Origin: Pseudarthrobacter chlorophenolicus A6
GTDB lineage: Bacteria; Actinomycetota; Actinomycetes; Actinomycetales; Micrococcaceae
NCBI RefSeq assembly: GCF_000022025.1
Contig: NC_011886.1
Span: 1,436,980-1,500,979, forward strand
Direction: 5' to 3'
DNA length: 64,000 nt
Shown: positions 1 through 64,000 of the stretch, piece after piece
Numbering within the stretch: position 1 is the stretch's first letter
How the letters are laid out: each line of letters opens with the position of its first letter
Program-made: the position numbers and the translations under genes
Notes under the pieces: generated by a model
Database searches by the model: none
What the model was told of the DNA's origin: nothing
What the model saw: the letters and a program-made list of their open reading frames with translations, nothing else

Positions 1-1
1 G

Positions 2-133
2 GACGCCATCCTCATCCCCAAGCCGAAGACGGCCCGGATCGGTGGCCGGGACCTGCAGGACGCCGAAATCCTGGAGTGGGCCAACGGCGTCATCCGGAAC
101 ATCTTCTCCGACCAGCCGCTGGCGGTGAGCTAG
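2..133 (+). CDS. C-terminal end of an unidentified protein (5' truncated)
   Basis: An open frame enters from the left edge and ends at TAG 131-133, giving 43 residues that end in DQPLAVS. The readable part includes a basic stretch (IPKPKTARIGG) followed by a probable amphipathic helix (AEILEWANGVIRNIF). I do not recognise the family. It lies on the same strand as the membrane hydrolase that begins 6 bases downstream, so the two are probably cotranscribed. Only codon-like composition, the open frame and the tight spacing support it. Confidence 0.5.
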   Translation, partial: DAILIPKPKTARIGGRDLQDAEILEWANGVIRNIFSDQPLAVS

Positions 134-139
134 CCCTTG

Positions 140-955
140 ATGGGAGGTCACCACGCCGCGTCGGGAGCCGCGGCGTGGGTAGCTGTTGCGTCTACCGGCC
201 CGTACACGCTGGGCTGGTACCCGCTGGACCCTACGGGGATCCTTATCGGCGGCATGGCCACGGCCGGCACCGCGCTGGTCTGCGACTGGGACCACCGGTC
301 CAGCACCGTGGCCCATTCGCTGCCGCCGCTGTCCAATGCCATAGCCAGGGGCATCGAAACAGCCAGCGGCGGCCACCGCCAGGGCACCCATTCGGTCCTC
401 GGCGCCGCCGGGTTCGTGCTCCTTGCGGGTGTGGCTGCGCAAGTGCAGATGGAAACCCCCTGGGGGCTGCTGTCAGTTGGTGCCGGGCTGCTGTGCATGT
501 TCCTGATCAACATCGCGGCGAAAGCCCTGAAGCTGTTTCCAAAGAGCGGGTTCATCTCCAACTGGATCTTCGCCCTGGTGATGGCCGGGTTGGTTACGGT
601 GTACGCGCCGCACCAATGGACCTGGCTGCCGATGTCGATGCTTATCGGTGTAGTGGTCCACATTGTGGGGGACCTCATCACCACCGGGGGAGTGCCGCTC
701 CTGTGGCCCCTGGTGATCCGGCCGCCGAAACTGCTGCGCAAGGTGCCGCTGCTGCGGAACGTCTGGCGGCCCAACGGGGCGCTGTCACTGCCCCTGCTGG
801 GCAGGGCGGGGTCCAAGCGCGAGTGGCTGGTGCTGATCCCCGTCAGCGCCTACGCCATGGTGGGACTGACCGTGGCGGGCTGGGCCATCGCCCAGAACCA
901 ATGGCCGAGGGTGGTTGCGGCTGCCGCCGCCTGGATCGGCCCCTGGTTTGGGTGA
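140..955 (+). CDS. Membrane-bound metal-dependent hydrolase, DUF457/YdjM family
   Basis: The protein has 271 residues from ATG 140; a TTG directly before it (137) is an alternative start. The family signature is near the N-terminus: MGGHH, then a DWDHRSST motif around residue 55, then GHRQGTHS around residue 85. These His and Asp residues are the expected metal ligands. Several hydrophobic segments follow (about residues 95-110, 115-130, 145-165, 170-190 and 235-260), so it is a polytopic inner-membrane protein. The physiological substrate of the family is unknown. It closely follows the truncated gene and ends before a strong bidirectional terminator at 980-1016. Confidence 0.8.
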   Translation: MGGHHAASGAAAWVAVASTGPYTLGWYPLDPTGILIGGMATAGTALVCDWDHRSSTVAHSLPPLSNAIARGIETASGGHRQGTHSVLGAAGFVLLAGVAAQVQMETPWGLLSVGAGLLCMFLINIAAKALKLFPKSGFISNWIFALVMAGLVTVYAPHQWTWLPMSMLIGVVVHIVGDLITTGGVPLLWPLVIRPPKLLRKVPLLRNVWRPNGALSLPLLGRAGSKREWLVLIPVSAYAMVGLTVAGWAIAQNQWPRVVAAAAAWIGPWFG

Positions 956-979
956 CGGTGTTCCCACAGGCCTGGAACG

Positions 980-1016
980 GCAAAGACCCCCTGGACGGCG
1001 TCCAGGGGGTCTTTGC
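980..1016. terminator. Bidirectional intrinsic terminator
   Basis: A perfect 16-bp stem (980-995 with 1001-1016) closes a 5-base loop CGGCG, and the arms end in CAAAG/CTTTG. It lies between the convergent DUF457 gene and the small membrane protein gene, so it can terminate transcripts from both sides. Confidence 0.85.
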
Positions 1017-1030
1017 TGCGTAAGACAGGT

Positions 1031-1291
1031 TTAGTGTTCGCCAGCCGAGTCCGAGCGGCCAAGGATGGTCTGCGGAATCCAGAAGGCCAGGGCGAACAGG
1101 CCCAGGCAGACGGCCATCGGCCACGGGTTCCCAAGCGTCAGGAAGGACAGCGAGTAGACGGCACCGAGGAACAGGGCCATCATGATCACGAACACCACAA
1201 TGGTGCCGCCCAGCTTGTTCTCGTTCTGCGGGGTGCGGACATAGCCCTGCTTCGCTGAGCCCTCGTTGGACGCGTTGATCTTGCTGGACAT
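1031..1291 (-). CDS. Small two-helix membrane protein, function unknown
   Basis: The 86-residue protein starts at ATG 1291, preceded by the Shine-Dalgarno GAGGAGGAA. A longer open frame reaches 1423 but overlaps deoC and has no such signal. The N-terminal ~27 residues are polar, followed by two hydrophobic segments (about 28-48, GGTIVVFVIMMALFLGAVY, and 55-73, WPMAVCLGLFALAFWIP) and a short tail. It lies 52 bases downstream of deoC on the same strand and probably shares its transcript. I do not recognise a conserved family beyond small actinobacterial membrane proteins. Confidence 0.7.
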   Translation of the reverse strand: MSSKINASNEGSAKQGYVRTPQNENKLGGTIVVFVIMMALFLGAVYSLSFLTLGNPWPMAVCLGLFALAFWIPQTILGRSDSAGEH

Positions 1292-1343
1292 TCGTTCCTC
1301 CTCGGCCCCGCAGGGCGTGGTCTGTGGCGTTGTCCGGCAGCCG

Positions 1344-2060
1344 TCAGTACGCGGACGAACCCTGTTCACCCTTGACGATGGCAATTCCGGAGCTGGCGCC
1401 GATACGTGTTGCACCTGCAGCAATCATAGCCTGAGCGTCTGCCAGCGACCGCACGCCGCCCGAGGCCTTGACGCCGAGTTCAGGCCCCACGGTCCTGCGC
1501 ATGAGCGCCACATCCTCGGCCGTGGCGCCCCCTCCGTTGAAACCGGTGGAGGTCTTGACGAAATCGGCTCCGGCCGCCACCGCTGCCTCGCAGGCGAGGA
1601 CTTTCTGGCTGTCGGACAGAAGGGAGGTCTCGATGATCACCTTCAGGATGGCCCCGCTGGCGTGAACAGCTTCCGCCACGGAGGCGATGTCCTCAGTCAG
1701 GGCGCCTTTGTCGTCCGCGCGGGCAGCCGCAATATTGATCACCATGTCCACCTCGTCGGCCCCGTCCAGCACCGCGCCGCGGGCTTCGAAGGTCTTGACG
1801 TCGGTGGGCGTGGCACCCAGCGGGAAGCCCACCACGGAGCAGGTCAGGACGCCGGAGCCCTTCAGCGCCTTCTTGACGGTCTTGACCCAGACAGGGTTGA
1901 CGCAGACCGACTTGAAACCGTACTCGGCGGCTTCGGCGCAGGCCTTGAGGACGTCCGCTTCGGAGGCTTCGGGCTTCAGCAGCGTATGGTCGATGTAGGA
2001 AGCAATGTTCCGGGCCGCAGCGGCAGCGGGTTGAACGGAAGGGGTGGCTTCGTTGCTCAT
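1344..2060 (-). CDS. deoC: Deoxyribose-phosphate aldolase
   Basis: DeoC cleaves 2-deoxyribose-5-phosphate to glyceraldehyde-3-phosphate and acetaldehyde in deoxynucleoside salvage. The 238-residue length is typical. Diagnostic motifs are present: [11 protein letters not shown] near residue 22, VCVNPVWV near 53, the Schiff-base lysine in DFVKTSTGF near 166, and the second active-site lysine in GVKASGGVR near 196. The start ATG 2060 follows GAGAGGACC. A purine nucleoside phosphorylase and a phospho-sugar mutase about 9 kb away are consistent with the same salvage pathway but are not in this operon. The small membrane protein gene follows it on the same strand. Confidence 0.95.
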
Positions 2061-2174
2061 GATGGTCCTCTCGGGGCCTCGCCCGGGCGTCGTGGGCCCG
2101 GCGCGTCCTTGACTCGCGTTTCGGGAACCATCTTGTCACAGGTGCACACGGTGCAACCCGCGCTCCGCCAGGCG

Positions 2175-3089
2175 TCAGGCGGCCGCCTGGAGGGACCGTG
2201 CCGGGAACGGCGCCGCGGCTGCTGCGCCTGCTGCTGCCTCAGGCGAGTGCGCGGCCGCCGAGGCTGCCGTGAGCAGCTGCGTGGCGCAGGCCCCCGCAGC
2301 GGAGGCCGCCGCTACGAGCAGACCCAGCCGGACGCCGTCGAACGCTGCCGCGTCCCCGATGGCCCAGATGCCGGGCACCGAGGTCCGGAAGTCCTGGGTG
2401 ATGACGACGCCTCCGGTGGCGGCCGTCCGCAGGCCCGCGCTGGCGGCAAGGCCGTCGCAGGACACGCGGTCCTCGGCCAGGACCACCAGGTCGCCGGACA
2501 TGCTGCTGCCGTCCTCGAAGACCACGGCGGAAGCGGAAAGGCCAAAGGTTGAGGTTCCGGGCACGACGGCGGCCGGCCGGGCGGTGGTGCGGACCGGACG
2601 GACGCCCTTGGCGCGCAGCACGGCTTCAGCCTGGCCTGCGGCCGCTCCGGTGCCCACCAGGATCCCGAGCGGACGGCGTCCCAGTTCCCGGGTGACTTCC
2701 TGCACCCGGTCCGCAATGCGGGTGGCGTCGTCGATGGTGGAGTAGCTCAGGCACTGTGCGGCGCCTTCGACGGGCGCTGCCACGGGTGCCGAACCGGTGG
2801 CGATGACCAGCTGGTCGTAGGCGAACTCCATGCCGTCGGCCGTGGCCACGGTGCGGTTATCGGCATCGATGTGGCTGGCCGGCTGCCCGAACCGGACGGA
2901 CACCTGCGGCAACAGGGCAAGTTCCAGCAGGTCCTCGGGGGCGTCGTCGCGGTTGCTGAGGACGGTGATGCTTCCAGCGAAACGGCCCTGGTCCAGCTGC
3001 CGGACCAGGGCGCGGGCAGCCGGACCGGCCCCGGCGATGACGATGCGGGTGGCAAAGGAGGTGGACGTGGTGGGTGCCGGAGCGGACAT
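2175..3089 (-). CDS. FAD/NAD(P)-binding oxidoreductase resembling the N-terminal half of NirB
   Basis: This 304-residue flavoprotein carries the pyridine-nucleotide-disulfide reductase fold. The FAD motif IAGAGPAARALV starts near residue 18, the LVIATGSAP motif near 93, a second nucleotide-binding glycine cluster (GILVGTGAAAGQAEAVL) near 140, and the conserved GIWAIGDAAAF near 241. It matches the first third of NirB but lacks the BFD iron-sulfur and siroheme domains. Its C-terminus is an Ala-rich tail in place of the usual dimerisation domain. The second Gly motif deviates from GxGxxG/A, so NAD(P)H binding may be altered. It lies downstream of the nirB-cobA-hemD genes behind a 233-base gap holding a palindrome. 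An accessory redox role in nitrite metabolism is inferred from context only. Confidence 0.75.
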   Translation of the reverse strand: MSAPAPTTSTSFATRIVIAGAGPAARALVRQLDQGRFAGSITVLSNRDDAPEDLLELALLPQVSVRFGQPASHIDADNRTVATADGMEFAYDQLVIATGSAPVAAPVEGAAQCLSYSTIDDATRIADRVQEVTRELGRRPLGILVGTGAAAGQAEAVLRAKGVRPVRTTARPAAVVPGTSTFGLSASAVVFEDGSSMSGDLVVLAEDRVSCDGLAASAGLRTAATGGVVITQDFRTSVPGIWAIGDAAAFDGVRLGLLVAAASAAGACATQLLTAASAAAHSPEAAAGAAAAAPFPARSLQAAA

Positions 3090-3214
3090 GTGCTGGCCCT
3101 TTCGCTGGCGGCCGGAAACGGCCGGAAGTTCATGATGGAACCCAGCGTAGGCCTGCGCTTTTTCCGGCGTGTTTCCCGCCAGTTGCCGTTCAGCACCCCG
3201 GTGTTCGCCAGTAT

Positions 3215-3228
3215 TTACCGGCCGGTAA
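3215..3228. promoter_or_regulatory. 14-bp perfect palindrome TTACCGGCCGGTAA, candidate operator
   Basis: The palindrome sits 126 bases upstream of the flavoprotein start at 3089. Read on the minus strand it also gives GTTAC-N6-GTAAA, which has GlnR-like 11-bp spacing. A 12/14 identical palindrome occurs at 33892-33905 upstream of the SDR gene. The regulator is unknown. Confidence 0.45.
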
Positions 3229-3322
3229 CAGAACCGGTGACCTGCATCTCATTGCGCCGGACTTGGACACATTCGGTCCCGCCGCCGCCGTTGCCGCAAG
3301 CCGTCCGCCGCCGGCCCCACTG

Positions 3323-4486
3323 TTAGACCCGGATCCGGTAGCCCCGCTTGACCACGGTTTCGATGAGCTTGCCGTCGGGCAGCGAGGAACGCAGCCGGCT
3401 GACTGTCATGTCCAGTGCGTGCACCGAACCGCGCAGTTCCAGCAGGTCGGACAACGCCTCGCGGGACAGGACCGCCCCGCCGGCGCCGAGCAGGGCGCGG
3501 AGCAGCAGCAGGGGAGCGGGGGCCAGTTCCACGGCCTGGCCGTCGATGCGCAGGCTGCGGCCGCGAAGCTCGATGTTACCGGACCGGGTGTCCAGCCGCC
3601 GTACGTGGTTCAGCGCCAAGTGCTCGCAGACCAGCCGGATCAGTGCGCCCATCCGGAAACGCTCCGGGATCAGCGGCTTCACGCCGGCATCCAGGAGTGG
3701 CTGGGCGGTGACAGGGCCCACGACGGCGGTAGTCACGTTGGTCTTCAGGCTCTCGATCAGCTGCTTGTAGACGCCCATTTCGTGCGCGGTGCTCCACATG
3801 GCGTCGACAGCGGGTGCGCTGGTGAAGGTGAGGACGTCCAGGTTTCCGCTGCAGGCGGCCTCGATGAGGCGGGGAAGGCGGTCCGCGCCGTCCGGCTTGA
3901 CCCAGCGGTACGGCGTGACGGTCAGGACGGTGGCGCCGGACATCCGCAGCCGCTCCAGCTGGCGCACGTCGGTGTAGCCGTGCAGCTGGACGGCGACGGT
4001 CTTGCCGCGCACGCCCTCGGCCAGCAGCATGTCCACCAGCGTTGCGGTGGTTTCGTCGCTGCTGATTCCGACGTCGGCGAGGCCGGCCGCGCGGACCGCG
4101 CCACGGGCCTTGGGGCCGCGGACGAACATCCGGCAGGCCCCCAGGGTTTCGAGCAGCTGGTCGCCGATGCCGAAAGTATCCGCCGCTTCGCACCAGCGGC
4201 GCATGCCGTAGGCGGTGGTGGCGATGCACAGGTCAGGTTTGGCCGCGATGATGGTGCGGGTGTCCTCGATGAGGCGGAGGTCCTCCTGGACCGGGGCGAT
4301 CTTCAGGGCCGGGGCGTGGATCACCTCGGCGCCGCGGCGCTCAAGGGCATCGATCAGGTCCTGGGAGCGCCGGTGCGAGGTTACGCCGATGCGGAAGCCC
4401 TCAAGCGGTGATTCTGCCGCCTGGGCCTCCGCGGCCTCAGCCGCCCCGGTGGCGTCTGCCGTTTCGGCCGGTGCAAGTGCGTTCAT
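3323..4486 (-). CDS. Uroporphyrinogen-III synthase fused to a C-terminal winged-helix DNA-binding domain
   Basis: The protein has 387 residues from ATG 4486, which has AAAGGA nine bases upstream. A GTG at 4504 overlapping the cobA stop is an alternative. Residues ~30-280 form a HemD-type synthase domain (GFRIGVTSHRR, GPKARGAVRAAG, FTSAPAVDAMW, VVGPVTAQPL), which cyclises hydroxymethylbilane to uroporphyrinogen III. Residues ~300-387 are an OmpR/PhoB-like winged helix ending in DMTVSRLRSSL and VVKRGYRIRV. No receiver domain is present. This layout is known in actinobacteria (Mycobacterium Rv0260c type). It is the last gene of nirB-cobA-hemD, so it either feeds siroheme synthesis, regulates the nitrite genes, or does both. 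Which activity dominates cannot be told from sequence. Confidence 0.85.
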   Translation of the reverse strand: MNALAPAETADATGAAEAAEAQAAESPLEGFRIGVTSHRRSQDLIDALERRGAEVIHAPALKIAPVQEDLRLIEDTRTIIAAKPDLCIATTAYGMRRWCEAADTFGIGDQLLETLGACRMFVRGPKARGAVRAAGLADVGISSDETTATLVDMLLAEGVRGKTVAVQLHGYTDVRQLERLRMSGATVLTVTPYRWVKPDGADRLPRLIEAACSGNLDVLTFTSAPAVDAMWSTAHEMGVYKQLIESLKTNVTTAVVGPVTAQPLLDAGVKPLIPERFRMGALIRLVCEHLALNHVRRLDTRSGNIELRGRSLRIDGQAVELAPAPLLLLRALLGAGGAVLSREALSDLLELRGSVHALDMTVSRLRSSLPDGKLIETVVKRGYRIRV

Positions 4487-4500
4487 GGGGGTCAATCCTT

Positions 4501-5532
4501 TCACGAACCGAGCAGCGAGGCCGCCAGCCGGTCCAGGTCGGCTGCGGCCTCAGCGTGCCCGCGGTTGGCTTCCGCCACCCGCACCACCTCGCCGATCACC
4601 AGGACGGCCGGGTTGCTGCAGCCTGCCGCAGCCGAAGTGATGGTGCCGAGGTCTGCGATGGTGGTGCGCTGGCCGGGGCGGTAACCCCTTTCCACCACTG
4701 CCATGGGCATATCGGTGCGCATGCCCGCCCGGCGGAGTCCTGCCGCCAGGTGGTGCAGGGTTCCGATCCCCATCAGCACCACGATGGTGCCACCCAGGCC
4801 GGCCAGGTGCCCGTGTTCCTTGTCGGTAAGCGGGGCGTGCCCGGAGACCACCGTGAACATGTGGCTCACGTTGCGGTGCGTGACGGGAATGCCGGCCGCG
4901 GCAGGTACGGAGATGGCGCTGGTGACACCGGATACCACCTGGACCTTCAGCCCGGCAGCCACGCAGGCGGCCACTTCCTCGCCGCCGCGGCCGAACACGT
5001 AAGGATCTCCACCCTTGAGGCGGACCACGTTGTTGCCCGCCAGGGCGCTGTCCACCATGAGCTTTTCGATGTCGGACTGGCCCACCTTGTGGTGCCCGGG
5101 CTTCTTTCCTACATCCACCAGTTCGGCGCTGGTCAGGGCGGGCAGGTCCTGGCAGGGCGCCAGCCGGTCGTAGAACACCACGTCCGCGTCGCGCAGCGCC
5201 TTGACGGCGGCAACGGTCAGGAGCTCGGTGGTGCCGGGTCCGCCGCCCACCAGGGTCACGTGCCCGGCGGCGCCTGCGGCCGGTTCCGCGGCGACCGGGA
5301 CGCCGGCAGCCCGGTATTGCTGGAGCAGCGGCTCCCAGCCCGGCTGCCCGTCGTCGACCGCGGCCACCAGGAACGGCTTCGCCGGGAGCGGGGCGGTGCC
5401 GTGCGGGCCGGCGAGGCGGCGGACGACGGCGCCCGCGGCTTCGTAGCGGCGTACGGCCTGCCGGGCGGCGGTGTCTGTTCCGGTTACCAGGACCTCGCGG
5501 CCGGTGAGGTCGATGCTGAGCTGCATGGTCAT
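4501..5532 (-). CDS. cobA: Uroporphyrinogen-III C-methyltransferase (siroheme synthesis)
   Basis: The enzyme methylates uroporphyrinogen III with SAM to make precorrin-2, the siroheme precursor needed by NirB. It has 343 residues. The methyltransferase domain occupies about residues 90-330, with GHVTLVGGGPG near 90, VVFYDRLAP near 120, RLKGGDPYVFGRGGEE near 170 and the VSGVTSAISVPAAAGIPVTHR region near 200. The first ~85 residues resemble a shortened CysG/Met8-like NAD-binding domain (LTGREVLVTGTDTAARQAV) without a complete catalytic module. Its start overlaps the nirB stop as ATGA, which indicates translational coupling. Confidence 0.92.
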   Translation of the reverse strand: MTMQLSIDLTGREVLVTGTDTAARQAVRRYEAAGAVVRRLAGPHGTAPLPAKPFLVAAVDDGQPGWEPLLQQYRAAGVPVAAEPAAGAAGHVTLVGGGPGTTELLTVAAVKALRDADVVFYDRLAPCQDLPALTSAELVDVGKKPGHHKVGQSDIEKLMVDSALAGNNVVRLKGGDPYVFGRGGEEVAACVAAGLKVQVVSGVTSAISVPAAAGIPVTHRNVSHMFTVVSGHAPLTDKEHGHLAGLGGTIVVLMGIGTLHHLAAGLRRAGMRTDMPMAVVERGYRPGQRTTIADLGTITSAAAGCSNPAVLVIGEVVRVAEANRGHAEAAADLDRLAASLLGS

Positions 5533-8186
5533 GCCTCGTTTCCGACGGGTGCGGGCGTGCCGGGACGGACCGCGATGGAGGCTCCGAGGAGGACGGGCTG
5601 CTGGGCGGCTGCCGCCTTCTCTTCGGCCGTGGCGGGGCGCATCTGGCCGCGCTCATCGGGCACGAAGGTGATGGAGTCGTCCTTCTGGTCCGGCGCGTTG
5701 ACGAACGAGCGGAACCGGCGCAGGCGCTCCGGGTCCTTCAGGGTGTCGGCCCACTCGTCGATGTAGGTGTCCACGTGCTTGGCCATGGCCGCCTCAAGCT
5801 CCTCGGCGATGCCCAGGGTGTCCTTGACCACCACGTCCTCCACGTGCTTGATGCCGCCGTCGAGCTCCTCCTGCCAGCGCGCGGTGCGCTGCAGGCGGTC
5901 CGCCGTGCGGATGTAGTACATGAAGTACCTGTCGATGTACTTGATGAGGGTTTCGTCGTCGAGGTCCTTGGCCAGCAGCTGGGCGTGCGCCGGGGTGGCA
6001 CCGCCGTTGCCGCCGACGTACAGGTTCCAGCCGTCCGCCGTCGCGATGACGCCCACGTCCTTGCCGCGGGCCTCGGCGCATTCGCGGGCGCAGCCGGAGA
6101 CGCCCATCTTGAGCTTGTGCGGGCTGCGGAGGCCGCGGTACCGCAGCTCCAGCTGGATGGCCATGGCCACGGAGTCCTGGACGCCGAAGCGGCACCAGGT
6201 GGAACCGACGCAGGACTTCACCGTGCGCAGGCTCTTGCCGTACGCCTGGCCGGATTCGAAGCCGGCGTCCACCAGTTCCTTCCAGATTTCGGGCAGCTCC
6301 TCCAGCCGGGCGCCGAACATGTCGATCCGCTGGCCGCCGGTGATCTTGGTGTACAGGTTGTACTTTTCCGCCACGGCGGCAATCACGCCCAGCTTCTTCG
6401 GGGTGATCTCGCCGCCGGCGATGCGTGGCACCACCGAGTAGGTGCCGTCCTTCTGCATGTTGGCCAGGGCGCGGTCGTTGGTGTCCTGCAGGGTCCCGCG
6501 GCCGGCGTCGAGGACGTAGGCGCTGTTCTGGCTGGCAAGGATGTTGGCGATGGTGGGCTTGCAGATGTCGCAGCCCTCGCCAGTGCCGTACTTGGCCATG
6601 ATCTCTTCGAAGGAGGTCAGTTCCAGGACGCGGATGGCGTCGAAGAGTTCCTGGCGGGACAGTTCGATGTGCTCGCAGAGGGCCTTGGAAACCTCGACGC
6701 CGGACTTGGTCAGCTCGGTTTCCAGCAGTTTCTTCAGCATCGGCACACAGGAACCGCACTGGGTGCCGGCCCGGGTGCAGCCCTTGAGCTCGCCGAGTTC
6801 CTGGACAGGTGCGTTGCCCTCGCAGGCGCCGCAGCCGTTGATGGTGTCCCGGATGGTCCCGGCCGTGACGTTGTTGCAGGAGCACAGGGTGGCGTCGTCC
6901 GGAAGTTCTGTTTCCGGAGTGTCGCCGCCGCCGGCTGCGCTGAGGAACGCGCCCGGCTCGGCAGGGAGTTCGCGGCCCAGGAGCGGGCGCAGGCTCATGT
7001 ACGGCGAGGCATCGCCGACAAAGATGCCGCCCAGGAGGGTCTTGGCGTCATCGGTGGTGACGATCTTCTGGTAGACGCCGCGGGCGGGGTCTGCGTAGAC
7101 GATTTCCAGGGCGTGTTCGGTCTTTGCGAAGGCGTCGCCGAAGCTGGCCACATCCACGCCGGAGAGCTTGAGCTTGGTGGCGGTGTCGAAGCCGGGGAAG
7201 GTGGCGTCGCCGCCGTGCAGGCGGTCTGCCACGATCTCGGCCATTGTGTTGGCGGGGGCCACCAGGCCCAGGCACATGCCGCCGTAGTTGGCTACTTCGC
7301 CGATGGCCCAGATGCCCGGGATTTCGGTGGCGCAGTAGTCGTTGATGACCACGCCGCCGCGGGGGCCCAGGCTGAAGACCTGCTCTTCTCCCTCGGCGGC
7401 GCGGAAGAGTTCGTCGCGGGGACGGACACCGATGGCGACGATGACGATGTCGGCGTCGACGATGCGGCCATCGGCCATGAGGACGCCGGTGACTTGGCCG
7501 TCGTCGTCGGAAAGTACTTCCGAAGGGAAGACCCCGCCGTGGACTTCAAAGCCCTTGGCTTTGATAAGCCGGCCCATGGCCTGGCCCGCGCCCTCGTCGA
7601 GCTGGGTGGCCATCAGCCACTGCGATCCGTCGATGACGATGGGGTTTGCCCCCAGCTGCTCGGTCCCGGCGGCGGATTCCAGGCCCAGGAGGCCGCCGCC
7701 GATGGTGACGGCGTTGACCTTGCGGCCCAGCTTTACGGTGAGGTCAGCGATGGTCTTGTTGATGGCCCACACATCTTCAAGCGTCCGGTAGACGTGGGTG
7801 AGCTCATTGCCGGGAATGGGAAGCCGTGCGGCGTTCGATCCGGTGGCGACCACCAGTTCGTCGTACTCGAAGATGCTGCCGGCCGCGGTTTCCACCGTCT
7901 TGGCGTCGGCATTGATCTTGACCACGCGCTCGCCGGTCTTGAGCTCCACGGAAGCGTGGTCCCACATGGCCCGCTCACCGAGGGTGAGGTCGTAGTCCAT
8001 TTCGGTGAGGGCCTTGGACAGCGCCACCCGGTCGTAGGGGAGGTGGGCCTCCTCGGTGAGGACAGTGACATGCCAGCCATCGAGGCCGCGGGCATGCATG
8101 GCGTCCGCAAAACGGTGGGCCGCAGGGCCGCCGCCGGCGACGACGATGCGGCGCGGAGTCTCGGTGCTTGAAGTCTGTTCGGTCAC
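5529..8186 (-). CDS. nirB: Assimilatory nitrite reductase [NAD(P)H], large subunit
   Basis: NirB is the FAD, [2Fe-2S], [4Fe-4S] and siroheme subunit that reduces nitrite to ammonium in the cytoplasm. Its 885 residues contain an N-terminal FAD/NAD(P)H module (VVAGGGPAAHRF near 16; GIWAIGEVANYGG near 290), a BFD-like [2Fe-2S] domain with clustered Cys around 430-490 (LCSCNN, CGACEG, TQCGSC), a second Cys pair (GCDICKP near 545), and the sulfite/nitrite reductase half with siroheme/[4Fe-4S] ligands CVGSTWC near 650 and GCARECAEA near 690. The start is GTG 8186, with GAAAGG upstream. The stop overlaps cobA. A GlnR-like box lies at 8266-8303. Unusually, nirD is not downstream but divergent. Confidence 0.97.
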   Translation of the reverse strand: MTEQTSSTETPRRIVVAGGGPAAHRFADAMHARGLDGWHVTVLTEEAHLPYDRVALSKALTEMDYDLTLGERAMWDHASVELKTGERVVKINADAKTVETAAGSIFEYDELVVATGSNAARLPIPGNELTHVYRTLEDVWAINKTIADLTVKLGRKVNAVTIGGGLLGLESAAGTEQLGANPIVIDGSQWLMATQLDEGAGQAMGRLIKAKGFEVHGGVFPSEVLSDDDGQVTGVLMADGRIVDADIVIVAIGVRPRDELFRAAEGEEQVFSLGPRGGVVINDYCATEIPGIWAIGEVANYGGMCLGLVAPANTMAEIVADRLHGGDATFPGFDTATKLKLSGVDVASFGDAFAKTEHALEIVYADPARGVYQKIVTTDDAKTLLGGIFVGDASPYMSLRPLLGRELPAEPGAFLSAAGGGDTPETELPDDATLCSCNNVTAGTIRDTINGCGACEGNAPVQELGELKGCTRAGTQCGSCVPMLKKLLETELTKSGVEVSKALCEHIELSRQELFDAIRVLELTSFEEIMAKYGTGEGCDICKPTIANILASQNSAYVLDAGRGTLQDTNDRALANMQKDGTYSVVPRIAGGEITPKKLGVIAAVAEKYNLYTKITGGQRIDMFGARLEELPEIWKELVDAGFESGQAYGKSLRTVKSCVGSTWCRFGVQDSVAMAIQLELRYRGLRSPHKLKMGVSGCARECAEARGKDVGVIATADGWNLYVGGNGGATPAHAQLLAKDLDDETLIKYIDRYFMYYIRTADRLQRTARWQEELDGGIKHVEDVVVKDTLGIAEELEAAMAKHVDTYIDEWADTLKDPERLRRFRSFVNAPDQKDDSITFVPDERGQMRPATAEEKAAAAQQPVLLGASIAVRPGTPAPVGNEA

Positions 8187-8265
8187 TGTGGGCCTTTCGC
8201 ATGGGCCGCAGACGGTGCTCCGCGGCTTTCTCTGTCGAGCAGTCCAACCAGACTAGGGAGGGGCA

Positions 8266-8303
8266 GTTTCGCTTCAGTTTCCCAATTGTTTCGTCAACTT
8301 AAC
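8266..8303 (-). promoter_or_regulatory. GlnR-like nitrogen-control box between nirB and nirD
   Basis: Read toward nirB, four 5-mers follow at exact 11-bp steps: GTTAA, GAAAC, GAAAC, GAAAC. This matches the actinobacterial GlnR pattern GTnAC-N6-GAAAC. The site is 80-117 bases upstream of nirB and 161-198 upstream of nirD, and could serve both. Confidence 0.7.
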
Positions 8304-8463
8304 TTCTGCATCACGAACGCATTTCCGCCCGGGTTAGGTCTCTTTTACGCCCCGGACACATTTGGCGCATGCCGCGGAAACACCCGGCGCCTAGCGTGGA
8401 ACACGGCCGCTCAGGCTGCCATCAGTGACTTCAGGACAAGCAGCGCAGGGAGAGGAGCCGGAC

Positions 8464-8838
8464 ATGACGGCAACACTGGAACTCGGGACACTCGACGCCG
8501 GAGCAGCGGATACCGCGGCAGGCTGGCACCGCGTCTGCCGCCTTGAGGACCTCGAACCCGCATGGGGAGAAGCAGCCCTGGTGGAGGGCCGGCAGGTGGC
8601 ACTTTTCCGCACCCTGGCCGGAGGCGTATTCGCAGTGGCCCAGCAGGACCCGGCCACCGGTTCGTATGTGATGGCCCGCGGAATCCTCGGCTCCAAGGGC
8701 TCCCGCCCCACCATCGCGTCTCCGCTGCACAAGGAGGTCTACGACCTCGAAACCGGCGAATGTTTCAGCACTCCGGGCCTGCGGATCGCAGCCTACGGCA
8801 CCCGGGTCAGCGACGGCTTCATCGAGGTGGAGCTGTAA
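8464..8838 (+). CDS. nirD: Assimilatory nitrite reductase [NAD(P)H], small subunit
   Basis: NirD is the partner subunit of NirB. The protein has 124 residues from ATG 8464, which follows GGGAGAGGAG; the open frame extends upstream to 8425 without a better signal. It has the Rieske-like beta fold of the NirD family (WHRVCRLEDLEPAWGEAALV, VALFRTLAGGVFAVAQQDP, ASPLHKEVYDLETGECF) but lacks the Cys-His ligand pairs of true Rieske proteins, as is usual for NirD. It is transcribed divergently from nirB across a 277-base control region. It ends before a palindromic terminator. Confidence 0.93.
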   Translation: MTATLELGTLDAGAADTAAGWHRVCRLEDLEPAWGEAALVEGRQVALFRTLAGGVFAVAQQDPATGSYVMARGILGSKGSRPTIASPLHKEVYDLETGECFSTPGLRIAAYGTRVSDGFIEVEL

Positions 8839-8865
8839 CCCGGGCAGGCACATGCACCAGACGCA

Positions 8866-8891
8866 AGGGGCGCCCCCGGGGGCGCCCCTTC
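8866..8891. terminator. Palindromic terminator between nirD and the phospho-sugar mutase gene
   Basis: A perfect 13-bp inverted repeat (AAGGGGCGCCCCC and its complement) with no spacer ends in TT. It lies between two convergent genes and can act in both directions. Confidence 0.75.
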
Positions 8892-8897
8892 AGTGCG

Positions 8898-10655
8898 TTA
8901 AAGCCCCAGGGCTTCGCTGACGTCCCGGAGGACCTCGTCCAGGGCTGCCCTTGCCGCTTGCCGGGCTTCGGGCAGCTCCGCGGCGGATCCTACCTGGTGG
9001 ATCACCTCGAGGTAGCACTTGAGCTTGGGTTCCGTGCCGCTGGGCCGGATGATGACGCGGGTGAGGTTGCGCGTCACGTACAGCAGTCCGTCGGTGGGCG
9101 GCAGCAGGTCGGAACCGGCGGAGAGGTCGGTGGAGACCTCAACTGCCGATGAGCCAAAGGATTCCGGCGGCGAAACCCGGAGCCGGTTCATCATGGCATC
9201 CAGCAGGCCAAGGTCCGCCACCCTGATGCTCAGCTGGTCGCTGGCGTGCAGGCCGTGCTGCAGGTAGAGCTCATCGAGGGTGTCGAAGATGGTCTTGCCG
9301 TCGGCCTTGGCGGCGGCAGCCAGTTCGGCGATGAGGACGGCCGCGGAAATGCCGTCCTTGTCCTTGACCAGGTCCGGAGCCACGCAATATCCCAGCGCTT
9401 CCTCGTACCCGTAGACCAGTCCGGGTACGCGGGAAATCCACTTGAAGCCCGTCAGGGTTTCCTCGTGGTCGAATCCTGCCGCTGCGGCGATGCGGGAAAG
9501 CAGCCGCGAGGACACGATCGAGTTGGCGAAAACTCCAGGGCTTTCCCCGTCAGGGGTTTCCGAGCCAATCGCAGCATGCCGGGCGGCGACGTGCGCACCC
9601 AGGAGGGCGCCCACTTCATCGCCGCGGAGCATCCGCCAGGCGCCGGTGTCGGGGTCCTTGGCGGCCACTGCCGCGCGGTCGGCATCGGGATCGTTGGCCA
9701 GGACGATGTCCGCGTCCAAGCGGTCAGCCGTTTCAAGGGCCAGGTCCAGTGCGCCGGGTTCTTCCGGGTTGGGGAAACTCACGGTGGGAAAGTCAGGGTC
9801 CGGTTCGGCCTGCTCCTTGACCAGGGTGACATCCCCGAAACCTGCGGCGTTCAGCACCGCGAGTGCCGTCTGCCCGCCAACTCCGTGCATGGGCGTCAGC
9901 ACGATCCGCAGGTCCCGCGCCGGGAAGTGGTCCGGGAGGGCGAGGCCCGCCGTCGCCGCCTGGTACCCGGCGGCCAGCGATCCATCCAGGACCGTCCAAC
10001 CGTCCGCGGCCAGGGCGATGGTGTCCAGGGCGCCCACCGCGCTGATTCGGGCAGCGATTTCGGCGTCGTAGGGCGCCACGATCTGGGCGCCGTTGCCGTT
10101 CTCCGCGACCGCATGGCGTCCCAGGTACACCTTGTAGCCGTTGTCCTGGGGCGGGTTGTGGCTCGCCGTGACCATGACGCCGCCGTCGCATTCCAGGGCG
10201 CGGACGGCATAGGCGAGCAGGGGAGTGGGCAGCGCAGCCGGCATTAGGAAGGTTTCGATCCCCGCCGCGGTGAAGACGGCCGCAGTTTCCGCTGCGAACA
10301 CATCCGAGTTATGCCGGGCGTCATAGCCTACGACGGCGCGGGGCCTCGTTCCGGGGGCTGCCTTGCCCACAGCGCCAAGCAGGAAGTCCGCCAGGCCGGC
10401 GGCGGCACGGCGCACCACCACGCGGTTCATCCGGTTGGGCCCGGGGCCGAGGGCGGCGCGGAGCCCGGCGGTGCCGAACTGCAGGGTGCCGCGGAAGCTG
10501 TCCTGGAGTTCCTGCAGGGCCGCCGGGTCTCCGTCTACCGATGCCTGGACGAGTTCCAAGAGCGCGGCCGACGTTGCCGGATCCGGGTCTTGGGCTGCCC
10601 ACCCGCGGGCATCGTTGAGGAGGCGAGCATCGGCATCGGAAGACGTCATGGGCAT
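8898..10655 (-). CDS. Phospho-sugar mutase (phosphoglucomutase/phosphomannomutase, PGM2 type)
   Basis: The enzyme interconverts hexose (or pentose) 1- and 6-(5-)phosphates through an active-site phosphoserine. It has 585 residues from ATG 10655; ATG 10649 is almost equally possible, and neither has a strong Shine-Dalgarno. Motifs: FGTAGLRAALGPGPNRMN near residue 60, the phosphoserine loop VMVTASHNPPQDNGYK near 160, the Mg2+ site NDPDADR near 315, the sugar loop GYEEALGYCVAPDLVKDKDG near 420, and RPSGTEPKLKCYLE near the C-terminus for phosphate binding. It follows the purine nucleoside phosphorylase by 61 bases, which suggests conversion of ribose-1-phosphate to ribose-5-phosphate in nucleoside salvage. 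Confidence 0.9.
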   Translation of the reverse strand: MPMTSSDADARLLNDARGWAAQDPDPATSAALLELVQASVDGDPAALQELQDSFRGTLQFGTAGLRAALGPGPNRMNRVVVRRAAAGLADFLLGAVGKAAPGTRPRAVVGYDARHNSDVFAAETAAVFTAAGIETFLMPAALPTPLLAYAVRALECDGGVMVTASHNPPQDNGYKVYLGRHAVAENGNGAQIVAPYDAEIAARISAVGALDTIALAADGWTVLDGSLAAGYQAATAGLALPDHFPARDLRIVLTPMHGVGGQTALAVLNAAGFGDVTLVKEQAEPDPDFPTVSFPNPEEPGALDLALETADRLDADIVLANDPDADRAAVAAKDPDTGAWRMLRGDEVGALLGAHVAARHAAIGSETPDGESPGVFANSIVSSRLLSRIAAAAGFDHEETLTGFKWISRVPGLVYGYEEALGYCVAPDLVKDKDGISAAVLIAELAAAAKADGKTIFDTLDELYLQHGLHASDQLSIRVADLGLLDAMMNRLRVSPPESFGSSAVEVSTDLSAGSDLLPPTDGLLYVTRNLTRVIIRPSGTEPKLKCYLEVIHQVGSAAELPEARQAARAALDEVLRDVSEALGL

Positions 10656-10716
10656 AACGCTATCGTCATTGGCGCTGCCCGTGCGGCACCGAAGCCCCGG
10701 TGCCGCGCCCCATGGA

Positions 10717-11535
10717 TCAGAGTTTGGCGATGATTCCGGCAAGCAGGGCCGAAATCCTCGGACCCGCGGCCTGGCCGGATTCCAGCACCTCCTGGTGGCT
10801 GAGCGGTTGGGGGCTGATCCCGGCCGCCAGGTTGGTAACGAGCGAAATACCGAACACTTCCATGCCGGCGTGGCGCCCGGCGATGGCCTCCAGCGCTGTG
10901 GACATGCCGATCAGGTCGGCACCGATGCGCTTGGCGTACTGGACCTCCGCGGGTGTCTCATAGTGCGGGCCGGGGAATTGGGCGTAGACGCCTTCATCGA
11001 GGGTGGCATCCACCTCGCGGGCCAGCCCGCGGATCCGTGCCGAGTAAAGATCTGTCAGGTCCACGAACGTGGCGCCTTCCAGCGGTGAAGCGGCGGTGAG
11101 GTTGATGTGATCCTTGATGAGCACTGGGGTGCCCGGCGCCCACTCCTCGTTGAGGCCGCCGCAGCCATTGGTGAGGACCAGGGTGCTGCAGCCAGCGGCG
11201 GCCGCGGTGCGGATCCCGTGGACCACGGCGCGCACGCCCTTGCCTTCGTAGAAGTGCGTCCGGGCGCCGAGGACCAGGGCACGCTTGCCCTCGGTGGTCA
11301 GGATCGACCGGATGGTCCCCACGTGCCCTTCGACGGCGGGTGCATGGAAGCCGGGCACCTCTTCGGCTGACAGGGTGGCCGTGGTTTCGCCGATCAGGTC
11401 AGCGGCCCCGCCCCAACCGGAACCGAGCACCAGGGCGACGTCGTGGGTGTCCACCCCGGTTTCCTCGGCAATGTAGTCGGCAGCAGCGCGGGCGGCGGCG
11501 AAGGGGTCCGTGTTCAGGAAGTCAGTTGTACTCAC
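10717..11535 (-). CDS. Purine-nucleoside phosphorylase (trimeric PNP family)
   Basis: The enzyme phosphorolyses purine nucleosides to the base and ribose-1-phosphate. The 272 residues start at GTG 11535; the frame stays open far upstream into the divergent LpdA gene, which is a shadow. Motifs: VLGSGWGGAADLIGET near residue 35, GHVGTIRSI, NGCGGLNEEWAPGTPVLIKD near 125, GPHYETPAEV near 185, and GMSTALEAIAGRHAGMEVF near 205, where Glu and Asn-type purine ligands are expected. It is transcribed ahead of the mutase gene as a probable two-gene salvage unit. A -10-like TACCTT ends six bases before the start codon, so the message may be leaderless. Confidence 0.92.
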   Translation of the reverse strand: MSTTDFLNTDPFAAARAAADYIAEETGVDTHDVALVLGSGWGGAADLIGETTATLSAEEVPGFHAPAVEGHVGTIRSILTTEGKRALVLGARTHFYEGKGVRAVVHGIRTAAAAGCSTLVLTNGCGGLNEEWAPGTPVLIKDHINLTAASPLEGATFVDLTDLYSARIRGLAREVDATLDEGVYAQFPGPHYETPAEVQYAKRIGADLIGMSTALEAIAGRHAGMEVFGISLVTNLAAGISPQPLSHQEVLESGQAAGPRISALLAGIIAKL

Positions 11536-11541
11536 TGGTAC

Positions 11542-11547
11542 AAGGTA
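11542..11547 (-). promoter_or_regulatory. -10 element of a probable leaderless purine-nucleoside phosphorylase promoter
   Basis: TACCTT on the minus strand lies exactly six bases before GTG 11535. This puts the expected transcription start at the start codon. No good -35 is visible. Confidence 0.4.
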
Positions 11548-11641
11548 TCCTGCCGGTTCCGCTCCGCCCACCCCCTGGCGCGCACCCTTGAGAGAGCGGT
11601 TTCTTTGGTGGTCAGGCGAGGATGCGGGAGAATAATCGTTT

Positions 11642-13057
11642 GTGACTACGCACCCAGATTTCAGTTCACCCCGGATCGCGATCCTGGGAGGTGGTCCAGG
11701 CGGATACGAAGCCGCGATGGTGGCCGCCTCGCTGGGGGCGCAGGTCACCATCATCGAACGTGCAGGCCTAGGCGGGTCAGCGGTCCTGACGGACGTGGTC
11801 CCCTCCAAGACCCTCATCGCCACGGCGGACCTGATGACCCGCGTTGCCGAAGCCGGCGAGCTGGGGGTGAAGTTCGACGTCGACGGCGGAGACTTCGTTC
11901 CCGTGATGCGGGCAGACCTCAAGCACATCAATGACCGCCTGCTCAACCTGGCCCGCAGCCAGTCCAAGGACATCCACGACGCGCTGGCGAGCCAGAACGT
12001 CCGGATCCTTGCAGGGTCCGGCCGGCTCCTGGACAACCACACCATCGAGGTCCTGACCGCGGAGGGCACCGAAACCATCGAGGCGGACACCATCCTCCTG
12101 GCCGTGGGCGCCCATCCGCGCGAGCTGGCCACCGCCCGTCCCGACGGCGAACGCATCCTCAACTGGACCCAGCTGTACAACCTCGATGAACTGCCCGAGG
12201 AACTCATCGTGGTGGGCTCCGGCGTGACCGGCGCCGAGTTCGCGTCCGCCTACAACGGCCTGGGCTCCAAGGTGACGCTGGTATCCAGCCGTGACAGGGT
12301 GCTCCCGGGATCGGACGTTGACGCCGCCGTGGTCCTGGAGGAAGTCTTCGAACGCCGCGGTGTACGCGTGCTGTCCCGCTCACGCGCCGAATCGGTGGAG
12401 CGGACGGACGACGGCGTGGTGGTCACCCTCAGCGACGGCACCAAGGTCACCGGCAGCCACTGCCTCCTGTGCCTGGGCTCCATCCCCAACACCGACGGAA
12501 TCGGGCTCGAGGAAGCCGGCGTCGCCGTCAGCGAAAGCGGCCACATCAAGGTGGACGGCGTTTCCCGCACCAGTGCCCCGAACGTCTACGCCGCCGGTGA
12601 CTGCACCGGCGTCCTGCCGCTGGCCTCCGTGGCCGCCATGCAGGGCCGGATCGCCGTGGCCCACTTCATGGGCGACGGCGTGACTCCGCTGAAGCTGCAC
12701 CAGGTGGCCTCCAACATCTTCACCTCGCCGGAAATCGCCAACGTGGGTGTCTCGGAAGCCGACATCGACTCCGGAAAGTACCAGGGCGACGTCGTGAAGC
12801 TCTCAATGCGCAGCAACGCCCGCGCCAAGATGCGCAGCGCCCGTGACGGCTTCGTGAAGATCTTCGCCCGCAAGGGATCCGGCACGGTGATCGGCGGCGT
12901 GGTGGTTGGTCCTAACGCGTCGGAGCTGATCTTCCCCATCGCCATCGCTGTGAAGCAGAAGCTCCACGTTGATGACGTTGCCAGCACCTTCACGGTGTAC
13001 CCGTCGCTGACAGGCTCCATTTCCGAAGCCGCCCGGCGCCTGCACGTCCACATGTAG
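11642..13057 (+). CDS. lpdA: NAD(P)H-quinone dehydrogenase of the flavoprotein disulfide reductase superfamily (LpdA type)
   Basis: The 471-residue protein has the fold of lipoamide dehydrogenase: the FAD motif AILGGGPGGYEAA near residue 13, the NAD motif VVGSGVTGAEFASAY near 193, VYAAGDCTG near 315, and the C-terminal dimerisation domain from ~345. The redox-active CxxxxC pair is absent; the site reads GSAVLTDVVPSKTL. This identifies the LpdA/Rv3303c branch, which reduces quinones rather than disulfides. The start is GTG 11642, preceded by AATAAT at 11631-11636, a near-consensus -10 five bases upstream, so the transcript may be leaderless. It is divergent from the phosphorylase gene. The tiny PspC gene follows 26 bases later. 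Confidence 0.88.
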   Translation: MTTHPDFSSPRIAILGGGPGGYEAAMVAASLGAQVTIIERAGLGGSAVLTDVVPSKTLIATADLMTRVAEAGELGVKFDVDGGDFVPVMRADLKHINDRLLNLARSQSKDIHDALASQNVRILAGSGRLLDNHTIEVLTAEGTETIEADTILLAVGAHPRELATARPDGERILNWTQLYNLDELPEELIVVGSGVTGAEFASAYNGLGSKVTLVSSRDRVLPGSDVDAAVVLEEVFERRGVRVLSRSRAESVERTDDGVVVTLSDGTKVTGSHCLLCLGSIPNTDGIGLEEAGVAVSESGHIKVDGVSRTSAPNVYAAGDCTGVLPLASVAAMQGRIAVAHFMGDGVTPLKLHQVASNIFTSPEIANVGVSEADIDSGKYQGDVVKLSMRSNARAKMRSARDGFVKIFARKGSGTVIGGVVVGPNASELIFPIAIAVKQKLHVDDVASTFTVYPSLTGSISEAARRLHVHM

Positions 13058-13083
13058 CGGACGCAGGCAGGGGAACCGGAACT

Positions 13084-13272
13084 CTGGACCCTGCCGCCCT
13101 GGTCCGGCCCCGCCGCGGCAAAGTGCTCGGCGGGGTCTGCGCCGCCCTCGCCGCCCGCTTCGGACTCCCTACGTTCCTGGTACGCCTCGGCTTCGTGATC
13201 TTCGGCCTGGTGGGCGTTGGGGAGCTTGTCTACATCGCCCTGTGGGTCATCATTCCCAAGGCGCCGGCGTAG
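13084..13272 (+). CDS. PspC-domain small membrane protein with an apparent CTG start
   Basis: A 62-codon frame ends at TAG 13270-13272. Residues ~8-60 form a clear PspC domain (RPRRGKVLGGVCAALAARFG, then the hydrophobic LVRLGFVIFGLVGVGELVYI and ALWVIIPKAPA). No ATG, GTG or TTG precedes the domain in frame near the LpdA stop. A CTG at 13084 follows AGGGGAA by eight bases and gives the sequence LDPAALVRPRRG, which looks like a normal PspC N-terminus. An internal GTG would remove about 13 residues and cut into the domain. PspC proteins are membrane stress components; the role here is unknown. It is probably cotranscribed with lpdA. Confidence 0.6.
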   Translation: MDPAALVRPRRGKVLGGVCAALAARFGLPTFLVRLGFVIFGLVGVGELVYIALWVIIPKAPA

Positions 13273-13291
13273 GTTTCGACAGGCTCAACCA
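13272..13291. repeat. Short intergenic sequence resembling a dispersed actinobacterial repeat
   Basis: GGTTTCGACAGGCTCAACCA lies in the 41-base gap between two convergent genes. I recall very similar sequences recurring between genes in Micrococcales genomes. It occurs once in this window, so its repeat nature cannot be shown here. Confidence 0.3.
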
Positions 13292-13313
13292 ACCGGCCTC
13301 AACCACGGTTCGT

Positions 13314-14876
13314 TCAGGCGGCCGCTACCGCCTGGAAGTGTTTTTCGATGATCCCCTTGATGTCCTCGTGGCAGCCGCCGCAGCCGGTCCCGGCGCGGGT
13401 TGCCCTGGATACCTCGGCCACAGTGGCGCAGCCTTCCGCAACGGCGCCCTGGATGGCCGCTCCGCTGACCCCGGCGCACCGGCAGACCGTGCCAGCCGGG
13501 TCAGCGGACGCAGTTCCCGGCAGCTGGTCCGGGCCGTCCAGCCTGAGCAGCAGCGATCGGTCCGCCGGCAGTTCCGCGTTCCGTTCGAAGAGCCCCACCA
13601 GCTCCGCCGCTGTGCGGGGCATGCCCACCGCCACGAACCCCTCCAGCACGCCGCCGCGGGTGGTCATCTTGACGTAGCGGCCATGCTCGGGATCAGCCCA
13701 CTGGGCTATCTGCAGGCGGGGCCGGCCGTTGACGGCGCCGGCGGAGAGCGCTTCTTCGTCCCAGGGGTCGGCGCCGTTGTTCCCGGCGACGGCCATGTTC
13801 AGGCCACGTGCCTTGAGCACAATGATGCCCGGCTGTTCGGCCGGCAGTTCCGGCAGGAGTTCGGCGTCCTCGACCAGGCCCGCCGCCAGGAGCGTCAGGT
13901 ATTCGGCGAGCCACTCGGCCTGGCGCCAGCCCGGGCCCACCAGCCCTGACGGGCCCGGTGCGGTGCGGCAGGCGGTACAGCCGGGGTCCGGGCAGCGCAC
14001 TTCGGCGCAGTCGCCGATCGCGAAGATGTGCGGTTCGTGGTGGGCCCGCAGCCGGTGGTCCACCAGGATGCCCGCGGCGGTGGACAGGCCGCATCCTTCC
14101 GCCAGCTCGGTGCGGGGACGCACGCCGCACGAGATGACCAGGAGGTCGCCGTCGATCGCGGAACCGTCATCGAGCAGCAAAGCCGAGAAACCGCCGTCGG
14201 GCGCGTTGTGTTCCACACCGGTGGAGCGCGCGTTGCCGGCCATCCGCACGCCGCAGCGCCGCAGGCCTGCCGCAAGGACTGCGCCGCCGCCCTGGTCGAT
14301 GGTGCGGCCCAGCGGGTGGGGTCCGTTGTGCACCACGGTGACGGTGGCGCCTTCCTCGGCCGCTGCCAGCGCCGTTTCCAGGCCCAGGACGCCGCCGCCG
14401 AGGACCACCACGCGCTTTCCGCCGTCCACGGCCTGCCGCAGGACGCCGGCGTCGCGGAGGTCCCGGAGCGCGGTGACGCCGGCGGGCAGGACCGGTGAGG
14501 CGGGGTCGGGGTTGATGCCGGTGAGGTTGGGGATCACCGGCCGCGAACCGGTGGCGAAAACCAGCCGGTCGTAGTGGACGGGGGTGCCGTCCGAAAGCAG
14601 GACCTGCTGGCGGGCGCGGTCCACGCGCCGGACGCGGGTGCCCAGCCGGACGTCCACACCGTCTGCTGAGAGGGCGCCGGCGTCCGCAAGCGCCAGGGCA
14701 TCGGCAGTGGTGCGGCCAACCCCCAAGTCGGCCACCAGGACGCGGTTGTAGGCAGCTTCAGTCTCTTCACCCACCACCGTCAGGGCCACCTGGCCTGCGC
14801 GAACGGCGGGCAGCAGCTCATCAACCAGCCGGGCGGCCACCGGCCCGAATCCCACAACGACAATCTGCTCGCTCAT
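13314..14876 (-). CDS. nasB: Assimilatory nitrate reductase electron-transfer subunit (FAD and [2Fe-2S])
   Basis: The protein has 520 residues from ATG 14876, which overlaps the nasA stop as ATGA; the frame continues upstream inside nasA as a shadow. An FAD/NAD(P)H module like that of NirB spans ~1-300 (IVVVGFGPVAARLVDE, LVFATGSRPVIPNL, VVLGGGVLGLETALAA, IFAIGDCAEV). A BFD-like [2Fe-2S] domain lies near the C-terminus, with ligands in VCRCAGVS and GTGCGGCHEDIKGIIEKHF. A CPDPGCTACR cluster near residue 300 adds more Cys. It should pass electrons from NAD(P)H to NasA in the cytoplasm. It is translationally coupled to nasA, and narK is the first gene of this unit. Confidence 0.88.
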   Translation of the reverse strand: MSEQIVVVGFGPVAARLVDELLPAVRAGQVALTVVGEETEAAYNRVLVADLGVGRTTADALALADAGALSADGVDVRLGTRVRRVDRARQQVLLSDGTPVHYDRLVFATGSRPVIPNLTGINPDPASPVLPAGVTALRDLRDAGVLRQAVDGGKRVVVLGGGVLGLETALAAAEEGATVTVVHNGPHPLGRTIDQGGGAVLAAGLRRCGVRMAGNARSTGVEHNAPDGGFSALLLDDGSAIDGDLLVISCGVRPRTELAEGCGLSTAAGILVDHRLRAHHEPHIFAIGDCAEVRCPDPGCTACRTAPGPSGLVGPGWRQAEWLAEYLTLLAAGLVEDAELLPELPAEQPGIIVLKARGLNMAVAGNNGADPWDEEALSAGAVNGRPRLQIAQWADPEHGRYVKMTTRGGVLEGFVAVGMPRTAAELVGLFERNAELPADRSLLLRLDGPDQLPGTASADPAGTVCRCAGVSGAAIQGAVAEGCATVAEVSRATRAGTGCGGCHEDIKGIIEKHFQAVAAA

Positions 14877-17089
14877 GAGGCCTCCATCGTCTGAAGCACT
14901 TTGCCGGCTGTGGGTGCGGCCACCGGCCGGACCCACACCTTGTTGAATTTGAATTCGGGCATCCCGGAAATGGGGTCGGTGGCCGCCTCGGTGAGGCGGT
15001 TGGCACTTTCCAGTTCGGGGAAATGGAACGGCAGGAAGACCGTTTCGCTGCGGATGGCGGTGCTGAGTTCGGCCCGGCACACCACCTCGCCGCGTTCATT
15101 GGCCACCGACACGAAGGATCCTTCGGCGACGCCCATTGCGGCCGCTGCGGCCGGGTGGATCTGCATCCTGGCCTCTGGCTGCGCAGCCAGGAGGGCCGCG
15201 ACCCGCCGGGTCTGGGCGCCGGACTGATAGTGCTCCAGGAGGCGGCCGGTGATGAGGGTGAAGGGTTTGGCGTCGGCCGCGTCGGCGATGTTCGCCAAGG
15301 GGCTGTCAGCAGGAGTACGACGGCGGCGCGGCAGCACCGGGGTCATCACGGCTTTGCCGTCGGCGTGGGCGAAGCGCTCGCTGAACAGCCTGGGGGTTCC
15401 GGTGCTGCCGGCGGGGTAGGGCCAGTAGGCGGCGTCACCCCGGTCCAGCATGGCGTAGTCGATGCCGGAGTAGTCGGCCAGGCCGCCGGCAGATGCCAGC
15501 CGCAGTTCTTCGAAGACGGTTTCCGGGTCCTCGCTGTACGTGGAGGGTGCTTCGAGCCGTTCGGCGAGCCGGGCCATGATCCACAGCTCGCTGCGGGCTC
15601 CTGCAGGCGGTGTGAGGGCCCGGCGTCGGCGGAGGACGCGGCCCTCGAGGTTGGTCAGGGTGCCTTCCTCCTCCGCCCACTGGAGGACTGGGAGGACCAG
15701 GTCAGCCATTGCTGCCGTCTCGGACATGAAGAAGTCGCAGACCATCAGGAAGTCCAGGCTGCGGAGTCCCTCAATGACGGCGTTGGCGTCCGGCGAGGCG
15801 ACCGCAATGTTGGAGGCGTGGACAAAAAGGCACCGGACGCCGTCGTCCTTTCCGAGCGACTTCAGCAGCTGGACCGCTGGAAGGCCCGGGCCGGGGATAA
15901 GGTCCTCCGGAACGCCCCACACGGAGGCGACGTGGGCGCGGGCGGCGGGATCGGTGATCTTGCGGTAGCCGGGCAGCTGGTCGGCTTTCTGGCCGTGTTC
16001 GCGGCCGCCCTGGCCGTTTCCTTGGCCAGTCAGCGTGCCGTAGCCGCTGCGGGCCGAACCCGGCAGGCCGAGCAGCAGGCTGAGGTTGATGGCCGCGGTG
16101 GCGGTATCGGTGCCGTCCACGTGCTGCTCAACGCCGCGGCCGGTGAGGATGTAGCTGCCGCCCTTGCGCGCCCCGGCGGCGAGCCTGCGGGCCGTTTCGC
16201 GGATCAGGTCGGCCGGTACGCCGGTGAGGGACTGGACCCGTTCGGGCCAGAAGGAGGCGACGCTGCGGGCCACGGCGCTGTAGCCCGAGGTGCGCTCGCG
16301 GACGTAGGCGGTGTCCACCAGGTTTTCGTGGATGACCACGTGGGAGAGTCCCAGCAGCAGGGTGAGGTCCGTGCCCGGAAGCGGCTGGAGGTGGAGGCCG
16401 CCGCCGTCGGCCGTGAACGCCGCCGTGGCAGAACGGCGGGGGTCCACCACGATCAGGCCGCCGGCGTCGCGGGCGCCTTTCAGGTGCTGGACGAAGGGCG
16501 GCATGGTTTCGGCCACGTTGGAGCCCAGCATCAGGATGGTGCCGGCGGTGTCCAGCGCTTCGAGCGGGAACGGCAGGCCGCGGTCAACGCCGAAGGCGCG
16601 CATTCCGGCGGCAGCGGCGGAGGACATGCAGAACCGGCCGTTGTAGTCGATCCGTGAGGTGCCCAGGGCCAGCCGGGCGAACTTGCCCAGCTGGTACGCC
16701 TTCTCATTGGTGAGGCCGCCGCCGCCAAAGACGCCGACGGCGTCTGCACCGTAGCGGGTGCGGGCGTCCTTCACCGCCGTTGCGGCGAGGTCCAGGGCCT
16801 GGTCCCAGGAGATGGGCCGGTGGATGCCGTCCGGGCCCTTGAGCAGGGGCTCGGTGATGCGTCCGGGATGGTTGAGCAGGTTGGCGGAGGTCCAGCCCTT
16901 GCGGCACAGGCCGCCACGGTTGGTGGGGAAGTCGCGCCCCTGGACCTCAAGCGGTGCAGCGGGTGCCGTGGTGAGGGTCACGGGGACAGGCCCCGGCTGT
17001 GCAGCCGGGGCCTGTCCTGTGGGGGACGTGAGCGTCATGGCGCACTGCAGGGCGCAGTAGGGGCAGTGCGTGTCGGCGCTTGTGGTCAT
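14873..17089 (-). CDS. nasA: Assimilatory nitrate reductase catalytic subunit (Mo-bisMGD, [4Fe-4S])
   Basis: This molybdopterin oxidoreductase of 738 residues reduces nitrate to nitrite. The N-terminal [4Fe-4S] ligands are CPYC-ALQC (Cys 9, 12, 16) plus GGLCRKG near residue 62. The Mo-binding cysteine is in NGRFCMSSAAAAG near residue 155. The central domains contain GSNVAETMPPFV and the conserved region GQGNGQGGREHGQKADQLPG. The molybdopterin-dinucleotide binding domain occupies about residues 620-738 (FTLITGRLLEHYQSGAQTRR). There is no Tat signal, which fits a cytoplasmic Nas enzyme. The start ATG 17089 is two bases after the narK stop, and the stop overlaps nasB. Confidence 0.93.
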   Translation of the reverse strand: MTTSADTHCPYCALQCAMTLTSPTGQAPAAQPGPVPVTLTTAPAAPLEVQGRDFPTNRGGLCRKGWTSANLLNHPGRITEPLLKGPDGIHRPISWDQALDLAATAVKDARTRYGADAVGVFGGGGLTNEKAYQLGKFARLALGTSRIDYNGRFCMSSAAAAGMRAFGVDRGLPFPLEALDTAGTILMLGSNVAETMPPFVQHLKGARDAGGLIVVDPRRSATAAFTADGGGLHLQPLPGTDLTLLLGLSHVVIHENLVDTAYVRERTSGYSAVARSVASFWPERVQSLTGVPADLIRETARRLAAGARKGGSYILTGRGVEQHVDGTDTATAAINLSLLLGLPGSARSGYGTLTGQGNGQGGREHGQKADQLPGYRKITDPAARAHVASVWGVPEDLIPGPGLPAVQLLKSLGKDDGVRCLFVHASNIAVASPDANAVIEGLRSLDFLMVCDFFMSETAAMADLVLPVLQWAEEEGTLTNLEGRVLRRRRALTPPAGARSELWIMARLAERLEAPSTYSEDPETVFEELRLASAGGLADYSGIDYAMLDRGDAAYWPYPAGSTGTPRLFSERFAHADGKAVMTPVLPRRRRTPADSPLANIADAADAKPFTLITGRLLEHYQSGAQTRRVAALLAAQPEARMQIHPAAAAAMGVAEGSFVSVANERGEVVCRAELSTAIRSETVFLPFHFPELESANRLTEAATDPISGMPEFKFNKVWVRPVAAPTAGKVLQTMEAS

Positions 17090-17091
17090 GG

Positions 17092-18567
17092 TTAGACGTG
17101 TCCCATCGCGTTTCGGTTGGCGTTGCGGATGTAGCAGGCCCAGCAGACCACCAGCATCAGGGCGTAGGCCCCCACGAAGCCGTAGAAGGCCGGGGTGTAG
17201 GAGCCGCTGGCGGTGTTGGACGCGTTCAGCACCTGCGGGATGAGGAACCCGCCGTAGGCCCCGATCGCGGAGATCAGGCCGAGGGCCGAGGAAGCCAGCC
17301 GCTGGGTGGCCACGGAGCTGGCTCCGTTGCGTGCTGCCCGGCTGTTGGTGGCGAAGATGACCGGGATCATCCGGTAGGTTGCGCCGTTGCCGAAGCCGCT
17401 CGCGGTGAAGAGCATCAGGAACAGGACCAGGAAGAGCCAGAAGTTCTTCAGCGGCAGCGTCCAGATCATGGTCAGGGTGATCACGGCCATGGAGGCGAAC
17501 GCTGAAACGGTCATCCGGGCGCCGCCCATGCGGTCAGCCATGCGTCCGCCGTAGGGCCGGGCGAGTGAGCCCACCAGTGGGCCCAGGAAGGCGAGCGAGA
17601 GGGCTACGGTTCCCACTCCGATGGTGGAGAACTCGGGGAAGTAGTCCTTGATCAGCTTGGGGAACACGCCGGCGAAGCCGATGAACGAGCCGAAGGTGCC
17701 GATGTACAGGAACGCCATGACCCACAGGTGCGGTTCCTTCAGCGCGGCAACGGATCCGGCCACGTCGCCCTTGGCGCTGGTGAGGTTGTTCATGTACTTG
17801 TAGGCGCCGAAGGCTGCCAGCAGGATGAACGGGACCCACATCAGGCCGGCCATGGGCAGGTTGACGGTGCCCGCGGCCAGAAGGGTGATCACGATGGGAA
17901 CCGCGAGCTGCGCGACGGCGGCACCGAGGTTTCCGCCTGCGGCGTTCAGGCCCAGGGCCCAGCCCTTTTCGCGGGCCGGGTAGAAGAAGGTGATGTTGGC
18001 CATGGAGCTGGCGAAGTTGCCGCCGCCGAAGCCGGCCAGCGCGGCCACCAGGAGCATCACGCCAAATGGTGTCTCCGGGTTTGAGACGCACAGCGCGAGT
18101 CCGATCGAGGGGATCAGGAGCAGCAGGGCCGAAACAATGGTCCAGTTCCGGCCGCCGAAGCGGGGAACCATGAAGGTGTAGGGAATGCGAAGGGTGGCGC
18201 CCACCAGGCTGGGCATCGAGATCAGCCAGAAGATCTCGGACGTGGTGAACGTGAAGCCTGCTGCCGGGAGCTGGACCACCACGATGGACCACAGCTGCCA
18301 GACGACGAAGCCGAGGAATTCGGCGAAGATGGACCAGTTCAGGTTGCGGCGGGCGATGGAGCGGCCGGCGGTTTCCCACTGTTCCTTGTTCTCGGCGTCC
18401 CAGTTGGCGATCCAGCGGCCGGGGCGGAATTCAAGGGCGGGAGCGGTTGCGGTGCGGGTAGTGCCGGGCTGTGCGCTGGCGGATGCTGCGGCTGATTCCG
18501 GGGACGAGGCGTCGTCAAGATCAACGGAATTGCCGGTGCCGGCATCTGCGGTGCGGTCAACAGTCAC
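17092..18567 (-). CDS. narK: Nitrate/nitrite MFS transporter
   Basis: NarK takes up nitrate and/or exports nitrite. The 491 residues begin at GTG 18567, preceded by a near-perfect Shine-Dalgarno AAAGGAGGTAA (18571-18581). After a ~65-residue polar N-terminus there are about twelve hydrophobic segments. The NNP-family glycine-rich signatures are visible: AALAGFGGGNFASSMANITFFYP near residue 165 and FGNGATYRMIPVIFA near 385. Substrate-binding Arg residues are expected in FGGRNW-flanking helices. It is the first gene of narK-nasA-nasB, with spacing of two bases or overlap. A GlnR-like box is centred about 68 bases upstream of the start. Confidence 0.93.
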   Translation of the reverse strand: MTVDRTADAGTGNSVDLDDASSPESAAASASAQPGTTRTATAPALEFRPGRWIANWDAENKEQWETAGRSIARRNLNWSIFAEFLGFVVWQLWSIVVVQLPAAGFTFTTSEIFWLISMPSLVGATLRIPYTFMVPRFGGRNWTIVSALLLLIPSIGLALCVSNPETPFGVMLLVAALAGFGGGNFASSMANITFFYPAREKGWALGLNAAGGNLGAAVAQLAVPIVITLLAAGTVNLPMAGLMWVPFILLAAFGAYKYMNNLTSAKGDVAGSVAALKEPHLWVMAFLYIGTFGSFIGFAGVFPKLIKDYFPEFSTIGVGTVALSLAFLGPLVGSLARPYGGRMADRMGGARMTVSAFASMAVITLTMIWTLPLKNFWLFLVLFLMLFTASGFGNGATYRMIPVIFATNSRAARNGASSVATQRLASSALGLISAIGAYGGFLIPQVLNASNTASGSYTPAFYGFVGAYALMLVVCWACYIRNANRNAMGHV

Positions 18568-18615
18568 GGGTTACCTCCTTTGGGGGATGTTGTTCCTCAA
18601 AGGTAGGGACGGCGC

Positions 18616-18653
18616 GTTTCACGGACCGACGCCGGATGTTAACGGGCTGTGAC
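18616..18653 (-). promoter_or_regulatory. GlnR-like nitrogen-control box upstream of narK
   Basis: Read toward narK, the 5-mers GTCAC, TTAAC, CGTCG and GAAAC occur at exact 11-bp steps. GTCAC and GAAAC fit the GlnR half-site consensus, while CGTCG does not. The site lies 49-86 bases upstream of the narK start. Confidence 0.6.
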
Positions 18654-18723
18654 ATTTGCCTATCTGTGCCCGCCGGACGCCGTTAGGATGCGAAGGTGCC
18701 CAAAAAGTGAGACGCACAGCACA

Positions 18724-18760
18724 GGTCCAAATACTGGACCTTTCGTCCATTGACTGGACC
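18724..18760. promoter_or_regulatory. Two tandem inverted repeats upstream of the MHS transporter
   Basis: The first dyad is GGTCCA-N5-TGGACC (18724-18740). The second, offset by about two helical turns, is GTCCA-N5-TGGAC (18745-18759). They lie 84-120 bases upstream of the transporter start and look like an operator for a dimeric regulator binding twice. TTGACT (18750-18755) inside the second dyad could be a -35. Confidence 0.5.
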
Positions 18761-18843
18761 AGCGGAACTAATATTGAACTCTAACTATTTCGCGCCGGGG
18801 CAGCCCGCTGTATCCGGCCGGTTTCTCACGAAAGCGTTTACAC

Positions 18844-20256
18844 ATGTCTTCCACCGACACCTCCACGGTGCCCGGTTCACCCCAGCCGGTGAACTCCCGC
18901 GGCCGTGTGATCGTCGCCAGCCTGATCGGCACCACGGTCGAGTTCTATGACTTCTATGTCTACGCAACTGCGGCGGTGCTCGTCTTCCCGCAGCTGTTCT
19001 TCCCCAACGCCAACGAAACCACCCAGCTCCTGAGCTCCTTCGCGGTCTTCGGTGTGGCCTTCATCGCCCGCCCGCTCGGGTCCATCGTCTTCGGGCACTT
19101 CGGCGACAAGTTCGGCCGCAAGGGCACGCTGGTGGCCTCGCTGCTCACCATGGGCATCGCCACGTTCCTCATCGGCTGCCTGCCCACTGCCCTGGTACCG
19201 GGCTGGGAATTCTGGGCACCGGCACTGCTGGTGGTCATGCGCTTTGCCCAGGGCCTTGCCCTTGGCGGCGAATGGAGCGGCGCGGCCCTGCTGGCCACCG
19301 AGAACGCACCGGCCAACAAGCGCGCCATCTACGGCACGTTCCCGCAGCTCGGCGCACCCATTGGCTTCATCATCGCCAACGTCATCTTCCTGGTGGCCAG
19401 CTACACGCTGTCACCCGCCGCCTTCCAGGCCTGGGGCTGGCGTGTTCCGTTCCTGCTGAGCGCCGTCATGGTGATCATCGGCCTCTACGTGCGGCTGAAG
19501 CTGATCGAAACCCCGGCGTTCACCAAGGTGATCGAATCCAACGAGGTCGCCAAGCTGCCCCTGGGCCGCGTCTTCAAGACCAGCTGGCGCCAGCTGATCC
19601 TGGGTACCTTCATCATGCTGGCCACCTACGTGCTCTTCTACCTGATGACCACTTTCACCCTGACCTACGGAACCCGGGCCTCCAGCCTCGACGCCGCAAA
19701 GGCGGCCGCCGAAAAGGCCGGTAAGCCGATGTCCGAAGCCGCAGCGGCGGCGTTTGTTCCGGGCCTGGGCTACACCCGCAACGACTTCCTCTGGATGCTG
19801 ATTGCCGGCGTCGTGTTCTTCGGCATCTTCACCCTGGTCTCCGGTCCGCTCGCTGAGAAGTACGGCCGCCGGAAGATGCTGATCGGGGTCACCGCCGGAA
19901 TCTTCGCGTTCGGACTGCTCTTTGTGCCGCTGTTCAGCGGCGGCTTCGTGGGCACCATGGCCCTGCTCATCCTGGGCTTCTCGCTCATGGGCTTGACCTT
20001 CGGGCCGATGGGCGCGCTGCTGCCGGAGCTGTTCCCCACGAACGTCCGCTACACGGGCTCCGCCATCAGCTACAACTTCTCCAGCATCCTGGGCGCTGCA
20101 GTTGCACCGTTCATCGCCGTGGCGCTGTGGGAACTGGCTGACGGCAGCCCGGTGCTGGTGGGGGTCTACCTGACATCCATGGCCGTGCTGACACTCATCG
20201 CGCTCTTCGTCAGCAAGGAAACCCGGGACCTCGATTACGAGAACAACGTAGCCTGA
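18844..20256 (+). CDS. MFS transporter, metabolite:H+ symporter (MHS) family
   Basis: The 470-residue protein has twelve predicted helices and the MHS signatures: SLIGTTVEFYDFYVYATAAV near residue 26, RPLGSIVFGHFGDKFGRKGT near 78 (the MFS motif), and RFAQGLALGGEWSGAALL near 130. A large loop between helices 7 and 8 (~280-310) is Ala-rich. The subfamily imports organic acids or zwitterions such as shikimate, alpha-ketoglutarate, proline or betaine; the substrate cannot be assigned. The start ATG 18844 has no clear Shine-Dalgarno. It is divergent from narK, and tandem dyads suggest its own regulator. It ends before a long hairpin shared with the convergent amidotransferase gene. Confidence 0.85.
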   Translation: MSSTDTSTVPGSPQPVNSRGRVIVASLIGTTVEFYDFYVYATAAVLVFPQLFFPNANETTQLLSSFAVFGVAFIARPLGSIVFGHFGDKFGRKGTLVASLLTMGIATFLIGCLPTALVPGWEFWAPALLVVMRFAQGLALGGEWSGAALLATENAPANKRAIYGTFPQLGAPIGFIIANVIFLVASYTLSPAAFQAWGWRVPFLLSAVMVIIGLYVRLKLIETPAFTKVIESNEVAKLPLGRVFKTSWRQLILGTFIMLATYVLFYLMTTFTLTYGTRASSLDAAKAAAEKAGKPMSEAAAAAFVPGLGYTRNDFLWMLIAGVVFFGIFTLVSGPLAEKYGRRKMLIGVTAGIFAFGLLFVPLFSGGFVGTMALLILGFSLMGLTFGPMGALLPELFPTNVRYTGSAISYNFSSILGAAVAPFIAVALWELADGSPVLVGVYLTSMAVLTLIALFVSKETRDLDYENNVA

Positions 20257-20293
20257 CCCGCCAGCCTGTATGTTCCAGCCCGGTTGGTGGCTG

Positions 20294-20341
20294 GACGGCC
20301 CGGCGCACGCCCTGCAGTACAGGGGCGGGCGCCGGGCCGTC
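20294..20341. terminator. Extended hairpin between convergent genes
   Basis: A 13-bp GC-rich stem (20294-20306 with 20329-20341) encloses further imperfect pairing. No T-run follows, but the location between two convergent 3' ends supports termination. Confidence 0.65.
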
Positions 20342-20422
20342 GTCGTTCAGGCGTCAAGTAACCGGGCAGGAACGCACGACGGCGGGTGGCCCGTTCGGGC
20401 GGGATGATCCAGGCACCCGGGT

Positions 20423-21154
20423 TCAGGCGGCGTAACGGGCCACGAAGTTTCGCAGGATCTTCATCGGCTCCGTCACTGTGAACTTCCGGGCATCGGCCAT
20501 CAGGTCCTCGGCCGACTCCGGCGGGAAGTAGCCGGCGTTGCGGTAAATGTCGATGCGCGTCACCAGGCCCTCCGCATCGAGTTCGGGATGGAACTGGGTG
20601 GCGTAGAGGTTTGACTGGATCCGGAACATCTGGACGGGGCAGGCTTCGGAGCCTGCCAGTCGTACCGCATGGGCGGGCAGTGAACTGCAGGCTTCCTTGT
20701 GGCCGGCAAAAGCGGTGAACGCCTGTGGCATCCCCTGCAGCAACGGGTCCTGGAGGCCGGCATCGGTGAGGCCGATTTCCACGGCGGCGAGGGGCTCGCC
20801 GAACGTCCGGTCGATCACTGCCCCTTGGTGCCTGCCCAGGGTCCCCACACCGTAACAGGCCCCCAGGAACGGGAAATCGCGCTCCACCAGCTGGTCCAGC
20901 AGGCCCGACAGCTCCTGTTCCACCCTGTGCTGGACCTGGCTCTTGTCCTCAGGCGGATCGCTCGAAGTGAAGGGACTGCCGCCCACAATCACGCCGGAGA
21001 ATTCGGAGAGGTCCAGTTCCGGCAGGGGAGCCGCTTCGAGCCGGATCCGCCGCAGCTCCCGCTCCTCCAGGCCGCCGTACCTCAGGTACGCGGCGTACTC
21101 GTCGTCGGCAGCGGCGTCCTCGGCGCGGGAGGCCAAAAGCAGGAAAGGCAGCAC
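20423..21154 (-). CDS. Class I glutamine amidotransferase-like protein (GMP synthase subunit-type)
   Basis: The 243-residue protein has the class I GATase fold. The nucleophile elbow is FLGACYGVGTLG near residue 96, and the His-Glu pair is in QFHPELDAEG near residue 190, so the triad looks complete. GVIVGGSPFTSS near 55 forms the oxyanion side. The family is annotated as GMP synthase-like and acts on gamma-glutamyl amides, but the partner or substrate is unknown. The start is GTG 21154 with no good Shine-Dalgarno. It appears monocistronic: a hairpin at 21188-21222 separates it from the upstream NTF2-like gene. Confidence 0.82.
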   Translation of the reverse strand: MLPFLLLASRAEDAAADDEYAAYLRYGGLEERELRRIRLEAAPLPELDLSEFSGVIVGGSPFTSSDPPEDKSQVQHRVEQELSGLLDQLVERDFPFLGACYGVGTLGRHQGAVIDRTFGEPLAAVEIGLTDAGLQDPLLQGMPQAFTAFAGHKEACSSLPAHAVRLAGSEACPVQMFRIQSNLYATQFHPELDAEGLVTRIDIYRNAGYFPPESAEDLMADARKFTVTEPMKILRNFVARYAA

Positions 21155-21187
21155 CTGCTAAGTGTGCCTGCAACTGGCCGCCATGCG

Positions 21188-21222
21188 CCAGCAGTCCGGA
21201 GCGGATGGCTCCGGACTGCTGG
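21188..21222 (-). terminator. Hairpin terminator after the NTF2-like gene
   Basis: A 13-bp perfect stem (CCAGCAGTCCGGA with TCCGGACTGCTGG) encloses a 9-base loop, 58 bases past the stop of the NTF2-like gene. There is no T-run. Confidence 0.6.
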
Positions 21223-21279
21223 ATGGTGATGGACCGCCGGGCGGCGTGGGAATGCTCGGCTCGCAGCTGACAGCCTGGT

Positions 21280-21720
21280 TCAGCTGGCGGCCGCCTGGGC
21301 CAGTGATCTGCGGGACTGGGGCCGCGCAGCCGGGTCGGCATGCCGGTGCACCAGTTTCCAGTAGCCTTCCTCGCGGCGGAAGATGCTGGTCACCCGGAGG
21401 GCGAACTCCTCGGCGGCCGCAGCACCGTCCAGCCGGGCACGGAAGTGCTCGGTTTCCACCAGGTAAGCGGTGTCGCGCGCCGTGTAGGACGTGATGGTGT
21501 CGAAGCCGAGCATCTCGCCGTCCTGGAACTGCCGGGCCGCCTGGTCCAGCCGGGCTTCAACCTGTGCCCACCCTTTGGCAATGCCCCCGAAGGGGTTGGC
21601 CAGCGTCACGTCCTCGAGCCGGGAGTAGAGGTCCTTGATGGGGCCGGTGTTGCCCCGGGTGATTTCGGGAACGGCTTCGTGGTAGCGGGCCACTTCTTCC
21701 TGGAAACTGGGTGCCAGCAT
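21280..21720 (-). CDS. NTF2-like / SnoaL-fold protein of unknown function
   Basis: The protein has 146 residues. Its pattern of an N-terminal helix, a region around FGGIAKGWAQVEARL, and C-terminal strands with VTSIFRREEGYWKLVHRHADP is typical of the NTF2-like superfamily (SnoaL/DUF4440), where WKLVHRH is the hallmark. Such cone-shaped proteins bind small ligands or act as isomerases or hydrolases; no specific activity can be assigned. The start ATG 21720 is preceded by GGAGG. It lies 15 bases after the acyl-CoA carboxylase alpha gene and probably shares its transcript. Confidence 0.75.
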   Translation of the reverse strand: MLAPSFQEEVARYHEAVPEITRGNTGPIKDLYSRLEDVTLANPFGGIAKGWAQVEARLDQAARQFQDGEMLGFDTITSYTARDTAYLVETEHFRARLDGAAAAEEFALRVTSIFRREEGYWKLVHRHADPAARPQSRRSLAQAAAS

Positions 21721-21735
21721 GGTGCCTCCGGTCCC

Positions 21736-23543
21736 TCAGTCTTCGATCGTGGCGATCACGGCGCCGGCGGACACTGTCTCGCCGGCAACAGCCTTCAGGC
21801 CCGTGATGGTTCCGGAACGGTGCGCCGTGAGGGGCTGTTCCATCTTCATGGCCTCGAGGACCACAACCAGGTCACCTTCGGCTACAACGTCGCCTTCAGC
21901 CACGGCCACCTTCACGATGGTGCCCTGCATGGGGGAGGTGAGCGCGTTGCCGGTTGCGGCAGCGGGGCCGCCGGACCGTGCGCGCTTTTTGGACTTGCCG
22001 GACTTCGCCGCGGGAGCGGAGCCGGTGCCAAGGGAACCCAGCGAGGCCGGGAGCACCACTTCGAGGCGCTTGCCGCCTACCTCCACCACTACCCGCTGGC
22101 GTTCTTCGGCGTCCTCGGTTTCGGCTGCGCCCTGGGGGTTCCAGGCCGGCAGGTCGTTGGTGAACTCTGTTTCGATCCACCGCGTGTGGACTTTGAAGGG
22201 GCCCTCTGCGGGAGCGAAATCGGGGTTGCTGACCACGGCGAGGTCGAACGGGATAACGGTGGGAATGCCTTCCACCACCATTTCCTCCAGGGCGCGGCGT
22301 GAGCGCTGCAGGGCCTGGGTCCGGGTAGCCCCGGTGACCACCAGCTTGGACAGCATGGAGTCGAAGTTTCCGCTGATGACGTCGCCCTGCTCCACGCCGG
22401 AATCAATGCGGATGCCGGGGCCAGTGGGGTTCTTCAGGGTGGCAATGGTGCCCGGTGCGGGCATGAAGTTGCGCCCCGGATCTTCACCGGTAATGCGGAA
22501 CTCGATGGAGTGGCCACGGACTTCGGGGTCGCCGTAACCCAGTTCTTCGCCGCGGGCCAGGCGGAACTGTTCGCGGACCAGGTCGATGCCGGTGACTTCT
22601 TCGGACACGCAGTGCTCCACCTGCAGGCGGGTGTTGACCTCCAGGAAGGAAATGGTGCCGTCCTGGCCCACCAGGAATTCACAGGTACCGGCACCGAGGT
22701 AGCCGGCTTCCTTCAGGATGGCCTTGGAGGATTCGTACAGGCGCTGGTTCTGCTCGGGGGTGAGGAACGGCGCCGGTGCTTCTTCGACGAGTTTCTGGTT
22801 GCGGCGCTGCAGCGAGCAGTCGCGGGTGGAGACCACCACAACGTTGCCGTGGGCGTCGGCGAGGCACTGGGTTTCAACGTGCCGCGGTGCGTCCAGGAAG
22901 CGCTCGATGAAGCACTCGCCGCGTCCGAAAGCTGCCGTGGCCTCACGGACGGCGGACTCGAAGAGTTCGGGGATTTCTTCGCGGGTGCGGGCCACCTTGA
23001 TGCCGCGTCCGCCGCCGCCGAAGGCAGCCTTGATGGCCACTGGCAGGCCGAACTTGTCCACGAACTCGAGGATTTCCTCGGCGGACTGTACGGGATCGGC
23101 GGTGCCGGGGACCTGGGGTGCACCCACCTTCTCAGCGATGTGGCGGGCCTGGACCTTGTCGCCCAAGGCGGAAATCGCTTCGGGGACGGGCCAATCCAGG
23201 TGATCCCGGCCTCGATCACCCGGGCCGCGAACTCCGCATTTTCGGCCAGGAAGCCGTAGCCGGGGTGGATGGCATCCGCGCCGGACTGCCGGGCGGCATC
23301 GATGATCTTGTCCATCACCAGGTACGACTCGGCGGCCGTGTTGCCGCCCAGGGCATAGGCTTCGTCAGCAAGGCGGACATGCAGGGCGTCGCGGTCCGGG
23401 TCGGCGTAGATTGCCACGGAGGCGATGCCCTCGTCGCGGGCGGCGCGGATGATGCGCACCGCGATTTCACCGCGGTTGGCGATCAGCACCTTGGTGAGGC
23501 TCTGCTGCGTGGTACCGGCGGACTGCTCGAAATTTGCTGACAA
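21736..23543 (-). pseudogene. accA3: Acetyl-/propionyl-CoA carboxylase alpha chain (biotin carboxylase + BCCP), interrupted by a one-base frameshift
   Basis: Two frames together encode a full biotin carboxylase-biotin carboxyl carrier protein of about 602 residues. The first runs from TTG 23543 (after AAGGAG) and contains [21 protein letters not shown] and [14 protein letters not shown]. After WIGPSP (residue ~121) the frame breaks near 23181: a G is missing in what should read CCCCGGAAGCG. The second frame continues correctly with [16 protein letters not shown], the ATP-grasp loop [24 protein letters not shown], and ends with the biotinyl site [10 protein letters not shown]. The span is 1,808 bases, one short of 603 codons. 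The chain is expected to be essential for malonyl-CoA supply, so a sequencing error is as likely as a real mutation. It would pair with the beta and epsilon subunits at 31887-33703. Confidence 0.9.
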
Positions 23544-23635
23544 GGCGTCTCCTTCTTTTCTTCAGGGAGCCTAGCGCGGTTTTGGAGGTTCCGCCGATAT
23601 TACTTGCGGAATCCGCGTGTAAAGAGGCAATGCTT

Positions 23636-23650
23636 TGTAGGGAAGCTACA
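23636..23650. promoter_or_regulatory. Inverted repeat TGTAGG-GAA-GCTACA, candidate carboxylase operator
   Basis: The 15-bp element is 93-107 bases upstream of the alpha-chain start at 23543. It matches 14 of 15 bases of the element at 33844-33858 upstream of the carboxylase beta gene. A FasR-like lipid-synthesis regulator is a reasonable but unproven guess. Confidence 0.55.
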
Positions 23651-23673
23651 ACTCCGGTGTAATTGGGCGCTTT

Positions 23674-24324
23674 TCAGCGCACCGGCCAGAGATCGGTGAT
23701 GCGCACGTTTGCGGCGGCCAACAGCCCCCGAAGGGTCGAAACGGACAGGCCGACGACGGCATGCGGATCGCCGTCGACCTTCCGGATGAAGGCCCCGCCC
23801 AGGCCGTCGATGGTGAAAGACCCGGCGCAGTGCAGCGGTTCGCCGGTGGCGATGTACGCGTCGATCTCCTCCGCGTCCATGTCCAGGAAGGCGACCTCGG
23901 CGGAGGCAACAGCGCCGAGGGTGGCGCCGGATCCGGTACCGTCGCCGCCGTCGTCGTCCGTGTCCGTATCCCGGCAGTCCACCAGCCAGTGCCCCGTGTG
24001 CAGCACCCCGGAACTGCCGCTCATCCGCAGCATCCGCTCCCGCGCGACGTCGGCCGTGTAGGGCTTGCCGTGCGCCTCGCCGTCGAACTCGAAGACGGAG
24101 TCGCAGCCCAGCACCAGCGCGCCCTCGGAGTCCGGGAGCGCCGCGACGGCCTCGGCCTTGGCTCGGGCCAGCAGGAGGGCGGTGTCGTGCGGATCGGTCA
24201 CGCCGTAGCGCGCCTGCACGGCGTCCTCATCCACGTCGGAGACCAGCACCGTGTGCCGGATGCCGGCTTCGGCGAGGAGCTTGGTGCGGGCGGGGGACTG
24301 GGAGGCAAGTATCAGGCGGACCAC
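23674..24324 (-). CDS. maf: Maf family nucleoside triphosphate pyrophosphatase
   Basis: Maf proteins hydrolyse dTTP/UTP or modified nucleotides to monophosphates, as housecleaning enzymes linked to septum inhibition. The 216 residues begin at GTG 24324 with the signature LILASQSPARTKLLAEAG. Also present are the Asp of VLGCDSVFEFDG near residue 72, GKPYTADVARERMLRMSGS near 86 and the C-terminal GGAFIRKVDGDPHAVVGLS. An Asp/Gly-rich insertion (TDTDDDGGDGTGSG) near residue 120 is not typical. The start is nine bases after the MMPL gene. Maf next to acyl-CoA carboxylase genes recalls the M. tuberculosis birA-accD5-accE5-maf neighbourhood. Confidence 0.93.
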   Translation of the reverse strand: MVRLILASQSPARTKLLAEAGIRHTVLVSDVDEDAVQARYGVTDPHDTALLLARAKAEAVAALPDSEGALVLGCDSVFEFDGEAHGKPYTADVARERMLRMSGSSGVLHTGHWLVDCRDTDTDDDGGDGTGSGATLGAVASAEVAFLDMDAEEIDAYIATGEPLHCAGSFTIDGLGGAFIRKVDGDPHAVVGLSVSTLRGLLAAANVRITDLWPVR

Positions 24325-24333
24325 GGAATCAGC

Positions 24334-26856
24334 CTAGTGGACCAGCTCTGCGGACGCCTTGTCCTTCTCCGGCCGGCTGAGCTTGGCGCCCTCGACATCC
24401 ACGTCCGGCAGGATGCGGTCCAGCCAGCGCGGCAGCCACCAGGACTTCTCGCCCAGCAGGTACATCACGGCGGGAACGATGGTCATCCGGACAACGAACG
24501 CATCCAGCAACACACCGAATGCCATCGCGAAGCCCAGCGGCCGGACCATGGTGAGGTGGCTGAAGATGAAGCCGGCGAACACGCTGACCATGATGATGGC
24601 GGCGGCGGTCACCACGGCAGCGGCGTGCCGGAAACCCACCCGCACGGCTTCCTTCGCGGTGGATCCGTGCATGAACGCCTCGCGCATGCCGGAGGCGATG
24701 AACACCTGGTAGTCCATGGCCAGGCCGAACAGCACGCCGATCAGGATGATCGGAAGGAAGCTCAGGACAGCGCCGGGGTTGGCGACATCGAACACGGTGC
24801 CCAGCCAGCCCCACTGGTAGACCGCAACCACGGCGCCGAACGCGGCAGCCAGCGACAGCAGGAAGCCGCCGGTGGCCAGGAGCGGCACCACGATGGAGCG
24901 GAACACCAGCAGCAGCAGGATCAGGGACAGCCCGACGACGATGGCCAGGTAGGGCGGCAGCGCGTCACCGAGTTTGGTGGAGACGTCGATATTGCCGGCG
25001 GTCTGGCCGGTCAGGCCCATGGCGACGTCGTAGTCGGCCTTGATTTCGCCGTTCAGGCCGCGGAGTTCCGAGACGACCTTGACCGTGCTGGCACTGGCCG
25101 GGCCTTCCTCCGGGATGACCTGGAAGACGGCGGTGCGGCGGTCGTCGCTGATGGCCACCGGAACGGCTGCCACCACGTTGTCCACCGACCGAAGCTTGTC
25201 CGCGATGTCGTACTGCAGGGTGGTGGCCGCTGCTTCATCCAGTCCTGCGGGGAACTCGCCTACGGCGACGATGGGGCCGGTGACGCCTTCGCCGAAGCTG
25301 CGGGCGGTGACGTCGTAAGCCTGGTATGCCTCGGAATCAACCGGTTCGGAGCCGCCGTCGGGAAGGGCGAGCTGCAGCTGCGTGGCCGGGAGGGCCAGCG
25401 TGCCCAGCAGGATGACGCCGGCCACCATGGCGAGCACGGGGTGCCGGGTGACCAAACCGCCCCAGCCGTGGGTGCTGCGTTCCCGGTCCTTGGCGTCGTC
25501 CGCCGCTTCGTGGCCGGGCTCGGCGTTGTGGGCGTTGGCCTTGGCCCAGGCCCGCTTGGAGATGATGCGGCGGCCGATGAGGGACAGCATGGCCGGGGTG
25601 AGGGTGATGGCGACGAGGACCGCCACGGCCACCGTGCCGGCGGCTGCCAGGCCCATCACGGCCAGGAACGGCAGGCCGGGGACCACCAGGGCGGCGAGGG
25701 CGATGATGACGGTCAGGCCGGCGAACACCACGGCATTGCCGGATGTTCCCGTGGCCCGGGCCACCGATTCCTCGGGATCCATGCCGGCCAGGAGCTGGGT
25801 GCGGTGCCTGTTGACGATGAACAGTGAGTAGTCGATGCCGACGGCGAGGCCCAGCATGAGCGCCAGCATGGGCGAGATGGAGCTCATGTCGAAGAGGCCG
25901 GAGAGTGCGAAGGTGATGCCGACACCCACGCCGACGCCCATGACAGCCATCACGAGCGGGAGCCCGGCCGCCACCAGGGTGCCGAGCATGATGATCAGCA
26001 CCAGGGCCGCGACGGCGATGCCGATGATTTCCGCGATGCCGAACAGCTCGGATATGTCCTCGGTGATTTCCTTGCTGGCCAGGGCGGTGACGCCGGCAGC
26101 CGAGGTGCCGTGGGCGATGTCCTGGACCTGCTGCCGGACCTCGGGGCTCAGCCCGTTGATGGAGCCGTTGAACTGCACCTGGGCTACGGCAGCCTTGCCA
26201 TCTTCGGAGACGAAGCGGATGGCCGAGGACGCTTCGGCCTGCCGCTTGCCCAGTTCCAGCTTGGCCTTGCTGGCCTCGAGTTCCTTCACTCCGGCGTCGT
26301 ATTGTGCCTGGCCTTCGGCCGCTGCGGCCTTCTGCTTGCCCAGTTGGGCCTCAATAGCCGCTGCCGGTGCACCGGCAGCCACCATCTGCTGCTCTGCGGC
26401 CTCCAGCTGTGCCTTTCCGGCCTCCAGCTGCGCCTTGGAGGCGTCCAGCCTGGCCTGCCCGGCGGCCAGCTGTTGCTCGCCGTCGGTGATGGCCTGCCCG
26501 GCCTGGTCCACCTGGGCCTGGGTGGCGAACGGGTCCACGGTGCCGCGGACGTCCGGCAGCGTTTCGAGCTTCTTCAGGGCGTCGGTGACCGCCGCCCGGC
26601 TGGCGTCGGTGAAGCCGCCGTCGGGTGCTTCGAAAACGATCGTGGCGGTTCCGCCGGACGCTGACGGAAGGTCTTCCTTCAGCTTGTCCGCGATCCGCTG
26701 CGTTTCCGTTCCGGGGATCTGGAAGTTGTTGGACAGGGTGCCGTGGAAAGCCGCGGCGGAGCCGCCGACGGCAACCAGGGCCACGAGCCATAGCGAAAGG
26801 ACCAGCCAGCGCCGGCGGTAGGAGAACTTGCCAAGGCGGTAGAGCAGCAGTGCCAT
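24334..26856 (-). CDS. MMPL/RND family transporter
   Basis: The 840-residue membrane protein has the duplicated RND layout: helix 1 (~15-35), a periplasmic loop, a helix block (~275-440 with GLAVGIDYSLFIVNRHR), a second loop, and a second block (~640-800 with GLAMDYQVFIASGMRE). Charged Asp residues in GIDYSLF and AMDYQVF are the usual proton-relay positions. The first loop contains an Ala/Gln-rich coiled coil at ~130-240 (repeats such as QLEAGKAQLEAAEQQ). MMPL proteins export lipids, drugs or fatty acids; the cargo is unknown. It lies 17 bases downstream of the TetR gene, which probably represses it. Confidence 0.9.
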   Translation of the reverse strand: MALLLYRLGKFSYRRRWLVLSLWLVALVAVGGSAAAFHGTLSNNFQIPGTETQRIADKLKEDLPSASGGTATIVFEAPDGGFTDASRAAVTDALKKLETLPDVRGTVDPFATQAQVDQAGQAITDGEQQLAAGQARLDASKAQLEAGKAQLEAAEQQMVAAGAPAAAIEAQLGKQKAAAAEGQAQYDAGVKELEASKAKLELGKRQAEASSAIRFVSEDGKAAVAQVQFNGSINGLSPEVRQQVQDIAHGTSAAGVTALASKEITEDISELFGIAEIIGIAVAALVLIIMLGTLVAAGLPLVMAVMGVGVGVGITFALSGLFDMSSISPMLALMLGLAVGIDYSLFIVNRHRTQLLAGMDPEESVARATGTSGNAVVFAGLTVIIALAALVVPGLPFLAVMGLAAAGTVAVAVLVAITLTPAMLSLIGRRIISKRAWAKANAHNAEPGHEAADDAKDRERSTHGWGGLVTRHPVLAMVAGVILLGTLALPATQLQLALPDGGSEPVDSEAYQAYDVTARSFGEGVTGPIVAVGEFPAGLDEAAATTLQYDIADKLRSVDNVVAAVPVAISDDRRTAVFQVIPEEGPASASTVKVVSELRGLNGEIKADYDVAMGLTGQTAGNIDVSTKLGDALPPYLAIVVGLSLILLLLVFRSIVVPLLATGGFLLSLAAAFGAVVAVYQWGWLGTVFDVANPGAVLSFLPIILIGVLFGLAMDYQVFIASGMREAFMHGSTAKEAVRVGFRHAAAVVTAAAIIMVSVFAGFIFSHLTMVRPLGFAMAFGVLLDAFVVRMTIVPAVMYLLGEKSWWLPRWLDRILPDVDVEGAKLSRPEKDKASAELVH

Positions 26857-26873
26857 GAGGGAAACCGATCTGG

Positions 26874-27593
26874 TCAGGAGGAGTGGGCGGCTGATGGGGC
26901 TGATGTGCGGGCCGGCGTGGCCGGACTGGTGGAGGTGCCGGTACTGGCCGGCGGAGTGAAGCCGGAGCCCAGGAGGGCCACGGCATCGATAAGGAGTTGC
27001 CGGAGTTCGGCGAGGGAGGCGGGCGACAGGTCGGGTCCCCGGCGGCTGAACCAGACCTCCATAGCGGCCTTGCCGCAGGAGATGACGGAGCCGGCCAGGG
27101 CGTGGACATACAGATCGTCAGAGCCGTCCGGCCTGGCCGCCACCCGGTCCCTCGCCACGGTGAAGACCTGGGCGCGGCAGTGGTCCCAGGCCTCGAGTTC
27201 GGTGTGGGCCATGAGCTGGCTGTGCTGCGTCAGGGCGAACAGCTCGGCCAGCGGCTCCACCGTCCTGGGGTCCGCCAGGGCCATGAGGGCAGCCTGTGCC
27301 GCCTCCAGCAGGGGTTCCTCCGGGGGCCGCAGCTGCAGCTGCCGGATGACAATATCCAGGAAGCCGTGGGTAACCGAGGCAAGCGCTGCGTCCGTGCTGT
27401 TGAAGTAGTTGAAGAAAGTGCGCCGGGAGATACCGGCGGACTCGGCGATGTCTTCGGCGGTGAAACCGCCGGGCCCCTTGGAACGGAGCAGTGCCAGCGC
27501 GGCGTCCGTGATGGCCTGCCGGGTTGCGGCCTTGTTCAGTTCGCGGCGGGAGGGGGCCGCGGGCGCGTCAGGCGGGGACGAGGGTGAATTCAC
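26874..27593 (-). CDS. TetR/AcrR family transcriptional regulator
   Basis: The 239-residue regulator has an N-terminal HTH at ~20-65 (TRQAITDAALALLRSKGPGG, FTAEDIAESAGISRRTFFNYF) and a ligand-binding helical domain. The last ~25 residues are a Ser/Thr/Ala/Pro-rich tail. It is the first gene of a two-gene unit with the MMPL transporter. The start GTG 27593 lies six bases after TAGTGT, so the message is probably leaderless. A perfect palindrome at 27607-27620 sits between the -35 and -10 and is the likely autoregulatory operator. The inducer is probably a substrate of the transporter. Confidence 0.92.
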   Translation of the reverse strand: MNSPSSPPDAPAAPSRRELNKAATRQAITDAALALLRSKGPGGFTAEDIAESAGISRRTFFNYFNSTDAALASVTHGFLDIVIRQLQLRPPEEPLLEAAQAALMALADPRTVEPLAELFALTQHSQLMAHTELEAWDHCRAQVFTVARDRVAARPDGSDDLYVHALAGSVISCGKAAMEVWFSRRGPDLSPASLAELRQLLIDAVALLGSGFTPPASTGTSTSPATPARTSAPSAAHSS

Positions 27594-27599
27594 ACTCTT

Positions 27600-27605
27600 A
27601 CACTA
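27600..27605 (-). promoter_or_regulatory. -10 element of the leaderless TetR promoter
   Basis: TAGTGT on the minus strand is followed by exactly six bases and then GTG 27593. TTGCTC, 18 bases upstream, can serve as -35. Confidence 0.5.
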
Positions 27606-27606
27606 C

Positions 27607-27620
27607 GTGCAAGTTTGCAC
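27607..27620. promoter_or_regulatory. TetR operator candidate GTGCAA-GT-TTGCAC
   Basis: A perfect 14-base inverted repeat with a 2-base centre lies in the spacer of the predicted TetR promoter, 14 bases from the start codon. A bound repressor would block RNA polymerase. The site is also 136 bases upstream of the divergent secreted-protein gene. Confidence 0.6.
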
Positions 27621-27755
27621 GGTGAGCAAGTTAAATTCACAGGAGAATGAAAGGCTCCCAACAGCCTCTACCGAACCTGCGCACGGATGCTGGGTATGAC
27701 CCGGACAGGGTCCAACCACAGCAGCCGTCTGGCGACGGCGGAGCAGGAGAAGAGA

Positions 27756-28310
27756 ATGTCACGCAGGAAGAAGATTGCGCTCGGCCTGTCGGCCGCGGCG
27801 CTTGCCGTGGGTGCCGGCATCGGGGTGGCGGGGGTTGCCTCTGCCACGACGACGCCAACCCCCTCACCGAGCGCCAGCGCCAGTGCCCCTGCCGATGCCG
27901 GCACGGGCCATGACGGCATGGGCCGCCACGGCGGACGCGGAGGTGAACGCGGCGGCGTCCAGGCGTCAGAGCTGGCGCAGAAGCTCGGTGTGGACGAGGC
28001 AAAGGTCGCTGACGCATTGAAGGCTTTCCGTGAGGCCAACAAGCCCAGCGGACCGCCGGCCGAGGGCGAGAAGCCTGACATGGCTGCCCGCGAAGCTGCG
28101 TTGGCCAGGTCCCTGGCAGCATCGCTGGGAATTGACGAGGCCAAAGTGACGGCGGCGCTTGACGAGCTCCGTACCGCGGCACAGGCAGACCGGGCAGCAG
28201 CGCTCAAGACCCGTCTCGACCAGGCGGTTACCGACGGAAAGCTGACCCAGGCCGAGGCGGACGCCGTGACCAAGGCGGTCCAGAACGGGGTGATCGGCGG
28301 CGGACGCTGA
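27756..28310 (+). CDS. Secreted helical protein of unknown function
   Basis: The start ATG 27756 follows AGGAGAAGAG; the frame upstream of it is less well supported. A signal peptide is clear: a basic N-terminus (MSRRKK), a hydrophobic core (IALGLSAAALAVGAGIGVA) and a likely cleavage after VASA, near residue 32. Next come a Thr/Pro/Ser/Ala linker, a Gly/His/Arg-rich patch (GRHGGRGGERGG), and two similar helical units. These contain LAQKLGVDEAKVADALKAF near residue 72 and LAASLGIDEAKVTAALDEL near 112, and a final helix has DGKLTQAEADAVTKAV. The protein is 184 residues long. I cannot assign a function. A strong terminator follows. Confidence 0.75.
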   Translation: MSRRKKIALGLSAAALAVGAGIGVAGVASATTTPTPSPSASASAPADAGTGHDGMGRHGGRGGERGGVQASELAQKLGVDEAKVADALKAFREANKPSGPPAEGEKPDMAAREAALARSLAASLGIDEAKVTAALDELRTAAQADRAAALKTRLDQAVTDGKLTQAEADAVTKAVQNGVIGGGR

Positions 28311-28332
28311 CCGCACGCCAACAGCAGAGACA

Positions 28333-28370
28333 ACAGGAAGTCCCCGGGAGGGTTCCCGGGGACTTCCTGT
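28333..28370. terminator. Strong hairpin terminator between convergent genes
   Basis: A perfect 17-bp stem (28333-28349 with 28354-28370) closes a 4-base loop GGGT. It lies between the secreted-protein gene and the convergent DAACS symporter gene. Confidence 0.85.
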
Positions 28371-28408
28371 GATCACACGTACGTGGCGCCTGGCGGCACC
28401 GGCGTTGG

Positions 28409-29851
28409 CTATGCCTTGGCGTCCTGCAGTTCGCGGGGCGCGGTGTCTGCAGCCGTACCGTCCGTAGCGGCACCGCTGCCGGCGGCGTCGTCGTCGTCAA
28501 CGAAAGGGGTGCCGTTGCGGGGCGCGTTGTACAGGCCCTCGTCCAGGATGCCCTGGCGCTTGGCCACGATGGTGGGGACCAGGGCCTGGCCTGCCACGTT
28601 GACGGCGGTGCGGCCCATGTCCAGGATCGGGTCGATGGCGAGGAGGAGTCCGACGCCGGCCAGCGGCAGTCCCAGCGTGGAGAGCGTCAGCGTCAGCATC
28701 ACCACGGCGCCGGTGGTGCCGGCCGTCGCGGCCGATCCCAGCACGGAAACCAGGGCGATCAGCAGGTACTGGCTGAAGTCGAGCTGGATGCCGAAGAACT
28801 GGGCCACGAAGATCGCGGAGATGGCCGGGTAGATCGCGGCGCAGCCGTCCATCTTGGTGGTGGCGCCCAGCGGGACGGCGAAGGAGGCGTAGCCGCGGGG
28901 GACGCCCAGGCTGCGCTCGGTGACGCGCTGGGTGAGCGGCAGGGTCCCCACCGAGGAGCGGGACACGAAGGCCAGCTGGACGGCCGGCCAGACACCGGAG
29001 AAGTACTGCTTGACGGACAGGCCGTGGGTGCGGACCAGGATGGGGTACACAACGAACAGCACCAGGGCCAGGCCTACGTAGATAGCAACTGTGAACTTGC
29101 CCAGGGAGCCAATGGTGTCCCAGCCGTAGACGGCCACCGCGTTGCCGATCAGGCCGACGGTGCCCAGCGGTGCGATGCGGATGATCCACCAGAGGACCTT
29201 CTGGATCACGGCGAGGGCGGAGGCGTTGAGGTTCAGGAACGGCTCGGCTGCCTTGCCCACCTTGAGGGCGGCGACGCCGACGGCGATGGCGATGACCAGG
29301 ATCTGCAGCACGTTGAAGCTGACTGAGGTGGTCACGGCGCCGGATTCGGCAACGGTGGAGCTCGCGCCGAGGCCGAGGAAGTTCTTCGGGAAGAGGCCGA
29401 TCAGGAAGGACCACCAGTCGCCGGACTTGCCGGAGTATTTGGCTTCTTCAGTGATTCCGGTGTTGGCGCCGGGCTGCAGCAGGACGCCCAGGCCGATGCC
29501 GATCAGCACCGCGATCAGGGACGTGATGGCGAACCACAGCAGGGTGTTCCAGGCCAGCCGGGCGGCATTGGAAACCTGGCGAAGGTTGGAGATGGAGCTC
29601 ACCACGGCCGTGAAGATGAGGGGCACGACGGCGGTCTGCAGCAGCGACACGTAGCTCGAGCCGATGGTCTGCAGTGTTGCGCCAAGGCCGTTGGGGTTGG
29701 TCTTGGTGCTGCCGGTGTACTTGGCCAGCAGGCCGAGGGCAAGGCCCACGATGAGTGCGGCGATGATTTGGAAGCCGAACGATCCAGCCCATTTGGGAAG
29801 CTGGAAGCCCGTCTTCCCTGCGGGGGAGGGGGTGCTTGTCTGAGTGCTCAC
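28409..29851 (-). CDS. Dicarboxylate/amino acid:cation symporter (DAACS), TcyP/GltP-like
   Basis: The 480-residue membrane protein has eight to ten hydrophobic segments and both re-entrant loops of the family. The serine-rich loop reads SRSSVGTLPLTQRV near residue 298, and the cation-site motif reads TTKMDGCAAIYPA near 330. In GltPh-type carriers the latter begins NMDG; here Asn is Lys and Cys follows Gly, closer to cystine carriers. The C-terminal ~55 residues are polar and Ala/Asp-rich. The substrate may be cystine, glutamate or a dicarboxylate. The start GTG 29851 lies six bases after TAGCGT, so the message may be leaderless. A palindrome at 29891-29906 may be an operator. Confidence 0.85.
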   Translation of the reverse strand: MSTQTSTPSPAGKTGFQLPKWAGSFGFQIIAALIVGLALGLLAKYTGSTKTNPNGLGATLQTIGSSYVSLLQTAVVPLIFTAVVSSISNLRQVSNAARLAWNTLLWFAITSLIAVLIGIGLGVLLQPGANTGITEEAKYSGKSGDWWSFLIGLFPKNFLGLGASSTVAESGAVTTSVSFNVLQILVIAIAVGVAALKVGKAAEPFLNLNASALAVIQKVLWWIIRIAPLGTVGLIGNAVAVYGWDTIGSLGKFTVAIYVGLALVLFVVYPILVRTHGLSVKQYFSGVWPAVQLAFVSRSSVGTLPLTQRVTERSLGVPRGYASFAVPLGATTKMDGCAAIYPAISAIFVAQFFGIQLDFSQYLLIALVSVLGSAATAGTTGAVVMLTLTLSTLGLPLAGVGLLLAIDPILDMGRTAVNVAGQALVPTIVAKRQGILDEGLYNAPRNGTPFVDDDDAAGSGAATDGTAADTAPRELQDAKA

Positions 29852-29857
29852 CCGAAT

Positions 29858-29863
29858 ACGCTA
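29858..29863 (-). promoter_or_regulatory. -10 element of a probable leaderless DAACS promoter
   Basis: TAGCGT on the minus strand ends six bases before GTG 29851, the same geometry as the TetR, DUF885, SDR, BirA and purine-nucleoside phosphorylase starts. Confidence 0.4.
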
Positions 29864-29890
29864 GGTCCGCACCGCCTACCATGCCGAAAC

Positions 29891-29906
29891 AACATTGAGA
29901 AATGTT
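29891..29906. promoter_or_regulatory. Inverted repeat AACATT-GAGA-AATGTT upstream of the DAACS gene
   Basis: A perfect 6-bp dyad with a 4-base centre lies 40-55 bases upstream of the symporter start. It overlaps where a -35 region would be, so it could be an operator. Confidence 0.35.
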
Positions 29907-30022
29907 ACGCACACCCAGTCACCGGAAGAAACAGAAAACCGCGGAAAACCAAGGCGGACAGCGGGTTTTGTTACTTATTCCCACCGGCGGTGTGCTTAAC
30001 ATCTCGCCGACGCGGTAGGCAC

Positions 30023-30043
30023 AAGGCTCGGGGAGGGAGCCTT
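30023..30043. other. Hairpin in the 279-base gap between the DUF885 and DAACS genes
   Basis: AAGGCTC and GAGCCTT form a 7-bp stem around a 7-base loop (CCTCCCC on the minus strand). A second possible stem, GCTTGC with GCAAGC, lies about 10-50 bases further. It may help terminate the DUF885 transcript. I could not match the region to a known riboswitch or small RNA. Confidence 0.3.
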
Positions 30044-30130
30044 CCGGCAGCTTGCGTCAAAGCGACGAAGGAGCAGCAAGCAGGGGAAGGCGCCCTCACC
30101 GCGCCGGACTGGGCCGCGGCGGCAGGACTG

Positions 30131-31816
30131 CTAAAGCAGCGCCCGCCGAAGTGTATCGAGTCCAACAGAGCCGATGTTCAGGGCCTTGGTGTGGAACTCC
30201 TTGAGGTCGAACCCCGGCCGTGACTCGAGTTCGGCGCGGATCTGTTCCCAGAGCCGCTGTCCTACTTTGTAGGAGGGTGCCTGGCCGGGCCAGCCGAGGT
30301 ATCGGGTGAACTCAAAGTTGAGTTGCCCTTCGCTGATGGGCAGGTTGGCCTTAAGGAAGTCGTATCCCTTGTCCGGGGTCCAGGTGCCGGTGCCCCAGCG
30401 TGCGGGCACCTCCAGTTCCAGGTGGACGCCGATGTCGAAGACCACCCGGGCGGCGCGCATCCTTTGCATGTCCAGCATGCCCATGTGGTCGCCCGCGTCG
30501 TCGAGGTATCCGAGTTCCTGCATGAGCTTTTCAGCGTAGAGGGCCCACCCTTCGCCGTGTCCGGAGGTCCAGCAGATGTTGCGCCGCCACTTGTTGAGCA
30601 GTTCGCGCCGGTAGGTGGCGGTGGCTACCTGGAGGTGGTGGCCGGGGACACCTTCGTGGTAGACGGTGGTGGTTTCGGCCCACGTGGTGAAGGTGTCCTC
30701 GCCGGCGGGCACGGACCACCACATGCGTCCGGGGCGGGTGAAGTCGTCGGAGGGGCCGGTGTAGTAGATGCCACCCTCGTCGGTGGGCGCGATGAGGCAT
30801 TCCAGTTTCTTCATGACGTCGGGAATGTCGAAATGGACTCCGGCCAGTTCCGCGACGGCTTTGTCGGACAGTTCCTGCATCCAGGCCTTGAGGGCATCTG
30901 TGCCTTTGATCTGCCGGGCGGGATCGTTGTTGAGGATCTCCTTGGCTTCGGCGATGGAGGCGCCGGCCTTGATGGTGCCGGCCACCACCTCCTGTTCAGC
31001 GATCAGGCGGTCGAGTTCCTCGACGCCCCAGGCGTAGGTTTCCTCCAGGTCCACGGTGGCGCCGAGGAAGGACCGTGATGCCAGCGCATAGCGGGCTTTA
31101 CCCACCGCGTCTTTCTCCGGGGCGGCGGGCAGCAGGTCGGCGCGGAGGAAGTCGGCAAGCCCGGTGTAGGCGCGGCGGGCGGCGGCAGCACCGGCGTCGA
31201 GCTTTTCCTGCAGGGCGGTGCCCAGCGGTCCGGCTTCTTCGGTGGCGGCACCGGCTGCGAGCTTGGCGAAGAATCCGTCTGCGGCGGCGTATTTTGTGGC
31301 CTGTTCAATGACGATGTTCACCTGGCGGGCCGCGGCCACCCGGCCGGCGTCGCGGGCAAGGCGAAGGGACTCGATGTAGCCTTCGACGGCGGCGGGTACG
31401 TTCTGCGCGCGGCCTGCGATGTGTTCCCAGTCCTGTTCCGTGGCGGTGGGCATGAGGTCGAAGATCGCACGGATGTCCTGTGCGGGGGAGGCGATGTTGT
31501 TCAGGTCCGCGTACTCCCACCCGGAGGCGTGGATCAGCAGTTGCAGGCCCAGCCGCTCGCGCATGGCGTCCAGCGTGACGGCGTCCACGTCGTCCTCGGG
31601 CTCGAGGCCTTCAAGGTCGGCAAGGGCCTTGCGGGCCACCTCTGCGAATTCGGCGATGCCTGCCGGGGAGAAATCCTGGTACTCGGTTTCGCGGCCGGGC
31701 AGGCCCAGGGTGGTGGCCAGTGACGGATTCAGGCGGACGAGGGTATCGGTGTAGTCGTCCGCGACGGCGTCGATGCGGGTGTGCGGGCGGGCGGCGGGCG
31801 AAGTGTCGGTAGTCAC
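30131..31816 (-). CDS. DUF885 family protein, predicted zinc metallopeptidase
   Basis: The 561-residue protein matches DUF885. The zinc site is YHEGVPGHHLQ near residue 388 (HExxGHH type), and the downstream Glu is expected in GHGEGWALYAEKL near 420. TPDKGYDFL and TRYLGWPGQAPSYKVGQ in the C-terminal third are also characteristic. It has no signal peptide and is probably cytoplasmic. The substrates are unknown. GTG 31816 lies six bases after TAGTCT, so it is probably leaderless. It lies 70 bases downstream of the carboxylase epsilon gene, but the promoter suggests independent expression. Confidence 0.85.
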   Translation of the reverse strand: MTTDTSPAARPHTRIDAVADDYTDTLVRLNPSLATTLGLPGRETEYQDFSPAGIAEFAEVARKALADLEGLEPEDDVDAVTLDAMRERLGLQLLIHASGWEYADLNNIASPAQDIRAIFDLMPTATEQDWEHIAGRAQNVPAAVEGYIESLRLARDAGRVAAARQVNIVIEQATKYAAADGFFAKLAAGAATEEAGPLGTALQEKLDAGAAAARRAYTGLADFLRADLLPAAPEKDAVGKARYALASRSFLGATVDLEETYAWGVEELDRLIAEQEVVAGTIKAGASIAEAKEILNNDPARQIKGTDALKAWMQELSDKAVAELAGVHFDIPDVMKKLECLIAPTDEGGIYYTGPSDDFTRPGRMWWSVPAGEDTFTTWAETTTVYHEGVPGHHLQVATATYRRELLNKWRRNICWTSGHGEGWALYAEKLMQELGYLDDAGDHMGMLDMQRMRAARVVFDIGVHLELEVPARWGTGTWTPDKGYDFLKANLPISEGQLNFEFTRYLGWPGQAPSYKVGQRLWEQIRAELESRPGFDLKEFHTKALNIGSVGLDTLRRALL

Positions 31817-31822
31817 TATCCG

Positions 31823-31828
31823 AGACTA
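31823..31828 (-). promoter_or_regulatory. -10 element of a probable leaderless DUF885 promoter
   Basis: TAGTCT on the minus strand ends six bases before GTG 31816, and no Shine-Dalgarno is present. Confidence 0.4.
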
Positions 31829-31886
31829 GCCCGGCCGCGTGCACTGGGCGAGGAACGCGCCGGTGCGCGCCCCCGCCGTCGGACCG

Positions 31887-32123
31887 TCAGCCTTTGCTGC
31901 GCTTCCAGGCGCCCGGACCGGGCGTTGGTGCAAGGCCCAGCCGTTGACGGCGCACCCAGTGCCGTGCGGTTGGCGCGGCGGGCTTGGCCGCTTCCGGGCC
32001 GCCGAGGGAGAGCACGACGGCGGTGAGCGCAGCGAGTTCCTCTGCGTTCGGCTGCCCCTTGACGACAGAGAGCAGGGGAGCCGCGGGGGCTTCGGCCGGG
32101 TCCGGCGTTCCGGTGGCGCTCAC
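31887..32123 (-). CDS. accE: Acyl-CoA carboxylase epsilon subunit
   Basis: This 78-residue protein matches the small actinobacterial AccE. It has a disordered Ala/Pro N-terminus, the core [20 protein letters not shown] (residues 17-36), and a C-terminal [21 protein letters not shown]. The final PGPGAW-type motif is diagnostic. Epsilon binds and stabilises the alpha-beta carboxylase complex. The GTG start overlaps the beta-subunit stop (GTGA), so the two are translationally coupled. Confidence 0.9.
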
Positions 32124-33703
32124 AGCGGGATGTTTCCGTGCTTCTTGGCCGGGAGGCTGGCTCGCTTGTCGCGGAGTGCGCGCAGGCCCCGGACAATTTG
32201 CAGCCGGGTGTCGGACGGTGCGATGACGGCGTCAACGTAACCGAGTTCGGCTGCCTGGTAGGGGTTCAGGAGTTCTTCCTCGTACTGCCGGATGACCTCG
32301 GCGCGGCGGGCTTCGACGTCGCCGCCGTCCTCGGCTACGGCCGCGAGGTCCCGGCGGTAAAGGATGTTCACGGCGCCCTGGGCCCCCATCACGCCGATCT
32401 GCGCGGTGGGCCATGCCAGGTTGAGGTCCGCCCCGAGCTTCTTGGAGCCCATGACGATGTAGGCGCCGCCGTAGGCCTTGCGGGTGATGACCGTCAGCTT
32501 GGGCACCGTGGCTTCTGCGTACGCATACAGCAGCTTGGCGCCGCGGCGGATGATGCCCTGGAACTCCTGGTCCTTGCCCGGAAGGAAGCCCGGCACGTCC
32601 ACCAGGGTGATGATGGGGATGTTGAAGGCATCGCAGTTCCGGACGAAGCGGGCGGCCTTTTCGGAGGCGGCAATGTCCAGGGTTCCCGCGAACTGCAGCG
32701 GCTGGTTGGCCACGATCCCTACGGTGTGGCCTTCCACCCGGCCGTAGCCGATCATCACGTTCGGTGCGTACAGGGCCTGCATCTCCAGGAAGTGCCCGTC
32801 GTCGACGATCTGTTCAACGACGGCGCGCATGTCGTAGGGCTGGTTGGCCGAATCGGGGATCAGCGTGTCCAGCGCGAGGTCGTCGTCGTTGACCGCGTTT
32901 TCCTGGGCCTGCTCCAGCACCGGGGCCTCGGCCAGGTTGTTGGAGGGCAGGAAGTCGAGGAGTTCGCGGACGAACTCGATCGCGTCCCCTTCATCCGAGG
33001 CGAGGTACGTGGACGTGCCGGTGGTGGCGTTGTGCTGGCGTGCTCCGCCGAGCGTTTCCATGTCCACGTCCTCGCCCGTGACGGTCTTGATGACGTCGGG
33101 GCCGGTAATGAACATGTGGGAGGTTTTGTCCACCATCACCACATAGTCGGTGAGGGCGGGGGAGTAGGCGGCGCCACCGGCGGACGGGCCCATGATGAGG
33201 GAGATCTGGGGGACGACGCCGGAAGCGTGCACGTTGTTGCGGAAGATATCGGCGAACATGGCCAGCGAGGCGACGCCTTCCTGGATGCGCGCGCCGCCGC
33301 CGTCGAGGATGCCAACCACCGGGCAGCCGTTGCGCAGCGCGAACTCCTGCACCTTGACGATTTTCTCGCCGTTGACCTGGCTCAGCGAACCGCCGTACAC
33401 GCTGAAGTCCTGGCTGTAGACCGCTACCGGACGGCCATCCACCGTGCCGTAGCCGGAGACCAGGCCGTCGCCAAGGGGCTTCTTCTTTTCCATGCCGAAG
33501 GCGGTGGAGCGGTGCACTGCAAGGGCGTCGAACTCGACGAAGGAGTCCTCATCGAGCAGCAGGGCGATGCGCTCGCGTGCGGTGTTCTTGCCGCGCGCAT
33601 GCTGCTTTTCGACGGCCTCGGGGCCGGAGGGCTGTTCGGCACGTGCCTGGCGGTCGCGGAAATCGGCAATCTTTCCCGCTGTCGTTGTCAGATCGTGGCT
33701 CAT
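32120..33703 (-). CDS. accD: Acyl-CoA carboxylase beta subunit (propionyl-/acetyl-CoA carboxyltransferase)
   Basis: The 527-residue carboxyltransferase transfers CO2 from carboxybiotin to acetyl- or propionyl-CoA. ATG 33703 is chosen because GGAG lies seven bases upstream; a TTG directly before it is an alternative. N-terminal half: [19 protein letters not shown] near residue 40, [27 protein letters not shown] near 135, [15 protein letters not shown] near 170. C-terminal half: [19 protein letters not shown] near 385, [14 protein letters not shown] near 425 and [17 protein letters not shown] near 450. It resembles AccD5/PccB. It heads accD-accE. Two copies of a 15-bp element lie 77-155 bases upstream. 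Confidence 0.95.
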
Positions 33704-33779
33704 CAAGTATCTCCGGCTCTGTTGCAGATTGGTTCAGTGTCGCTGAGTATGTTGAGGGGCTGTGCTCTGGAGGCGCTTA

Positions 33780-33794
33780 AGTAGCTTCCACACA
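33780..33794. promoter_or_regulatory. Degenerate second copy of the carboxylase operator
   Basis: AGTAGCTTCCACACA agrees at 12 of 15 positions with TGTAGCTTCCCTACA, the reverse complement of the element upstream of the alpha chain. It is 77-91 bases upstream of the carboxylase beta gene. Confidence 0.35.
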
Positions 33795-33843
33795 AAAAAC
33801 GAACCCTGCTGGCAAGTCTAATGACGCTTTGAGTGCCCGCGGC

Positions 33844-33858
33844 TGTAGGGAACCTACA
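33844..33858. promoter_or_regulatory. Perfect inverted repeat TGTAGG-GAA-CCTACA, candidate carboxylase operator
   Basis: The element lies between the divergent carboxylase beta and SDR genes, 141-155 bases from the beta start and 71-85 from the SDR start. It differs by one base from the element upstream of the carboxylase alpha gene. Confidence 0.55.
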
Positions 33859-33891
33859 ATTTTCTGCCGTGCCCTCACCCGGACCACTATG

Positions 33892-33905
33892 TTACTCGCC
33901 GGTAA
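33892..33905. promoter_or_regulatory. Near-palindrome TTACTCGCCGGTAA upstream of the SDR gene
   Basis: The outer arms TTAC/GTAA and inner CGxCG pairing form an inverted repeat, best read as GTTAC-N6-GTAAC (33891-33906). It ends 24 bases before the SDR start, within the predicted promoter. It is 12/14 identical to the palindrome at 3215-3228. Confidence 0.45.
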
Positions 33906-33916
33906 CTTATCTGGGT

Positions 33917-33922
33917 TACAGT
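33917..33922 (+). promoter_or_regulatory. -10 element of a probable leaderless SDR promoter
   Basis: TACAGT is followed by six bases and ATG 33929. TTACTC, 19 bases upstream, overlaps the palindrome and could be the -35. Confidence 0.4.
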
Positions 33923-33928
33923 GTTTCC

Positions 33929-34816
33929 ATGACTTCGAGCAACGACGCTTTGACCGCTGCCGCCAGCCCCTACCGGGCGTCCGGTTCGCTTCGCGGGCGG
34001 ACCATCCTGATGTCCGGGGGCAGCCGCGGCATCGGCCTTGCCATCGCGCGGCGGGCGGCGGCGGACGGCGCCAACATCGTCCTGATGGCCAAGACGGGCG
34101 AGCCCCACCCCAAACTCGCCGGCACGGTGTTCACCGCCGCGCAGGAGCTGACTGAGGCCGGCGGCGGTGCGCTGCCGCTGGTGGGCGACGTCCGCAATGA
34201 CCAGGACGTGGCGCGCGCCGTGGCCGAAGCTGTGGACCGCTTCGGCGGCATCGACGTCGTGGTGAACAATGCCTCCGCCATCGACCTGTCCACTACCGAT
34301 GCCGTGGACATGAAAAAGTACGACCTCATGCAGGACATCAATGTCCGCGGGACTTTCCTGCTCTCCAAGCTCGCGCTGCCGGCGCTGCGCGCGTCCGGCA
34401 ATGCGCACATCCTCACGCTGTCGCCGCCCCTGAACCTGGATCCACACTGGGCCGGCCGGCACCTGGCCTACACCATGGCCAAATACGGGATGAGCCTGAC
34501 TACACTTGGCCTGGCCGAGGAACTGAAGGACGACCGGATCAGCGTCAACTCGCTGTGGCCCTGCACGCTGATCGACACCGCGGCGATCAGGAACATGCCG
34601 CAGGGTGAGGCCATCGTCCAGGCCGCACGCGGACCACAGATCATGGCCGACGCCGCCCATGCCGTCCTGACCGGCAGCAACCTGCCCGCAGGAGGGCAGG
34701 CAACCGGCAATTTCTACACTGACGAGCAGGTGCTGGCGGCAGCAGGGGTCTCCGATTTCCGCCCCTACAGCCTGGGAGCCCCGGAGGACCGGCTGGTTCC
34801 GGACATCTTCCTGTAG
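33929..34816 (+). CDS. Short-chain dehydrogenase/reductase, HSDL2-like
   Basis: The 295-residue oxidoreductase starts at ATG 33929 rather than the upstream frame. The cofactor loop is MSGGSRGIGLAIA near residue 30, the conserved NNAS motif is in DVVVNNASAID near 112, the catalytic Ser is near ILTLSPP (~160), and the YxxxK pair is in AYTMAKYGM near 180. The long substrate region with HWAGRHLAYT and SLWPCTLIDTAAIRN resembles HSDL2-type dehydrogenases, which are linked to lipid metabolism. Being divergent from the acyl-CoA carboxylase genes supports a role in fatty-acid metabolism, but the substrate is unknown. Confidence 0.85.
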   Translation: MTSSNDALTAAASPYRASGSLRGRTILMSGGSRGIGLAIARRAAADGANIVLMAKTGEPHPKLAGTVFTAAQELTEAGGGALPLVGDVRNDQDVARAVAEAVDRFGGIDVVVNNASAIDLSTTDAVDMKKYDLMQDINVRGTFLLSKLALPALRASGNAHILTLSPPLNLDPHWAGRHLAYTMAKYGMSLTTLGLAEELKDDRISVNSLWPCTLIDTAAIRNMPQGEAIVQAARGPQIMADAAHAVLTGSNLPAGGQATGNFYTDEQVLAAAGVSDFRPYSLGAPEDRLVPDIFL

Positions 34817-34860
34817 CCGCAAGGGGCTGACTGCCGGTGCGGCCACATTCCCCGGCTCGG

Positions 34861-34866
34861 TAGGAT
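34861..34866 (+). promoter_or_regulatory. -10 element of a probable leaderless birA promoter
   Basis: TAGGAT is followed by exactly six bases and ATG 34873. No Shine-Dalgarno is present. Confidence 0.4.
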
Positions 34867-34872
34867 TTAGCT

Positions 34873-35781
34873 ATGGCTGAAGCGCATAACCCCGGTATCC
34901 CGTTGGACAGGTCGGAGCTGGGCGATCAGCGCTTCCTGTCCGCCGCTGGCATTTCCCGGCTCGACGTGGTGGACTCCACCGGCTCCACCAACGCCGACCT
35001 GCTCCGTGCAGTGACCGTGGAGCCCGCGTCCTGGCCGGATCTTTCCGTGCTGACGGCCGAATACCAGACCGCAGCCCGGGGGCGCCTGGAAAGGCACTGG
35101 GAAGCGCCGCCGCTGAGTTCGGTCTCCGTTTCCATCGTGCTGCGGCCCGTGAACGCCGAGGGCCGGCCGCTGCCCACGCAGAGCTACTCGTGGCTCTCGC
35201 TCATCGCTGCCCTGGCGCTCCGCGAAACCCTGCTGGAAACGGCAGGCATCCCGGCCGAACTCAAATGGCCCAACGACGTCCTGGTCCGCGGCCGGAAGAT
35301 TGCCGGCATCCTGGCCCAGATGGGTCCCATGGCGGACGGCACCGTCCCGCCGGTGGTGCTGGGCACCGGCCTGAACGTCACGCTCCACGAGGACGAACTG
35401 CCGGTCCCCACGGCCACCTCGGTGTTCCTCGAAGGGGCGCAGACCACCGACCGGACCCAGCTGCTGAAGAGCTATTTGTCCCACTTTGCTGTGCTCTACC
35501 GGAGTTTCTGCAACGCCGACGGCGACCCCACGGCAGGCATGGCGGGCGGCCCGTCCCTGCATAAGCGCGTCGAGGCCGTCATGGTGACGCTGGGCCGGCA
35601 GGTACGGGCACAACTGCCGGGAGACCACGAGATTATTGGCCATGCCTCCCGCCTGGACGAATATGGCTCACTGCTGGTGGTGGACAAGGATTCACGCGAG
35701 CATGTGGTCACCGCAGGGGACGTAGTGCACCTGCGGCCCTGGACCGCACCGGAAGACGCCGGCCAAGGCGGTTATGCGTAA
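34873..35781 (+). CDS. birA: Biotin-[acetyl-CoA-carboxylase] ligase
   Basis: BirA attaches biotin to the BCCP lysine of the carboxylase alpha chain. The 302-residue protein is the short class I type without an N-terminal HTH, so it is not a repressor. Motifs: DSTGSTNADLLR near residue 37, the RGRLERHWEAP loop near 73 that holds biotinyl-AMP, and LKWPNDVLVRGRKIAGIL near 132 with the catalytic Lys. The C-terminal SH3-like domain contains VDKDSREHVVTAGDVVHLRP. Its location beside the carboxylase genes matches its role. The PH-domain gene overlaps its 3' end by eight bases. Confidence 0.94.
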   Translation: MAEAHNPGIPLDRSELGDQRFLSAAGISRLDVVDSTGSTNADLLRAVTVEPASWPDLSVLTAEYQTAARGRLERHWEAPPLSSVSVSIVLRPVNAEGRPLPTQSYSWLSLIAALALRETLLETAGIPAELKWPNDVLVRGRKIAGILAQMGPMADGTVPPVVLGTGLNVTLHEDELPVPTATSVFLEGAQTTDRTQLLKSYLSHFAVLYRSFCNADGDPTAGMAGGPSLHKRVEAVMVTLGRQVRAQLPGDHEIIGHASRLDEYGSLLVVDKDSREHVVTAGDVVHLRPWTAPEDAGQGGYA

Positions 35782-36370
35782 GGACCTCGTTCCCGGCGAA
35801 CAGGTCATCGTCACCACCCGCCCGCAACCCAGGAAATTGGCCGGCCCCGCCGCTGCTTTCATCATCGCCCCGGCGGTGGCGGCCTTCGCGTCCGCCTGGA
35901 TCGTGCGCGGGGAAGCCCGGCGCCTGGTTCCCGCTCTGGAGGCCCGCTGGACCCCCTGGCTGGTCACGGCCTGCGTGCTGGCTGCGGCGTGGGTGTGGCT
36001 GGGCTACTGCCTTCCGCGGCTGATGCGCTGGCACGCGACACGCTATACCCTCACGAGCCGGCGGATGGTGGCCAGGTCCGGCATCGTCAGGCGGCGCGAA
36101 GAGCAGGTCAACCTTCTCTCCGTCCGCAACCTCACAGTCCACGAGGGCGTGCTTCAACGCCTCCTGCGCTCCGGGAATATATCCTTGGAAACCGGGTATG
36201 ACGGCGTGACGACATTCCGGGACGTGCCGGAGGCCGCCAGGTTCCGGGATTTCATCCTTGACGCAATCGGGGAACTGCCCGATGAGCGCCTCCCGCCCGG
36301 AGTTGCAGGGGATTACCCTTCCGGGGCAGTGCCGACGGAAATGAGAGAAGGTGGACGGAATGAACGATGA
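35774..36370 (+). CDS. PH-domain (bPH2/DUF304) membrane protein
   Basis: The 198-residue protein has two hydrophobic segments (about residues 25-45 and 62-80) followed by a bacterial PH-like domain (RYTLTSRRMVARSGIVRRRE, then VNLLSVRNLTVHEGVLQRLL and GNISLETGYDG). Such proteins are membrane-anchored with a cytoplasmic PH domain of unknown ligand. It overlaps birA by eight bases and the cyclase gene by 11, so the three are cotranscribed. The order birA-PH-cyclase is, to my knowledge, common in related actinobacteria. Confidence 0.8.
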   Translation: MRKDLVPGEQVIVTTRPQPRKLAGPAAAFIIAPAVAAFASAWIVRGEARRLVPALEARWTPWLVTACVLAAAWVWLGYCLPRLMRWHATRYTLTSRRMVARSGIVRRREEQVNLLSVRNLTVHEGVLQRLLRSGNISLETGYDGVTTFRDVPEAARFRDFILDAIGELPDERLPPGVAGDYPSGAVPTEMREGGRNER

Positions 36371-37484
36371 GGACCAGCAGGAGCTCGTGGATCCCGTCAC
36401 GCCGTCCCCTGCCACTGACCCGCACCCTCCCACCGGAGCGATGTCCGCTGAGCGACTGGCCATGAAAGCCCTTGAAGCGCGGCTGCTCGGCGGCGAACGC
36501 AAGCTCCGCCGCCGCGAGGTGGCGGCGGGCGCAGGCCTGTCCCTGCTGTCCGCGCGCAAACTTTGGCGCGCGCTCGGGTTCCCGAACTTTGGTGACGAAG
36601 ACGTTGCCTTCACCGAACGCGACCAGGCGGCACTGTCAACCGTGGTGGACCTCGTCCGCGGCGGAAAGCTGACCGAGGAAGCGGCCATTTCCGTCACCCG
36701 CGCCATCGGCCAGATGACGGACCGCATGGTGGTGTGGCAGATCGAAGCCCTGGTGGAGGACCTCGTCCACGAACAGGGGGTCACCGATGCGGTGGCCCGC
36801 AAGCGGCTGGTCAACGAACTCCCGGCCCTGGTGGATGCCCTCGAGGAAGTACTGGTCTATTCGTGGCGGCGCCAGCTCAATGCCGGCATCCAGCGGCTGG
36901 CCGTCCGGGCCGAAGCCGGACTCCAGGCCAGCGAAGAAGGCCGCGAAGGCGACGAAGACGATGCACCGTTGCCCCTGGCACGGGCTGTGGGCTTCGCCGA
37001 CCTGGTGTCCTACACCAGCCTTTCGCGCCGGATGAACGAGAAGACGCTGGCCCGCCTGGTGCAGCGGTTCGAGAACAAATGCGCCGAGATTATTTCCGTT
37101 GGCGGCGGCCGCCTGGTCAAGACCGTGGGCGACGAAGTCCTCTACATTGCCGAGACCCCGGCGGCCGGCGCCGAGATCTCGCTGGCCTTGGCACAGGCCT
37201 TCACGGAAGACGAGATCCTGCCGGAAGCCCGGGTGGCCATGGTCTGGGGCAGAATCCTGTCCCGGCTTGGCGATATCTACGGCCCCACCGTCAACCTCGC
37301 CGCGCGGCTCACCACCCTGGCCGACCCAGGAACGGTGCTGGTGGACTCCATGACCGCGTCAGCACTCGAACATGACGAACGGTTCGTCATGGTTCCCCAA
37401 CCGCCGGAAAACGTCCGCGGTTTTGGCGAAATCAGGCCGGTCCGCCTGACGCGGGGCCTGGGCAAGGGCCTGATCGTCGACTGA
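36360..37484 (+). CDS. Class III adenylate cyclase with an Rv1264-like regulatory domain
   Basis: The 374-residue protein has an N-terminal helical domain at ~30-190 (RRREVAAGAGLSLLSARKLW, RALGFPNFGDEDVAFTERD) like the pH-sensing autoinhibitory domain of Mycobacterium Rv1264. A class III cyclase domain follows at ~200-370. The catalytic residues are present: metal Asp in VGFADLVSYTSLSR, Lys and the second Asp in RLVKTVGDEVLY, the adenine-selecting Asp in GDIYGPTVNLAARL, and the Asn/Arg transition-state pair in the same motif. It should make cAMP in the cytoplasm. ATG 36360 is preferred; a GTG nine bases upstream is possible. Confidence 0.9.
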   Translation: MNDEDQQELVDPVTPSPATDPHPPTGAMSAERLAMKALEARLLGGERKLRRREVAAGAGLSLLSARKLWRALGFPNFGDEDVAFTERDQAALSTVVDLVRGGKLTEEAAISVTRAIGQMTDRMVVWQIEALVEDLVHEQGVTDAVARKRLVNELPALVDALEEVLVYSWRRQLNAGIQRLAVRAEAGLQASEEGREGDEDDAPLPLARAVGFADLVSYTSLSRRMNEKTLARLVQRFENKCAEIISVGGGRLVKTVGDEVLYIAETPAAGAEISLALAQAFTEDEILPEARVAMVWGRILSRLGDIYGPTVNLAARLTTLADPGTVLVDSMTASALEHDERFVMVPQPPENVRGFGEIRPVRLTRGLGKGLIVD

Positions 37485-37519
37485 TCCATTTTCACCTGCC
37501 CCCGTCGGCAGGAAAGGGT

Positions 37520-37550
37520 TTGTCCATTTGATAGCTAGACGGGCTATATT
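37520..37550 (+). promoter_or_regulatory. Promoter of the first giant surface protein gene
   Basis: TATATT (37545-37550) is a good -10. TTGTCC (37520-37525) is a plausible -35 with a long 19-base spacer. The start codon is 65 bases downstream, leaving room for a leader with the GGGGGGAA ribosome site. Confidence 0.45.
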
Positions 37551-37614
37551 TGTTGTGCCCGGCTGCTGGAGGCCGGACTCCGGCCATCGCCGACTTAGCG
37601 GGGGGAACCGTTCC

Positions 37615-40600
37615 ATGAAGTTTCGCGGACGAGCGCGCGCAAAAGCTGCTGCTGCGCCCCGGCGCCGGCCCTTTTTCCAGTCCCCCCTTTTCAGCACCTC
37701 CGCCATGGGTCTTGCCCTCGCCGCCCTCGTTGTTGGCGCCGTCGTCTATCCGGGGTTTAAGACCACTGAGGTGGAGTTGAATGACGGTGGTGTGTGGGTG
37801 GTGTCGAAGTCCAAGAATGCGGTGGGGCGGTTGAATTATCCGTCGCGTGTGTTGGATGGGGCGGTGACTCCGGCGTCGTCGACGTTTGATATTTTGCAGG
37901 ATGCCGGTGAGGTGTTTGTTGATGATGAGTCTGGTTCGACGTTGAATCAGGTGTCGCCGGCGAATATGCGTTTGGGTGGGGATAAGCAGTTGCCGGGGGC
38001 TGCGGATGTGAGTTTTGGGTCGTCGGTGTTGTCGGTGACGGATGCGGCGTCGGGCAAGGTGTGGGCGGTGTCGCCGTCGACGGTGAATGGTTTTGATGAG
38101 GAAGCGTCGGAGCCGGTGTTGGTGGGGTCTGAGGGTACGGTGTCGGCGGTGGGTGCTGATGATCGTATTTATTCGGCGGATCCGAAGGCCGGGACGGTGA
38201 CGGTGACCGGTGTTGATGCCAATGGTGTGGTGGTGTCTTCGGATGCTGAGTCGTGGTCTGAGTTGAAGGGTGCGGGGGACCTGCAGATTACGGTGGTGGG
38301 GGACCGGCCGGTGGTGTTGGATGCTGCGGCGGGGAGTTTGTTTTTGCCTGGTGGTAAGCGGTTGCAGTTGGCTGATGCGCGGGATGCGAAGTTGCAGCAG
38401 GGTGGTCCGGGCAGTGATTTTGTGGCGATTGCGACGCAGAAGGCGTTGTTGAAGCAGCCGTTGGATGGTGGGACGGCGAAGACGGTGTCGTTTGGTGGTG
38501 AGGGTGTTCCTGCGGCTCCGGTGCAGTTGGGTGGGTGTGTGCATGCTGCGTGGTCGGGGGCGAATAAGTATGTCCGTGATTGTGTGAATGATGCTGATGA
38601 TAAGAACGTGGATGTGCCCAAGGCGAGTGCGTCGCCGTCGTATGTCTTTCGGGTGAACCGGGACCTGGTGGTCCTCAATGATGTGAATTCCGGGAATGTG
38701 TGGCTGGTGAACCAGAACATGCAGCTGGTCAACAACTGGGACGACGTCATCCCGCCCAAGGAAACCTCGGACGACGCCGATAAGGACTCCGCCGACGAAG
38801 TCCAGCAGACAGTCCTCCCGGACCGCACCAAACCCAACAGCCCGCCCGTCGCCCAGCCGGACAGCTACGGCGTCCGCGCCGGCAAGACCACCATCCTCCC
38901 GGTCCTGGACAATGACACGGACCCCGACGGTGACATCCTGACAGTGCGCCAGCCCGACAACATCCGCCTCGGCACGTTATCGACGATCTACGGCAGCACG
39001 GGCTTCCAGGTGGCTGTTCCCGCCGACAAGACCGGCACGGAAACCTTCAAATACACGGTGGACGACGGCCGTGGGCTCTCCGCCACCGCCGAAGTCTCGC
39101 TGCGCGTTGTCCCGCTGACGGAAAACACGGCACCGGCGCAAAAGCCGAACCGTGACACCACCATGGTGGTCCAGCAGGGCAAATCAGTCACCCGGAACAT
39201 CCTTACGGACTGGATCGACCCCGACGGCGACGACCTCTACGCCACCTCGGTCTCCAGTCCCGACCCCCTTGACCAGGTCCGCATCCGCCCCGACGGGCAG
39301 CTCTCCTTCCAGGACAGCGGCACCTCGCCGGGCCGCAAGGTCCTCACCGTGGGCATCTCCGATGGCCAGGCCACCACCGAAGGCCGGATCACTGTCGACG
39401 TCCGCCCCGCAGGAGCCCTCCCGCCCATCGCCAACGCAGACCATGTGGTGGCAGTGGCCGGTGCTCCGACGGTGATCGCACCACTGAAGAACGACATCGA
39501 CCCCCAGGGCGGCGCGCTCCGCCTCGCCCAGGTGACCGCTGACGAGCAGTCCAGGGCGGTCATCGGCGCCGACCAGCAGACCTTCAGCTTCACGTCCGAC
39601 GTGCCTGGACCGCACTACGTGGAGTACCTGGTGACCAACGGGCCCGCCAGTGCAGTTCAACTGGTCCGCGTCGACGTGGTGGCCGGCAACGACGCCGGAG
39701 CCCCCGTCGCTGTCCGCGACATTGCTTTGCTGCCCACGGGCGGCAGCGTCCTTGTCGATGTGCTCGGCAACGACTCCGACCCCTCCGGCGGTGTCCTGGT
39801 GGTCCAGTCGGTAACCGCCGACGGCTCCCTTCCGGTCAGCGTGTCCGTCCTGGACCACTCGGTGGTCCGGATCACCGACCTCCGTGCCGAAGGCCAGCTG
39901 ACGCTGAAGTACACCATCTCCAACGGCCGGTCTTCAGCGACAGGCGAGATCGCCGTCGTGGTGGTCCCGGCGCCGACAAAACTGCAGGCACCCCAGGCCA
40001 AGCCCGACGAAGCAACCGTCCGGGCCGGTGACGTGGTCTCCATCCCAGTGCTCGATAACGACACCGATCCCAACGGCGGCAAGCTGACCCTGGTGCCCGA
40101 GCTGGCCCAGGTCCCGGACGAAGCCGACGGACGGACCTTCGTGGCCGGGGACCAGCTGCGGTTCATCGCCGGCTCCGAGGCCAAAACCGTCTACGCAATC
40201 TACAAAGTCCGCAACGAGTCCGGCCAGGTGGACTCCCAACAGGTGACCATCCGCATCCTGGCGCGCGACGACGAGCGGAACAGCCGCCCCGAACCGCGCA
40301 ACCTCACCGGGCGCGTGGTCGCGGGCATGACCGTCAAGATCCCCGTCCCCTTGGACGGCATCGACGCCGACGGCGACTCGGTGCAGCTGATGGGAATCGA
40401 CAAGGCGGCGGGCATGGGCACGGCAACCGTCCGCGACGGTTACCTCGAGTACACCGCCGCGGGCGACGCCGCCGGGACCGACACCTTTTCGTATCGCGTC
40501 CGCGACCGGATTGGCGCCGAAAACACCGGCACCGTGATTGTGGGCGTTGCACCGCCGGAAGCCATCAACCAGAACCCGATTGCCGTGGACGACGCCGTGG

Positions 40601-43600
40601 ACGTCAGGCCGGGCAGGAACGTCGCCGTTGATGCCCTGGCCAATGATTCGGACCCCGACGGCGATCCCGTCTCCCTGCTGACCGACGGTTTCGAAGTCCG
40701 GCCCGAGCTGAACGTCGAAGTGGCTGACGGCGCCAAAGTACTCTTCACCGCGCCCTCGGTGGAAGGCAACGAGAGCATCCGGTACCGCATCCAGGACGAC
40801 AAGAAGGCGCAGGCCAGCGCCGTCATCCGGGTCCGGGTCAGCGCGGACGCGGAACTGAAGCGTCCCATTGCCAAGGACGACAGGGTCACCCTGGCCGAAA
40901 CCCTGGGTAAGACGGCCATCGACGTACCGGTCCTGAAGAACGACTCCGACCCCGACGGGGTGGCCTCCGAGCTGCAGATCAGCCTTCCGGACGGCAACCC
41001 CAATGCCCGCGTGGGCGGCTCAGGGAACGTGGTAGTCAACCTCACGCCCGAAGACCAGCTCATCCCGTATACGGTGACCGACACCGATGGCCTCACCGCA
41101 ACGGCCGTGATCTGGGTACCGGGCCAGGGAGCGCAGTACCCCACGCTGTCCATTACCGAAACGGTGGAGGTCATGGCCGGCAAGGAAATCACCCTGGACC
41201 TTGACGACTACGTCAGGGTGCGGGACGGCCGCCGGCCCAAGATCAGCGTTGCCGACTCCGTCAAGGTCCTGGGCGCCGCCCCGGACAACGTGATCGTCGG
41301 AGAGGGCGAAGGCCTCCGCTACGCGGCGCGGCCCGGCTACGCGGGGCCGGGCTCCATCACCTTCGAAGTCACCGACGGCTCGGGGCCCGACGATCCCGAC
41401 GGGCTGAAATCGACCCTGGTCATCATGACCAACGTGATCCCGGACCCTGACGAGGCCAACACTCCGCCCACGTTCCGCGGCGCATCCCTTGACATTCCCA
41501 AGACGGAAACTGCAACCCTGGACCTTGGTCCCCTCGCGGCCGACGTGGACGAGCGGGACCAAGGTAACCTCACGTTCGCCCTCGAGGGCCCGCCGCCCCC
41601 GGGCTTCAGCGCGAAGCTCGACGGCACGGTACTCAGCGTCAGCGCGGAAAACTCCGTGGGAGTCGGCGTGACGGGCAATATCCAGGCCACCGTGACCGAC
41701 GGACGCTCGCCCGCGGTGACGGCCACCATCCAGGTGCGGCATGTGGCCTCCAACCGGCCCATGCCGGTCGCCAATGACGACGTGGTGGAGAAAGCCAACG
41801 CTGGCCGTGCCGAGACGGTCAACGTCCTGGCCAACGACGTCAACCCCTTCAGCGATACCCCGCTGAAGATCGTGGGCACCAGCGTCGAAACAGGTTCGGC
41901 CCAGGGCCAGCCCACTATTGACGGCGACTCGATCACCATCACCCCTGCAGACGGATTCAAGGGTGTCATGGTGGTCCGCTACACCATCGCCGACAAGACC
42001 GGTGACCTTTCCCGCCAGGTGGACGGCCGGGTCCGCCTCACGGTGCGCAGTGAACCCGATGCGCCGTCCGCCCCCTCGGCGACCGACGTCCGCAGCCGCA
42101 CGGCCGTGCTCAAGTGGGCGCCGCCGTCGGATAATGGAGCACCCATCACCGAATACACGGTGGAATCCAACAATGGATTCCAGCAGAAGTGCCCCACCAC
42201 CACCTGCACCCTCTCCGGCCTGACCAACAACGTGAAGTACGTCTTCACCGTCAAGGCAACCAACGAGGTGGGGGAGTCGCAGCCGTCACCGCAGTCGAAC
42301 GAAATCCGGCCCGATGAGAAGCCCTCGCCACCGGAAGCACCCAGTGTCAAAGCCGGCGACAAGAACATGGTCATCAACTGGCCCGCTGCGCGGACGGAAG
42401 GCTCCCCGGTCAAGCACTACAACCTGGAGATCTCGCCTCCGCCCGCCAACGGTGTTGCCGTCAAGAACGAGGTGGCAGGCCTCAACTACACGTGGACCGG
42501 GCTGACCAACGGCGTGAAGTACAAGGTGCGCGCGCAGGCCGTCAACGAACTCGGCCCCTCCGACTGGGGTACATATTCCGCCGAAGACAACCCGGCCGGC
42601 GTACCGGCGGCCCCCGCCGCACCCACCTCCTCCGTGGCATCGTCAGTGGGAACCCAGAACCAGCTGCGGGTGAACTGGGCTGAACCCAACACCAACGGTG
42701 ACGCCATCAGCGCCTACTACGTCACGATGTCCGGCGGCGGCAGGGCGGACCAGACACAGACCATCCCAGGAACGGTCCGCTCCGCAAACTTCACGGCGGA
42801 CAACTCCGAAGCGGCCTACACTTTCACCGTGCAGGCCGAGAACAAAGCGGGCAAGGGCGCAGTCAGCCCGCCGTCAGCTCCCCGCCGTGCCACCGGAAAG
42901 CTTGGGCAGGTTTCCGGCGTCAACGCCACTCCGGCCAACACCGGCGGTGCCGGCCGGTCCGTCACGGTCGACTTCCGGCGGCTGACGGCGGCTGAACGGA
43001 ACGGCTCTGCCGAGAACGAGGTCAGCTACAGTTACAACGCCAGCAATGGTTCCAGCGGCCCCATCAGCCCGGGCCAGACCATCGGCGGCTTCGCCAACGG
43101 CGCCCAGGTGAGCATCACTGTCATTGCCAATTCCTCTGTGGCCCCGAGCTCCAATGCCAGCGCCCCGGCGTCGGCAACGCCGTACGGGTCCCCGGGCACA
43201 CCGTCCGCGTCAGGACAGGACGGCGGCGTCAACGACCAGTCCGTTACGCTTCGCTGGTCCTCGCCATCCACGGCAACAAACGACGTCGCGAGCACCAGGA
43301 TCAGGATCAACGGCGGCGGCTGGGAGAACGTGGCCCCTTCAGGGAGCCGGACCATCAATACCGGTGGGTGGCAGCAGAGCCGCACCATCGAGGTCCAGAC
43401 CCTGAACTCCGTAGGGACCGGAAGCGGTATCGCCTCAGCCAGGGCGACGTCCGGTAAGCAGGGATTGTGGGAGACCCGGATCAAGACTTCGGACCCCGAC
43501 TTCGAGCGGACTTGCACCTACACCAGGGGCGGCTCGAATTACCGGCCCAATCCCTACTTCACCTGCGATGGGGTCAGCGGCAACAATCCGCCGTGGTTCT

Positions 43601-43785
43601 ACAAGTCCAGCCAGGACCGCATCATGGTGGCCTGCTACATCGACCAGGACGACAATTGGTCCGGTAACGGCATCCTTCGCTGGTGGCGGGTTGAATCCGG
43701 TTCGGCACGCAACGTGGGCCGCTACGTCATCGCCGGACACACCACCCTTCCGGACCCCGCAGGGCTCGGAGCGCCCCCATGCTGA
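37615..43785 (+). CDS. Giant single-pass surface protein 1: probable beta-propeller, ~11 Ig-like repeats, FN3 domains
   Basis: The 2,056-residue protein starts at ATG 37615 after GGGGGGAA. It has a basic cytoplasmic N-terminus, one membrane helix (~31-45), and a huge extracellular part. Residues 45-378 form a repeat-rich domain resembling a PQQ/WD-type propeller. About eleven Ig/cadherin-like repeats follow (~410-1480), marked by motifs such as LDNDTDPDGD, LKNDSDPDG and LANDVNPF. FN3 domains run from ~1480 to 1760 or beyond (ITEYTVESNNGF, LSGLTNNVKYVF). The tail has several Cys. Residues 45-378 are encoded by DNA nearly identical to the next gene and by unusual codons. It probably forms an adhesive or structural fibre. 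The neighbouring MoxR/kinase/FHA operon suggests regulated assembly. Confidence 0.8.
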   Translation: MKFRGRARAKAAAAPRRRPFFQSPLFSTSAMGLALAALVVGAVVYPGFKTTEVELNDGGVWVVSKSKNAVGRLNYPSRVLDGAVTPASSTFDILQDAGEVFVDDESGSTLNQVSPANMRLGGDKQLPGAADVSFGSSVLSVTDAASGKVWAVSPSTVNGFDEEASEPVLVGSEGTVSAVGADDRIYSADPKAGTVTVTGVDANGVVVSSDAESWSELKGAGDLQITVVGDRPVVLDAAAGSLFLPGGKRLQLADARDAKLQQGGPGSDFVAIATQKALLKQPLDGGTAKTVSFGGEGVPAAPVQLGGCVHAAWSGANKYVRDCVNDADDKNVDVPKASASPSYVFRVNRDLVVLNDVNSGNVWLVNQNMQLVNNWDDVIPPKETSDDADKDSADEVQQTVLPDRTKPNSPPVAQPDSYGVRAGKTTILPVLDNDTDPDGDILTVRQPDNIRLGTLSTIYGSTGFQVAVPADKTGTETFKYTVDDGRGLSATAEVSLRVVPLTENTAPAQKPNRDTTMVVQQGKSVTRNILTDWIDPDGDDLYATSVSSPDPLDQVRIRPDGQLSFQDSGTSPGRKVLTVGISDGQATTEGRITVDVRPAGALPPIANADHVVAVAGAPTVIAPLKNDIDPQGGALRLAQVTADEQSRAVIGADQQTFSFTSDVPGPHYVEYLVTNGPASAVQLVRVDVVAGNDAGAPVAVRDIALLPTGGSVLVDVLGNDSDPSGGVLVVQSVTADGSLPVSVSVLDHSVVRITDLRAEGQLTLKYTISNGRSSATGEIAVVVVPAPTKLQAPQAKPDEATVRAGDVVSIPVLDNDTDPNGGKLTLVPELAQVPDEADGRTFVAGDQLRFIAGSEAKTVYAIYKVRNESGQVDSQQVTIRILARDDERNSRPEPRNLTGRVVAGMTVKIPVPLDGIDADGDSVQLMGIDKAAGMGTATVRDGYLEYTAAGDAAGTDTFSYRVRDRIGAENTGTVIVGVAPPEAINQNPIAVDDAVDVRPGRNVAVDALANDSDPDGDPVSLLTDGFEVRPELNVEVADGAKVLFTAPSVEGNESIRYRIQDDKKAQASAVIRVRVSADAELKRPIAKDDRVTLAETLGKTAIDVPVLKNDSDPDGVASELQISLPDGNPNARVGGSGNVVVNLTPEDQLIPYTVTDTDGLTATAVIWVPGQGAQYPTLSITETVEVMAGKEITLDLDDYVRVRDGRRPKISVADSVKVLGAAPDNVIVGEGEGLRYAARPGYAGPGSITFEVTDGSGPDDPDGLKSTLVIMTNVIPDPDEANTPPTFRGASLDIPKTETATLDLGPLAADVDERDQGNLTFALEGPPPPGFSAKLDGTVLSVSAENSVGVGVTGNIQATVTDGRSPAVTATIQVRHVASNRPMPVANDDVVEKANAGRAETVNVLANDVNPFSDTPLKIVGTSVETGSAQGQPTIDGDSITITPADGFKGVMVVRYTIADKTGDLSRQVDGRVRLTVRSEPDAPSAPSATDVRSRTAVLKWAPPSDNGAPITEYTVESNNGFQQKCPTTTCTLSGLTNNVKYVFTVKATNEVGESQPSPQSNEIRPDEKPSPPEAPSVKAGDKNMVINWPAARTEGSPVKHYNLEISPPPANGVAVKNEVAGLNYTWTGLTNGVKYKVRAQAVNELGPSDWGTYSAEDNPAGVPAAPAAPTSSVASSVGTQNQLRVNWAEPNTNGDAISAYYVTMSGGGRADQTQTIPGTVRSANFTADNSEAAYTFTVQAENKAGKGAVSPPSAPRRATGKLGQVSGVNATPANTGGAGRSVTVDFRRLTAAERNGSAENEVSYSYNASNGSSGPISPGQTIGGFANGAQVSITVIANSSVAPSSNASAPASATPYGSPGTPSASGQDGGVNDQSVTLRWSSPSTATNDVASTRIRINGGGWENVAPSGSRTINTGGWQQSRTIEVQTLNSVGTGSGIASARATSGKQGLWETRIKTSDPDFERTCTYTRGGSNYRPNPYFTCDGVSGNNPPWFYKSSQDRIMVACYIDQDDNWSGNGILRWWRVESGSARNVGRYVIAGHTTLPDPAGLGAPPC
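37746..38748 (+). repeat. 1,003-bp near-perfect direct repeat, copy 1
   Basis: Compared line by line with 44056-45058 (offset 6,310) there is one mismatch, C38646 versus G44956. Identity stops sharply at both ends. In the first 44 codons after 37771, 29 end in G, 13 in T, 2 in C and none in A; the flanking codons mostly end in C. Confidence 0.95.
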
Positions 43786-43882
43786 CCCGCCAAAATCATG
43801 AAGCCGCAGGTCAGCGCCGGGGGCACCTCTACCCATCGCGGACCCTTGCACCGTTGGGTAGGCTAACGCGGGGAACAGAGAG

Positions 43883-43899
43883 CCCGGTACCGGGTTTTT
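43883..43899 (+). terminator. Short palindrome followed by five T, possible terminator or attenuator
   Basis: CCCGGTACCGGG followed by TTTTT lies in the 163-base gap between the two giant genes. The stem is short, so termination would be partial. The second gene starts 50 bases later. Confidence 0.4.
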
Positions 43900-43948
43900 G
43901 GGGATTTCGGCCGGGGGGCCGCCGCACAACTGAGGGAAACAAATCGCT

Positions 43949-46900
43949 GTGACAAGTCTGCTGGGGAAACTTGGGCTCAAACGGCGCCACAAGAAGATCG
44001 TCACCGGTACAGCCTTCGCCGCTGCCGTGGCCGTCGTGGCGACCGGCGCCGTGCTCTATCCGGGGTTTAAGACCACTGAGGTGGAGTTGAATGACGGTGG
44101 TGTGTGGGTGGTGTCGAAGTCCAAGAATGCGGTGGGGCGGTTGAATTATCCGTCGCGTGTGTTGGATGGGGCGGTGACTCCGGCGTCGTCGACGTTTGAT
44201 ATTTTGCAGGATGCCGGTGAGGTGTTTGTTGATGATGAGTCTGGTTCGACGTTGAATCAGGTGTCGCCGGCGAATATGCGTTTGGGTGGGGATAAGCAGT
44301 TGCCGGGGGCTGCGGATGTGAGTTTTGGGTCGTCGGTGTTGTCGGTGACGGATGCGGCGTCGGGCAAGGTGTGGGCGGTGTCGCCGTCGACGGTGAATGG
44401 TTTTGATGAGGAAGCGTCGGAGCCGGTGTTGGTGGGGTCTGAGGGTACGGTGTCGGCGGTGGGTGCTGATGATCGTATTTATTCGGCGGATCCGAAGGCC
44501 GGGACGGTGACGGTGACCGGTGTTGATGCCAATGGTGTGGTGGTGTCTTCGGATGCTGAGTCGTGGTCTGAGTTGAAGGGTGCGGGGGACCTGCAGATTA
44601 CGGTGGTGGGGGACCGGCCGGTGGTGTTGGATGCTGCGGCGGGGAGTTTGTTTTTGCCTGGTGGTAAGCGGTTGCAGTTGGCTGATGCGCGGGATGCGAA
44701 GTTGCAGCAGGGTGGTCCGGGCAGTGATTTTGTGGCGATTGCGACGCAGAAGGCGTTGTTGAAGCAGCCGTTGGATGGTGGGACGGCGAAGACGGTGTCG
44801 TTTGGTGGTGAGGGTGTTCCTGCGGCTCCGGTGCAGTTGGGTGGGTGTGTGCATGCTGCGTGGTCGGGGGCGAATAAGTATGTCCGTGATTGTGTGAATG
44901 ATGCTGATGATAAGAACGTGGATGTGCCCAAGGCGAGTGCGTCGCCGTCGTATGTGTTTCGGGTGAACCGGGACCTGGTGGTCCTCAATGATGTGAATTC
45001 CGGGAATGTGTGGCTGGTGAACCAGAACATGCAGCTGGTCAACAACTGGGACGACGTCGTCCCGCCGAAGAACGAATCCGACGAGCAGGACCAGGAGTCC
45101 GCGGATATCAACACCATCAACGTGTTGCCGGACCGCACCAAACCGAACCGTCCGCCGGAAACCAAGCCCGACGTCGTCGGCGTCCGTCCGGGCCGCACCA
45201 CCATCCTGAGCGTCCTGGACAATGATTCCGATCCCGACGGCGACGTCCTCACCGCCGGGCTCCAGGGCAACCCGCCGAAGGCAGGGACGCTGGAGAACAT
45301 CTACGGCGGCACCGCCTTCCAGATTTCCGTGCCGGCCGACGCCAGGCCCGGCACGGAGACCTTCAGCTACTCGGCGTCCGACGGCCGCGGCCTCTCCGCC
45401 ACCGGACAGGTCACCCTCAACGTGGTGGGCCCGGACCAGAACAAGCCACCGCAGTTCAAACGCGGCGAGAACACCACCATGCTGGTGGAACAGGGCAAGA
45501 CCGTGAGCCAGAACATTCTGACGGACTGGGTGGACCCCGACGGCGATGACCTGGTGCTCCTCGACGCCAAGGCCGACAACGAGCAGGACCAGGTGAAGGT
45601 CCGCCGTGACGGCCTGCTCACTTTCCAGGACTCCGGCGCCACCTCCGGCAAAAAGAACGTTGAGGTGACCATCTGGGATGGCCGCGACACCGTCACCGGA
45701 AAGGTGGTCATCAACGTGCAGCCGCCGGGTGCCCTCGCACCGGTAGTCAACGCTGACCATGTCACAGCCGTAGTGGGCCAGGACCTGGTGATCTCGCCGC
45801 TGAAGAATGACGTGGACCCCAACGGCGGCGCGCTCCGCCTCGCCCAGGTGGAAGCGAACGGGCCCGCCGATCTCGGCCCCGTGACCGACGGCGGAACCTT
45901 CACGTTCCGCAGCACCACCCCCGGCCCCGTCTACCTCACATACATCGCCAGCAATGGCCCGCAGAGCAGCCAGGGCCTGATCCGCGTGGACGTCGAATCC
46001 GGTGACGATCCCGGCGACCCCGTCGCTGTCCACGATGTCGCCCTGATGCCCACCGGCGGCAGCGTCCTGCTGGACCCGCTGGCAAACGACTCCGACCCCT
46101 CCGGCGGCGTCTTGGTGCTGCAATCCGTGAAGCTTCCGGAAAACGCCACCGTCTCAGTCAGCGTGATCAACCACAGCGTCCTGCGCATCACGGACATCCT
46201 CGGAACCAAGGACCCGATCCTCTTCGAATACACCATGTCCAACGGCAAGAAGTCGGCCACAGGTTCCGTCTCCGTGGTACCCGTCCCGGCACCGGCCGTG
46301 GTGGAAGCACCCCAGCCCAAGCCGGACGAGGTCAATGTCCGCGTCAACGACGTGGTCACCATTCCCGTCCTGGACAACGACACGCACCCGCAGGGCCAGG
46401 AGCTGACCGTCGATCCGGTGCTCCCGCAGGGTGTGGACCCGGTCGACGGCAAAAGCTTCGTCTCCGAAAACACCCTCCGGTTCATCGCCGGCAGCCAGCC
46501 CAAGACGGTCCGCGCCATCTACAATGCGGTGGACCCGCAGGGCCAAAAGAGCGCCGCCGCCGTCACCATCCACATCCTCCCGCTCGAAGGCGCGGAGAAT
46601 TCCCGCCCGCAGCCGCGCAACCTCACGGCCCGCGTGGTGGCGGCCGGCACCGTCCGCATTCCGGTGCCGCTGGACGGCATCGATCCCGACGGCGACTCGG
46701 TCCAGCTGACCGGCATCGACAGCACGCCTGCCATGGGTACGGCCACCGTGGGCAGCAACTTCATCGACTTCACGGCTGCCGGAGACGGCGCCGGGACCGA
46801 TACCTTCCGCTACAAGGTGGTGGACCGGCAGGGTGCCGTCAATACGGGCACCGTCACCGTGGGCATTGCACCGCGCGGCGAAATCAACCAGAAGCCCACT

Positions 46901-49900
46901 CCCGTGGACGACGAGGTGCGGGTCCGCCCCGGCCGCCAGATCGCCGTCGACGCCACCGGCAACGACACCGATCCCGACGGCGACCAGATCCGCATCCTCA
47001 CCGACGGCATCGAGGCTGATCCTGCCCTCCAGGCCACCGTGAGCAAGACCAGCGGACGGGTCATCCTGACCGCCCCCAACGAGGCCGGGACCGTCAACGT
47101 CCGGTACACCGTGGCCGATGACCGGGACGCCCGGGCACAGGCCACCATCCGCGTGGTGGTGGACCCGGAGGTCCCGCTCAAGGCACCCATCGCCCGTGAC
47201 GACCGTGTGACATCAGCCCAGACCATGGGCAAGACCGCCGTGGACGTTCCCGTCCTGAAGAACGATGAAGACCCCGACGGCGTGGGCGAAAACCTCAAGA
47301 TCAGTACTGAGGCAACCACGGCCCGGCCCGGCGCTGAAGGCAACATGATCGTTGACCTCACCGAGCAGCCGCAGCTCATCCCGTACACCGTGGAGGACGT
47401 TGACGGCCAGAAGTCCACCGCCATCATCTGGGTGCCGGGCCTCGGCCAGCAGGTTCCCACTCTGGCAAAGGACGAGGTCCTGGAAGTGGTGGCGGGACAG
47501 ACCGTCAATGTTGACCTGGACGAATGGGTCAAGGTCCGGGAAGGCCGCTCGCCGCGCCTGACGCAGGCGGACCGGATCAAGCTCATCGGAGCCGACGGCA
47601 GCGACCCCGTCACCGGTGACGGCACGGGACTGAAGTACACCGCAGGCACTGACTACGTGGGTCCGGGTTCACTGACCTTCGAAGTCACCGACGGCACCGG
47701 ACCGGACGATCCCGCCGGCCTGAAGTCGACGCTCAGCATCCGCACCAAGGTCCTTCCGGACCCCAACAAGAACAACCCGCCTGAACTCCTGGGCGCGAAC
47801 GTCGAGGTGCCCATGGGCGACTCGGCAAGCATCGACCTCGGGAGGCTGACCTCGGACCCCGACGGGGACGACGTGGACAACATGAAGTACGAGCTGGTGG
47901 GCGGTGGTGCCGCCGGCTTCAACGCGAGCGTGGACGGCAGGAACCTCAAAGTCTCCGCCGCGGACTCCAGCCGGGCCGGCACCGCCGGTGCCGTGCAGGT
48001 CAAGGCCAGGGACCCGCGCGGCCTGGAAGCCACGGCCACGTTCCAGCTGTCCGTGACGGCATCCAACCGGCCCAAACCGGTAGCTAACGACGACGTTGAA
48101 CCTAACGCCGCCGCCGGCAAGCCCGTCACCATCAATGTCCTGGCCAACGACGCCAACCCGTTCCCCGAGACGGCGCTGAAGATCATTGCCGCGGCTACCG
48201 AGACCGGCAGCGGCAACGTTGAAGTGAACGGCGATTCGGTGACGGTCACACCCGCCCCCGGCTTCACCGGCACCATGGTGGTCACCTACACGGTGGAAGA
48301 CAAGACCCAGGACGCATCGCGGCACGCCACGGCACGCGTCCGGCTTACGGTGAAGGACAAGCCGGCGGCCCCCACTACGCCGCAGGCGCAAAGCGTGGGG
48401 GACCAGACGGCGCTGCTGACCTGGGCCGCTCCCGCGGACCGCGGTTCACCCATCACCAAGTACACCGTGTACGGCGAGGGCGGATTCAAACAGGACTGCC
48501 CGGCCAATACCTGCACGCTGAACGGGCTGGTCAACAACACGAAGTACCACTTCCAGGTCACCGCCACCAACGAGTTCGGCGATTCGGACCGTTCGCCGGC
48601 TTCGGCCGAAGTACGGCCGGACGTCAAGCCCGACACCCCGCTGGCGCCGTCGCTGAAGTTTGGCGACAAGGAACTGTCCATCAACTGGACTGCTCCTGCC
48701 AGCAAGGGTTCGCCGGTAAAGTCCTACGACCTGGAGATCTCCCCGCCGCCCGCGGGGCAGAACGCCCAGATCCAGAACCTGACCGCAGTCAGCTATGTCT
48801 GGAAGGGCCTGCAGAACGGCGTGTCCTACAAGGTGCGGGTCCTGGCGCGGAACGACGCCAAGGAACCGTCCGAGTGGAGCCCGTACTCCGCGGCTGAAGT
48901 GCCGGCCGGTGTGCCGGCCACCCCGGCAGCACCCACGGCCGCCCAGGCGGCGTCCCTGGGGTCGCAGAGCCAGCTGAAGGTCAGCTGGGCCGCGCCGAAC
49001 AACAACGGTGACGCCGTCTCTGCCTACACCCTCACCACCCTCCGGGGCGGTGCGGTGGTGGCCACCCAGCAGGTGGCCGGCACCTCGCAGAACGTGACAG
49101 TGGACAACTCCGAGGCCAACTACACCTTCACGGTCTCCGCCACCAACAAGGCGGGAACCAGCGCCACCAGCGGACAGTCGGCGGCCATCCGGGCGGTGGG
49201 CAAGCCCGGCATCGTTGGGACTCCGACGGCGACGCTGGTGGACACCGGTGGAAACGGCGGCAAGATCGACGTGAGGTTCCCGGTGCTGAGCGATGCCCAG
49301 CGCAACGGGTCCACCCCGCAGGAAATCACCTACAGGTACAGCCTGACCTCAGGCGGCGGCAGCGGCAGCATCGCTGCCGGCGGCGGGACGGTTGCCGCCG
49401 CCAATGGCACGCCTACCTCGGTGGTGGTCTGGGCGGTCTCGTCCCGCAGTTCCACCGCCGGTGACGCCAGCGCTCCGTCCAACCAGGTGAATCCGTACGG
49501 CCTGGCCTTTGCTCCTAACGTGAACGGCAGCAAGAGCAGCGGCGAGGGTGACAAGACAGTGTCCTGGACCTGGAACCAGCCGGACGGCAATGGCCGCGCC
49601 GTCACGGGATACCAGTACAGCCTGGACGGCGGGGGATGGCAGGACACCAACCAGCGCTCCTTCTCCAAGACGGTCGGCTTCAGCGAAACCCACACCCTTC
49701 GCGTTCGGGCCATCAGCGGCGGCCAGCCGGGCCGGATCGGCAGCGATACGTCCCGCAGCGGCGCCGAGCCGCCGCCCCCGGTGCCCACGTCGTGGAGCAT
49801 CACTGCCACCCCGACCCGCAGCTGCACGGAGCCCCGCAAGGGTACGGACAGCTTTGTGGCCGGCAACCCGTCGCAGTGCAACGGGGCAGGCAAATGGCTG

Positions 49901-50071
49901 GACGCCGGCGCTCCGGCGGACACGGACAGGTACCAGGTTTGGTACAAGACGTCGAACAACCCCACCGGCATCTGGTACCACCTCACCAGCGGCATGGCCG
50001 CCGGAAACTGGATCCGCTGCGATACGTCCAGCCGCGGCTGCAACCCGCCCGCCGGGATGCCCAACCGCTAG
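43949..50071 (+). CDS. Giant single-pass surface protein 2, paralogue of protein 1
   Basis: The 2,040-residue protein starts at GTG 43949. It has the same order of domains as protein 1: basic tail, membrane helix (~17-38), propeller-like domain (~36-370, identical to copy 1 apart from one silent-region base difference that does not change Val), eleven Ig-like repeats (~400-1470; LDNDSDPDGD, LANDSDPSGG, LANDANPF), FN3 domains (~1471 on; ITKYTVYGEGGF, LNGLVNNTKYHF), and a distinct C-terminal domain with paired Cys (RSCTEPRKG, NPSQCNG, IRCDTSSRGC). Outside the shared segment the paralogues are clearly diverged, especially at the C-terminus, which suggests different end-binding specificities. The moxR operon follows after 97 bases. 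Confidence 0.8.
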   Translation: MTSLLGKLGLKRRHKKIVTGTAFAAAVAVVATGAVLYPGFKTTEVELNDGGVWVVSKSKNAVGRLNYPSRVLDGAVTPASSTFDILQDAGEVFVDDESGSTLNQVSPANMRLGGDKQLPGAADVSFGSSVLSVTDAASGKVWAVSPSTVNGFDEEASEPVLVGSEGTVSAVGADDRIYSADPKAGTVTVTGVDANGVVVSSDAESWSELKGAGDLQITVVGDRPVVLDAAAGSLFLPGGKRLQLADARDAKLQQGGPGSDFVAIATQKALLKQPLDGGTAKTVSFGGEGVPAAPVQLGGCVHAAWSGANKYVRDCVNDADDKNVDVPKASASPSYVFRVNRDLVVLNDVNSGNVWLVNQNMQLVNNWDDVVPPKNESDEQDQESADINTINVLPDRTKPNRPPETKPDVVGVRPGRTTILSVLDNDSDPDGDVLTAGLQGNPPKAGTLENIYGGTAFQISVPADARPGTETFSYSASDGRGLSATGQVTLNVVGPDQNKPPQFKRGENTTMLVEQGKTVSQNILTDWVDPDGDDLVLLDAKADNEQDQVKVRRDGLLTFQDSGATSGKKNVEVTIWDGRDTVTGKVVINVQPPGALAPVVNADHVTAVVGQDLVISPLKNDVDPNGGALRLAQVEANGPADLGPVTDGGTFTFRSTTPGPVYLTYIASNGPQSSQGLIRVDVESGDDPGDPVAVHDVALMPTGGSVLLDPLANDSDPSGGVLVLQSVKLPENATVSVSVINHSVLRITDILGTKDPILFEYTMSNGKKSATGSVSVVPVPAPAVVEAPQPKPDEVNVRVNDVVTIPVLDNDTHPQGQELTVDPVLPQGVDPVDGKSFVSENTLRFIAGSQPKTVRAIYNAVDPQGQKSAAAVTIHILPLEGAENSRPQPRNLTARVVAAGTVRIPVPLDGIDPDGDSVQLTGIDSTPAMGTATVGSNFIDFTAAGDGAGTDTFRYKVVDRQGAVNTGTVTVGIAPRGEINQKPTPVDDEVRVRPGRQIAVDATGNDTDPDGDQIRILTDGIEADPALQATVSKTSGRVILTAPNEAGTVNVRYTVADDRDARAQATIRVVVDPEVPLKAPIARDDRVTSAQTMGKTAVDVPVLKNDEDPDGVGENLKISTEATTARPGAEGNMIVDLTEQPQLIPYTVEDVDGQKSTAIIWVPGLGQQVPTLAKDEVLEVVAGQTVNVDLDEWVKVREGRSPRLTQADRIKLIGADGSDPVTGDGTGLKYTAGTDYVGPGSLTFEVTDGTGPDDPAGLKSTLSIRTKVLPDPNKNNPPELLGANVEVPMGDSASIDLGRLTSDPDGDDVDNMKYELVGGGAAGFNASVDGRNLKVSAADSSRAGTAGAVQVKARDPRGLEATATFQLSVTASNRPKPVANDDVEPNAAAGKPVTINVLANDANPFPETALKIIAAATETGSGNVEVNGDSVTVTPAPGFTGTMVVTYTVEDKTQDASRHATARVRLTVKDKPAAPTTPQAQSVGDQTALLTWAAPADRGSPITKYTVYGEGGFKQDCPANTCTLNGLVNNTKYHFQVTATNEFGDSDRSPASAEVRPDVKPDTPLAPSLKFGDKELSINWTAPASKGSPVKSYDLEISPPPAGQNAQIQNLTAVSYVWKGLQNGVSYKVRVLARNDAKEPSEWSPYSAAEVPAGVPATPAAPTAAQAASLGSQSQLKVSWAAPNNNGDAVSAYTLTTLRGGAVVATQQVAGTSQNVTVDNSEANYTFTVSATNKAGTSATSGQSAAIRAVGKPGIVGTPTATLVDTGGNGGKIDVRFPVLSDAQRNGSTPQEITYRYSLTSGGGSGSIAAGGGTVAAANGTPTSVVVWAVSSRSSTAGDASAPSNQVNPYGLAFAPNVNGSKSSGEGDKTVSWTWNQPDGNGRAVTGYQYSLDGGGWQDTNQRSFSKTVGFSETHTLRVRAISGGQPGRIGSDTSRSGAEPPPPVPTSWSITATPTRSCTEPRKGTDSFVAGNPSQCNGAGKWLDAGAPADTDRYQVWYKTSNNPTGIWYHLTSGMAAGNWIRCDTSSRGCNPPAGMPNR
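44056..45058 (+). repeat. 1,003-bp near-perfect direct repeat, copy 2
   Basis: This is the partner of 37746-38748, in the same orientation and in the same domain of the second paralogue. Recombination between the copies would delete or duplicate a 6,310-bp unit and leave an intact hybrid gene. Confidence 0.95.
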
Positions 50072-50091
50072 CGCACCAGCTCAACGCAAAA

Positions 50092-50120
50092 GGCGGGACC
50101 CGGGCTAGCCGGGTCCCGCC
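50092..50120 (+). terminator. Hairpin without T-run between the giant gene and moxR
   Basis: A perfect 12-bp stem (GGCGGGACCCGG and complement) encloses a 5-base loop GCTAG. It begins 21 bases after the stop and ends 48 bases before moxR. Lacking a T-run, it may attenuate transcription or stabilise the upstream message rather than end it fully. Confidence 0.5.
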
Positions 50121-50168
50121 ACAGACTGAAACCCACCCTTGATACTGAGAAGAAGGAAGAACCACCCC

Positions 50169-51140
50169 ATGACGATGACCAGCGAGCAGGCCGCGTGGTT
50201 TGCCGATACGTTCGAAAAGCTCGTTGCCAATGTGGGGCAGGCGGTGCTTGGTAAGGAACACGTCATCCGACTGACCTTCACCGCGATGCTGGCCGAGGGC
50301 CACGTCCTGTTCGAGGACGCCCCCGGAACGGGCAAGACCTCCCTGGCACGTGCGCTGGCCGCCACTGTTCAGGGCTCCAACAACCGCATCCAGTTCACCC
50401 CGGACCTCTTGCCCTCGGACGTCACCGGCGTGACCATCTACGACCAGAAGACGCAGAAGTTCGAGTTCCACAAGGGCCCGATCTTCAACAACATCGTCCT
50501 CGCCGACGAAATCAACCGTGCGTCGCCGAAGACCCAGTCCGCGCTTCTTGAGGTCATGGAAGAATCTAGGGTCACCGTGGACGGCGTCACCTACTCCGCA
50601 GGCCGCCCGTTCATGGTCATGGCCACCCAGAACCCGATCGAACAGGCCGGCACCTACCGGCTCCCGGAAGCCCAGCTTGACCGCTTCCTGATCAAGACGT
50701 CCATCGGCTACCCGGACCACGCCTCGACGGTCCGGCTGCTTGGCGGCTCCAACCTCAAGGACCGTTCCAAGGAACTCTCTGCGGTCATCACCACGCAGGC
50801 CGTGGCCGACATGGCCGACCTTGCCGCCACCGGACACGTGGACACCGCAGTCCTCGAGTACATCTCCCGGCTGTGCGAGGAAACCCGCAGCGCACCCGAA
50901 ACGCGGCTGGGCGTCTCAGTCCGCGGCGCCCTCGCCATGGTCCGCGCCGCGAAGGTCTGGGCAGCCTCGCAGGGCCGCAACTTCGTCCTTCCGGACGACA
51001 TCAAGGAACTCGCCCCGGTGGTGTGGACCCACCGCTTCGTCATGGACCCCGAAGCCGAGTTCTCCGGAGCGACGCCCGAGGCAGTGCTGGCGCGGATCCT
51101 CGCGGACGTGGCAGCCCCGCAGCAGCGCACCAACGCCTGA
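50169..51140 (+). CDS. moxR: MoxR family AAA+ ATPase
   Basis: The 323-residue cytoplasmic ATPase starts at ATG 50169, with AAGGAAG ten bases upstream. The Walker A motif is EDAPGTGKTSLARALA near residue 43, Walker B is IVLADEINRASPKTQSALLE near 105, and sensor 1 is MVMATQNPIEQAGTYRLPEAQ near 145. MoxR proteins act as chaperone-like ATPases with VWA/DUF58 partners. The DUF58 and transglutaminase-like genes that follow complete the common MoxR-DUF58-TGase module. It heads the operon extending to the right edge. Confidence 0.93.
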   Translation: MTMTSEQAAWFADTFEKLVANVGQAVLGKEHVIRLTFTAMLAEGHVLFEDAPGTGKTSLARALAATVQGSNNRIQFTPDLLPSDVTGVTIYDQKTQKFEFHKGPIFNNIVLADEINRASPKTQSALLEVMEESRVTVDGVTYSAGRPFMVMATQNPIEQAGTYRLPEAQLDRFLIKTSIGYPDHASTVRLLGGSNLKDRSKELSAVITTQAVADMADLAATGHVDTAVLEYISRLCEETRSAPETRLGVSVRGALAMVRAAKVWAASQGRNFVLPDDIKELAPVVWTHRFVMDPEAEFSGATPEAVLARILADVAAPQQRTNA

Positions 51141-51190
51141 CCCGCAGGCCCGGCACGTCCTCAACCTCCAGCAACAACGAAGGCACACAT

Positions 51191-52522
51191 ATGTCCACCG
51201 GCACCCCGCTGACCCGGCTCACGGAGCGTCTCAAGCAACCCTTCCACCGGGACGGCAGGCCCACCCGCCTGCACCCTTCGGCGGTCTGGGCTGAGGCAAG
51301 CTCCACTGCAGGCCTTGCCCTGGAACCGGCCTGGCGCACCGTCCGGAAGGCGTGGCTCACCTACGTCTGGCCGGTGCTCTCCGTGGTCAGCGTGCTGGGA
51401 TGGTCCGTTCTTGCAGCCACCATCCTGCTCTGGTGGGCAGGATCGGCCTACGGCTGGCAGGAAGCGAAGGCCGCTGCCGTGGCGGCCTTCGTCATGTTCC
51501 TCATCGCGGTGTGCTTCATCCTGGGCCGCTCCACCTACGGGGTGGTCCTGGACCTGGCACGGACCCGCGTGGCGGTGGGGGACAGCGCAGTGGGAAGCAT
51601 CGCCGTCACCAACACGTCCAGCCGCCCGCTGCTGCCGGCATCGGTCGAACTGCCCGTGGGTGGCGTCACGGCCGTCTTCCACCTGCCCCGCATGAAGCCC
51701 CAGCAGGTCCATGAAGACCTCTTCACCATTCCGACGGCACGCCGCGCCGTCATCGTGGTGGGTCCGGTCCGTTCCGTGCGGGCCGACCCCCTGCACCTGC
51801 TGCGCCGCCAGGTCCTGTGGACCGAGCCCGAGGACCTCTTCGTCCACCCGCGTACGGTGGCGCTGGCGGGCTCAGCCGCCGGGTTCATCCGCGACCTCGA
51901 AGGCATGCCCACCACGGAACTGTCCAGTGCCGATGTCTCCTTCCACGCCCTCCGTGATTACGTCCCGGGCGATGACAGGCGCCACATCCACTGGAAGACC
52001 ACTGCACGGACCAACAAACTGATGGTGCGCCAGTTCGAGGAAACCCGCCGGGCACACCTCGCCATCGCACTGTCCATCAACACCGATGAATACGCCTCCG
52101 AGGAAGAGTTCGAGATGGCCATTTCGGCGGCCGCTTCGATCGGCCGCCAGGCCATCCGAGAGCAGCGTGAGCTGGATGTCCTGACGCAAAAGGGGCCGCT
52201 GCGCTGCGAAACGGGCCGCAACATGCTCGATGACATGACCCGGATCGTCGGCACCCCGATGCGCCGCACCGCCGTCGACCTCGCCCGTACTTTGGCGGAC
52301 ACCGTCCCCAACGCCTCCGTAGTGTTCTTCGTGGTGGGCAGCAACGTCACAGCCACCCAGCTGCGCTCCTCCGCGGCCTCCGTCCCGCCGGGCGTCCGCA
52401 GCCTCGCCGTCCGGATCGAGGCCGGGGCCGCGTCCAGCAGGGCCAACATCGCAGACCTCACCGTGCTGACCGTCGGCGACCTCGCCGATCTCGGCATCGT
52501 CCTCCGAAAGGCGGCAGCATGA
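51191..52522 (+). CDS. DUF58 membrane protein, MoxR partner
   Basis: The 443-residue protein starts at ATG 51191. Two membrane helices lie at ~58-78 and ~90-110. A beta-rich region follows, then the DUF58 signature DVSFHALRDYVPGDDRRHIH and KTTARTNKLMVRQFEET at ~255-300. The following Rossmann-like segment begins HLAIALSIN, so the MIDAS DxSxS motif of active von Willebrand A domains is missing. DUF58 proteins pair with MoxR ATPases in envelope assembly or stress. Its stop overlaps the next gene as ATGA. Confidence 0.88.
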   Translation: MSTGTPLTRLTERLKQPFHRDGRPTRLHPSAVWAEASSTAGLALEPAWRTVRKAWLTYVWPVLSVVSVLGWSVLAATILLWWAGSAYGWQEAKAAAVAAFVMFLIAVCFILGRSTYGVVLDLARTRVAVGDSAVGSIAVTNTSSRPLLPASVELPVGGVTAVFHLPRMKPQQVHEDLFTIPTARRAVIVVGPVRSVRADPLHLLRRQVLWTEPEDLFVHPRTVALAGSAAGFIRDLEGMPTTELSSADVSFHALRDYVPGDDRRHIHWKTTARTNKLMVRQFEETRRAHLAIALSINTDEYASEEEFEMAISAAASIGRQAIREQRELDVLTQKGPLRCETGRNMLDDMTRIVGTPMRRTAVDLARTLADTVPNASVVFFVVGSNVTATQLRSSAASVPPGVRSLAVRIEAGAASSRANIADLTVLTVGDLADLGIVLRKAAA

Positions 52523-55098
52523 CCTCCGCACCTGGCCTCCGCCCCAGAAGCGGATCCGCCCGGAAACCCTTCAGCAGCCAAACCGGCCCGTTCAGCAACG
52601 GGCAGCCGGCCTGGCACTTCGCCCTCGACGCCGGTGCCCTCACCGTCCTCCTGGGCCTGGGACTGCTCGGTTTCGGGCTGAGCTTCGGCGGCGACCCCTA
52701 CTACCTGCTGTCCGGCTTCGGCGGCATCATCCTTGGCCTGGGCATCGGCGTGCTCAACGCGCACCTGCGCCTGGGACTGCTCGTCACCACGGCCATCGCC
52801 CTGGGCGCCTACCTGGTGTTCGGCACCCTGCTGGCAGTGCCGGACGCAGCGATTGCCGGGTTTGTACCCACCCTGGACTCGCTCCGCACGCTCCTGCTGG
52901 GTGTGGTGTTCGCCTGGAAGGACATGCTCACCGTGGGCGTCCCCGTCGGTTCCGCCAACGGCGTGCTGATTGTCCCGTTCCTGAGCTCGATGATCATGGC
53001 CCTCGTTGCAGCCGTGCTGACCTGGCGGGTGCGCAGCCCCTACCTCCCTCTGATCCCGGTGCTGCTCCTCTTCGTCACGGGCATTGCGTTCAGCACCAAC
53101 GCCGCCTTCCTCACTGTTGAACGCGGCATCGGACTGACGGTGCTGGGCATCGCCTGGGCCACTTTCCGCCGCGACGCCCTCCGCAGGTCCTCCACCCGGC
53201 GGGTCTCGGTCAACAATCCGCAGGCAGATACCGCCACGGTACGGAAAGCCTCGCTGCGCCGCCTGGGCATGGCCGCCGGCGTGATCGCTGTCAGCGTGGG
53301 CGTCACCGCCCTCTCCGCACCGCTGGTGACTGCCGGGAATGAACGCAAGGTCCTCCGCAACGTGGTGGTTCCGCCGTTCGACCCCAAGGACTACGTCACC
53401 CCGCTGGCCAGCTTCCGCACCTACGTCAAGGACAAGAAGGACGACACCCTGTTTGTCGTCAAGGGCCTTCCCCGCGACGGCAGGGTACGGCTGGGAGCCC
53501 TGGACGCCTTCAACGGGACCAACTACAACATGGACCCCAACGGCTCGGGCAACTTCAGCAAAGTGGGCGACGCCGAGTCCATCAATACGCTGGCGGACAC
53601 CTCGAGCGTGGTCCCCACGAACGATTACTCCATCGACATCAGCATCGAGGACTACCAGGGGTACTTTGTCCCCGGCGGCCGCAAGACCACCGGCATCAGC
53701 TTCGACCAGGGCGGGTCCCAGGCGGCATCCGGCCTGTACTTCAACTCCGGCACGGACACCGCCGTCACCACCAACGGACTGAACCGGGGCGACTCCTACA
53801 GCGTGCAGGTGTCAGATCCCGTGAAGCTTGAGCACGGCCAGCTGACGCAGTACGACTTTGCCCAGCTCTCGCTTCCGGACCCGCTGGAAGTTCCGCCGGT
53901 GGTGGGTTCGCAGGCGAACGACCTGTCCGCGGACGCCCCGACGGCCATCGACCGGGTCCGCCAGATTGAGGCCCACTTCCAGAAGACCGGCGCGTTCAGC
54001 AACGGCCTGGTCAGCGAAGGGCAGCTCCCCAGCGTCTCCGGCCACGGCTCGGCACGCATCCGCAACCTGCTGACAGCCAAGCAGATGCTCGGCGACGACG
54101 AACAGTACGCCGTGGCCATGTCCCTGATGCTGCGCCATCTAGGCATCCCGTCCAGGGTGGTCATGGGCTTCTATCCAGACCCCACGAGCCCCGAGAACGG
54201 TGCCGGCGAGGTCAGGATCACCGGCAAGAACGTCCACGCCTGGGTGGAGGTCGCGTTCGAACGCGTTGGCTGGGTCAGCTTCGATCCCACCCCGCCCAAG
54301 GACAACGTTCCCATCCCGCCCGACCCGGAGAACAAGTCCAAGCCCAAGCCCCAGGTGCTGCAGCCACCGCCCCCGCCGCAGGAACCTGCTGACCTTCCGC
54401 CGGACTCCTCGCCGGATGCGCTGGACGCGGACCAGAAGAAGGACAACCCGTGGCTGTTCTGGGGTGCCCTGCTCAGTGCCCTGGGCGTGGCGCTGATCCC
54501 GCTGGCCATCCTCGCGTTGCCGCTGCTGCTGGTGGCGTTGTTGAAATCACGACGCCGGAAGTCGCGTTTCAGCGCGGGCGACCCTGCCCAGCGTGTTGGC
54601 GGGGGATGGAGTGAAGTGGTCAGCCTGGCCACCGACATGGGTGCCGCCGTGGACACGCGGGCCACGCGCCGGGAAAGCGCCGCGGTCCTGGCCGAGGCGT
54701 TCCCGGGCAGCCAGTCCGCCACCACCACTTTGGCGCGGCGCGCCGACGCCTCGATCTTCGGCGCCGGGCAGCCCAGCGAGGACGAGGTGCGTGAGTACTG
54801 GACCATCGTGGACGGGTCGCTGAAGGAAATGACCGCCACGGTCGGCTTCTGGCGCCGCCAACAGGCCCGGTTCTCACCGCGGTCGCTCCTTTCCGACGCG
54901 CGCAACGCCCTGAACACGAAGGACAATGCCGGCGGCGGCGGAAGGCGGTTCAAGCTTCCGGCTCTGCCGTTCGGGAAAGCCGCGGGCCGCCGTCGGACGC
55001 CTGCCGGGCCGCCCGCGGCCGGACCCGGCACGCCACCGGCCGGTGCCGGCACACCTTCCCCTGAAGAACCTCCAACGCAAGGACCCAAACCGCAGTGA
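52519..55098 (+). CDS. Transglutaminase-like membrane protein with the catalytic Cys replaced
   Basis: The 859-residue protein has about six N-terminal membrane helices (~30-230), a large outer domain, a transglutaminase core (~500-595), one more helix (~650-675) and a cytoplasmic tail rich in Gly/Pro/Ala. The core matches TgpA-type sequences (LRHLGIPSRVVMGF). His573 (KNVHAWVEV) and Asp589 (WVSFDPTPP) are in place. The position of the nucleophilic Cys is Asp527 (GDDEQYAVAM), so peptide crosslinking or cleavage by the usual mechanism is unlikely. It may bind or scaffold glutamine- or lysine-bearing surface proteins. It overlaps both neighbours by four bases. Confidence 0.88.
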   Translation: MTSAPGLRPRSGSARKPFSSQTGPFSNGQPAWHFALDAGALTVLLGLGLLGFGLSFGGDPYYLLSGFGGIILGLGIGVLNAHLRLGLLVTTAIALGAYLVFGTLLAVPDAAIAGFVPTLDSLRTLLLGVVFAWKDMLTVGVPVGSANGVLIVPFLSSMIMALVAAVLTWRVRSPYLPLIPVLLLFVTGIAFSTNAAFLTVERGIGLTVLGIAWATFRRDALRRSSTRRVSVNNPQADTATVRKASLRRLGMAAGVIAVSVGVTALSAPLVTAGNERKVLRNVVVPPFDPKDYVTPLASFRTYVKDKKDDTLFVVKGLPRDGRVRLGALDAFNGTNYNMDPNGSGNFSKVGDAESINTLADTSSVVPTNDYSIDISIEDYQGYFVPGGRKTTGISFDQGGSQAASGLYFNSGTDTAVTTNGLNRGDSYSVQVSDPVKLEHGQLTQYDFAQLSLPDPLEVPPVVGSQANDLSADAPTAIDRVRQIEAHFQKTGAFSNGLVSEGQLPSVSGHGSARIRNLLTAKQMLGDDEQYAVAMSLMLRHLGIPSRVVMGFYPDPTSPENGAGEVRITGKNVHAWVEVAFERVGWVSFDPTPPKDNVPIPPDPENKSKPKPQVLQPPPPPQEPADLPPDSSPDALDADQKKDNPWLFWGALLSALGVALIPLAILALPLLLVALLKSRRRKSRFSAGDPAQRVGGGWSEVVSLATDMGAAVDTRATRRESAAVLAEAFPGSQSATTTLARRADASIFGAGQPSEDEVREYWTIVDGSLKEMTATVGFWRRQQARFSPRSLLSDARNALNTKDNAGGGGRRFKLPALPFGKAAGRRRTPAGPPAAGPGTPPAGAGTPSPEEPPTQGPKPQ

Positions 55099-56816
55099 CC
55101 CCCAATGCCGAGCGATGCCCGCGCTGCCAGCAGAACATCCGCACGGGCGCCGCTTTCTGCACCTCCTGCGGGGCACCGCTGCCCAACCGGTCGGCACGGA
55201 GCCTACGTAACCAGGAGCGGGCTCCCGAAACCGGAGCCGGCCCTTACCCCGGACTCCAGACCGTCGCCGGCTCCGCGCCCTACCCGGGGGCGGACGTCCG
55301 GGCAGTCCCGGTTGCCGCGCACCGGCCGCCGATTCCCGGTACTATCCCGGTAGTACAAATGCCCCAGGCAACTTCTGCCGCGGGCATCGCGAACGCGGCA
55401 GCGGGGCAGGGGAGCGCCGCGGGTCCGGCAGGGGCGTCCGCGCCAGGGGGAGGAACAGGAATGGCAGGAAACCTTCAGCTTGTCCCGGCAACCGCGGGCA
55501 AGCGGCTCGGGGCTGCCGTGGTGGACTGGCTGTTCCCGCTGGCGGTCCTGGTGGTGACGTTCGCCATTGGCTTCGCAGGGATCACCCGCACCCGCAGCGG
55601 CGGTTTCATCATTTACGACACCGCCTCCCTGGTGCTGTTCGGCGGCATCGGACTGGGCATCACGCTGGTCTACGCAGCCGTGCTGACAGGCCTGGAAGCC
55701 CGGACGGGCAAAACGCCCGGCAACCTCCTGATGGGCATCCGCAGCACCGACAATGACGGCTACGCGCCCGGCGCCGGCGGCGTGTTCGTGCGCGGACTGC
55801 TGACCGGTGCCGGCATCCTGCTGACCATCATCGGAGCAGTCCTGGTGGTGGTCTTCAAGTGGTTCGACGCCGCCTTCTTCATCCTGGGGCCGCTGCTCCT
55901 GGCGGCGGCCGTCTGGGCCGTTCTCGTAGTGGTTTCAAGCACCTGGGACAAGGACGGGCAACTGCGCGGCTGGCACGACAATGCCGCCAAGACGCTCGTT
56001 TTTGACGTCAAGGCAGGCCGTGACCCCATCACCACAGGCGGCATCCAGGGCCCCTACAGCTTCGCGCCCCTGGACCTGCCTCCTGTCCAGCCGGTGCTCT
56101 CGCCCGTCGCCGGTGCCCGCGCGCCCCAGGTCATCGCCCCCCAGGCTCCGGCCGGAGCAGCACAGCAGGCGCAGGTGCCGACCGCGCCGGGTCAGCAGCC
56201 CGCCCAGCACGCGCCCGCGGCGCCCGCTGCAGCGCCGGTCCAGCCCCACCCGGCACGGGCCATCCAGCCTGATGGCCGGACCATCCCAGCACAGACCGTG
56301 TCCTACACCTCGCCCTCGTCCTTCGCACCGCCGGGGACTCCGGCGCCGGACGCCGCTCCCGCACCGCCCGCAGCATGGCAGGCCGGGCAGCCGTTCGCCG
56401 GGCAGCAGTCTTCGGGGCAGCCACACGTGGACGACGACGTCGAACGCACCCAGGTGCGCCCCGGCACCGCCGGCCCGGCGCCTGTCGCCGTGCTGCGGAT
56501 CAGGCTCGACGACGGCCGCGACTTCCAGCTCGACCGCAGCGTCCTGGTGGGCCGCAACCCCGTGGGCTCCGCCGGCGAACAGCATGCCCAGCTCCTCGCC
56601 GTCGACGACCCCGGACGGTCCATCTCCAAGACCCACCTGCACGTCCTGACCGACGGGGCGGGGATCTGGGTGACCGACCGGAACTCCACCAACGGCAGTG
56701 CCGTGACCACGCCCGACGGACTCCGCACGCCCCTTGCGGCCGGTGTCCCGACTTTTGTATCCCCCGGTTCCAGCGTCCACTTTGGCGACCGGACCTTTTA
56801 CCTAGGACAGGCATGA
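55095..56816 (+). CDS. Zinc-ribbon, RDD and FHA domain membrane protein
   Basis: The 573-residue protein has three parts. A zinc ribbon at ~7-30 contains the two pairs CPRC and CTSC. An RDD membrane domain at ~130-310 begins GKRLGAAVVDWLFPLAVLVV and contains ARTGKTPGNLLMGIRSTD. After an Ala/Pro/Gln-rich linker comes an FHA domain at ~465-573 (VLVGRNPVG, SISKTHLHV, DRNSTNGSAV). The FHA domain keeps the Arg and Ser/His-type phosphothreonine contacts, so it should bind a phosphorylated partner, probably a substrate of the kinase encoded three genes downstream. The GTG start overlaps the previous stop. Confidence 0.87.
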   Translation: MTPNAERCPRCQQNIRTGAAFCTSCGAPLPNRSARSLRNQERAPETGAGPYPGLQTVAGSAPYPGADVRAVPVAAHRPPIPGTIPVVQMPQATSAAGIANAAAGQGSAAGPAGASAPGGGTGMAGNLQLVPATAGKRLGAAVVDWLFPLAVLVVTFAIGFAGITRTRSGGFIIYDTASLVLFGGIGLGITLVYAAVLTGLEARTGKTPGNLLMGIRSTDNDGYAPGAGGVFVRGLLTGAGILLTIIGAVLVVVFKWFDAAFFILGPLLLAAAVWAVLVVVSSTWDKDGQLRGWHDNAAKTLVFDVKAGRDPITTGGIQGPYSFAPLDLPPVQPVLSPVAGARAPQVIAPQAPAGAAQQAQVPTAPGQQPAQHAPAAPAAAPVQPHPARAIQPDGRTIPAQTVSYTSPSSFAPPGTPAPDAAPAPPAAWQAGQPFAGQQSSGQPHVDDDVERTQVRPGTAGPAPVAVLRIRLDDGRDFQLDRSVLVGRNPVGSAGEQHAQLLAVDDPGRSISKTHLHVLTDGAGIWVTDRNSTNGSAVTTPDGLRTPLAAGVPTFVSPGSSVHFGDRTFYLGQA

Positions 56817-57784
56817 ACCAACAGCCCGCCAGTGTTCCCACCACCACGCAGCCGGGCCCTGGCCTGAGCCTCACCTGCGGCTACGGAACGGACCGGGGAC
56901 TCCGCCGCGAGCTGAATGAGGATTCCTTCATCGCGTCGGACCCGGTCTTCGCCGTTGCCGACGGCATGGGCGGCCATGAGGCCGGCGAGATTGCCAGCGG
57001 CATGTGCGTCAGGACCCTGGCAGCGATTCCGCAGCTGTCCACGGGGGACCGGAGCGTCACGGCCGCGGTCCTGCAGCAGTACCTGCTGCGCGCGGACAAC
57101 TCCATCAGGGAAGCCACGGGTGCCCGGGCGGGAACCACGCTGACCGGAGCGGTGGTGGTGGAGCAGATGGGCATGCCGTACTGGCTGGTGATGAACATCG
57201 GCGACTCCCGCACCTACCGCCTCAGCCAGGGCCGGTTCGAGCAAATCAGCGTGGACCACTCGGAAGTCCAGGAACTCGTGGACGCCGGCGAAATCACGCC
57301 CCAGCAGGCCACGGTGCATCCCCGCCGCCATGTGGTCACCAGGGCGCTGGGCACCGGGGACGAAACCGAGGCCGACTACTGGCTGCTTCCGGTGGAGGAG
57401 GGGGACCGGGTCATGGTCTGCTCCGACGGCCTCACCTCCGAACTGACGGACGAGCACATCCACCGCATCCTCAGCACGGCCGGCCACCCGCAGGACGCCG
57501 TCGACGCCCTTATCCAGGCCGCGCTGCGCAGCGGCGGGCGGGACAACATCACAGTGATTGTGGTGGACGCCCGCAACGTCCTGAACGACGCCGGCGCTGC
57601 CACTACGGCTCCACGGCGGGATCCGTCCGCTGAAGACGAGGACACGTTGCCCCGCGGACAGGCAGCGCAGGCCACAACCCAGCCTCTTCCGCAACAGCAG
57701 GACAACGCAGTGCAGGAAAAGGCGGCCGGGCACGAACCCGCTGCAGGCCAGGATCCCGACGACGGCACCGAGGCCCCGCGATGA
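56813..57784 (+). CDS. PP2C family Ser/Thr phosphatase
   Basis: The 323-residue cytoplasmic phosphatase starts at ATG 56813, overlapping the preceding stop; the longer open frame upstream is a shadow. Metal-binding motifs are intact: RRELNEDSFIASD near residue 27, VADGMGGHEAGEIASGM near 47, MNIGDSRTYRL near 128, CSDGLTSELTD near 203, and GGRDNITVIVVD near 244. The C-terminal ~65 residues are a disordered Gln/Ala/Glu-rich tail. It should reverse phosphorylation by the kinase at 59871-61679. The FHA gene overlaps its stop. Confidence 0.93.
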   Translation: MNQQPASVPTTTQPGPGLSLTCGYGTDRGLRRELNEDSFIASDPVFAVADGMGGHEAGEIASGMCVRTLAAIPQLSTGDRSVTAAVLQQYLLRADNSIREATGARAGTTLTGAVVVEQMGMPYWLVMNIGDSRTYRLSQGRFEQISVDHSEVQELVDAGEITPQQATVHPRRHVVTRALGTGDETEADYWLLPVEEGDRVMVCSDGLTSELTDEHIHRILSTAGHPQDAVDALIQAALRSGGRDNITVIVVDARNVLNDAGAATTAPRRDPSAEDEDTLPRGQAAQATTQPLPQQQDNAVQEKAAGHEPAAGQDPDDGTEAPR

Positions 57785-59870
57785 CCGGCACCAGCTACGT
57801 CCCCGGCACCTGGCTGGGCATCGTCCGTTCCCACACGGCTGTCATCCTCGGACCCGATACGCCGCCCGCCCTCGCTGATTCCGTATGGAACCTCATTGCC
57901 GGGAAGACCGAAGTCTACGAAGTCCTGCAGGCCATCACCGGCAGCTCCGGCGGCAACCTGTCCCGCATTCCGCCGTTCGCCATCCTGGACTTTTCCGGGC
58001 CGCTGCGGGTGTTCCTCCGGGGTGGGCTCGAACTCTCTGTCGAAACACCCGAGGGGCCCGCGGAGCTGAACGGCCGCGACGTCACCACCTGGAGCGAACG
58101 CAGCTTTGCCATTCCCGGCGCCTGCACCCTGATGATCCCGGGCGCAGGCGAAACCGGGCAGCCCGAGCTCCGGCTGGGCGAGGGCATGGTCCTGCTGCAG
58201 GCGATCCGCCTGGGTGCTGATGCCGGGCAGGGCGCACTGGAAGCTCCAAGGACTGCTGCTGTCCCCGACGGTGGTGGCGTCCCAGCCGGCACGGCAGCCG
58301 GTGCGGCAACTCCCGTGGCGGCTGAACCGCAGACCGCCGCGGATGCTGAGGCCGAGCCTGCCGCTGCGGGCACTCCGGTGGCGGCGGTTGCCGTCGATTC
58401 GTCCGGTACCGCTGAAGTCCTGCCGGAGGCCTCCAGCGCAAGTGATGCTGCGGCCGGCGCGGCCGCTGATCCCGGCGTTGCGGACGCCGGAGATACGGCG
58501 CTGCCGGAAACGGCCACCGCGCCGGGCCATGCGGAGGTTTCAGTCGAAACCGTGTACGCCGTCCTGGACGAGGACGGCGAATATGCCGGGCACGGCGGCA
58601 CGCAGCACGCCGGTTCAGGCGAAGCCGCCGCTGACAATGAGACTGCCGACGACGACGCAGCAGGTACTGATTCTGCTCCGAATGGCCCCACCGACGACGG
58701 TGCAGCGGACAACGCCTCGGCGGAAACCGGCGGCCCGGACGCGGAAGCCGCCGGATTGCACGTGGACGGCGACGCGGACCCTGTCCCCGGGACGGCAGTT
58801 CCCGGGGCCGCTGACGTGCTTGCGGCCATTGACCTGACCAGCTCCTATGACCACCTGTGGGAGCGGACGGTCATGCGGAACATCGAGGACGCGGCGGTCC
58901 GCGAGGAACCGGCCGACGACGAGCACGGGTCCGCACCCGCCCACGAGGCCGCGGCCCCGGAGGCTGCCATCGAAGCCGGCGCTGAAGAGCAGCAAGCACC
59001 GGAGCACCCGCTGCCGCACAACGAAGCGGACGGCGCTGGCATCCAGGACGGTGCAGGCCTTCCTCCTGCCACAGCACCCAAGCCGGCCACCGGCCTGCTC
59101 ATCGAGTCGGTGCCGTGGCGGACCGGGGGAGCGGGGAACGCGCAAGCACCTGCCCCGGAGCCGTTCACCCCGGCCCCGGCTTCGGCCGGGACGCCGCCTG
59201 GAGCGCCACCGGCGTTCGGAGCGCCCACGCCGGGGCCGCAGCCGGGAACCGCCCAGCCCGCCAGCTACCCTGCGGCACCCGGGACGGGGCCATCGGCCAC
59301 CGACTTTGACGATGACCATGACGGCCAGACGGTCATGAAAAGCAGCCTCCCCACCGGCCAGCAGGCAACCGCCACGCCGGGCGGGCCGGGCCCGGACGGC
59401 CCAGCACCGGCCGGAGGTCCGCTGGTGTTGGCCCGGGTGTGCCCGCAGGGCCATGCGAACCCGCCCATCCGCTCGGCCTGCACCGTCTGCGGAGCGCCCC
59501 TGCCCCAGGACGCGGTGCAGGTGGGCCGTCCCCGCCTGGGCCGGATGCGGCTGTCCACGGGCGAACTGCTGGACCTGGACCAGTCACTGGTCATCGGCCG
59601 CCAGCCTTCTGTTTCACGCGTCCAGGGCGGCGGGATGCCACGCCTGGTCCAGGTGCCCAGCCCCGGCGGCGACATCTCAAGGTCCCATGTGGAGGTCCGG
59701 CTGGAAGGGTGGCACGTCATGCTGTGCGACCTTAAGGCAACCAATGGCACTGTCCTGGTGCGGGAAGGCCAGTCCCCGCGGCGCCTGGCCCAGAACGAGA
59801 TGGCCATCCTGCTGGACGGTGATATCGCCGAGTTGGGCGATAACATCTCGCTGCGTTTTGAGGAGATTCC

Positions 59871-59874
<4 letters not shown>
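57781..59874 (+). CDS. Zinc-ribbon and FHA domain protein with a long acidic linker
   Basis: Of 697 residues, ~1-145 form an N-terminal domain I do not recognise (GTWLGIVRSHTAVILGPDTP, then SFAIPGACTLMIPGAGET). About 150-545 are a low-complexity Ala/Asp/Glu/Pro linker, probably disordered and a likely phosphorylation target. A zinc ribbon at ~550-578 (RVCPQGHANPP, CTVCGAPLP) precedes an FHA domain at ~590-695 (SLVIGRQPSV, DISRSHVEVRLEG, DLKATNGTVL). It has no membrane helix, so it is presumably a cytoplasmic adaptor. It lies between phosphatase and kinase genes with four-base overlaps on both sides. Confidence 0.85.
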
Positions 59875-61679
<1,805 letters not shown>

Positions 61680-61764
61680 CGGCCGGCACGCGTGCCTGCC
61701 AGTCCGTTTTGCCGGCAAGAACGCCGGCCGCATTAACACTTACGCTCTTGAGGAGGCACAGAAT

Positions 61765-62469
61765 ATGGGGGATCTAGCAATAGATTTCTGTGGTGAATGG
61801 TACGAGCCCTCGGATGAGGACGTCTTCAACATCGGCCGCGAGGGCGACCTTGAAGTGGACGACAATCCGTACCTGCACCGGCAGTTCCTGCAGGTTGCCC
61901 GCTACGACGGCATCTGGTGGCTCAGCAACGTGGGGGGCATGCTGTCCGCCACGGTGGCTGACGCGTCCGGCGGGATGCAGGCCTGGCTGGCGCCGGGCGC
62001 CCGGATCCCGCTGGTCTTCAGCCACACCAACATCATCTTCACGGCCGGGCCCACCACCTACGAGTTCGCCGTCCACCTGAAGACCCCGTCCTTCCGGCAG
62101 GAAGCCAGGGACGGTGACAGCAGCGGCGACACCACCATCGGCCCGGTGGTGTTCACCGACTCCCAGAAGGCACTGATCGTGGCCCTGGCGGAGCCCATGC
62201 TGCGGCGCGAGGGCACCGGCTTCAGCGCCATCCCGTCGTCCGCTGCCGCGGCGAAGACCCTCGGCTGGGCGCTGACCAGGTTCAACCGCAAACTCGACAA
62301 CGTCTGCGACAAACTCGACCGCGTGGGCGTGGTGGGCCTGCGCGGCGGCGGCGGCAAGCTCGCCACCAACCGGCGTGCCCGCCTGGTGGAGCACGCCGTC
62401 ACGTCCCACCTGGTGACCCCCGATGACCTGTACCTGCTGGAAAAGATGAGGGGCGTGGACGAAGGATGA
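61765..62469 (+). CDS. Degenerate FHA-like protein with a C-terminal helical domain
   Basis: The 234-residue cytoplasmic protein starts at ATG 61765, preceded by GAGGAGG; it follows the kinase after 85 bases, the largest gap in this operon since moxR. Residues ~15-110 look like an FHA beta-sandwich (VFNIGREGDLEVDDNPYLHR), but the SxxH motif is changed to YLHRQF, so phosphothreonine binding is doubtful. The C-terminal half (~130-234; KALIVALAEPMLRREGTG, AKTLGWALTRFNRKLDNV) is helical and could be a winged helix. I recognise no named family. Its stop overlaps the EssC-like gene, so the two are translationally coupled. Confidence 0.75.
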   Translation: MGDLAIDFCGEWYEPSDEDVFNIGREGDLEVDDNPYLHRQFLQVARYDGIWWLSNVGGMLSATVADASGGMQAWLAPGARIPLVFSHTNIIFTAGPTTYEFAVHLKTPSFRQEARDGDSSGDTTIGPVVFTDSQKALIVALAEPMLRREGTGFSAIPSSAAAAKTLGWALTRFNRKLDNVCDKLDRVGVVGLRGGGGKLATNRRARLVEHAVTSHLVTPDDLYLLEKMRGVDEG

Positions 62470-64000
62470 GAATCCGGCTGACACTCCGCCGGGACCCGGC
62501 GGAAACCAAGGACCTGGCCGTCACCGTGGACGGCTTGGCCACGGTGGCGGACATTGCCACCGTGCTCTGGGCTGCGGACCCGGACCGGAAGGGACGCCCC
62601 GCACCGGACAACCTGTCCCTGCGCATCGATGAGGCCTTCGTTGGCGGCGGCATCAGCGGCAACGTCCTGGCCAGGGAGGACAACCTCCTGGAGTCCGGCC
62701 TGCGGCCGGGTTCGGTGGTCTCGCTGGCCCAGGTCAGCGACCAGTTCCATGAAGCCGGTGCCGGACGCGGTCCTGCCGCGGCCACCCTGCGGGTGCTGTC
62801 CGGGCCCGACGTCGGCAAGGAATTTTCGCTGCCCACCGGCACCAGCTACATCGGCCGGGACCGGGACGTGGACATCCGGCTCACCGACCCCCTGACCTCC
62901 AAGCGACACGCCCGCATCACCGTGGCCGAGGGCGTCGAAATCGTTGACACCAACTCCGCCAACGGCCTGCTCATGGATGGCCTGCCGGTGACCCGTGCCC
63001 GGCTAAACTCGTCCGACACCGTCACCCTGGGCGACACCACCGTCACCGTGGTTCCACTGGGCCACAACCGGGCGGCAGCACCGACGTCGCCCCTGGTGGA
63101 CTTTAACCGTTCGCCCCGGGTGGTTCCGCGGTTCGAGGAACCCAAGCGCGTGGTCCCGTCCGGCCCCAAGCGGCCGGAAGACCACCCCTTCCCCTACATC
63201 ATGCTGATTGCCCCGCTGATGATGGGCGCAGTCATCTTCGCCGTCACCCGCAACCCGCTGTCCGTGATCTTCATGATGATGATGCCGCTGTTCATCATCG
63301 GCCACTACGTGGACCAAAAGATGCGCAACAGGAAGCAGCAGAAGGAAGGCCACAAGCACTTCCGTGCGTCGATGGCAGCCTTCCGGGAGGACATCACCGA
63401 GCTGCAGAAGGTGGAGCGTGCCGTCCGGCTGCAGGAAGCGCCGTCCGTCAGCGACACCGTGGACGCGATCTACAAGCTCGGCCCGCTGCTGTGGACGCAC
63501 CGCCCCGAGCACAAAACCTTCCTGGGGCTGCGGTTCGGGCTGGGCACCGCTCCTTCCCGGGTCCGGCTCGAAGAACCGTCCAACAACGACACCGAGGTGC
63601 AGTACGCCCGCGAAATCCAGGACTGCCTGAAACAGTTCCGGGAAATCGAAGGCGTCCCCATCGTCTCGCAGCTGCGCACCTCCGGGTCCCTGGGCATCGC
63701 CGGCGCCCGCGGCCTGGTGGACGACGTGGCCCGCGGCATCGTCCTGCAGCTGGTGGGCCTCCACTCGCCCGCCGAAGTGGTCCTCACAGCCATCACCTCG
63801 GCGCAGTCCCGGGAGCGCTGGGACTGGCTGCAGTGGTTGCCGCACGTCGGCTCCGGCCACAGCCCACTGTCCGGAGACCACCTGGCCGCCGGGTCCGCCG
63901 GCGGCTCATCGCTGCTGGCCCGGCTTGAAGACCTGCTCGACGCGCGGGAGGCCGCCGTCAAGCGGCAGGCGCCCGAGCTGCGCCAGGAGATGGACCCCGC
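62466..64000 (+). CDS. EssC-like FtsK/SpoIIIE-family protein, N-terminal part (3' truncated)
   Basis: ATG 62466 overlaps the previous stop; 511 codons are visible before the window ends. Residues ~1-90 form a ubiquitin-like or FHA-like N-terminal domain. An FHA domain follows at ~103-198 (TSYIGRDRDVDIRL, LTSKRHARITV, DTNSANGLLMDG). Two adjacent membrane helices span ~243-285 (IMLIAPLMMGAVIFAV, VIFMMMMPLFIIGHYV). A soluble domain typical of EssC/EccC pre-ATPase regions comes next (ELQKVERAVRLQEAPS, LGPLLWTHRPEHKTFLGLRF). The ATPase domains would lie beyond the edge. FHA followed by two helices matches Firmicutes EssC better than mycobacterial EccC. It would be the motor of a type VII-like system. 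Confidence 0.8.
   Translation, partial: MRIRLTLRRDPAETKDLAVTVDGLATVADIATVLWAADPDRKGRPAPDNLSLRIDEAFVGGGISGNVLAREDNLLESGLRPGSVVSLAQVSDQFHEAGAGRGPAAATLRVLSGPDVGKEFSLPTGTSYIGRDRDVDIRLTDPLTSKRHARITVAEGVEIVDTNSANGLLMDGLPVTRARLNSSDTVTLGDTTVTVVPLGHNRAAAPTSPLVDFNRSPRVVPRFEEPKRVVPSGPKRPEDHPFPYIMLIAPLMMGAVIFAVTRNPLSVIFMMMMPLFIIGHYVDQKMRNRKQQKEGHKHFRASMAAFREDITELQKVERAVRLQEAPSVSDTVDAIYKLGPLLWTHRPEHKTFLGLRFGLGTAPSRVRLEEPSNNDTEVQYAREIQDCLKQFREIEGVPIVSQLRTSGSLGIAGARGLVDDVARGIVLQLVGLHSPAEVVLTAITSAQSRERWDWLQWLPHVGSGHSPLSGDHLAAGSAGGSSLLARLEDLLDAREAAVKRQAPELRQEMDP

What the first reader, a model, noticed from the sequence alone, without database searches (positions are those of the whole stretch)
37615..64000. 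A kinase/FHA-controlled envelope machine linked to two giant Ig/FN3 surface proteins and an EssC-like motor
Seen: two giant single-pass surface proteins, then moxR, DUF58, transglutaminase-like, zinc-ribbon/RDD/FHA, PP2C, zinc-ribbon/FHA, transmembrane kinase, degenerate FHA and an FHA plus two-helix FtsK-type protein, mostly with four-base overlaps. Known: MoxR-DUF58-TGase is a common module, and type VII motors are FtsK/SpoIIIE ATPases. Inference: phosphorylation and FHA binding switch on a motor or chaperone complex that exports or assembles the giant fibres. I know of no described system with this exact set.
Basis: partly seen in the sequence, partly recalled or inferred. Interest (0 to 1): 0.88.

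Follow-up and report, generated by a model that had tools for sequence, protein, structure and literature searches.

The report
Phospho-gated secretion motor with giant anchors
A soil bacterium carries one long gene block that joins a type VII-like protein secretion motor, whose sensor domain looks fit to read phosphorylation, to giant anchored surface proteins and a helper module known from an operon of gut bifidobacteria, which suggests that these are parts of one envelope machine.

Summary
Extending 2.9 kb past the window completes a 1481-residue EssC-like type VII (T7SS) motor: an FHA domain with intact phosphothreonine-binding residues, membrane helices, three P-loops. The block is collinear in 55 of 59 named Arthrobacter/Pseudarthrobacter loci (four are cut by contig ends); a compact version lies in a genome of another class. 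WXG100 genes lie within 6 kb of the motor in at least 56 of 90 motor-bearing genomes; in the window's genome related ones are unlinked.

Two described systems meet here. MoxR-DUF58-transglutaminase-giant-kinase is the bifidobacterial PFNA module. FHA motor, kinase and Ig-like giant resemble T7SSd/T7SSe. My searches found no paper joining them.

New details: the giants' membrane-proximal domain is a predicted beta-propeller, homogenised here by a 901-bp identical tract; the "transglutaminase" lacks the catalytic cysteine in all 77 sources examined. Best reading: a phospho-gated T7SS variant with giants as envelope-spanning arms. Function is untested.

The parts
37615..43785 (+). giant surface protein 1 (2056 aa): N-terminal helix at residues 26-44, propeller domain, Big_9 Ig repeats, FN3 repeats
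   Evidence: Pfam, hydropathy, near identity of its propeller domain to giant 2
43949..50071 (+). giant surface protein 2 (2040 aa), same architecture
   Evidence: Pfam; predicted beta-propeller, residues about 43-371, pTM 0.79; propellers fill the Foldseek and VIA-align lists
37745..38645 (+). 901-bp tract identical to 44055-44955: homogenised anchor/propeller region
   Evidence: exact-match search; from residue 410 on the genes are 44-71% identical in DNA per 100 codons
44055..44955 (+). partner copy of the 901-bp identical tract
50169..51140 (+). MoxR-family AAA+ ATPase
   Evidence: AAA_3 1.2e-62
51191..52522 (+). DUF58 membrane protein
   Evidence: PF01882 1.7e-12; hydropathy
52519..55098 (+). 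TgpA-like transglutaminase-fold membrane protein without any cysteine (likely pseudo-enzyme)
   Evidence: Pfam; motif survey
55095..56816 (+). zinc-ribbon/RDD/FHA membrane protein
   Evidence: Pfam (FHA below its cut-off); an RDD/FHA match stays beside the motor where the giants do not (G148, G117, G204, G138, G168; L172)
56813..57784 (+). PP2C phosphatase, catalytic motifs intact
57781..59874 (+). zinc-ribbon-like/FHA protein; C-terminal FHA with GR, SxxH, NG
   Evidence: PF00498; motif read from the sequence
59871..61679 (+). transmembrane Ser/Thr kinase, catalytic motifs intact, one helix at residues 467-485
   Evidence: Pkinase 5.2e-41
61765..62469 (+). degenerate FHA protein with a conserved C-terminal domain of unknown fold
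   Evidence: no Pfam or NCBIfam match; alignment A5
62466..64000 (+). start of the EssC-like motor (1481 aa; ends 2.9 kb beyond the window at L005:4891)

Best explanation
The block encodes a variant type VII secretion system of Actinomycetota. Shown by sequence: an EssC-like ATPase with its own FHA domain that keeps the phosphothreonine-binding residues, a membrane kinase, a PP2C phosphatase and further FHA proteins, next to MoxR-DUF58-pseudo-transglutaminase and two giant membrane proteins (short basic tail, one helix, predicted beta-propeller at the outer membrane face, nine or ten Ig repeats, three FN3 repeats). Inferred: the motor exports WXG100 proteins and WXG100-fused effectors. The kinase, opposed by the PP2C, phosphorylates a threonine on a partner (candidates: MoxR, the DUF58 or TGase-fold proteins, or the kinase itself). 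Binding by the motor's FHA then licenses assembly or opening, as in the T6SS threonine-phosphorylation switch. MoxR with DUF58 and the transglutaminase-fold protein acts as an AAA+ assembly machine for the membrane complex. The giants reach the surface by the Sec route and serve as envelope-spanning arm or surface sensor, comparable to EsaA or TsdI, rather than as cargo.
Against: No WXG100 gene sits at the locus in the window's genome, and in the listed rows only 2 of 12 genomes of its family have one there. The genome has a second FHA-FtsK protein (C3:2721621-2725835) that could in principle serve the WXG100 proteins. Giants with MoxR-DUF58-TGase exist without a close motor orthologue (L179, L180). 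Of 68 genomes with both places listed, motor and giant lie more than 35 kb apart on one contig in 13 and on different contigs in 13. Among 28 loci of more distant motors only 3 have the MoxR trio. The genomes are related, so p-values overstate independence. The signal anchor rests on hydropathy; no signal-peptide predictor was run. The phosphorylated partner is unknown, and I know of no experiment on this system.
Confidence: 0.58

Rival explanations
1. Two independent modules that happen to be neighbours: a PFNA-type adhesion/envelope module (giants, MoxR-DUF58-TGase, kinase, PP2C) and a T7SS motor module (RDD/FHA, motor, WXG100), co-located for shared regulation only.
For: Giant present without a close motor orthologue in 94 of 297 genomes; 13 of 68 genomes with both have them far apart on one contig. 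In G267 the giant module (L178) and the motor with RDD/FHA (L172) are 1.7 Mb apart. Small PFNA-like genomes hold the giant module without a motor in the stretch (L179, L180).
Against: Of 55 genomes with both on one contig, 42 have them within 35 kb. The link recurs on separate branches of the motor tree and in another class. In the window a 4-base overlap joins the degenerate FHA gene and the motor, and five more join DUF58 through kinase.
Confidence: 0.3
2. One reading: the motor exports or assembles the giant fibres themselves.
For: Tight linkage in the Arthrobacter group (for the block from TGase to motor; for the giants).
Against: The giants carry an N-terminal helix with a basic tail and show no WXG100 domain, and exist in 94 of 297 genomes without a close motor orthologue.
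Confidence: 0.06
3. The motor is not a protein exporter here but an FtsK-like ATPase for DNA or cell-wall work, WXG100 genes in relatives being incidental.
For: No linked WXG100 gene in the window's genome.
Against: Best matches are EssC/EccC models, FtsK far behind (49.5 bits); WXG100 adjacency in at least 56 of 90 genomes.
Confidence: 0.05

Closest known systems
T7SSd (Garrett, Higginson and Palmer 2024, PMC11217815; abstract, passages, sections 9 and 16 read)
   Same: Actinomycetota; EssC-type motor with N-terminal FHA whose pThr site is conserved; membrane kinase; large Ig-like membrane protein; no separate ubiquitin-like protein
   Different: T7SSd as published has five parts (TsdA, C, D, H, I), TsdI with a C-terminal helix. 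The paper has no occurrence of transglutaminase or fibronectin nor of MoxR or DUF58. Here the giants' only helix is N-terminal, no TsdH was recognised, PP2C is present, and WXG100 is unlinked in this genome
T7SSe (same paper, section 9 read)
   Same: FHA motor with conserved pThr site, kinase, PP2C-type phosphatase, separate FHA protein, Ig-like giant
   Different: Bacillota; has a ubiquitin-like protein and two WXG100 core proteins; no MoxR-DUF58-TGase trio described
T7SSg (same paper, passage read)
   Same: a beta-propeller protein (TsgL) as T7SS part
   Different: motor without FHA, found in Acetivibrio and Paenibacillus; relation of TsgL to the giants' propeller not tested
PFNA operon of Bifidobacterium (pkb2-fn3-aaa-atp-duf58-tgm-prpC-hypothetical-fha; PMC8430577 and PMC6803598, passages read)
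   Different: no EssC motor in the passages read; gene order differs; role proposed there is adhesion and cytokine sensing
T7SSa (ESX) and T7SSb (Ess)
   Same: FtsK-type motor, WXG100 substrates
   Different: no EccB in the 11 genomes of the order (own included) and in only 4 of 80 more motor-bearing ones; no YukD/EccD in the 11; motor below the curated cut-offs of EssC and EccC
T6SS threonine-phosphorylation pathway (recalled; also cited in PMC11217815)
   Same: kinase, phosphatase and FHA around a secretion machine
   Different: unrelated machine; here one FHA is fused to the motor

Membership tests
T7SS (any type) | membrane FtsK-type EccC/EssC ATPase | tested here: met
   TIGR03928 6.5e-166, EccCa 2.5e-103, FtsK_SpoIIIE 8.2e-54; below the curated cut-offs of the equivalog models
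T7SS (any type) | WXG100 protein encoded with the motor | tested here: inconclusive
   adjacent in at least 56 of 90 motor-bearing genomes, but in 2 of 12 of the window's family and not in this genome, where related WXG100 genes are unlinked
T7SSa (ESX) | EccB | tested here: not met
   none in G000 or the other 10 genomes of the order searched
T7SSa (ESX) | EccD (YukD-like domain) | tested here: not met
   no PF08817 match in G000 or the other 10 genomes of the order
T7SSa (ESX) | mycosin and EccE | not tested
   no search made
T7SSb (Ess) | EssC equivalog model | tested here: not met
   554 bits against a cut-off of 778
T7SSb (Ess) | separate YukD/EsaB | tested here: not met
   no PF08817 match in G000
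T7SSb (Ess) | EssA, EssB, EsaA | not tested
   no search made
T7SSd | motor FHA with conserved phosphothreonine site | tested here: met
T7SSd | membrane Ser/Thr kinase (TsdD) | tested here: met
   homology to TsdD itself not tested
T7SSd | TsdI: Ig-like giant with N-terminal Sec signal and C-terminal helix | tested here: not met
   hydropathy gives one helix each, N-terminal only; the G183 propeller protein does have a C-terminal helix
T7SSd | TsdA next to the motor | tested here: not met
   no WXG100 at this locus
T7SSd | TsdH, and motor clustering with TsdC | not testable with these tools
PFNA operon | homologues of pkb2, fn3, aaa-atp, duf58, tgm in one cluster | tested here: met
   present here; PFNA-ordered loci L179, L180 match
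PFNA operon | order kinase first, in Bifidobacterium | tested here: not met
   kinase is downstream here; the organism is of the Arthrobacter group

The most novel reading that the evidence does not exclude
A so far undescribed T7SS subtype, broad in Actinomycetota, in which a phospho-gated EssC motor works with an AAA+ assembly trio (MoxR, DUF58, a cysteine-less transglutaminase fold) and propeller-anchored giant arms. The bifidobacterial PFNA 'adhesion operon' would then be the surface arm and assembly module of this machine, kept after the motor was lost or separated.
Probability: 0.38. Interest if true: 0.85.

Novelty: new variant of a known kind. Interest (0 to 1): 0.72.

Why it matters
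It would join two separate literatures, T7SS diversity and the bifidobacterial PFNA operon, and turn both into testable questions. Does a kinase open a T7SS motor through its own FHA domain? Do MoxR-DUF58-TGase modules, whose role is poorly understood, assemble secretion or surface machines? It also predicts that the PFNA 'transglutaminase' has no cysteine chemistry.

Tried and rejected
Ubiquitin-like N terminus of the motor: the model gives a strand-strand-helix-strand-strand region before the FHA, but a profile comparison with eight YukD/EccD domains was weak (P 0.007-0.017, probability 3-4%), so it is left open. The VIA-align list covered only the FHA part.

DNA-binding domain in the degenerate FHA protein: no convincing solved-structure match (best E 0.1).

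'The only motor in the genome': rejected, since a second FHA-FtsK protein exists. It falls far away on the motor tree, and my profile found no WXG100 in its 20-kb stretch.

'WXG100 is lost in this genome': rejected; five genes with WXG100 matches are scattered.

Chance or artefact of the giant pair: the tract is identical over 901 bp while the rest is far less alike. A second species pair (G390, draft assembly) shares 1060 bp; G483 541 bp and G239 276 bp; pairs G312, G423 and G274 show no exact run of 30 bp or more (first 4.7-5.5 kb of each gene region). Pair G487 was dropped from the profile because the script chose the wrong strand for one copy; its longest run is 125 bp. Pairs of G002, G261, G377 and G402 were not compared.

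Cys-less transglutaminase: 77 of 77 sources and 82 of 82 aligned rows, some of them one locus fetched twice, have D, E, A or S at the position where I recall the catalytic cysteine. The set holds no cysteine-bearing control. The PDB alignment with TgpA 6g49 starts just after that position, so the residue identity there is recalled.

Counts: the motor was called at E <= 1e-150, the degenerate FHA protein at 1e-10 and the giant at 1e-20, so 'motor absent' may hide more distant motors (G048, G094 and G106 have them). Giant places were listed for only part of the genomes. T7SSd was compared with the paper only, not by sequence. Paper searches showed none joining T7SS with PFNA or MoxR-DUF58-transglutaminase; preprints and most subscription journals are not held.
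Full report
Source. The window lies at G000:C3:1436980-1500979 of a 4.98-Mb genome in three contigs. The motor is 99% identical to that of Pseudarthrobacter chlorophenolicus Mor30.16 and Arthrobacter sp. Leaf137.

Anatomy. Order: giant 1, giant 2, MoxR, DUF58, TgpA/transglutaminase-like, zinc-ribbon/RDD/FHA, PP2C, zinc-ribbon-like/FHA, kinase, degenerate FHA, motor. Six of ten junctions are 4-base overlaps. The motor continues 2.9 kb past the window to 1481 aa. It has an N-terminal module of about 95 aa, an FHA domain, two helices at 242-282 (hydropathy also flags 425-443) and P-loop motifs at about 697, 1024 and 1301 (sequence). The third has R in place of K and looks degenerate. Downstream come a small secreted-type gene with a frame break and then a gene I read by eye as ligA.

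Motor identity. NCBIfam ranks EssC (554 bits) over EccCa (347) and EccCb (289), all below their cut-offs. The FHA fold is like OdhI and GarA. The GR, SxxH and NG residues for phosphothreonine binding are kept in all 17 aligned sequences. This is unlike T7SSb, where the site is lost, and like T7SSd and T7SSe (PMC11217815, section 9). Kinase (lysine, HRD, DFG) and PP2C motifs are intact in the window and in nearly all copies surveyed.

Conservation. In 59 named Arthrobacter/Pseudarthrobacter loci, 55 hold the seven genes from transglutaminase to motor in order; four are cut by contig ends. In 246 genomes of the class, 13 (own included) have close motor orthologues (42% or more, near full length); more distant matches are common. 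Block members are next to the motor in G002, G230, G092, G045, G176, G178 and G239, with the kinase/PP2C/FHA part moved or inverted in some. They are also in L170, L171, L174, L175, L176, L177 and L181 (L176 without kinase or PP2C in the stretch). G148, G117, G138, G168 and G204 have the motor without a giant beside it (G168 and G204 are short stretches). G700, from another class, has a kinase, degenerate FHA, a 2115-aa giant, MoxR, DUF58, TGase and motor in 19 kb, with a PP2C cut at the edge and a gene that resembles the zinc-ribbon/FHA protein.

Two modules. In 297 genomes of the order the motor is found in 91 (E <= 1e-150), the degenerate FHA protein in 125 (1e-10) and the giant in 176 (1e-20). 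Motor and giant: 82 both, 9 motor only, 94 giant only, 112 neither; motor and degenerate FHA: 74, 17, 51, 155. More distant motors count as absent here. For 68 genomes with both places listed, 42 are within 35 kb, 13 far apart on one contig and 13 on different contigs. The giant module therefore stands apart from a close motor orthologue in many genomes. Two small genomes show kinase-giant-MoxR-DUF58-TGase, one also PP2C (L179, L180), which is the published PFNA order.

Motor tree. Of 51 motors the 22 close orthologues form one clade (support 100). Next outward come G607, then G183 with G078, then G693 and G550, then G170 and G707 (quick method, several open forks). G183 and G078 have WXG100, motor, propeller protein, MoxR, DUF58, TGase in a row; G707 has propeller protein, MoxR, DUF58, TGase near the motor. 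Their propeller proteins are linked by BLAST (G183-G078 41% over 360 aa; G183-G707 E 4e-15) and, for G078 and G707, by the window's propeller profile. Against: among 28 distant-motor loci only 3 have the MoxR trio, while 23 have a WXG100 match (some stretches are short). One of the 3, G162, lies on another part of the tree and shows two kinase matches and no propeller match between motor and MoxR. So the link belongs mainly, not only, to one part of the motor tree.

Substrates. WXG100 genes lie within 6 kb of the motor in at least 56 of 90 motor-bearing genomes of the order. In the window's genome they are scattered: C3:987366, 2904379, 3881937, 4201651 and 4316617. The last is 43% identical to the motor-adjacent WXG100 of G176, and the heads of three larger proteins also match motor-adjacent ones; the lone 987366 gene gives no good match. 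No EccB or YukD was found in this genome or the ten others of the order searched; EccB is in 4 of 80 further motor-bearing genomes. A second FHA-FtsK protein (C3:2721621-2725835) sits apart on the tree, so motor-substrate pairing is inferred.

Giants. Each has one helix near the N terminus with a basic tail before it, which by the positive-inside rule gives N-in topology (no signal-peptide predictor was run). A predicted beta-propeller follows (253 of 391 residues with pLDDT 90 or more, pTM 0.79; matches such as BamB and NirF), then nine or ten Ig repeats and three FN3 repeats. The two genes share 901 identical bases covering this domain and are far less alike elsewhere; the G390 pair shares 1060. 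Repeated gene conversion of the anchor domain suggests that both giants dock on the same partner. This is inference.

Pseudo-transglutaminase. The window protein has no cysteine at all, and none of 77 sources has one at the position where I recall the catalytic residue. The His and Asp motifs are kept in most. The PFNA review calls it a presumed cysteine protease. A structural or binding role fits better.

Mechanism. Shown: composition, conservation, intact phospho-switch residues, WXG100 linkage in relatives. Inferred: WXG100 export, FHA gating by the kinase, MoxR trio as assembly machine, giants as envelope arms. In PFNA, Pkb2 phosphorylates MoxR, which makes MoxR the first candidate target.

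Novelty. T7SSd shares FHA motor, kinase and an Ig-like giant; T7SSe adds a PP2C and a separate FHA protein; T7SSg has a propeller protein. None of the published part lists that I read holds the MoxR-DUF58-TGase trio, and TsdI has a C-terminal helix. PFNA lacks the motor in what I read. Searches found no paper joining them.

Noticed in passing
window 37745-38645 and 44055-44955: 901 bp are identical between the two giant genes although the rest is far less alike; a second species pair (L146/L147) shares 1060 bp. It looks like repeated gene conversion limited to the anchor/propeller domain.
   Followed up: yes
window 52519-55098 and relatives: The transglutaminase-fold protein has no cysteine; 77 of 77 sources lack one at the expected catalytic position.
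   Followed up: yes
L226 (G000:C3:2721621-2725835): A second FHA-FtsK protein of about 1400 aa stands beside genes that look like polysaccharide genes, with no WXG100 found in the 20-kb stretch; a similar one is in G002.
   Followed up: partly
L005:5030-5668 (just past the window): A small P/T/S-rich protein with signal-like start and C-terminal helix follows the motor; its frame is broken near the start in a poly-C run here and open from a start codon in L049, L034 and L008. Phase variation or a sequence error are possible.
   Followed up: partly
L129 (G000:C3:4201651-4203135) and L130 (G000:C3:3881937-3883517): Large proteins with a WXG100-like head and unknown C-terminal parts (one with a DUF2515 match), each followed by a small gene: candidate secreted effectors.
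   Followed up: partly
L235 (G623): A related motor is split over two open frames beside a kinase gene, so it is probably broken or misassembled.
   Followed up: no
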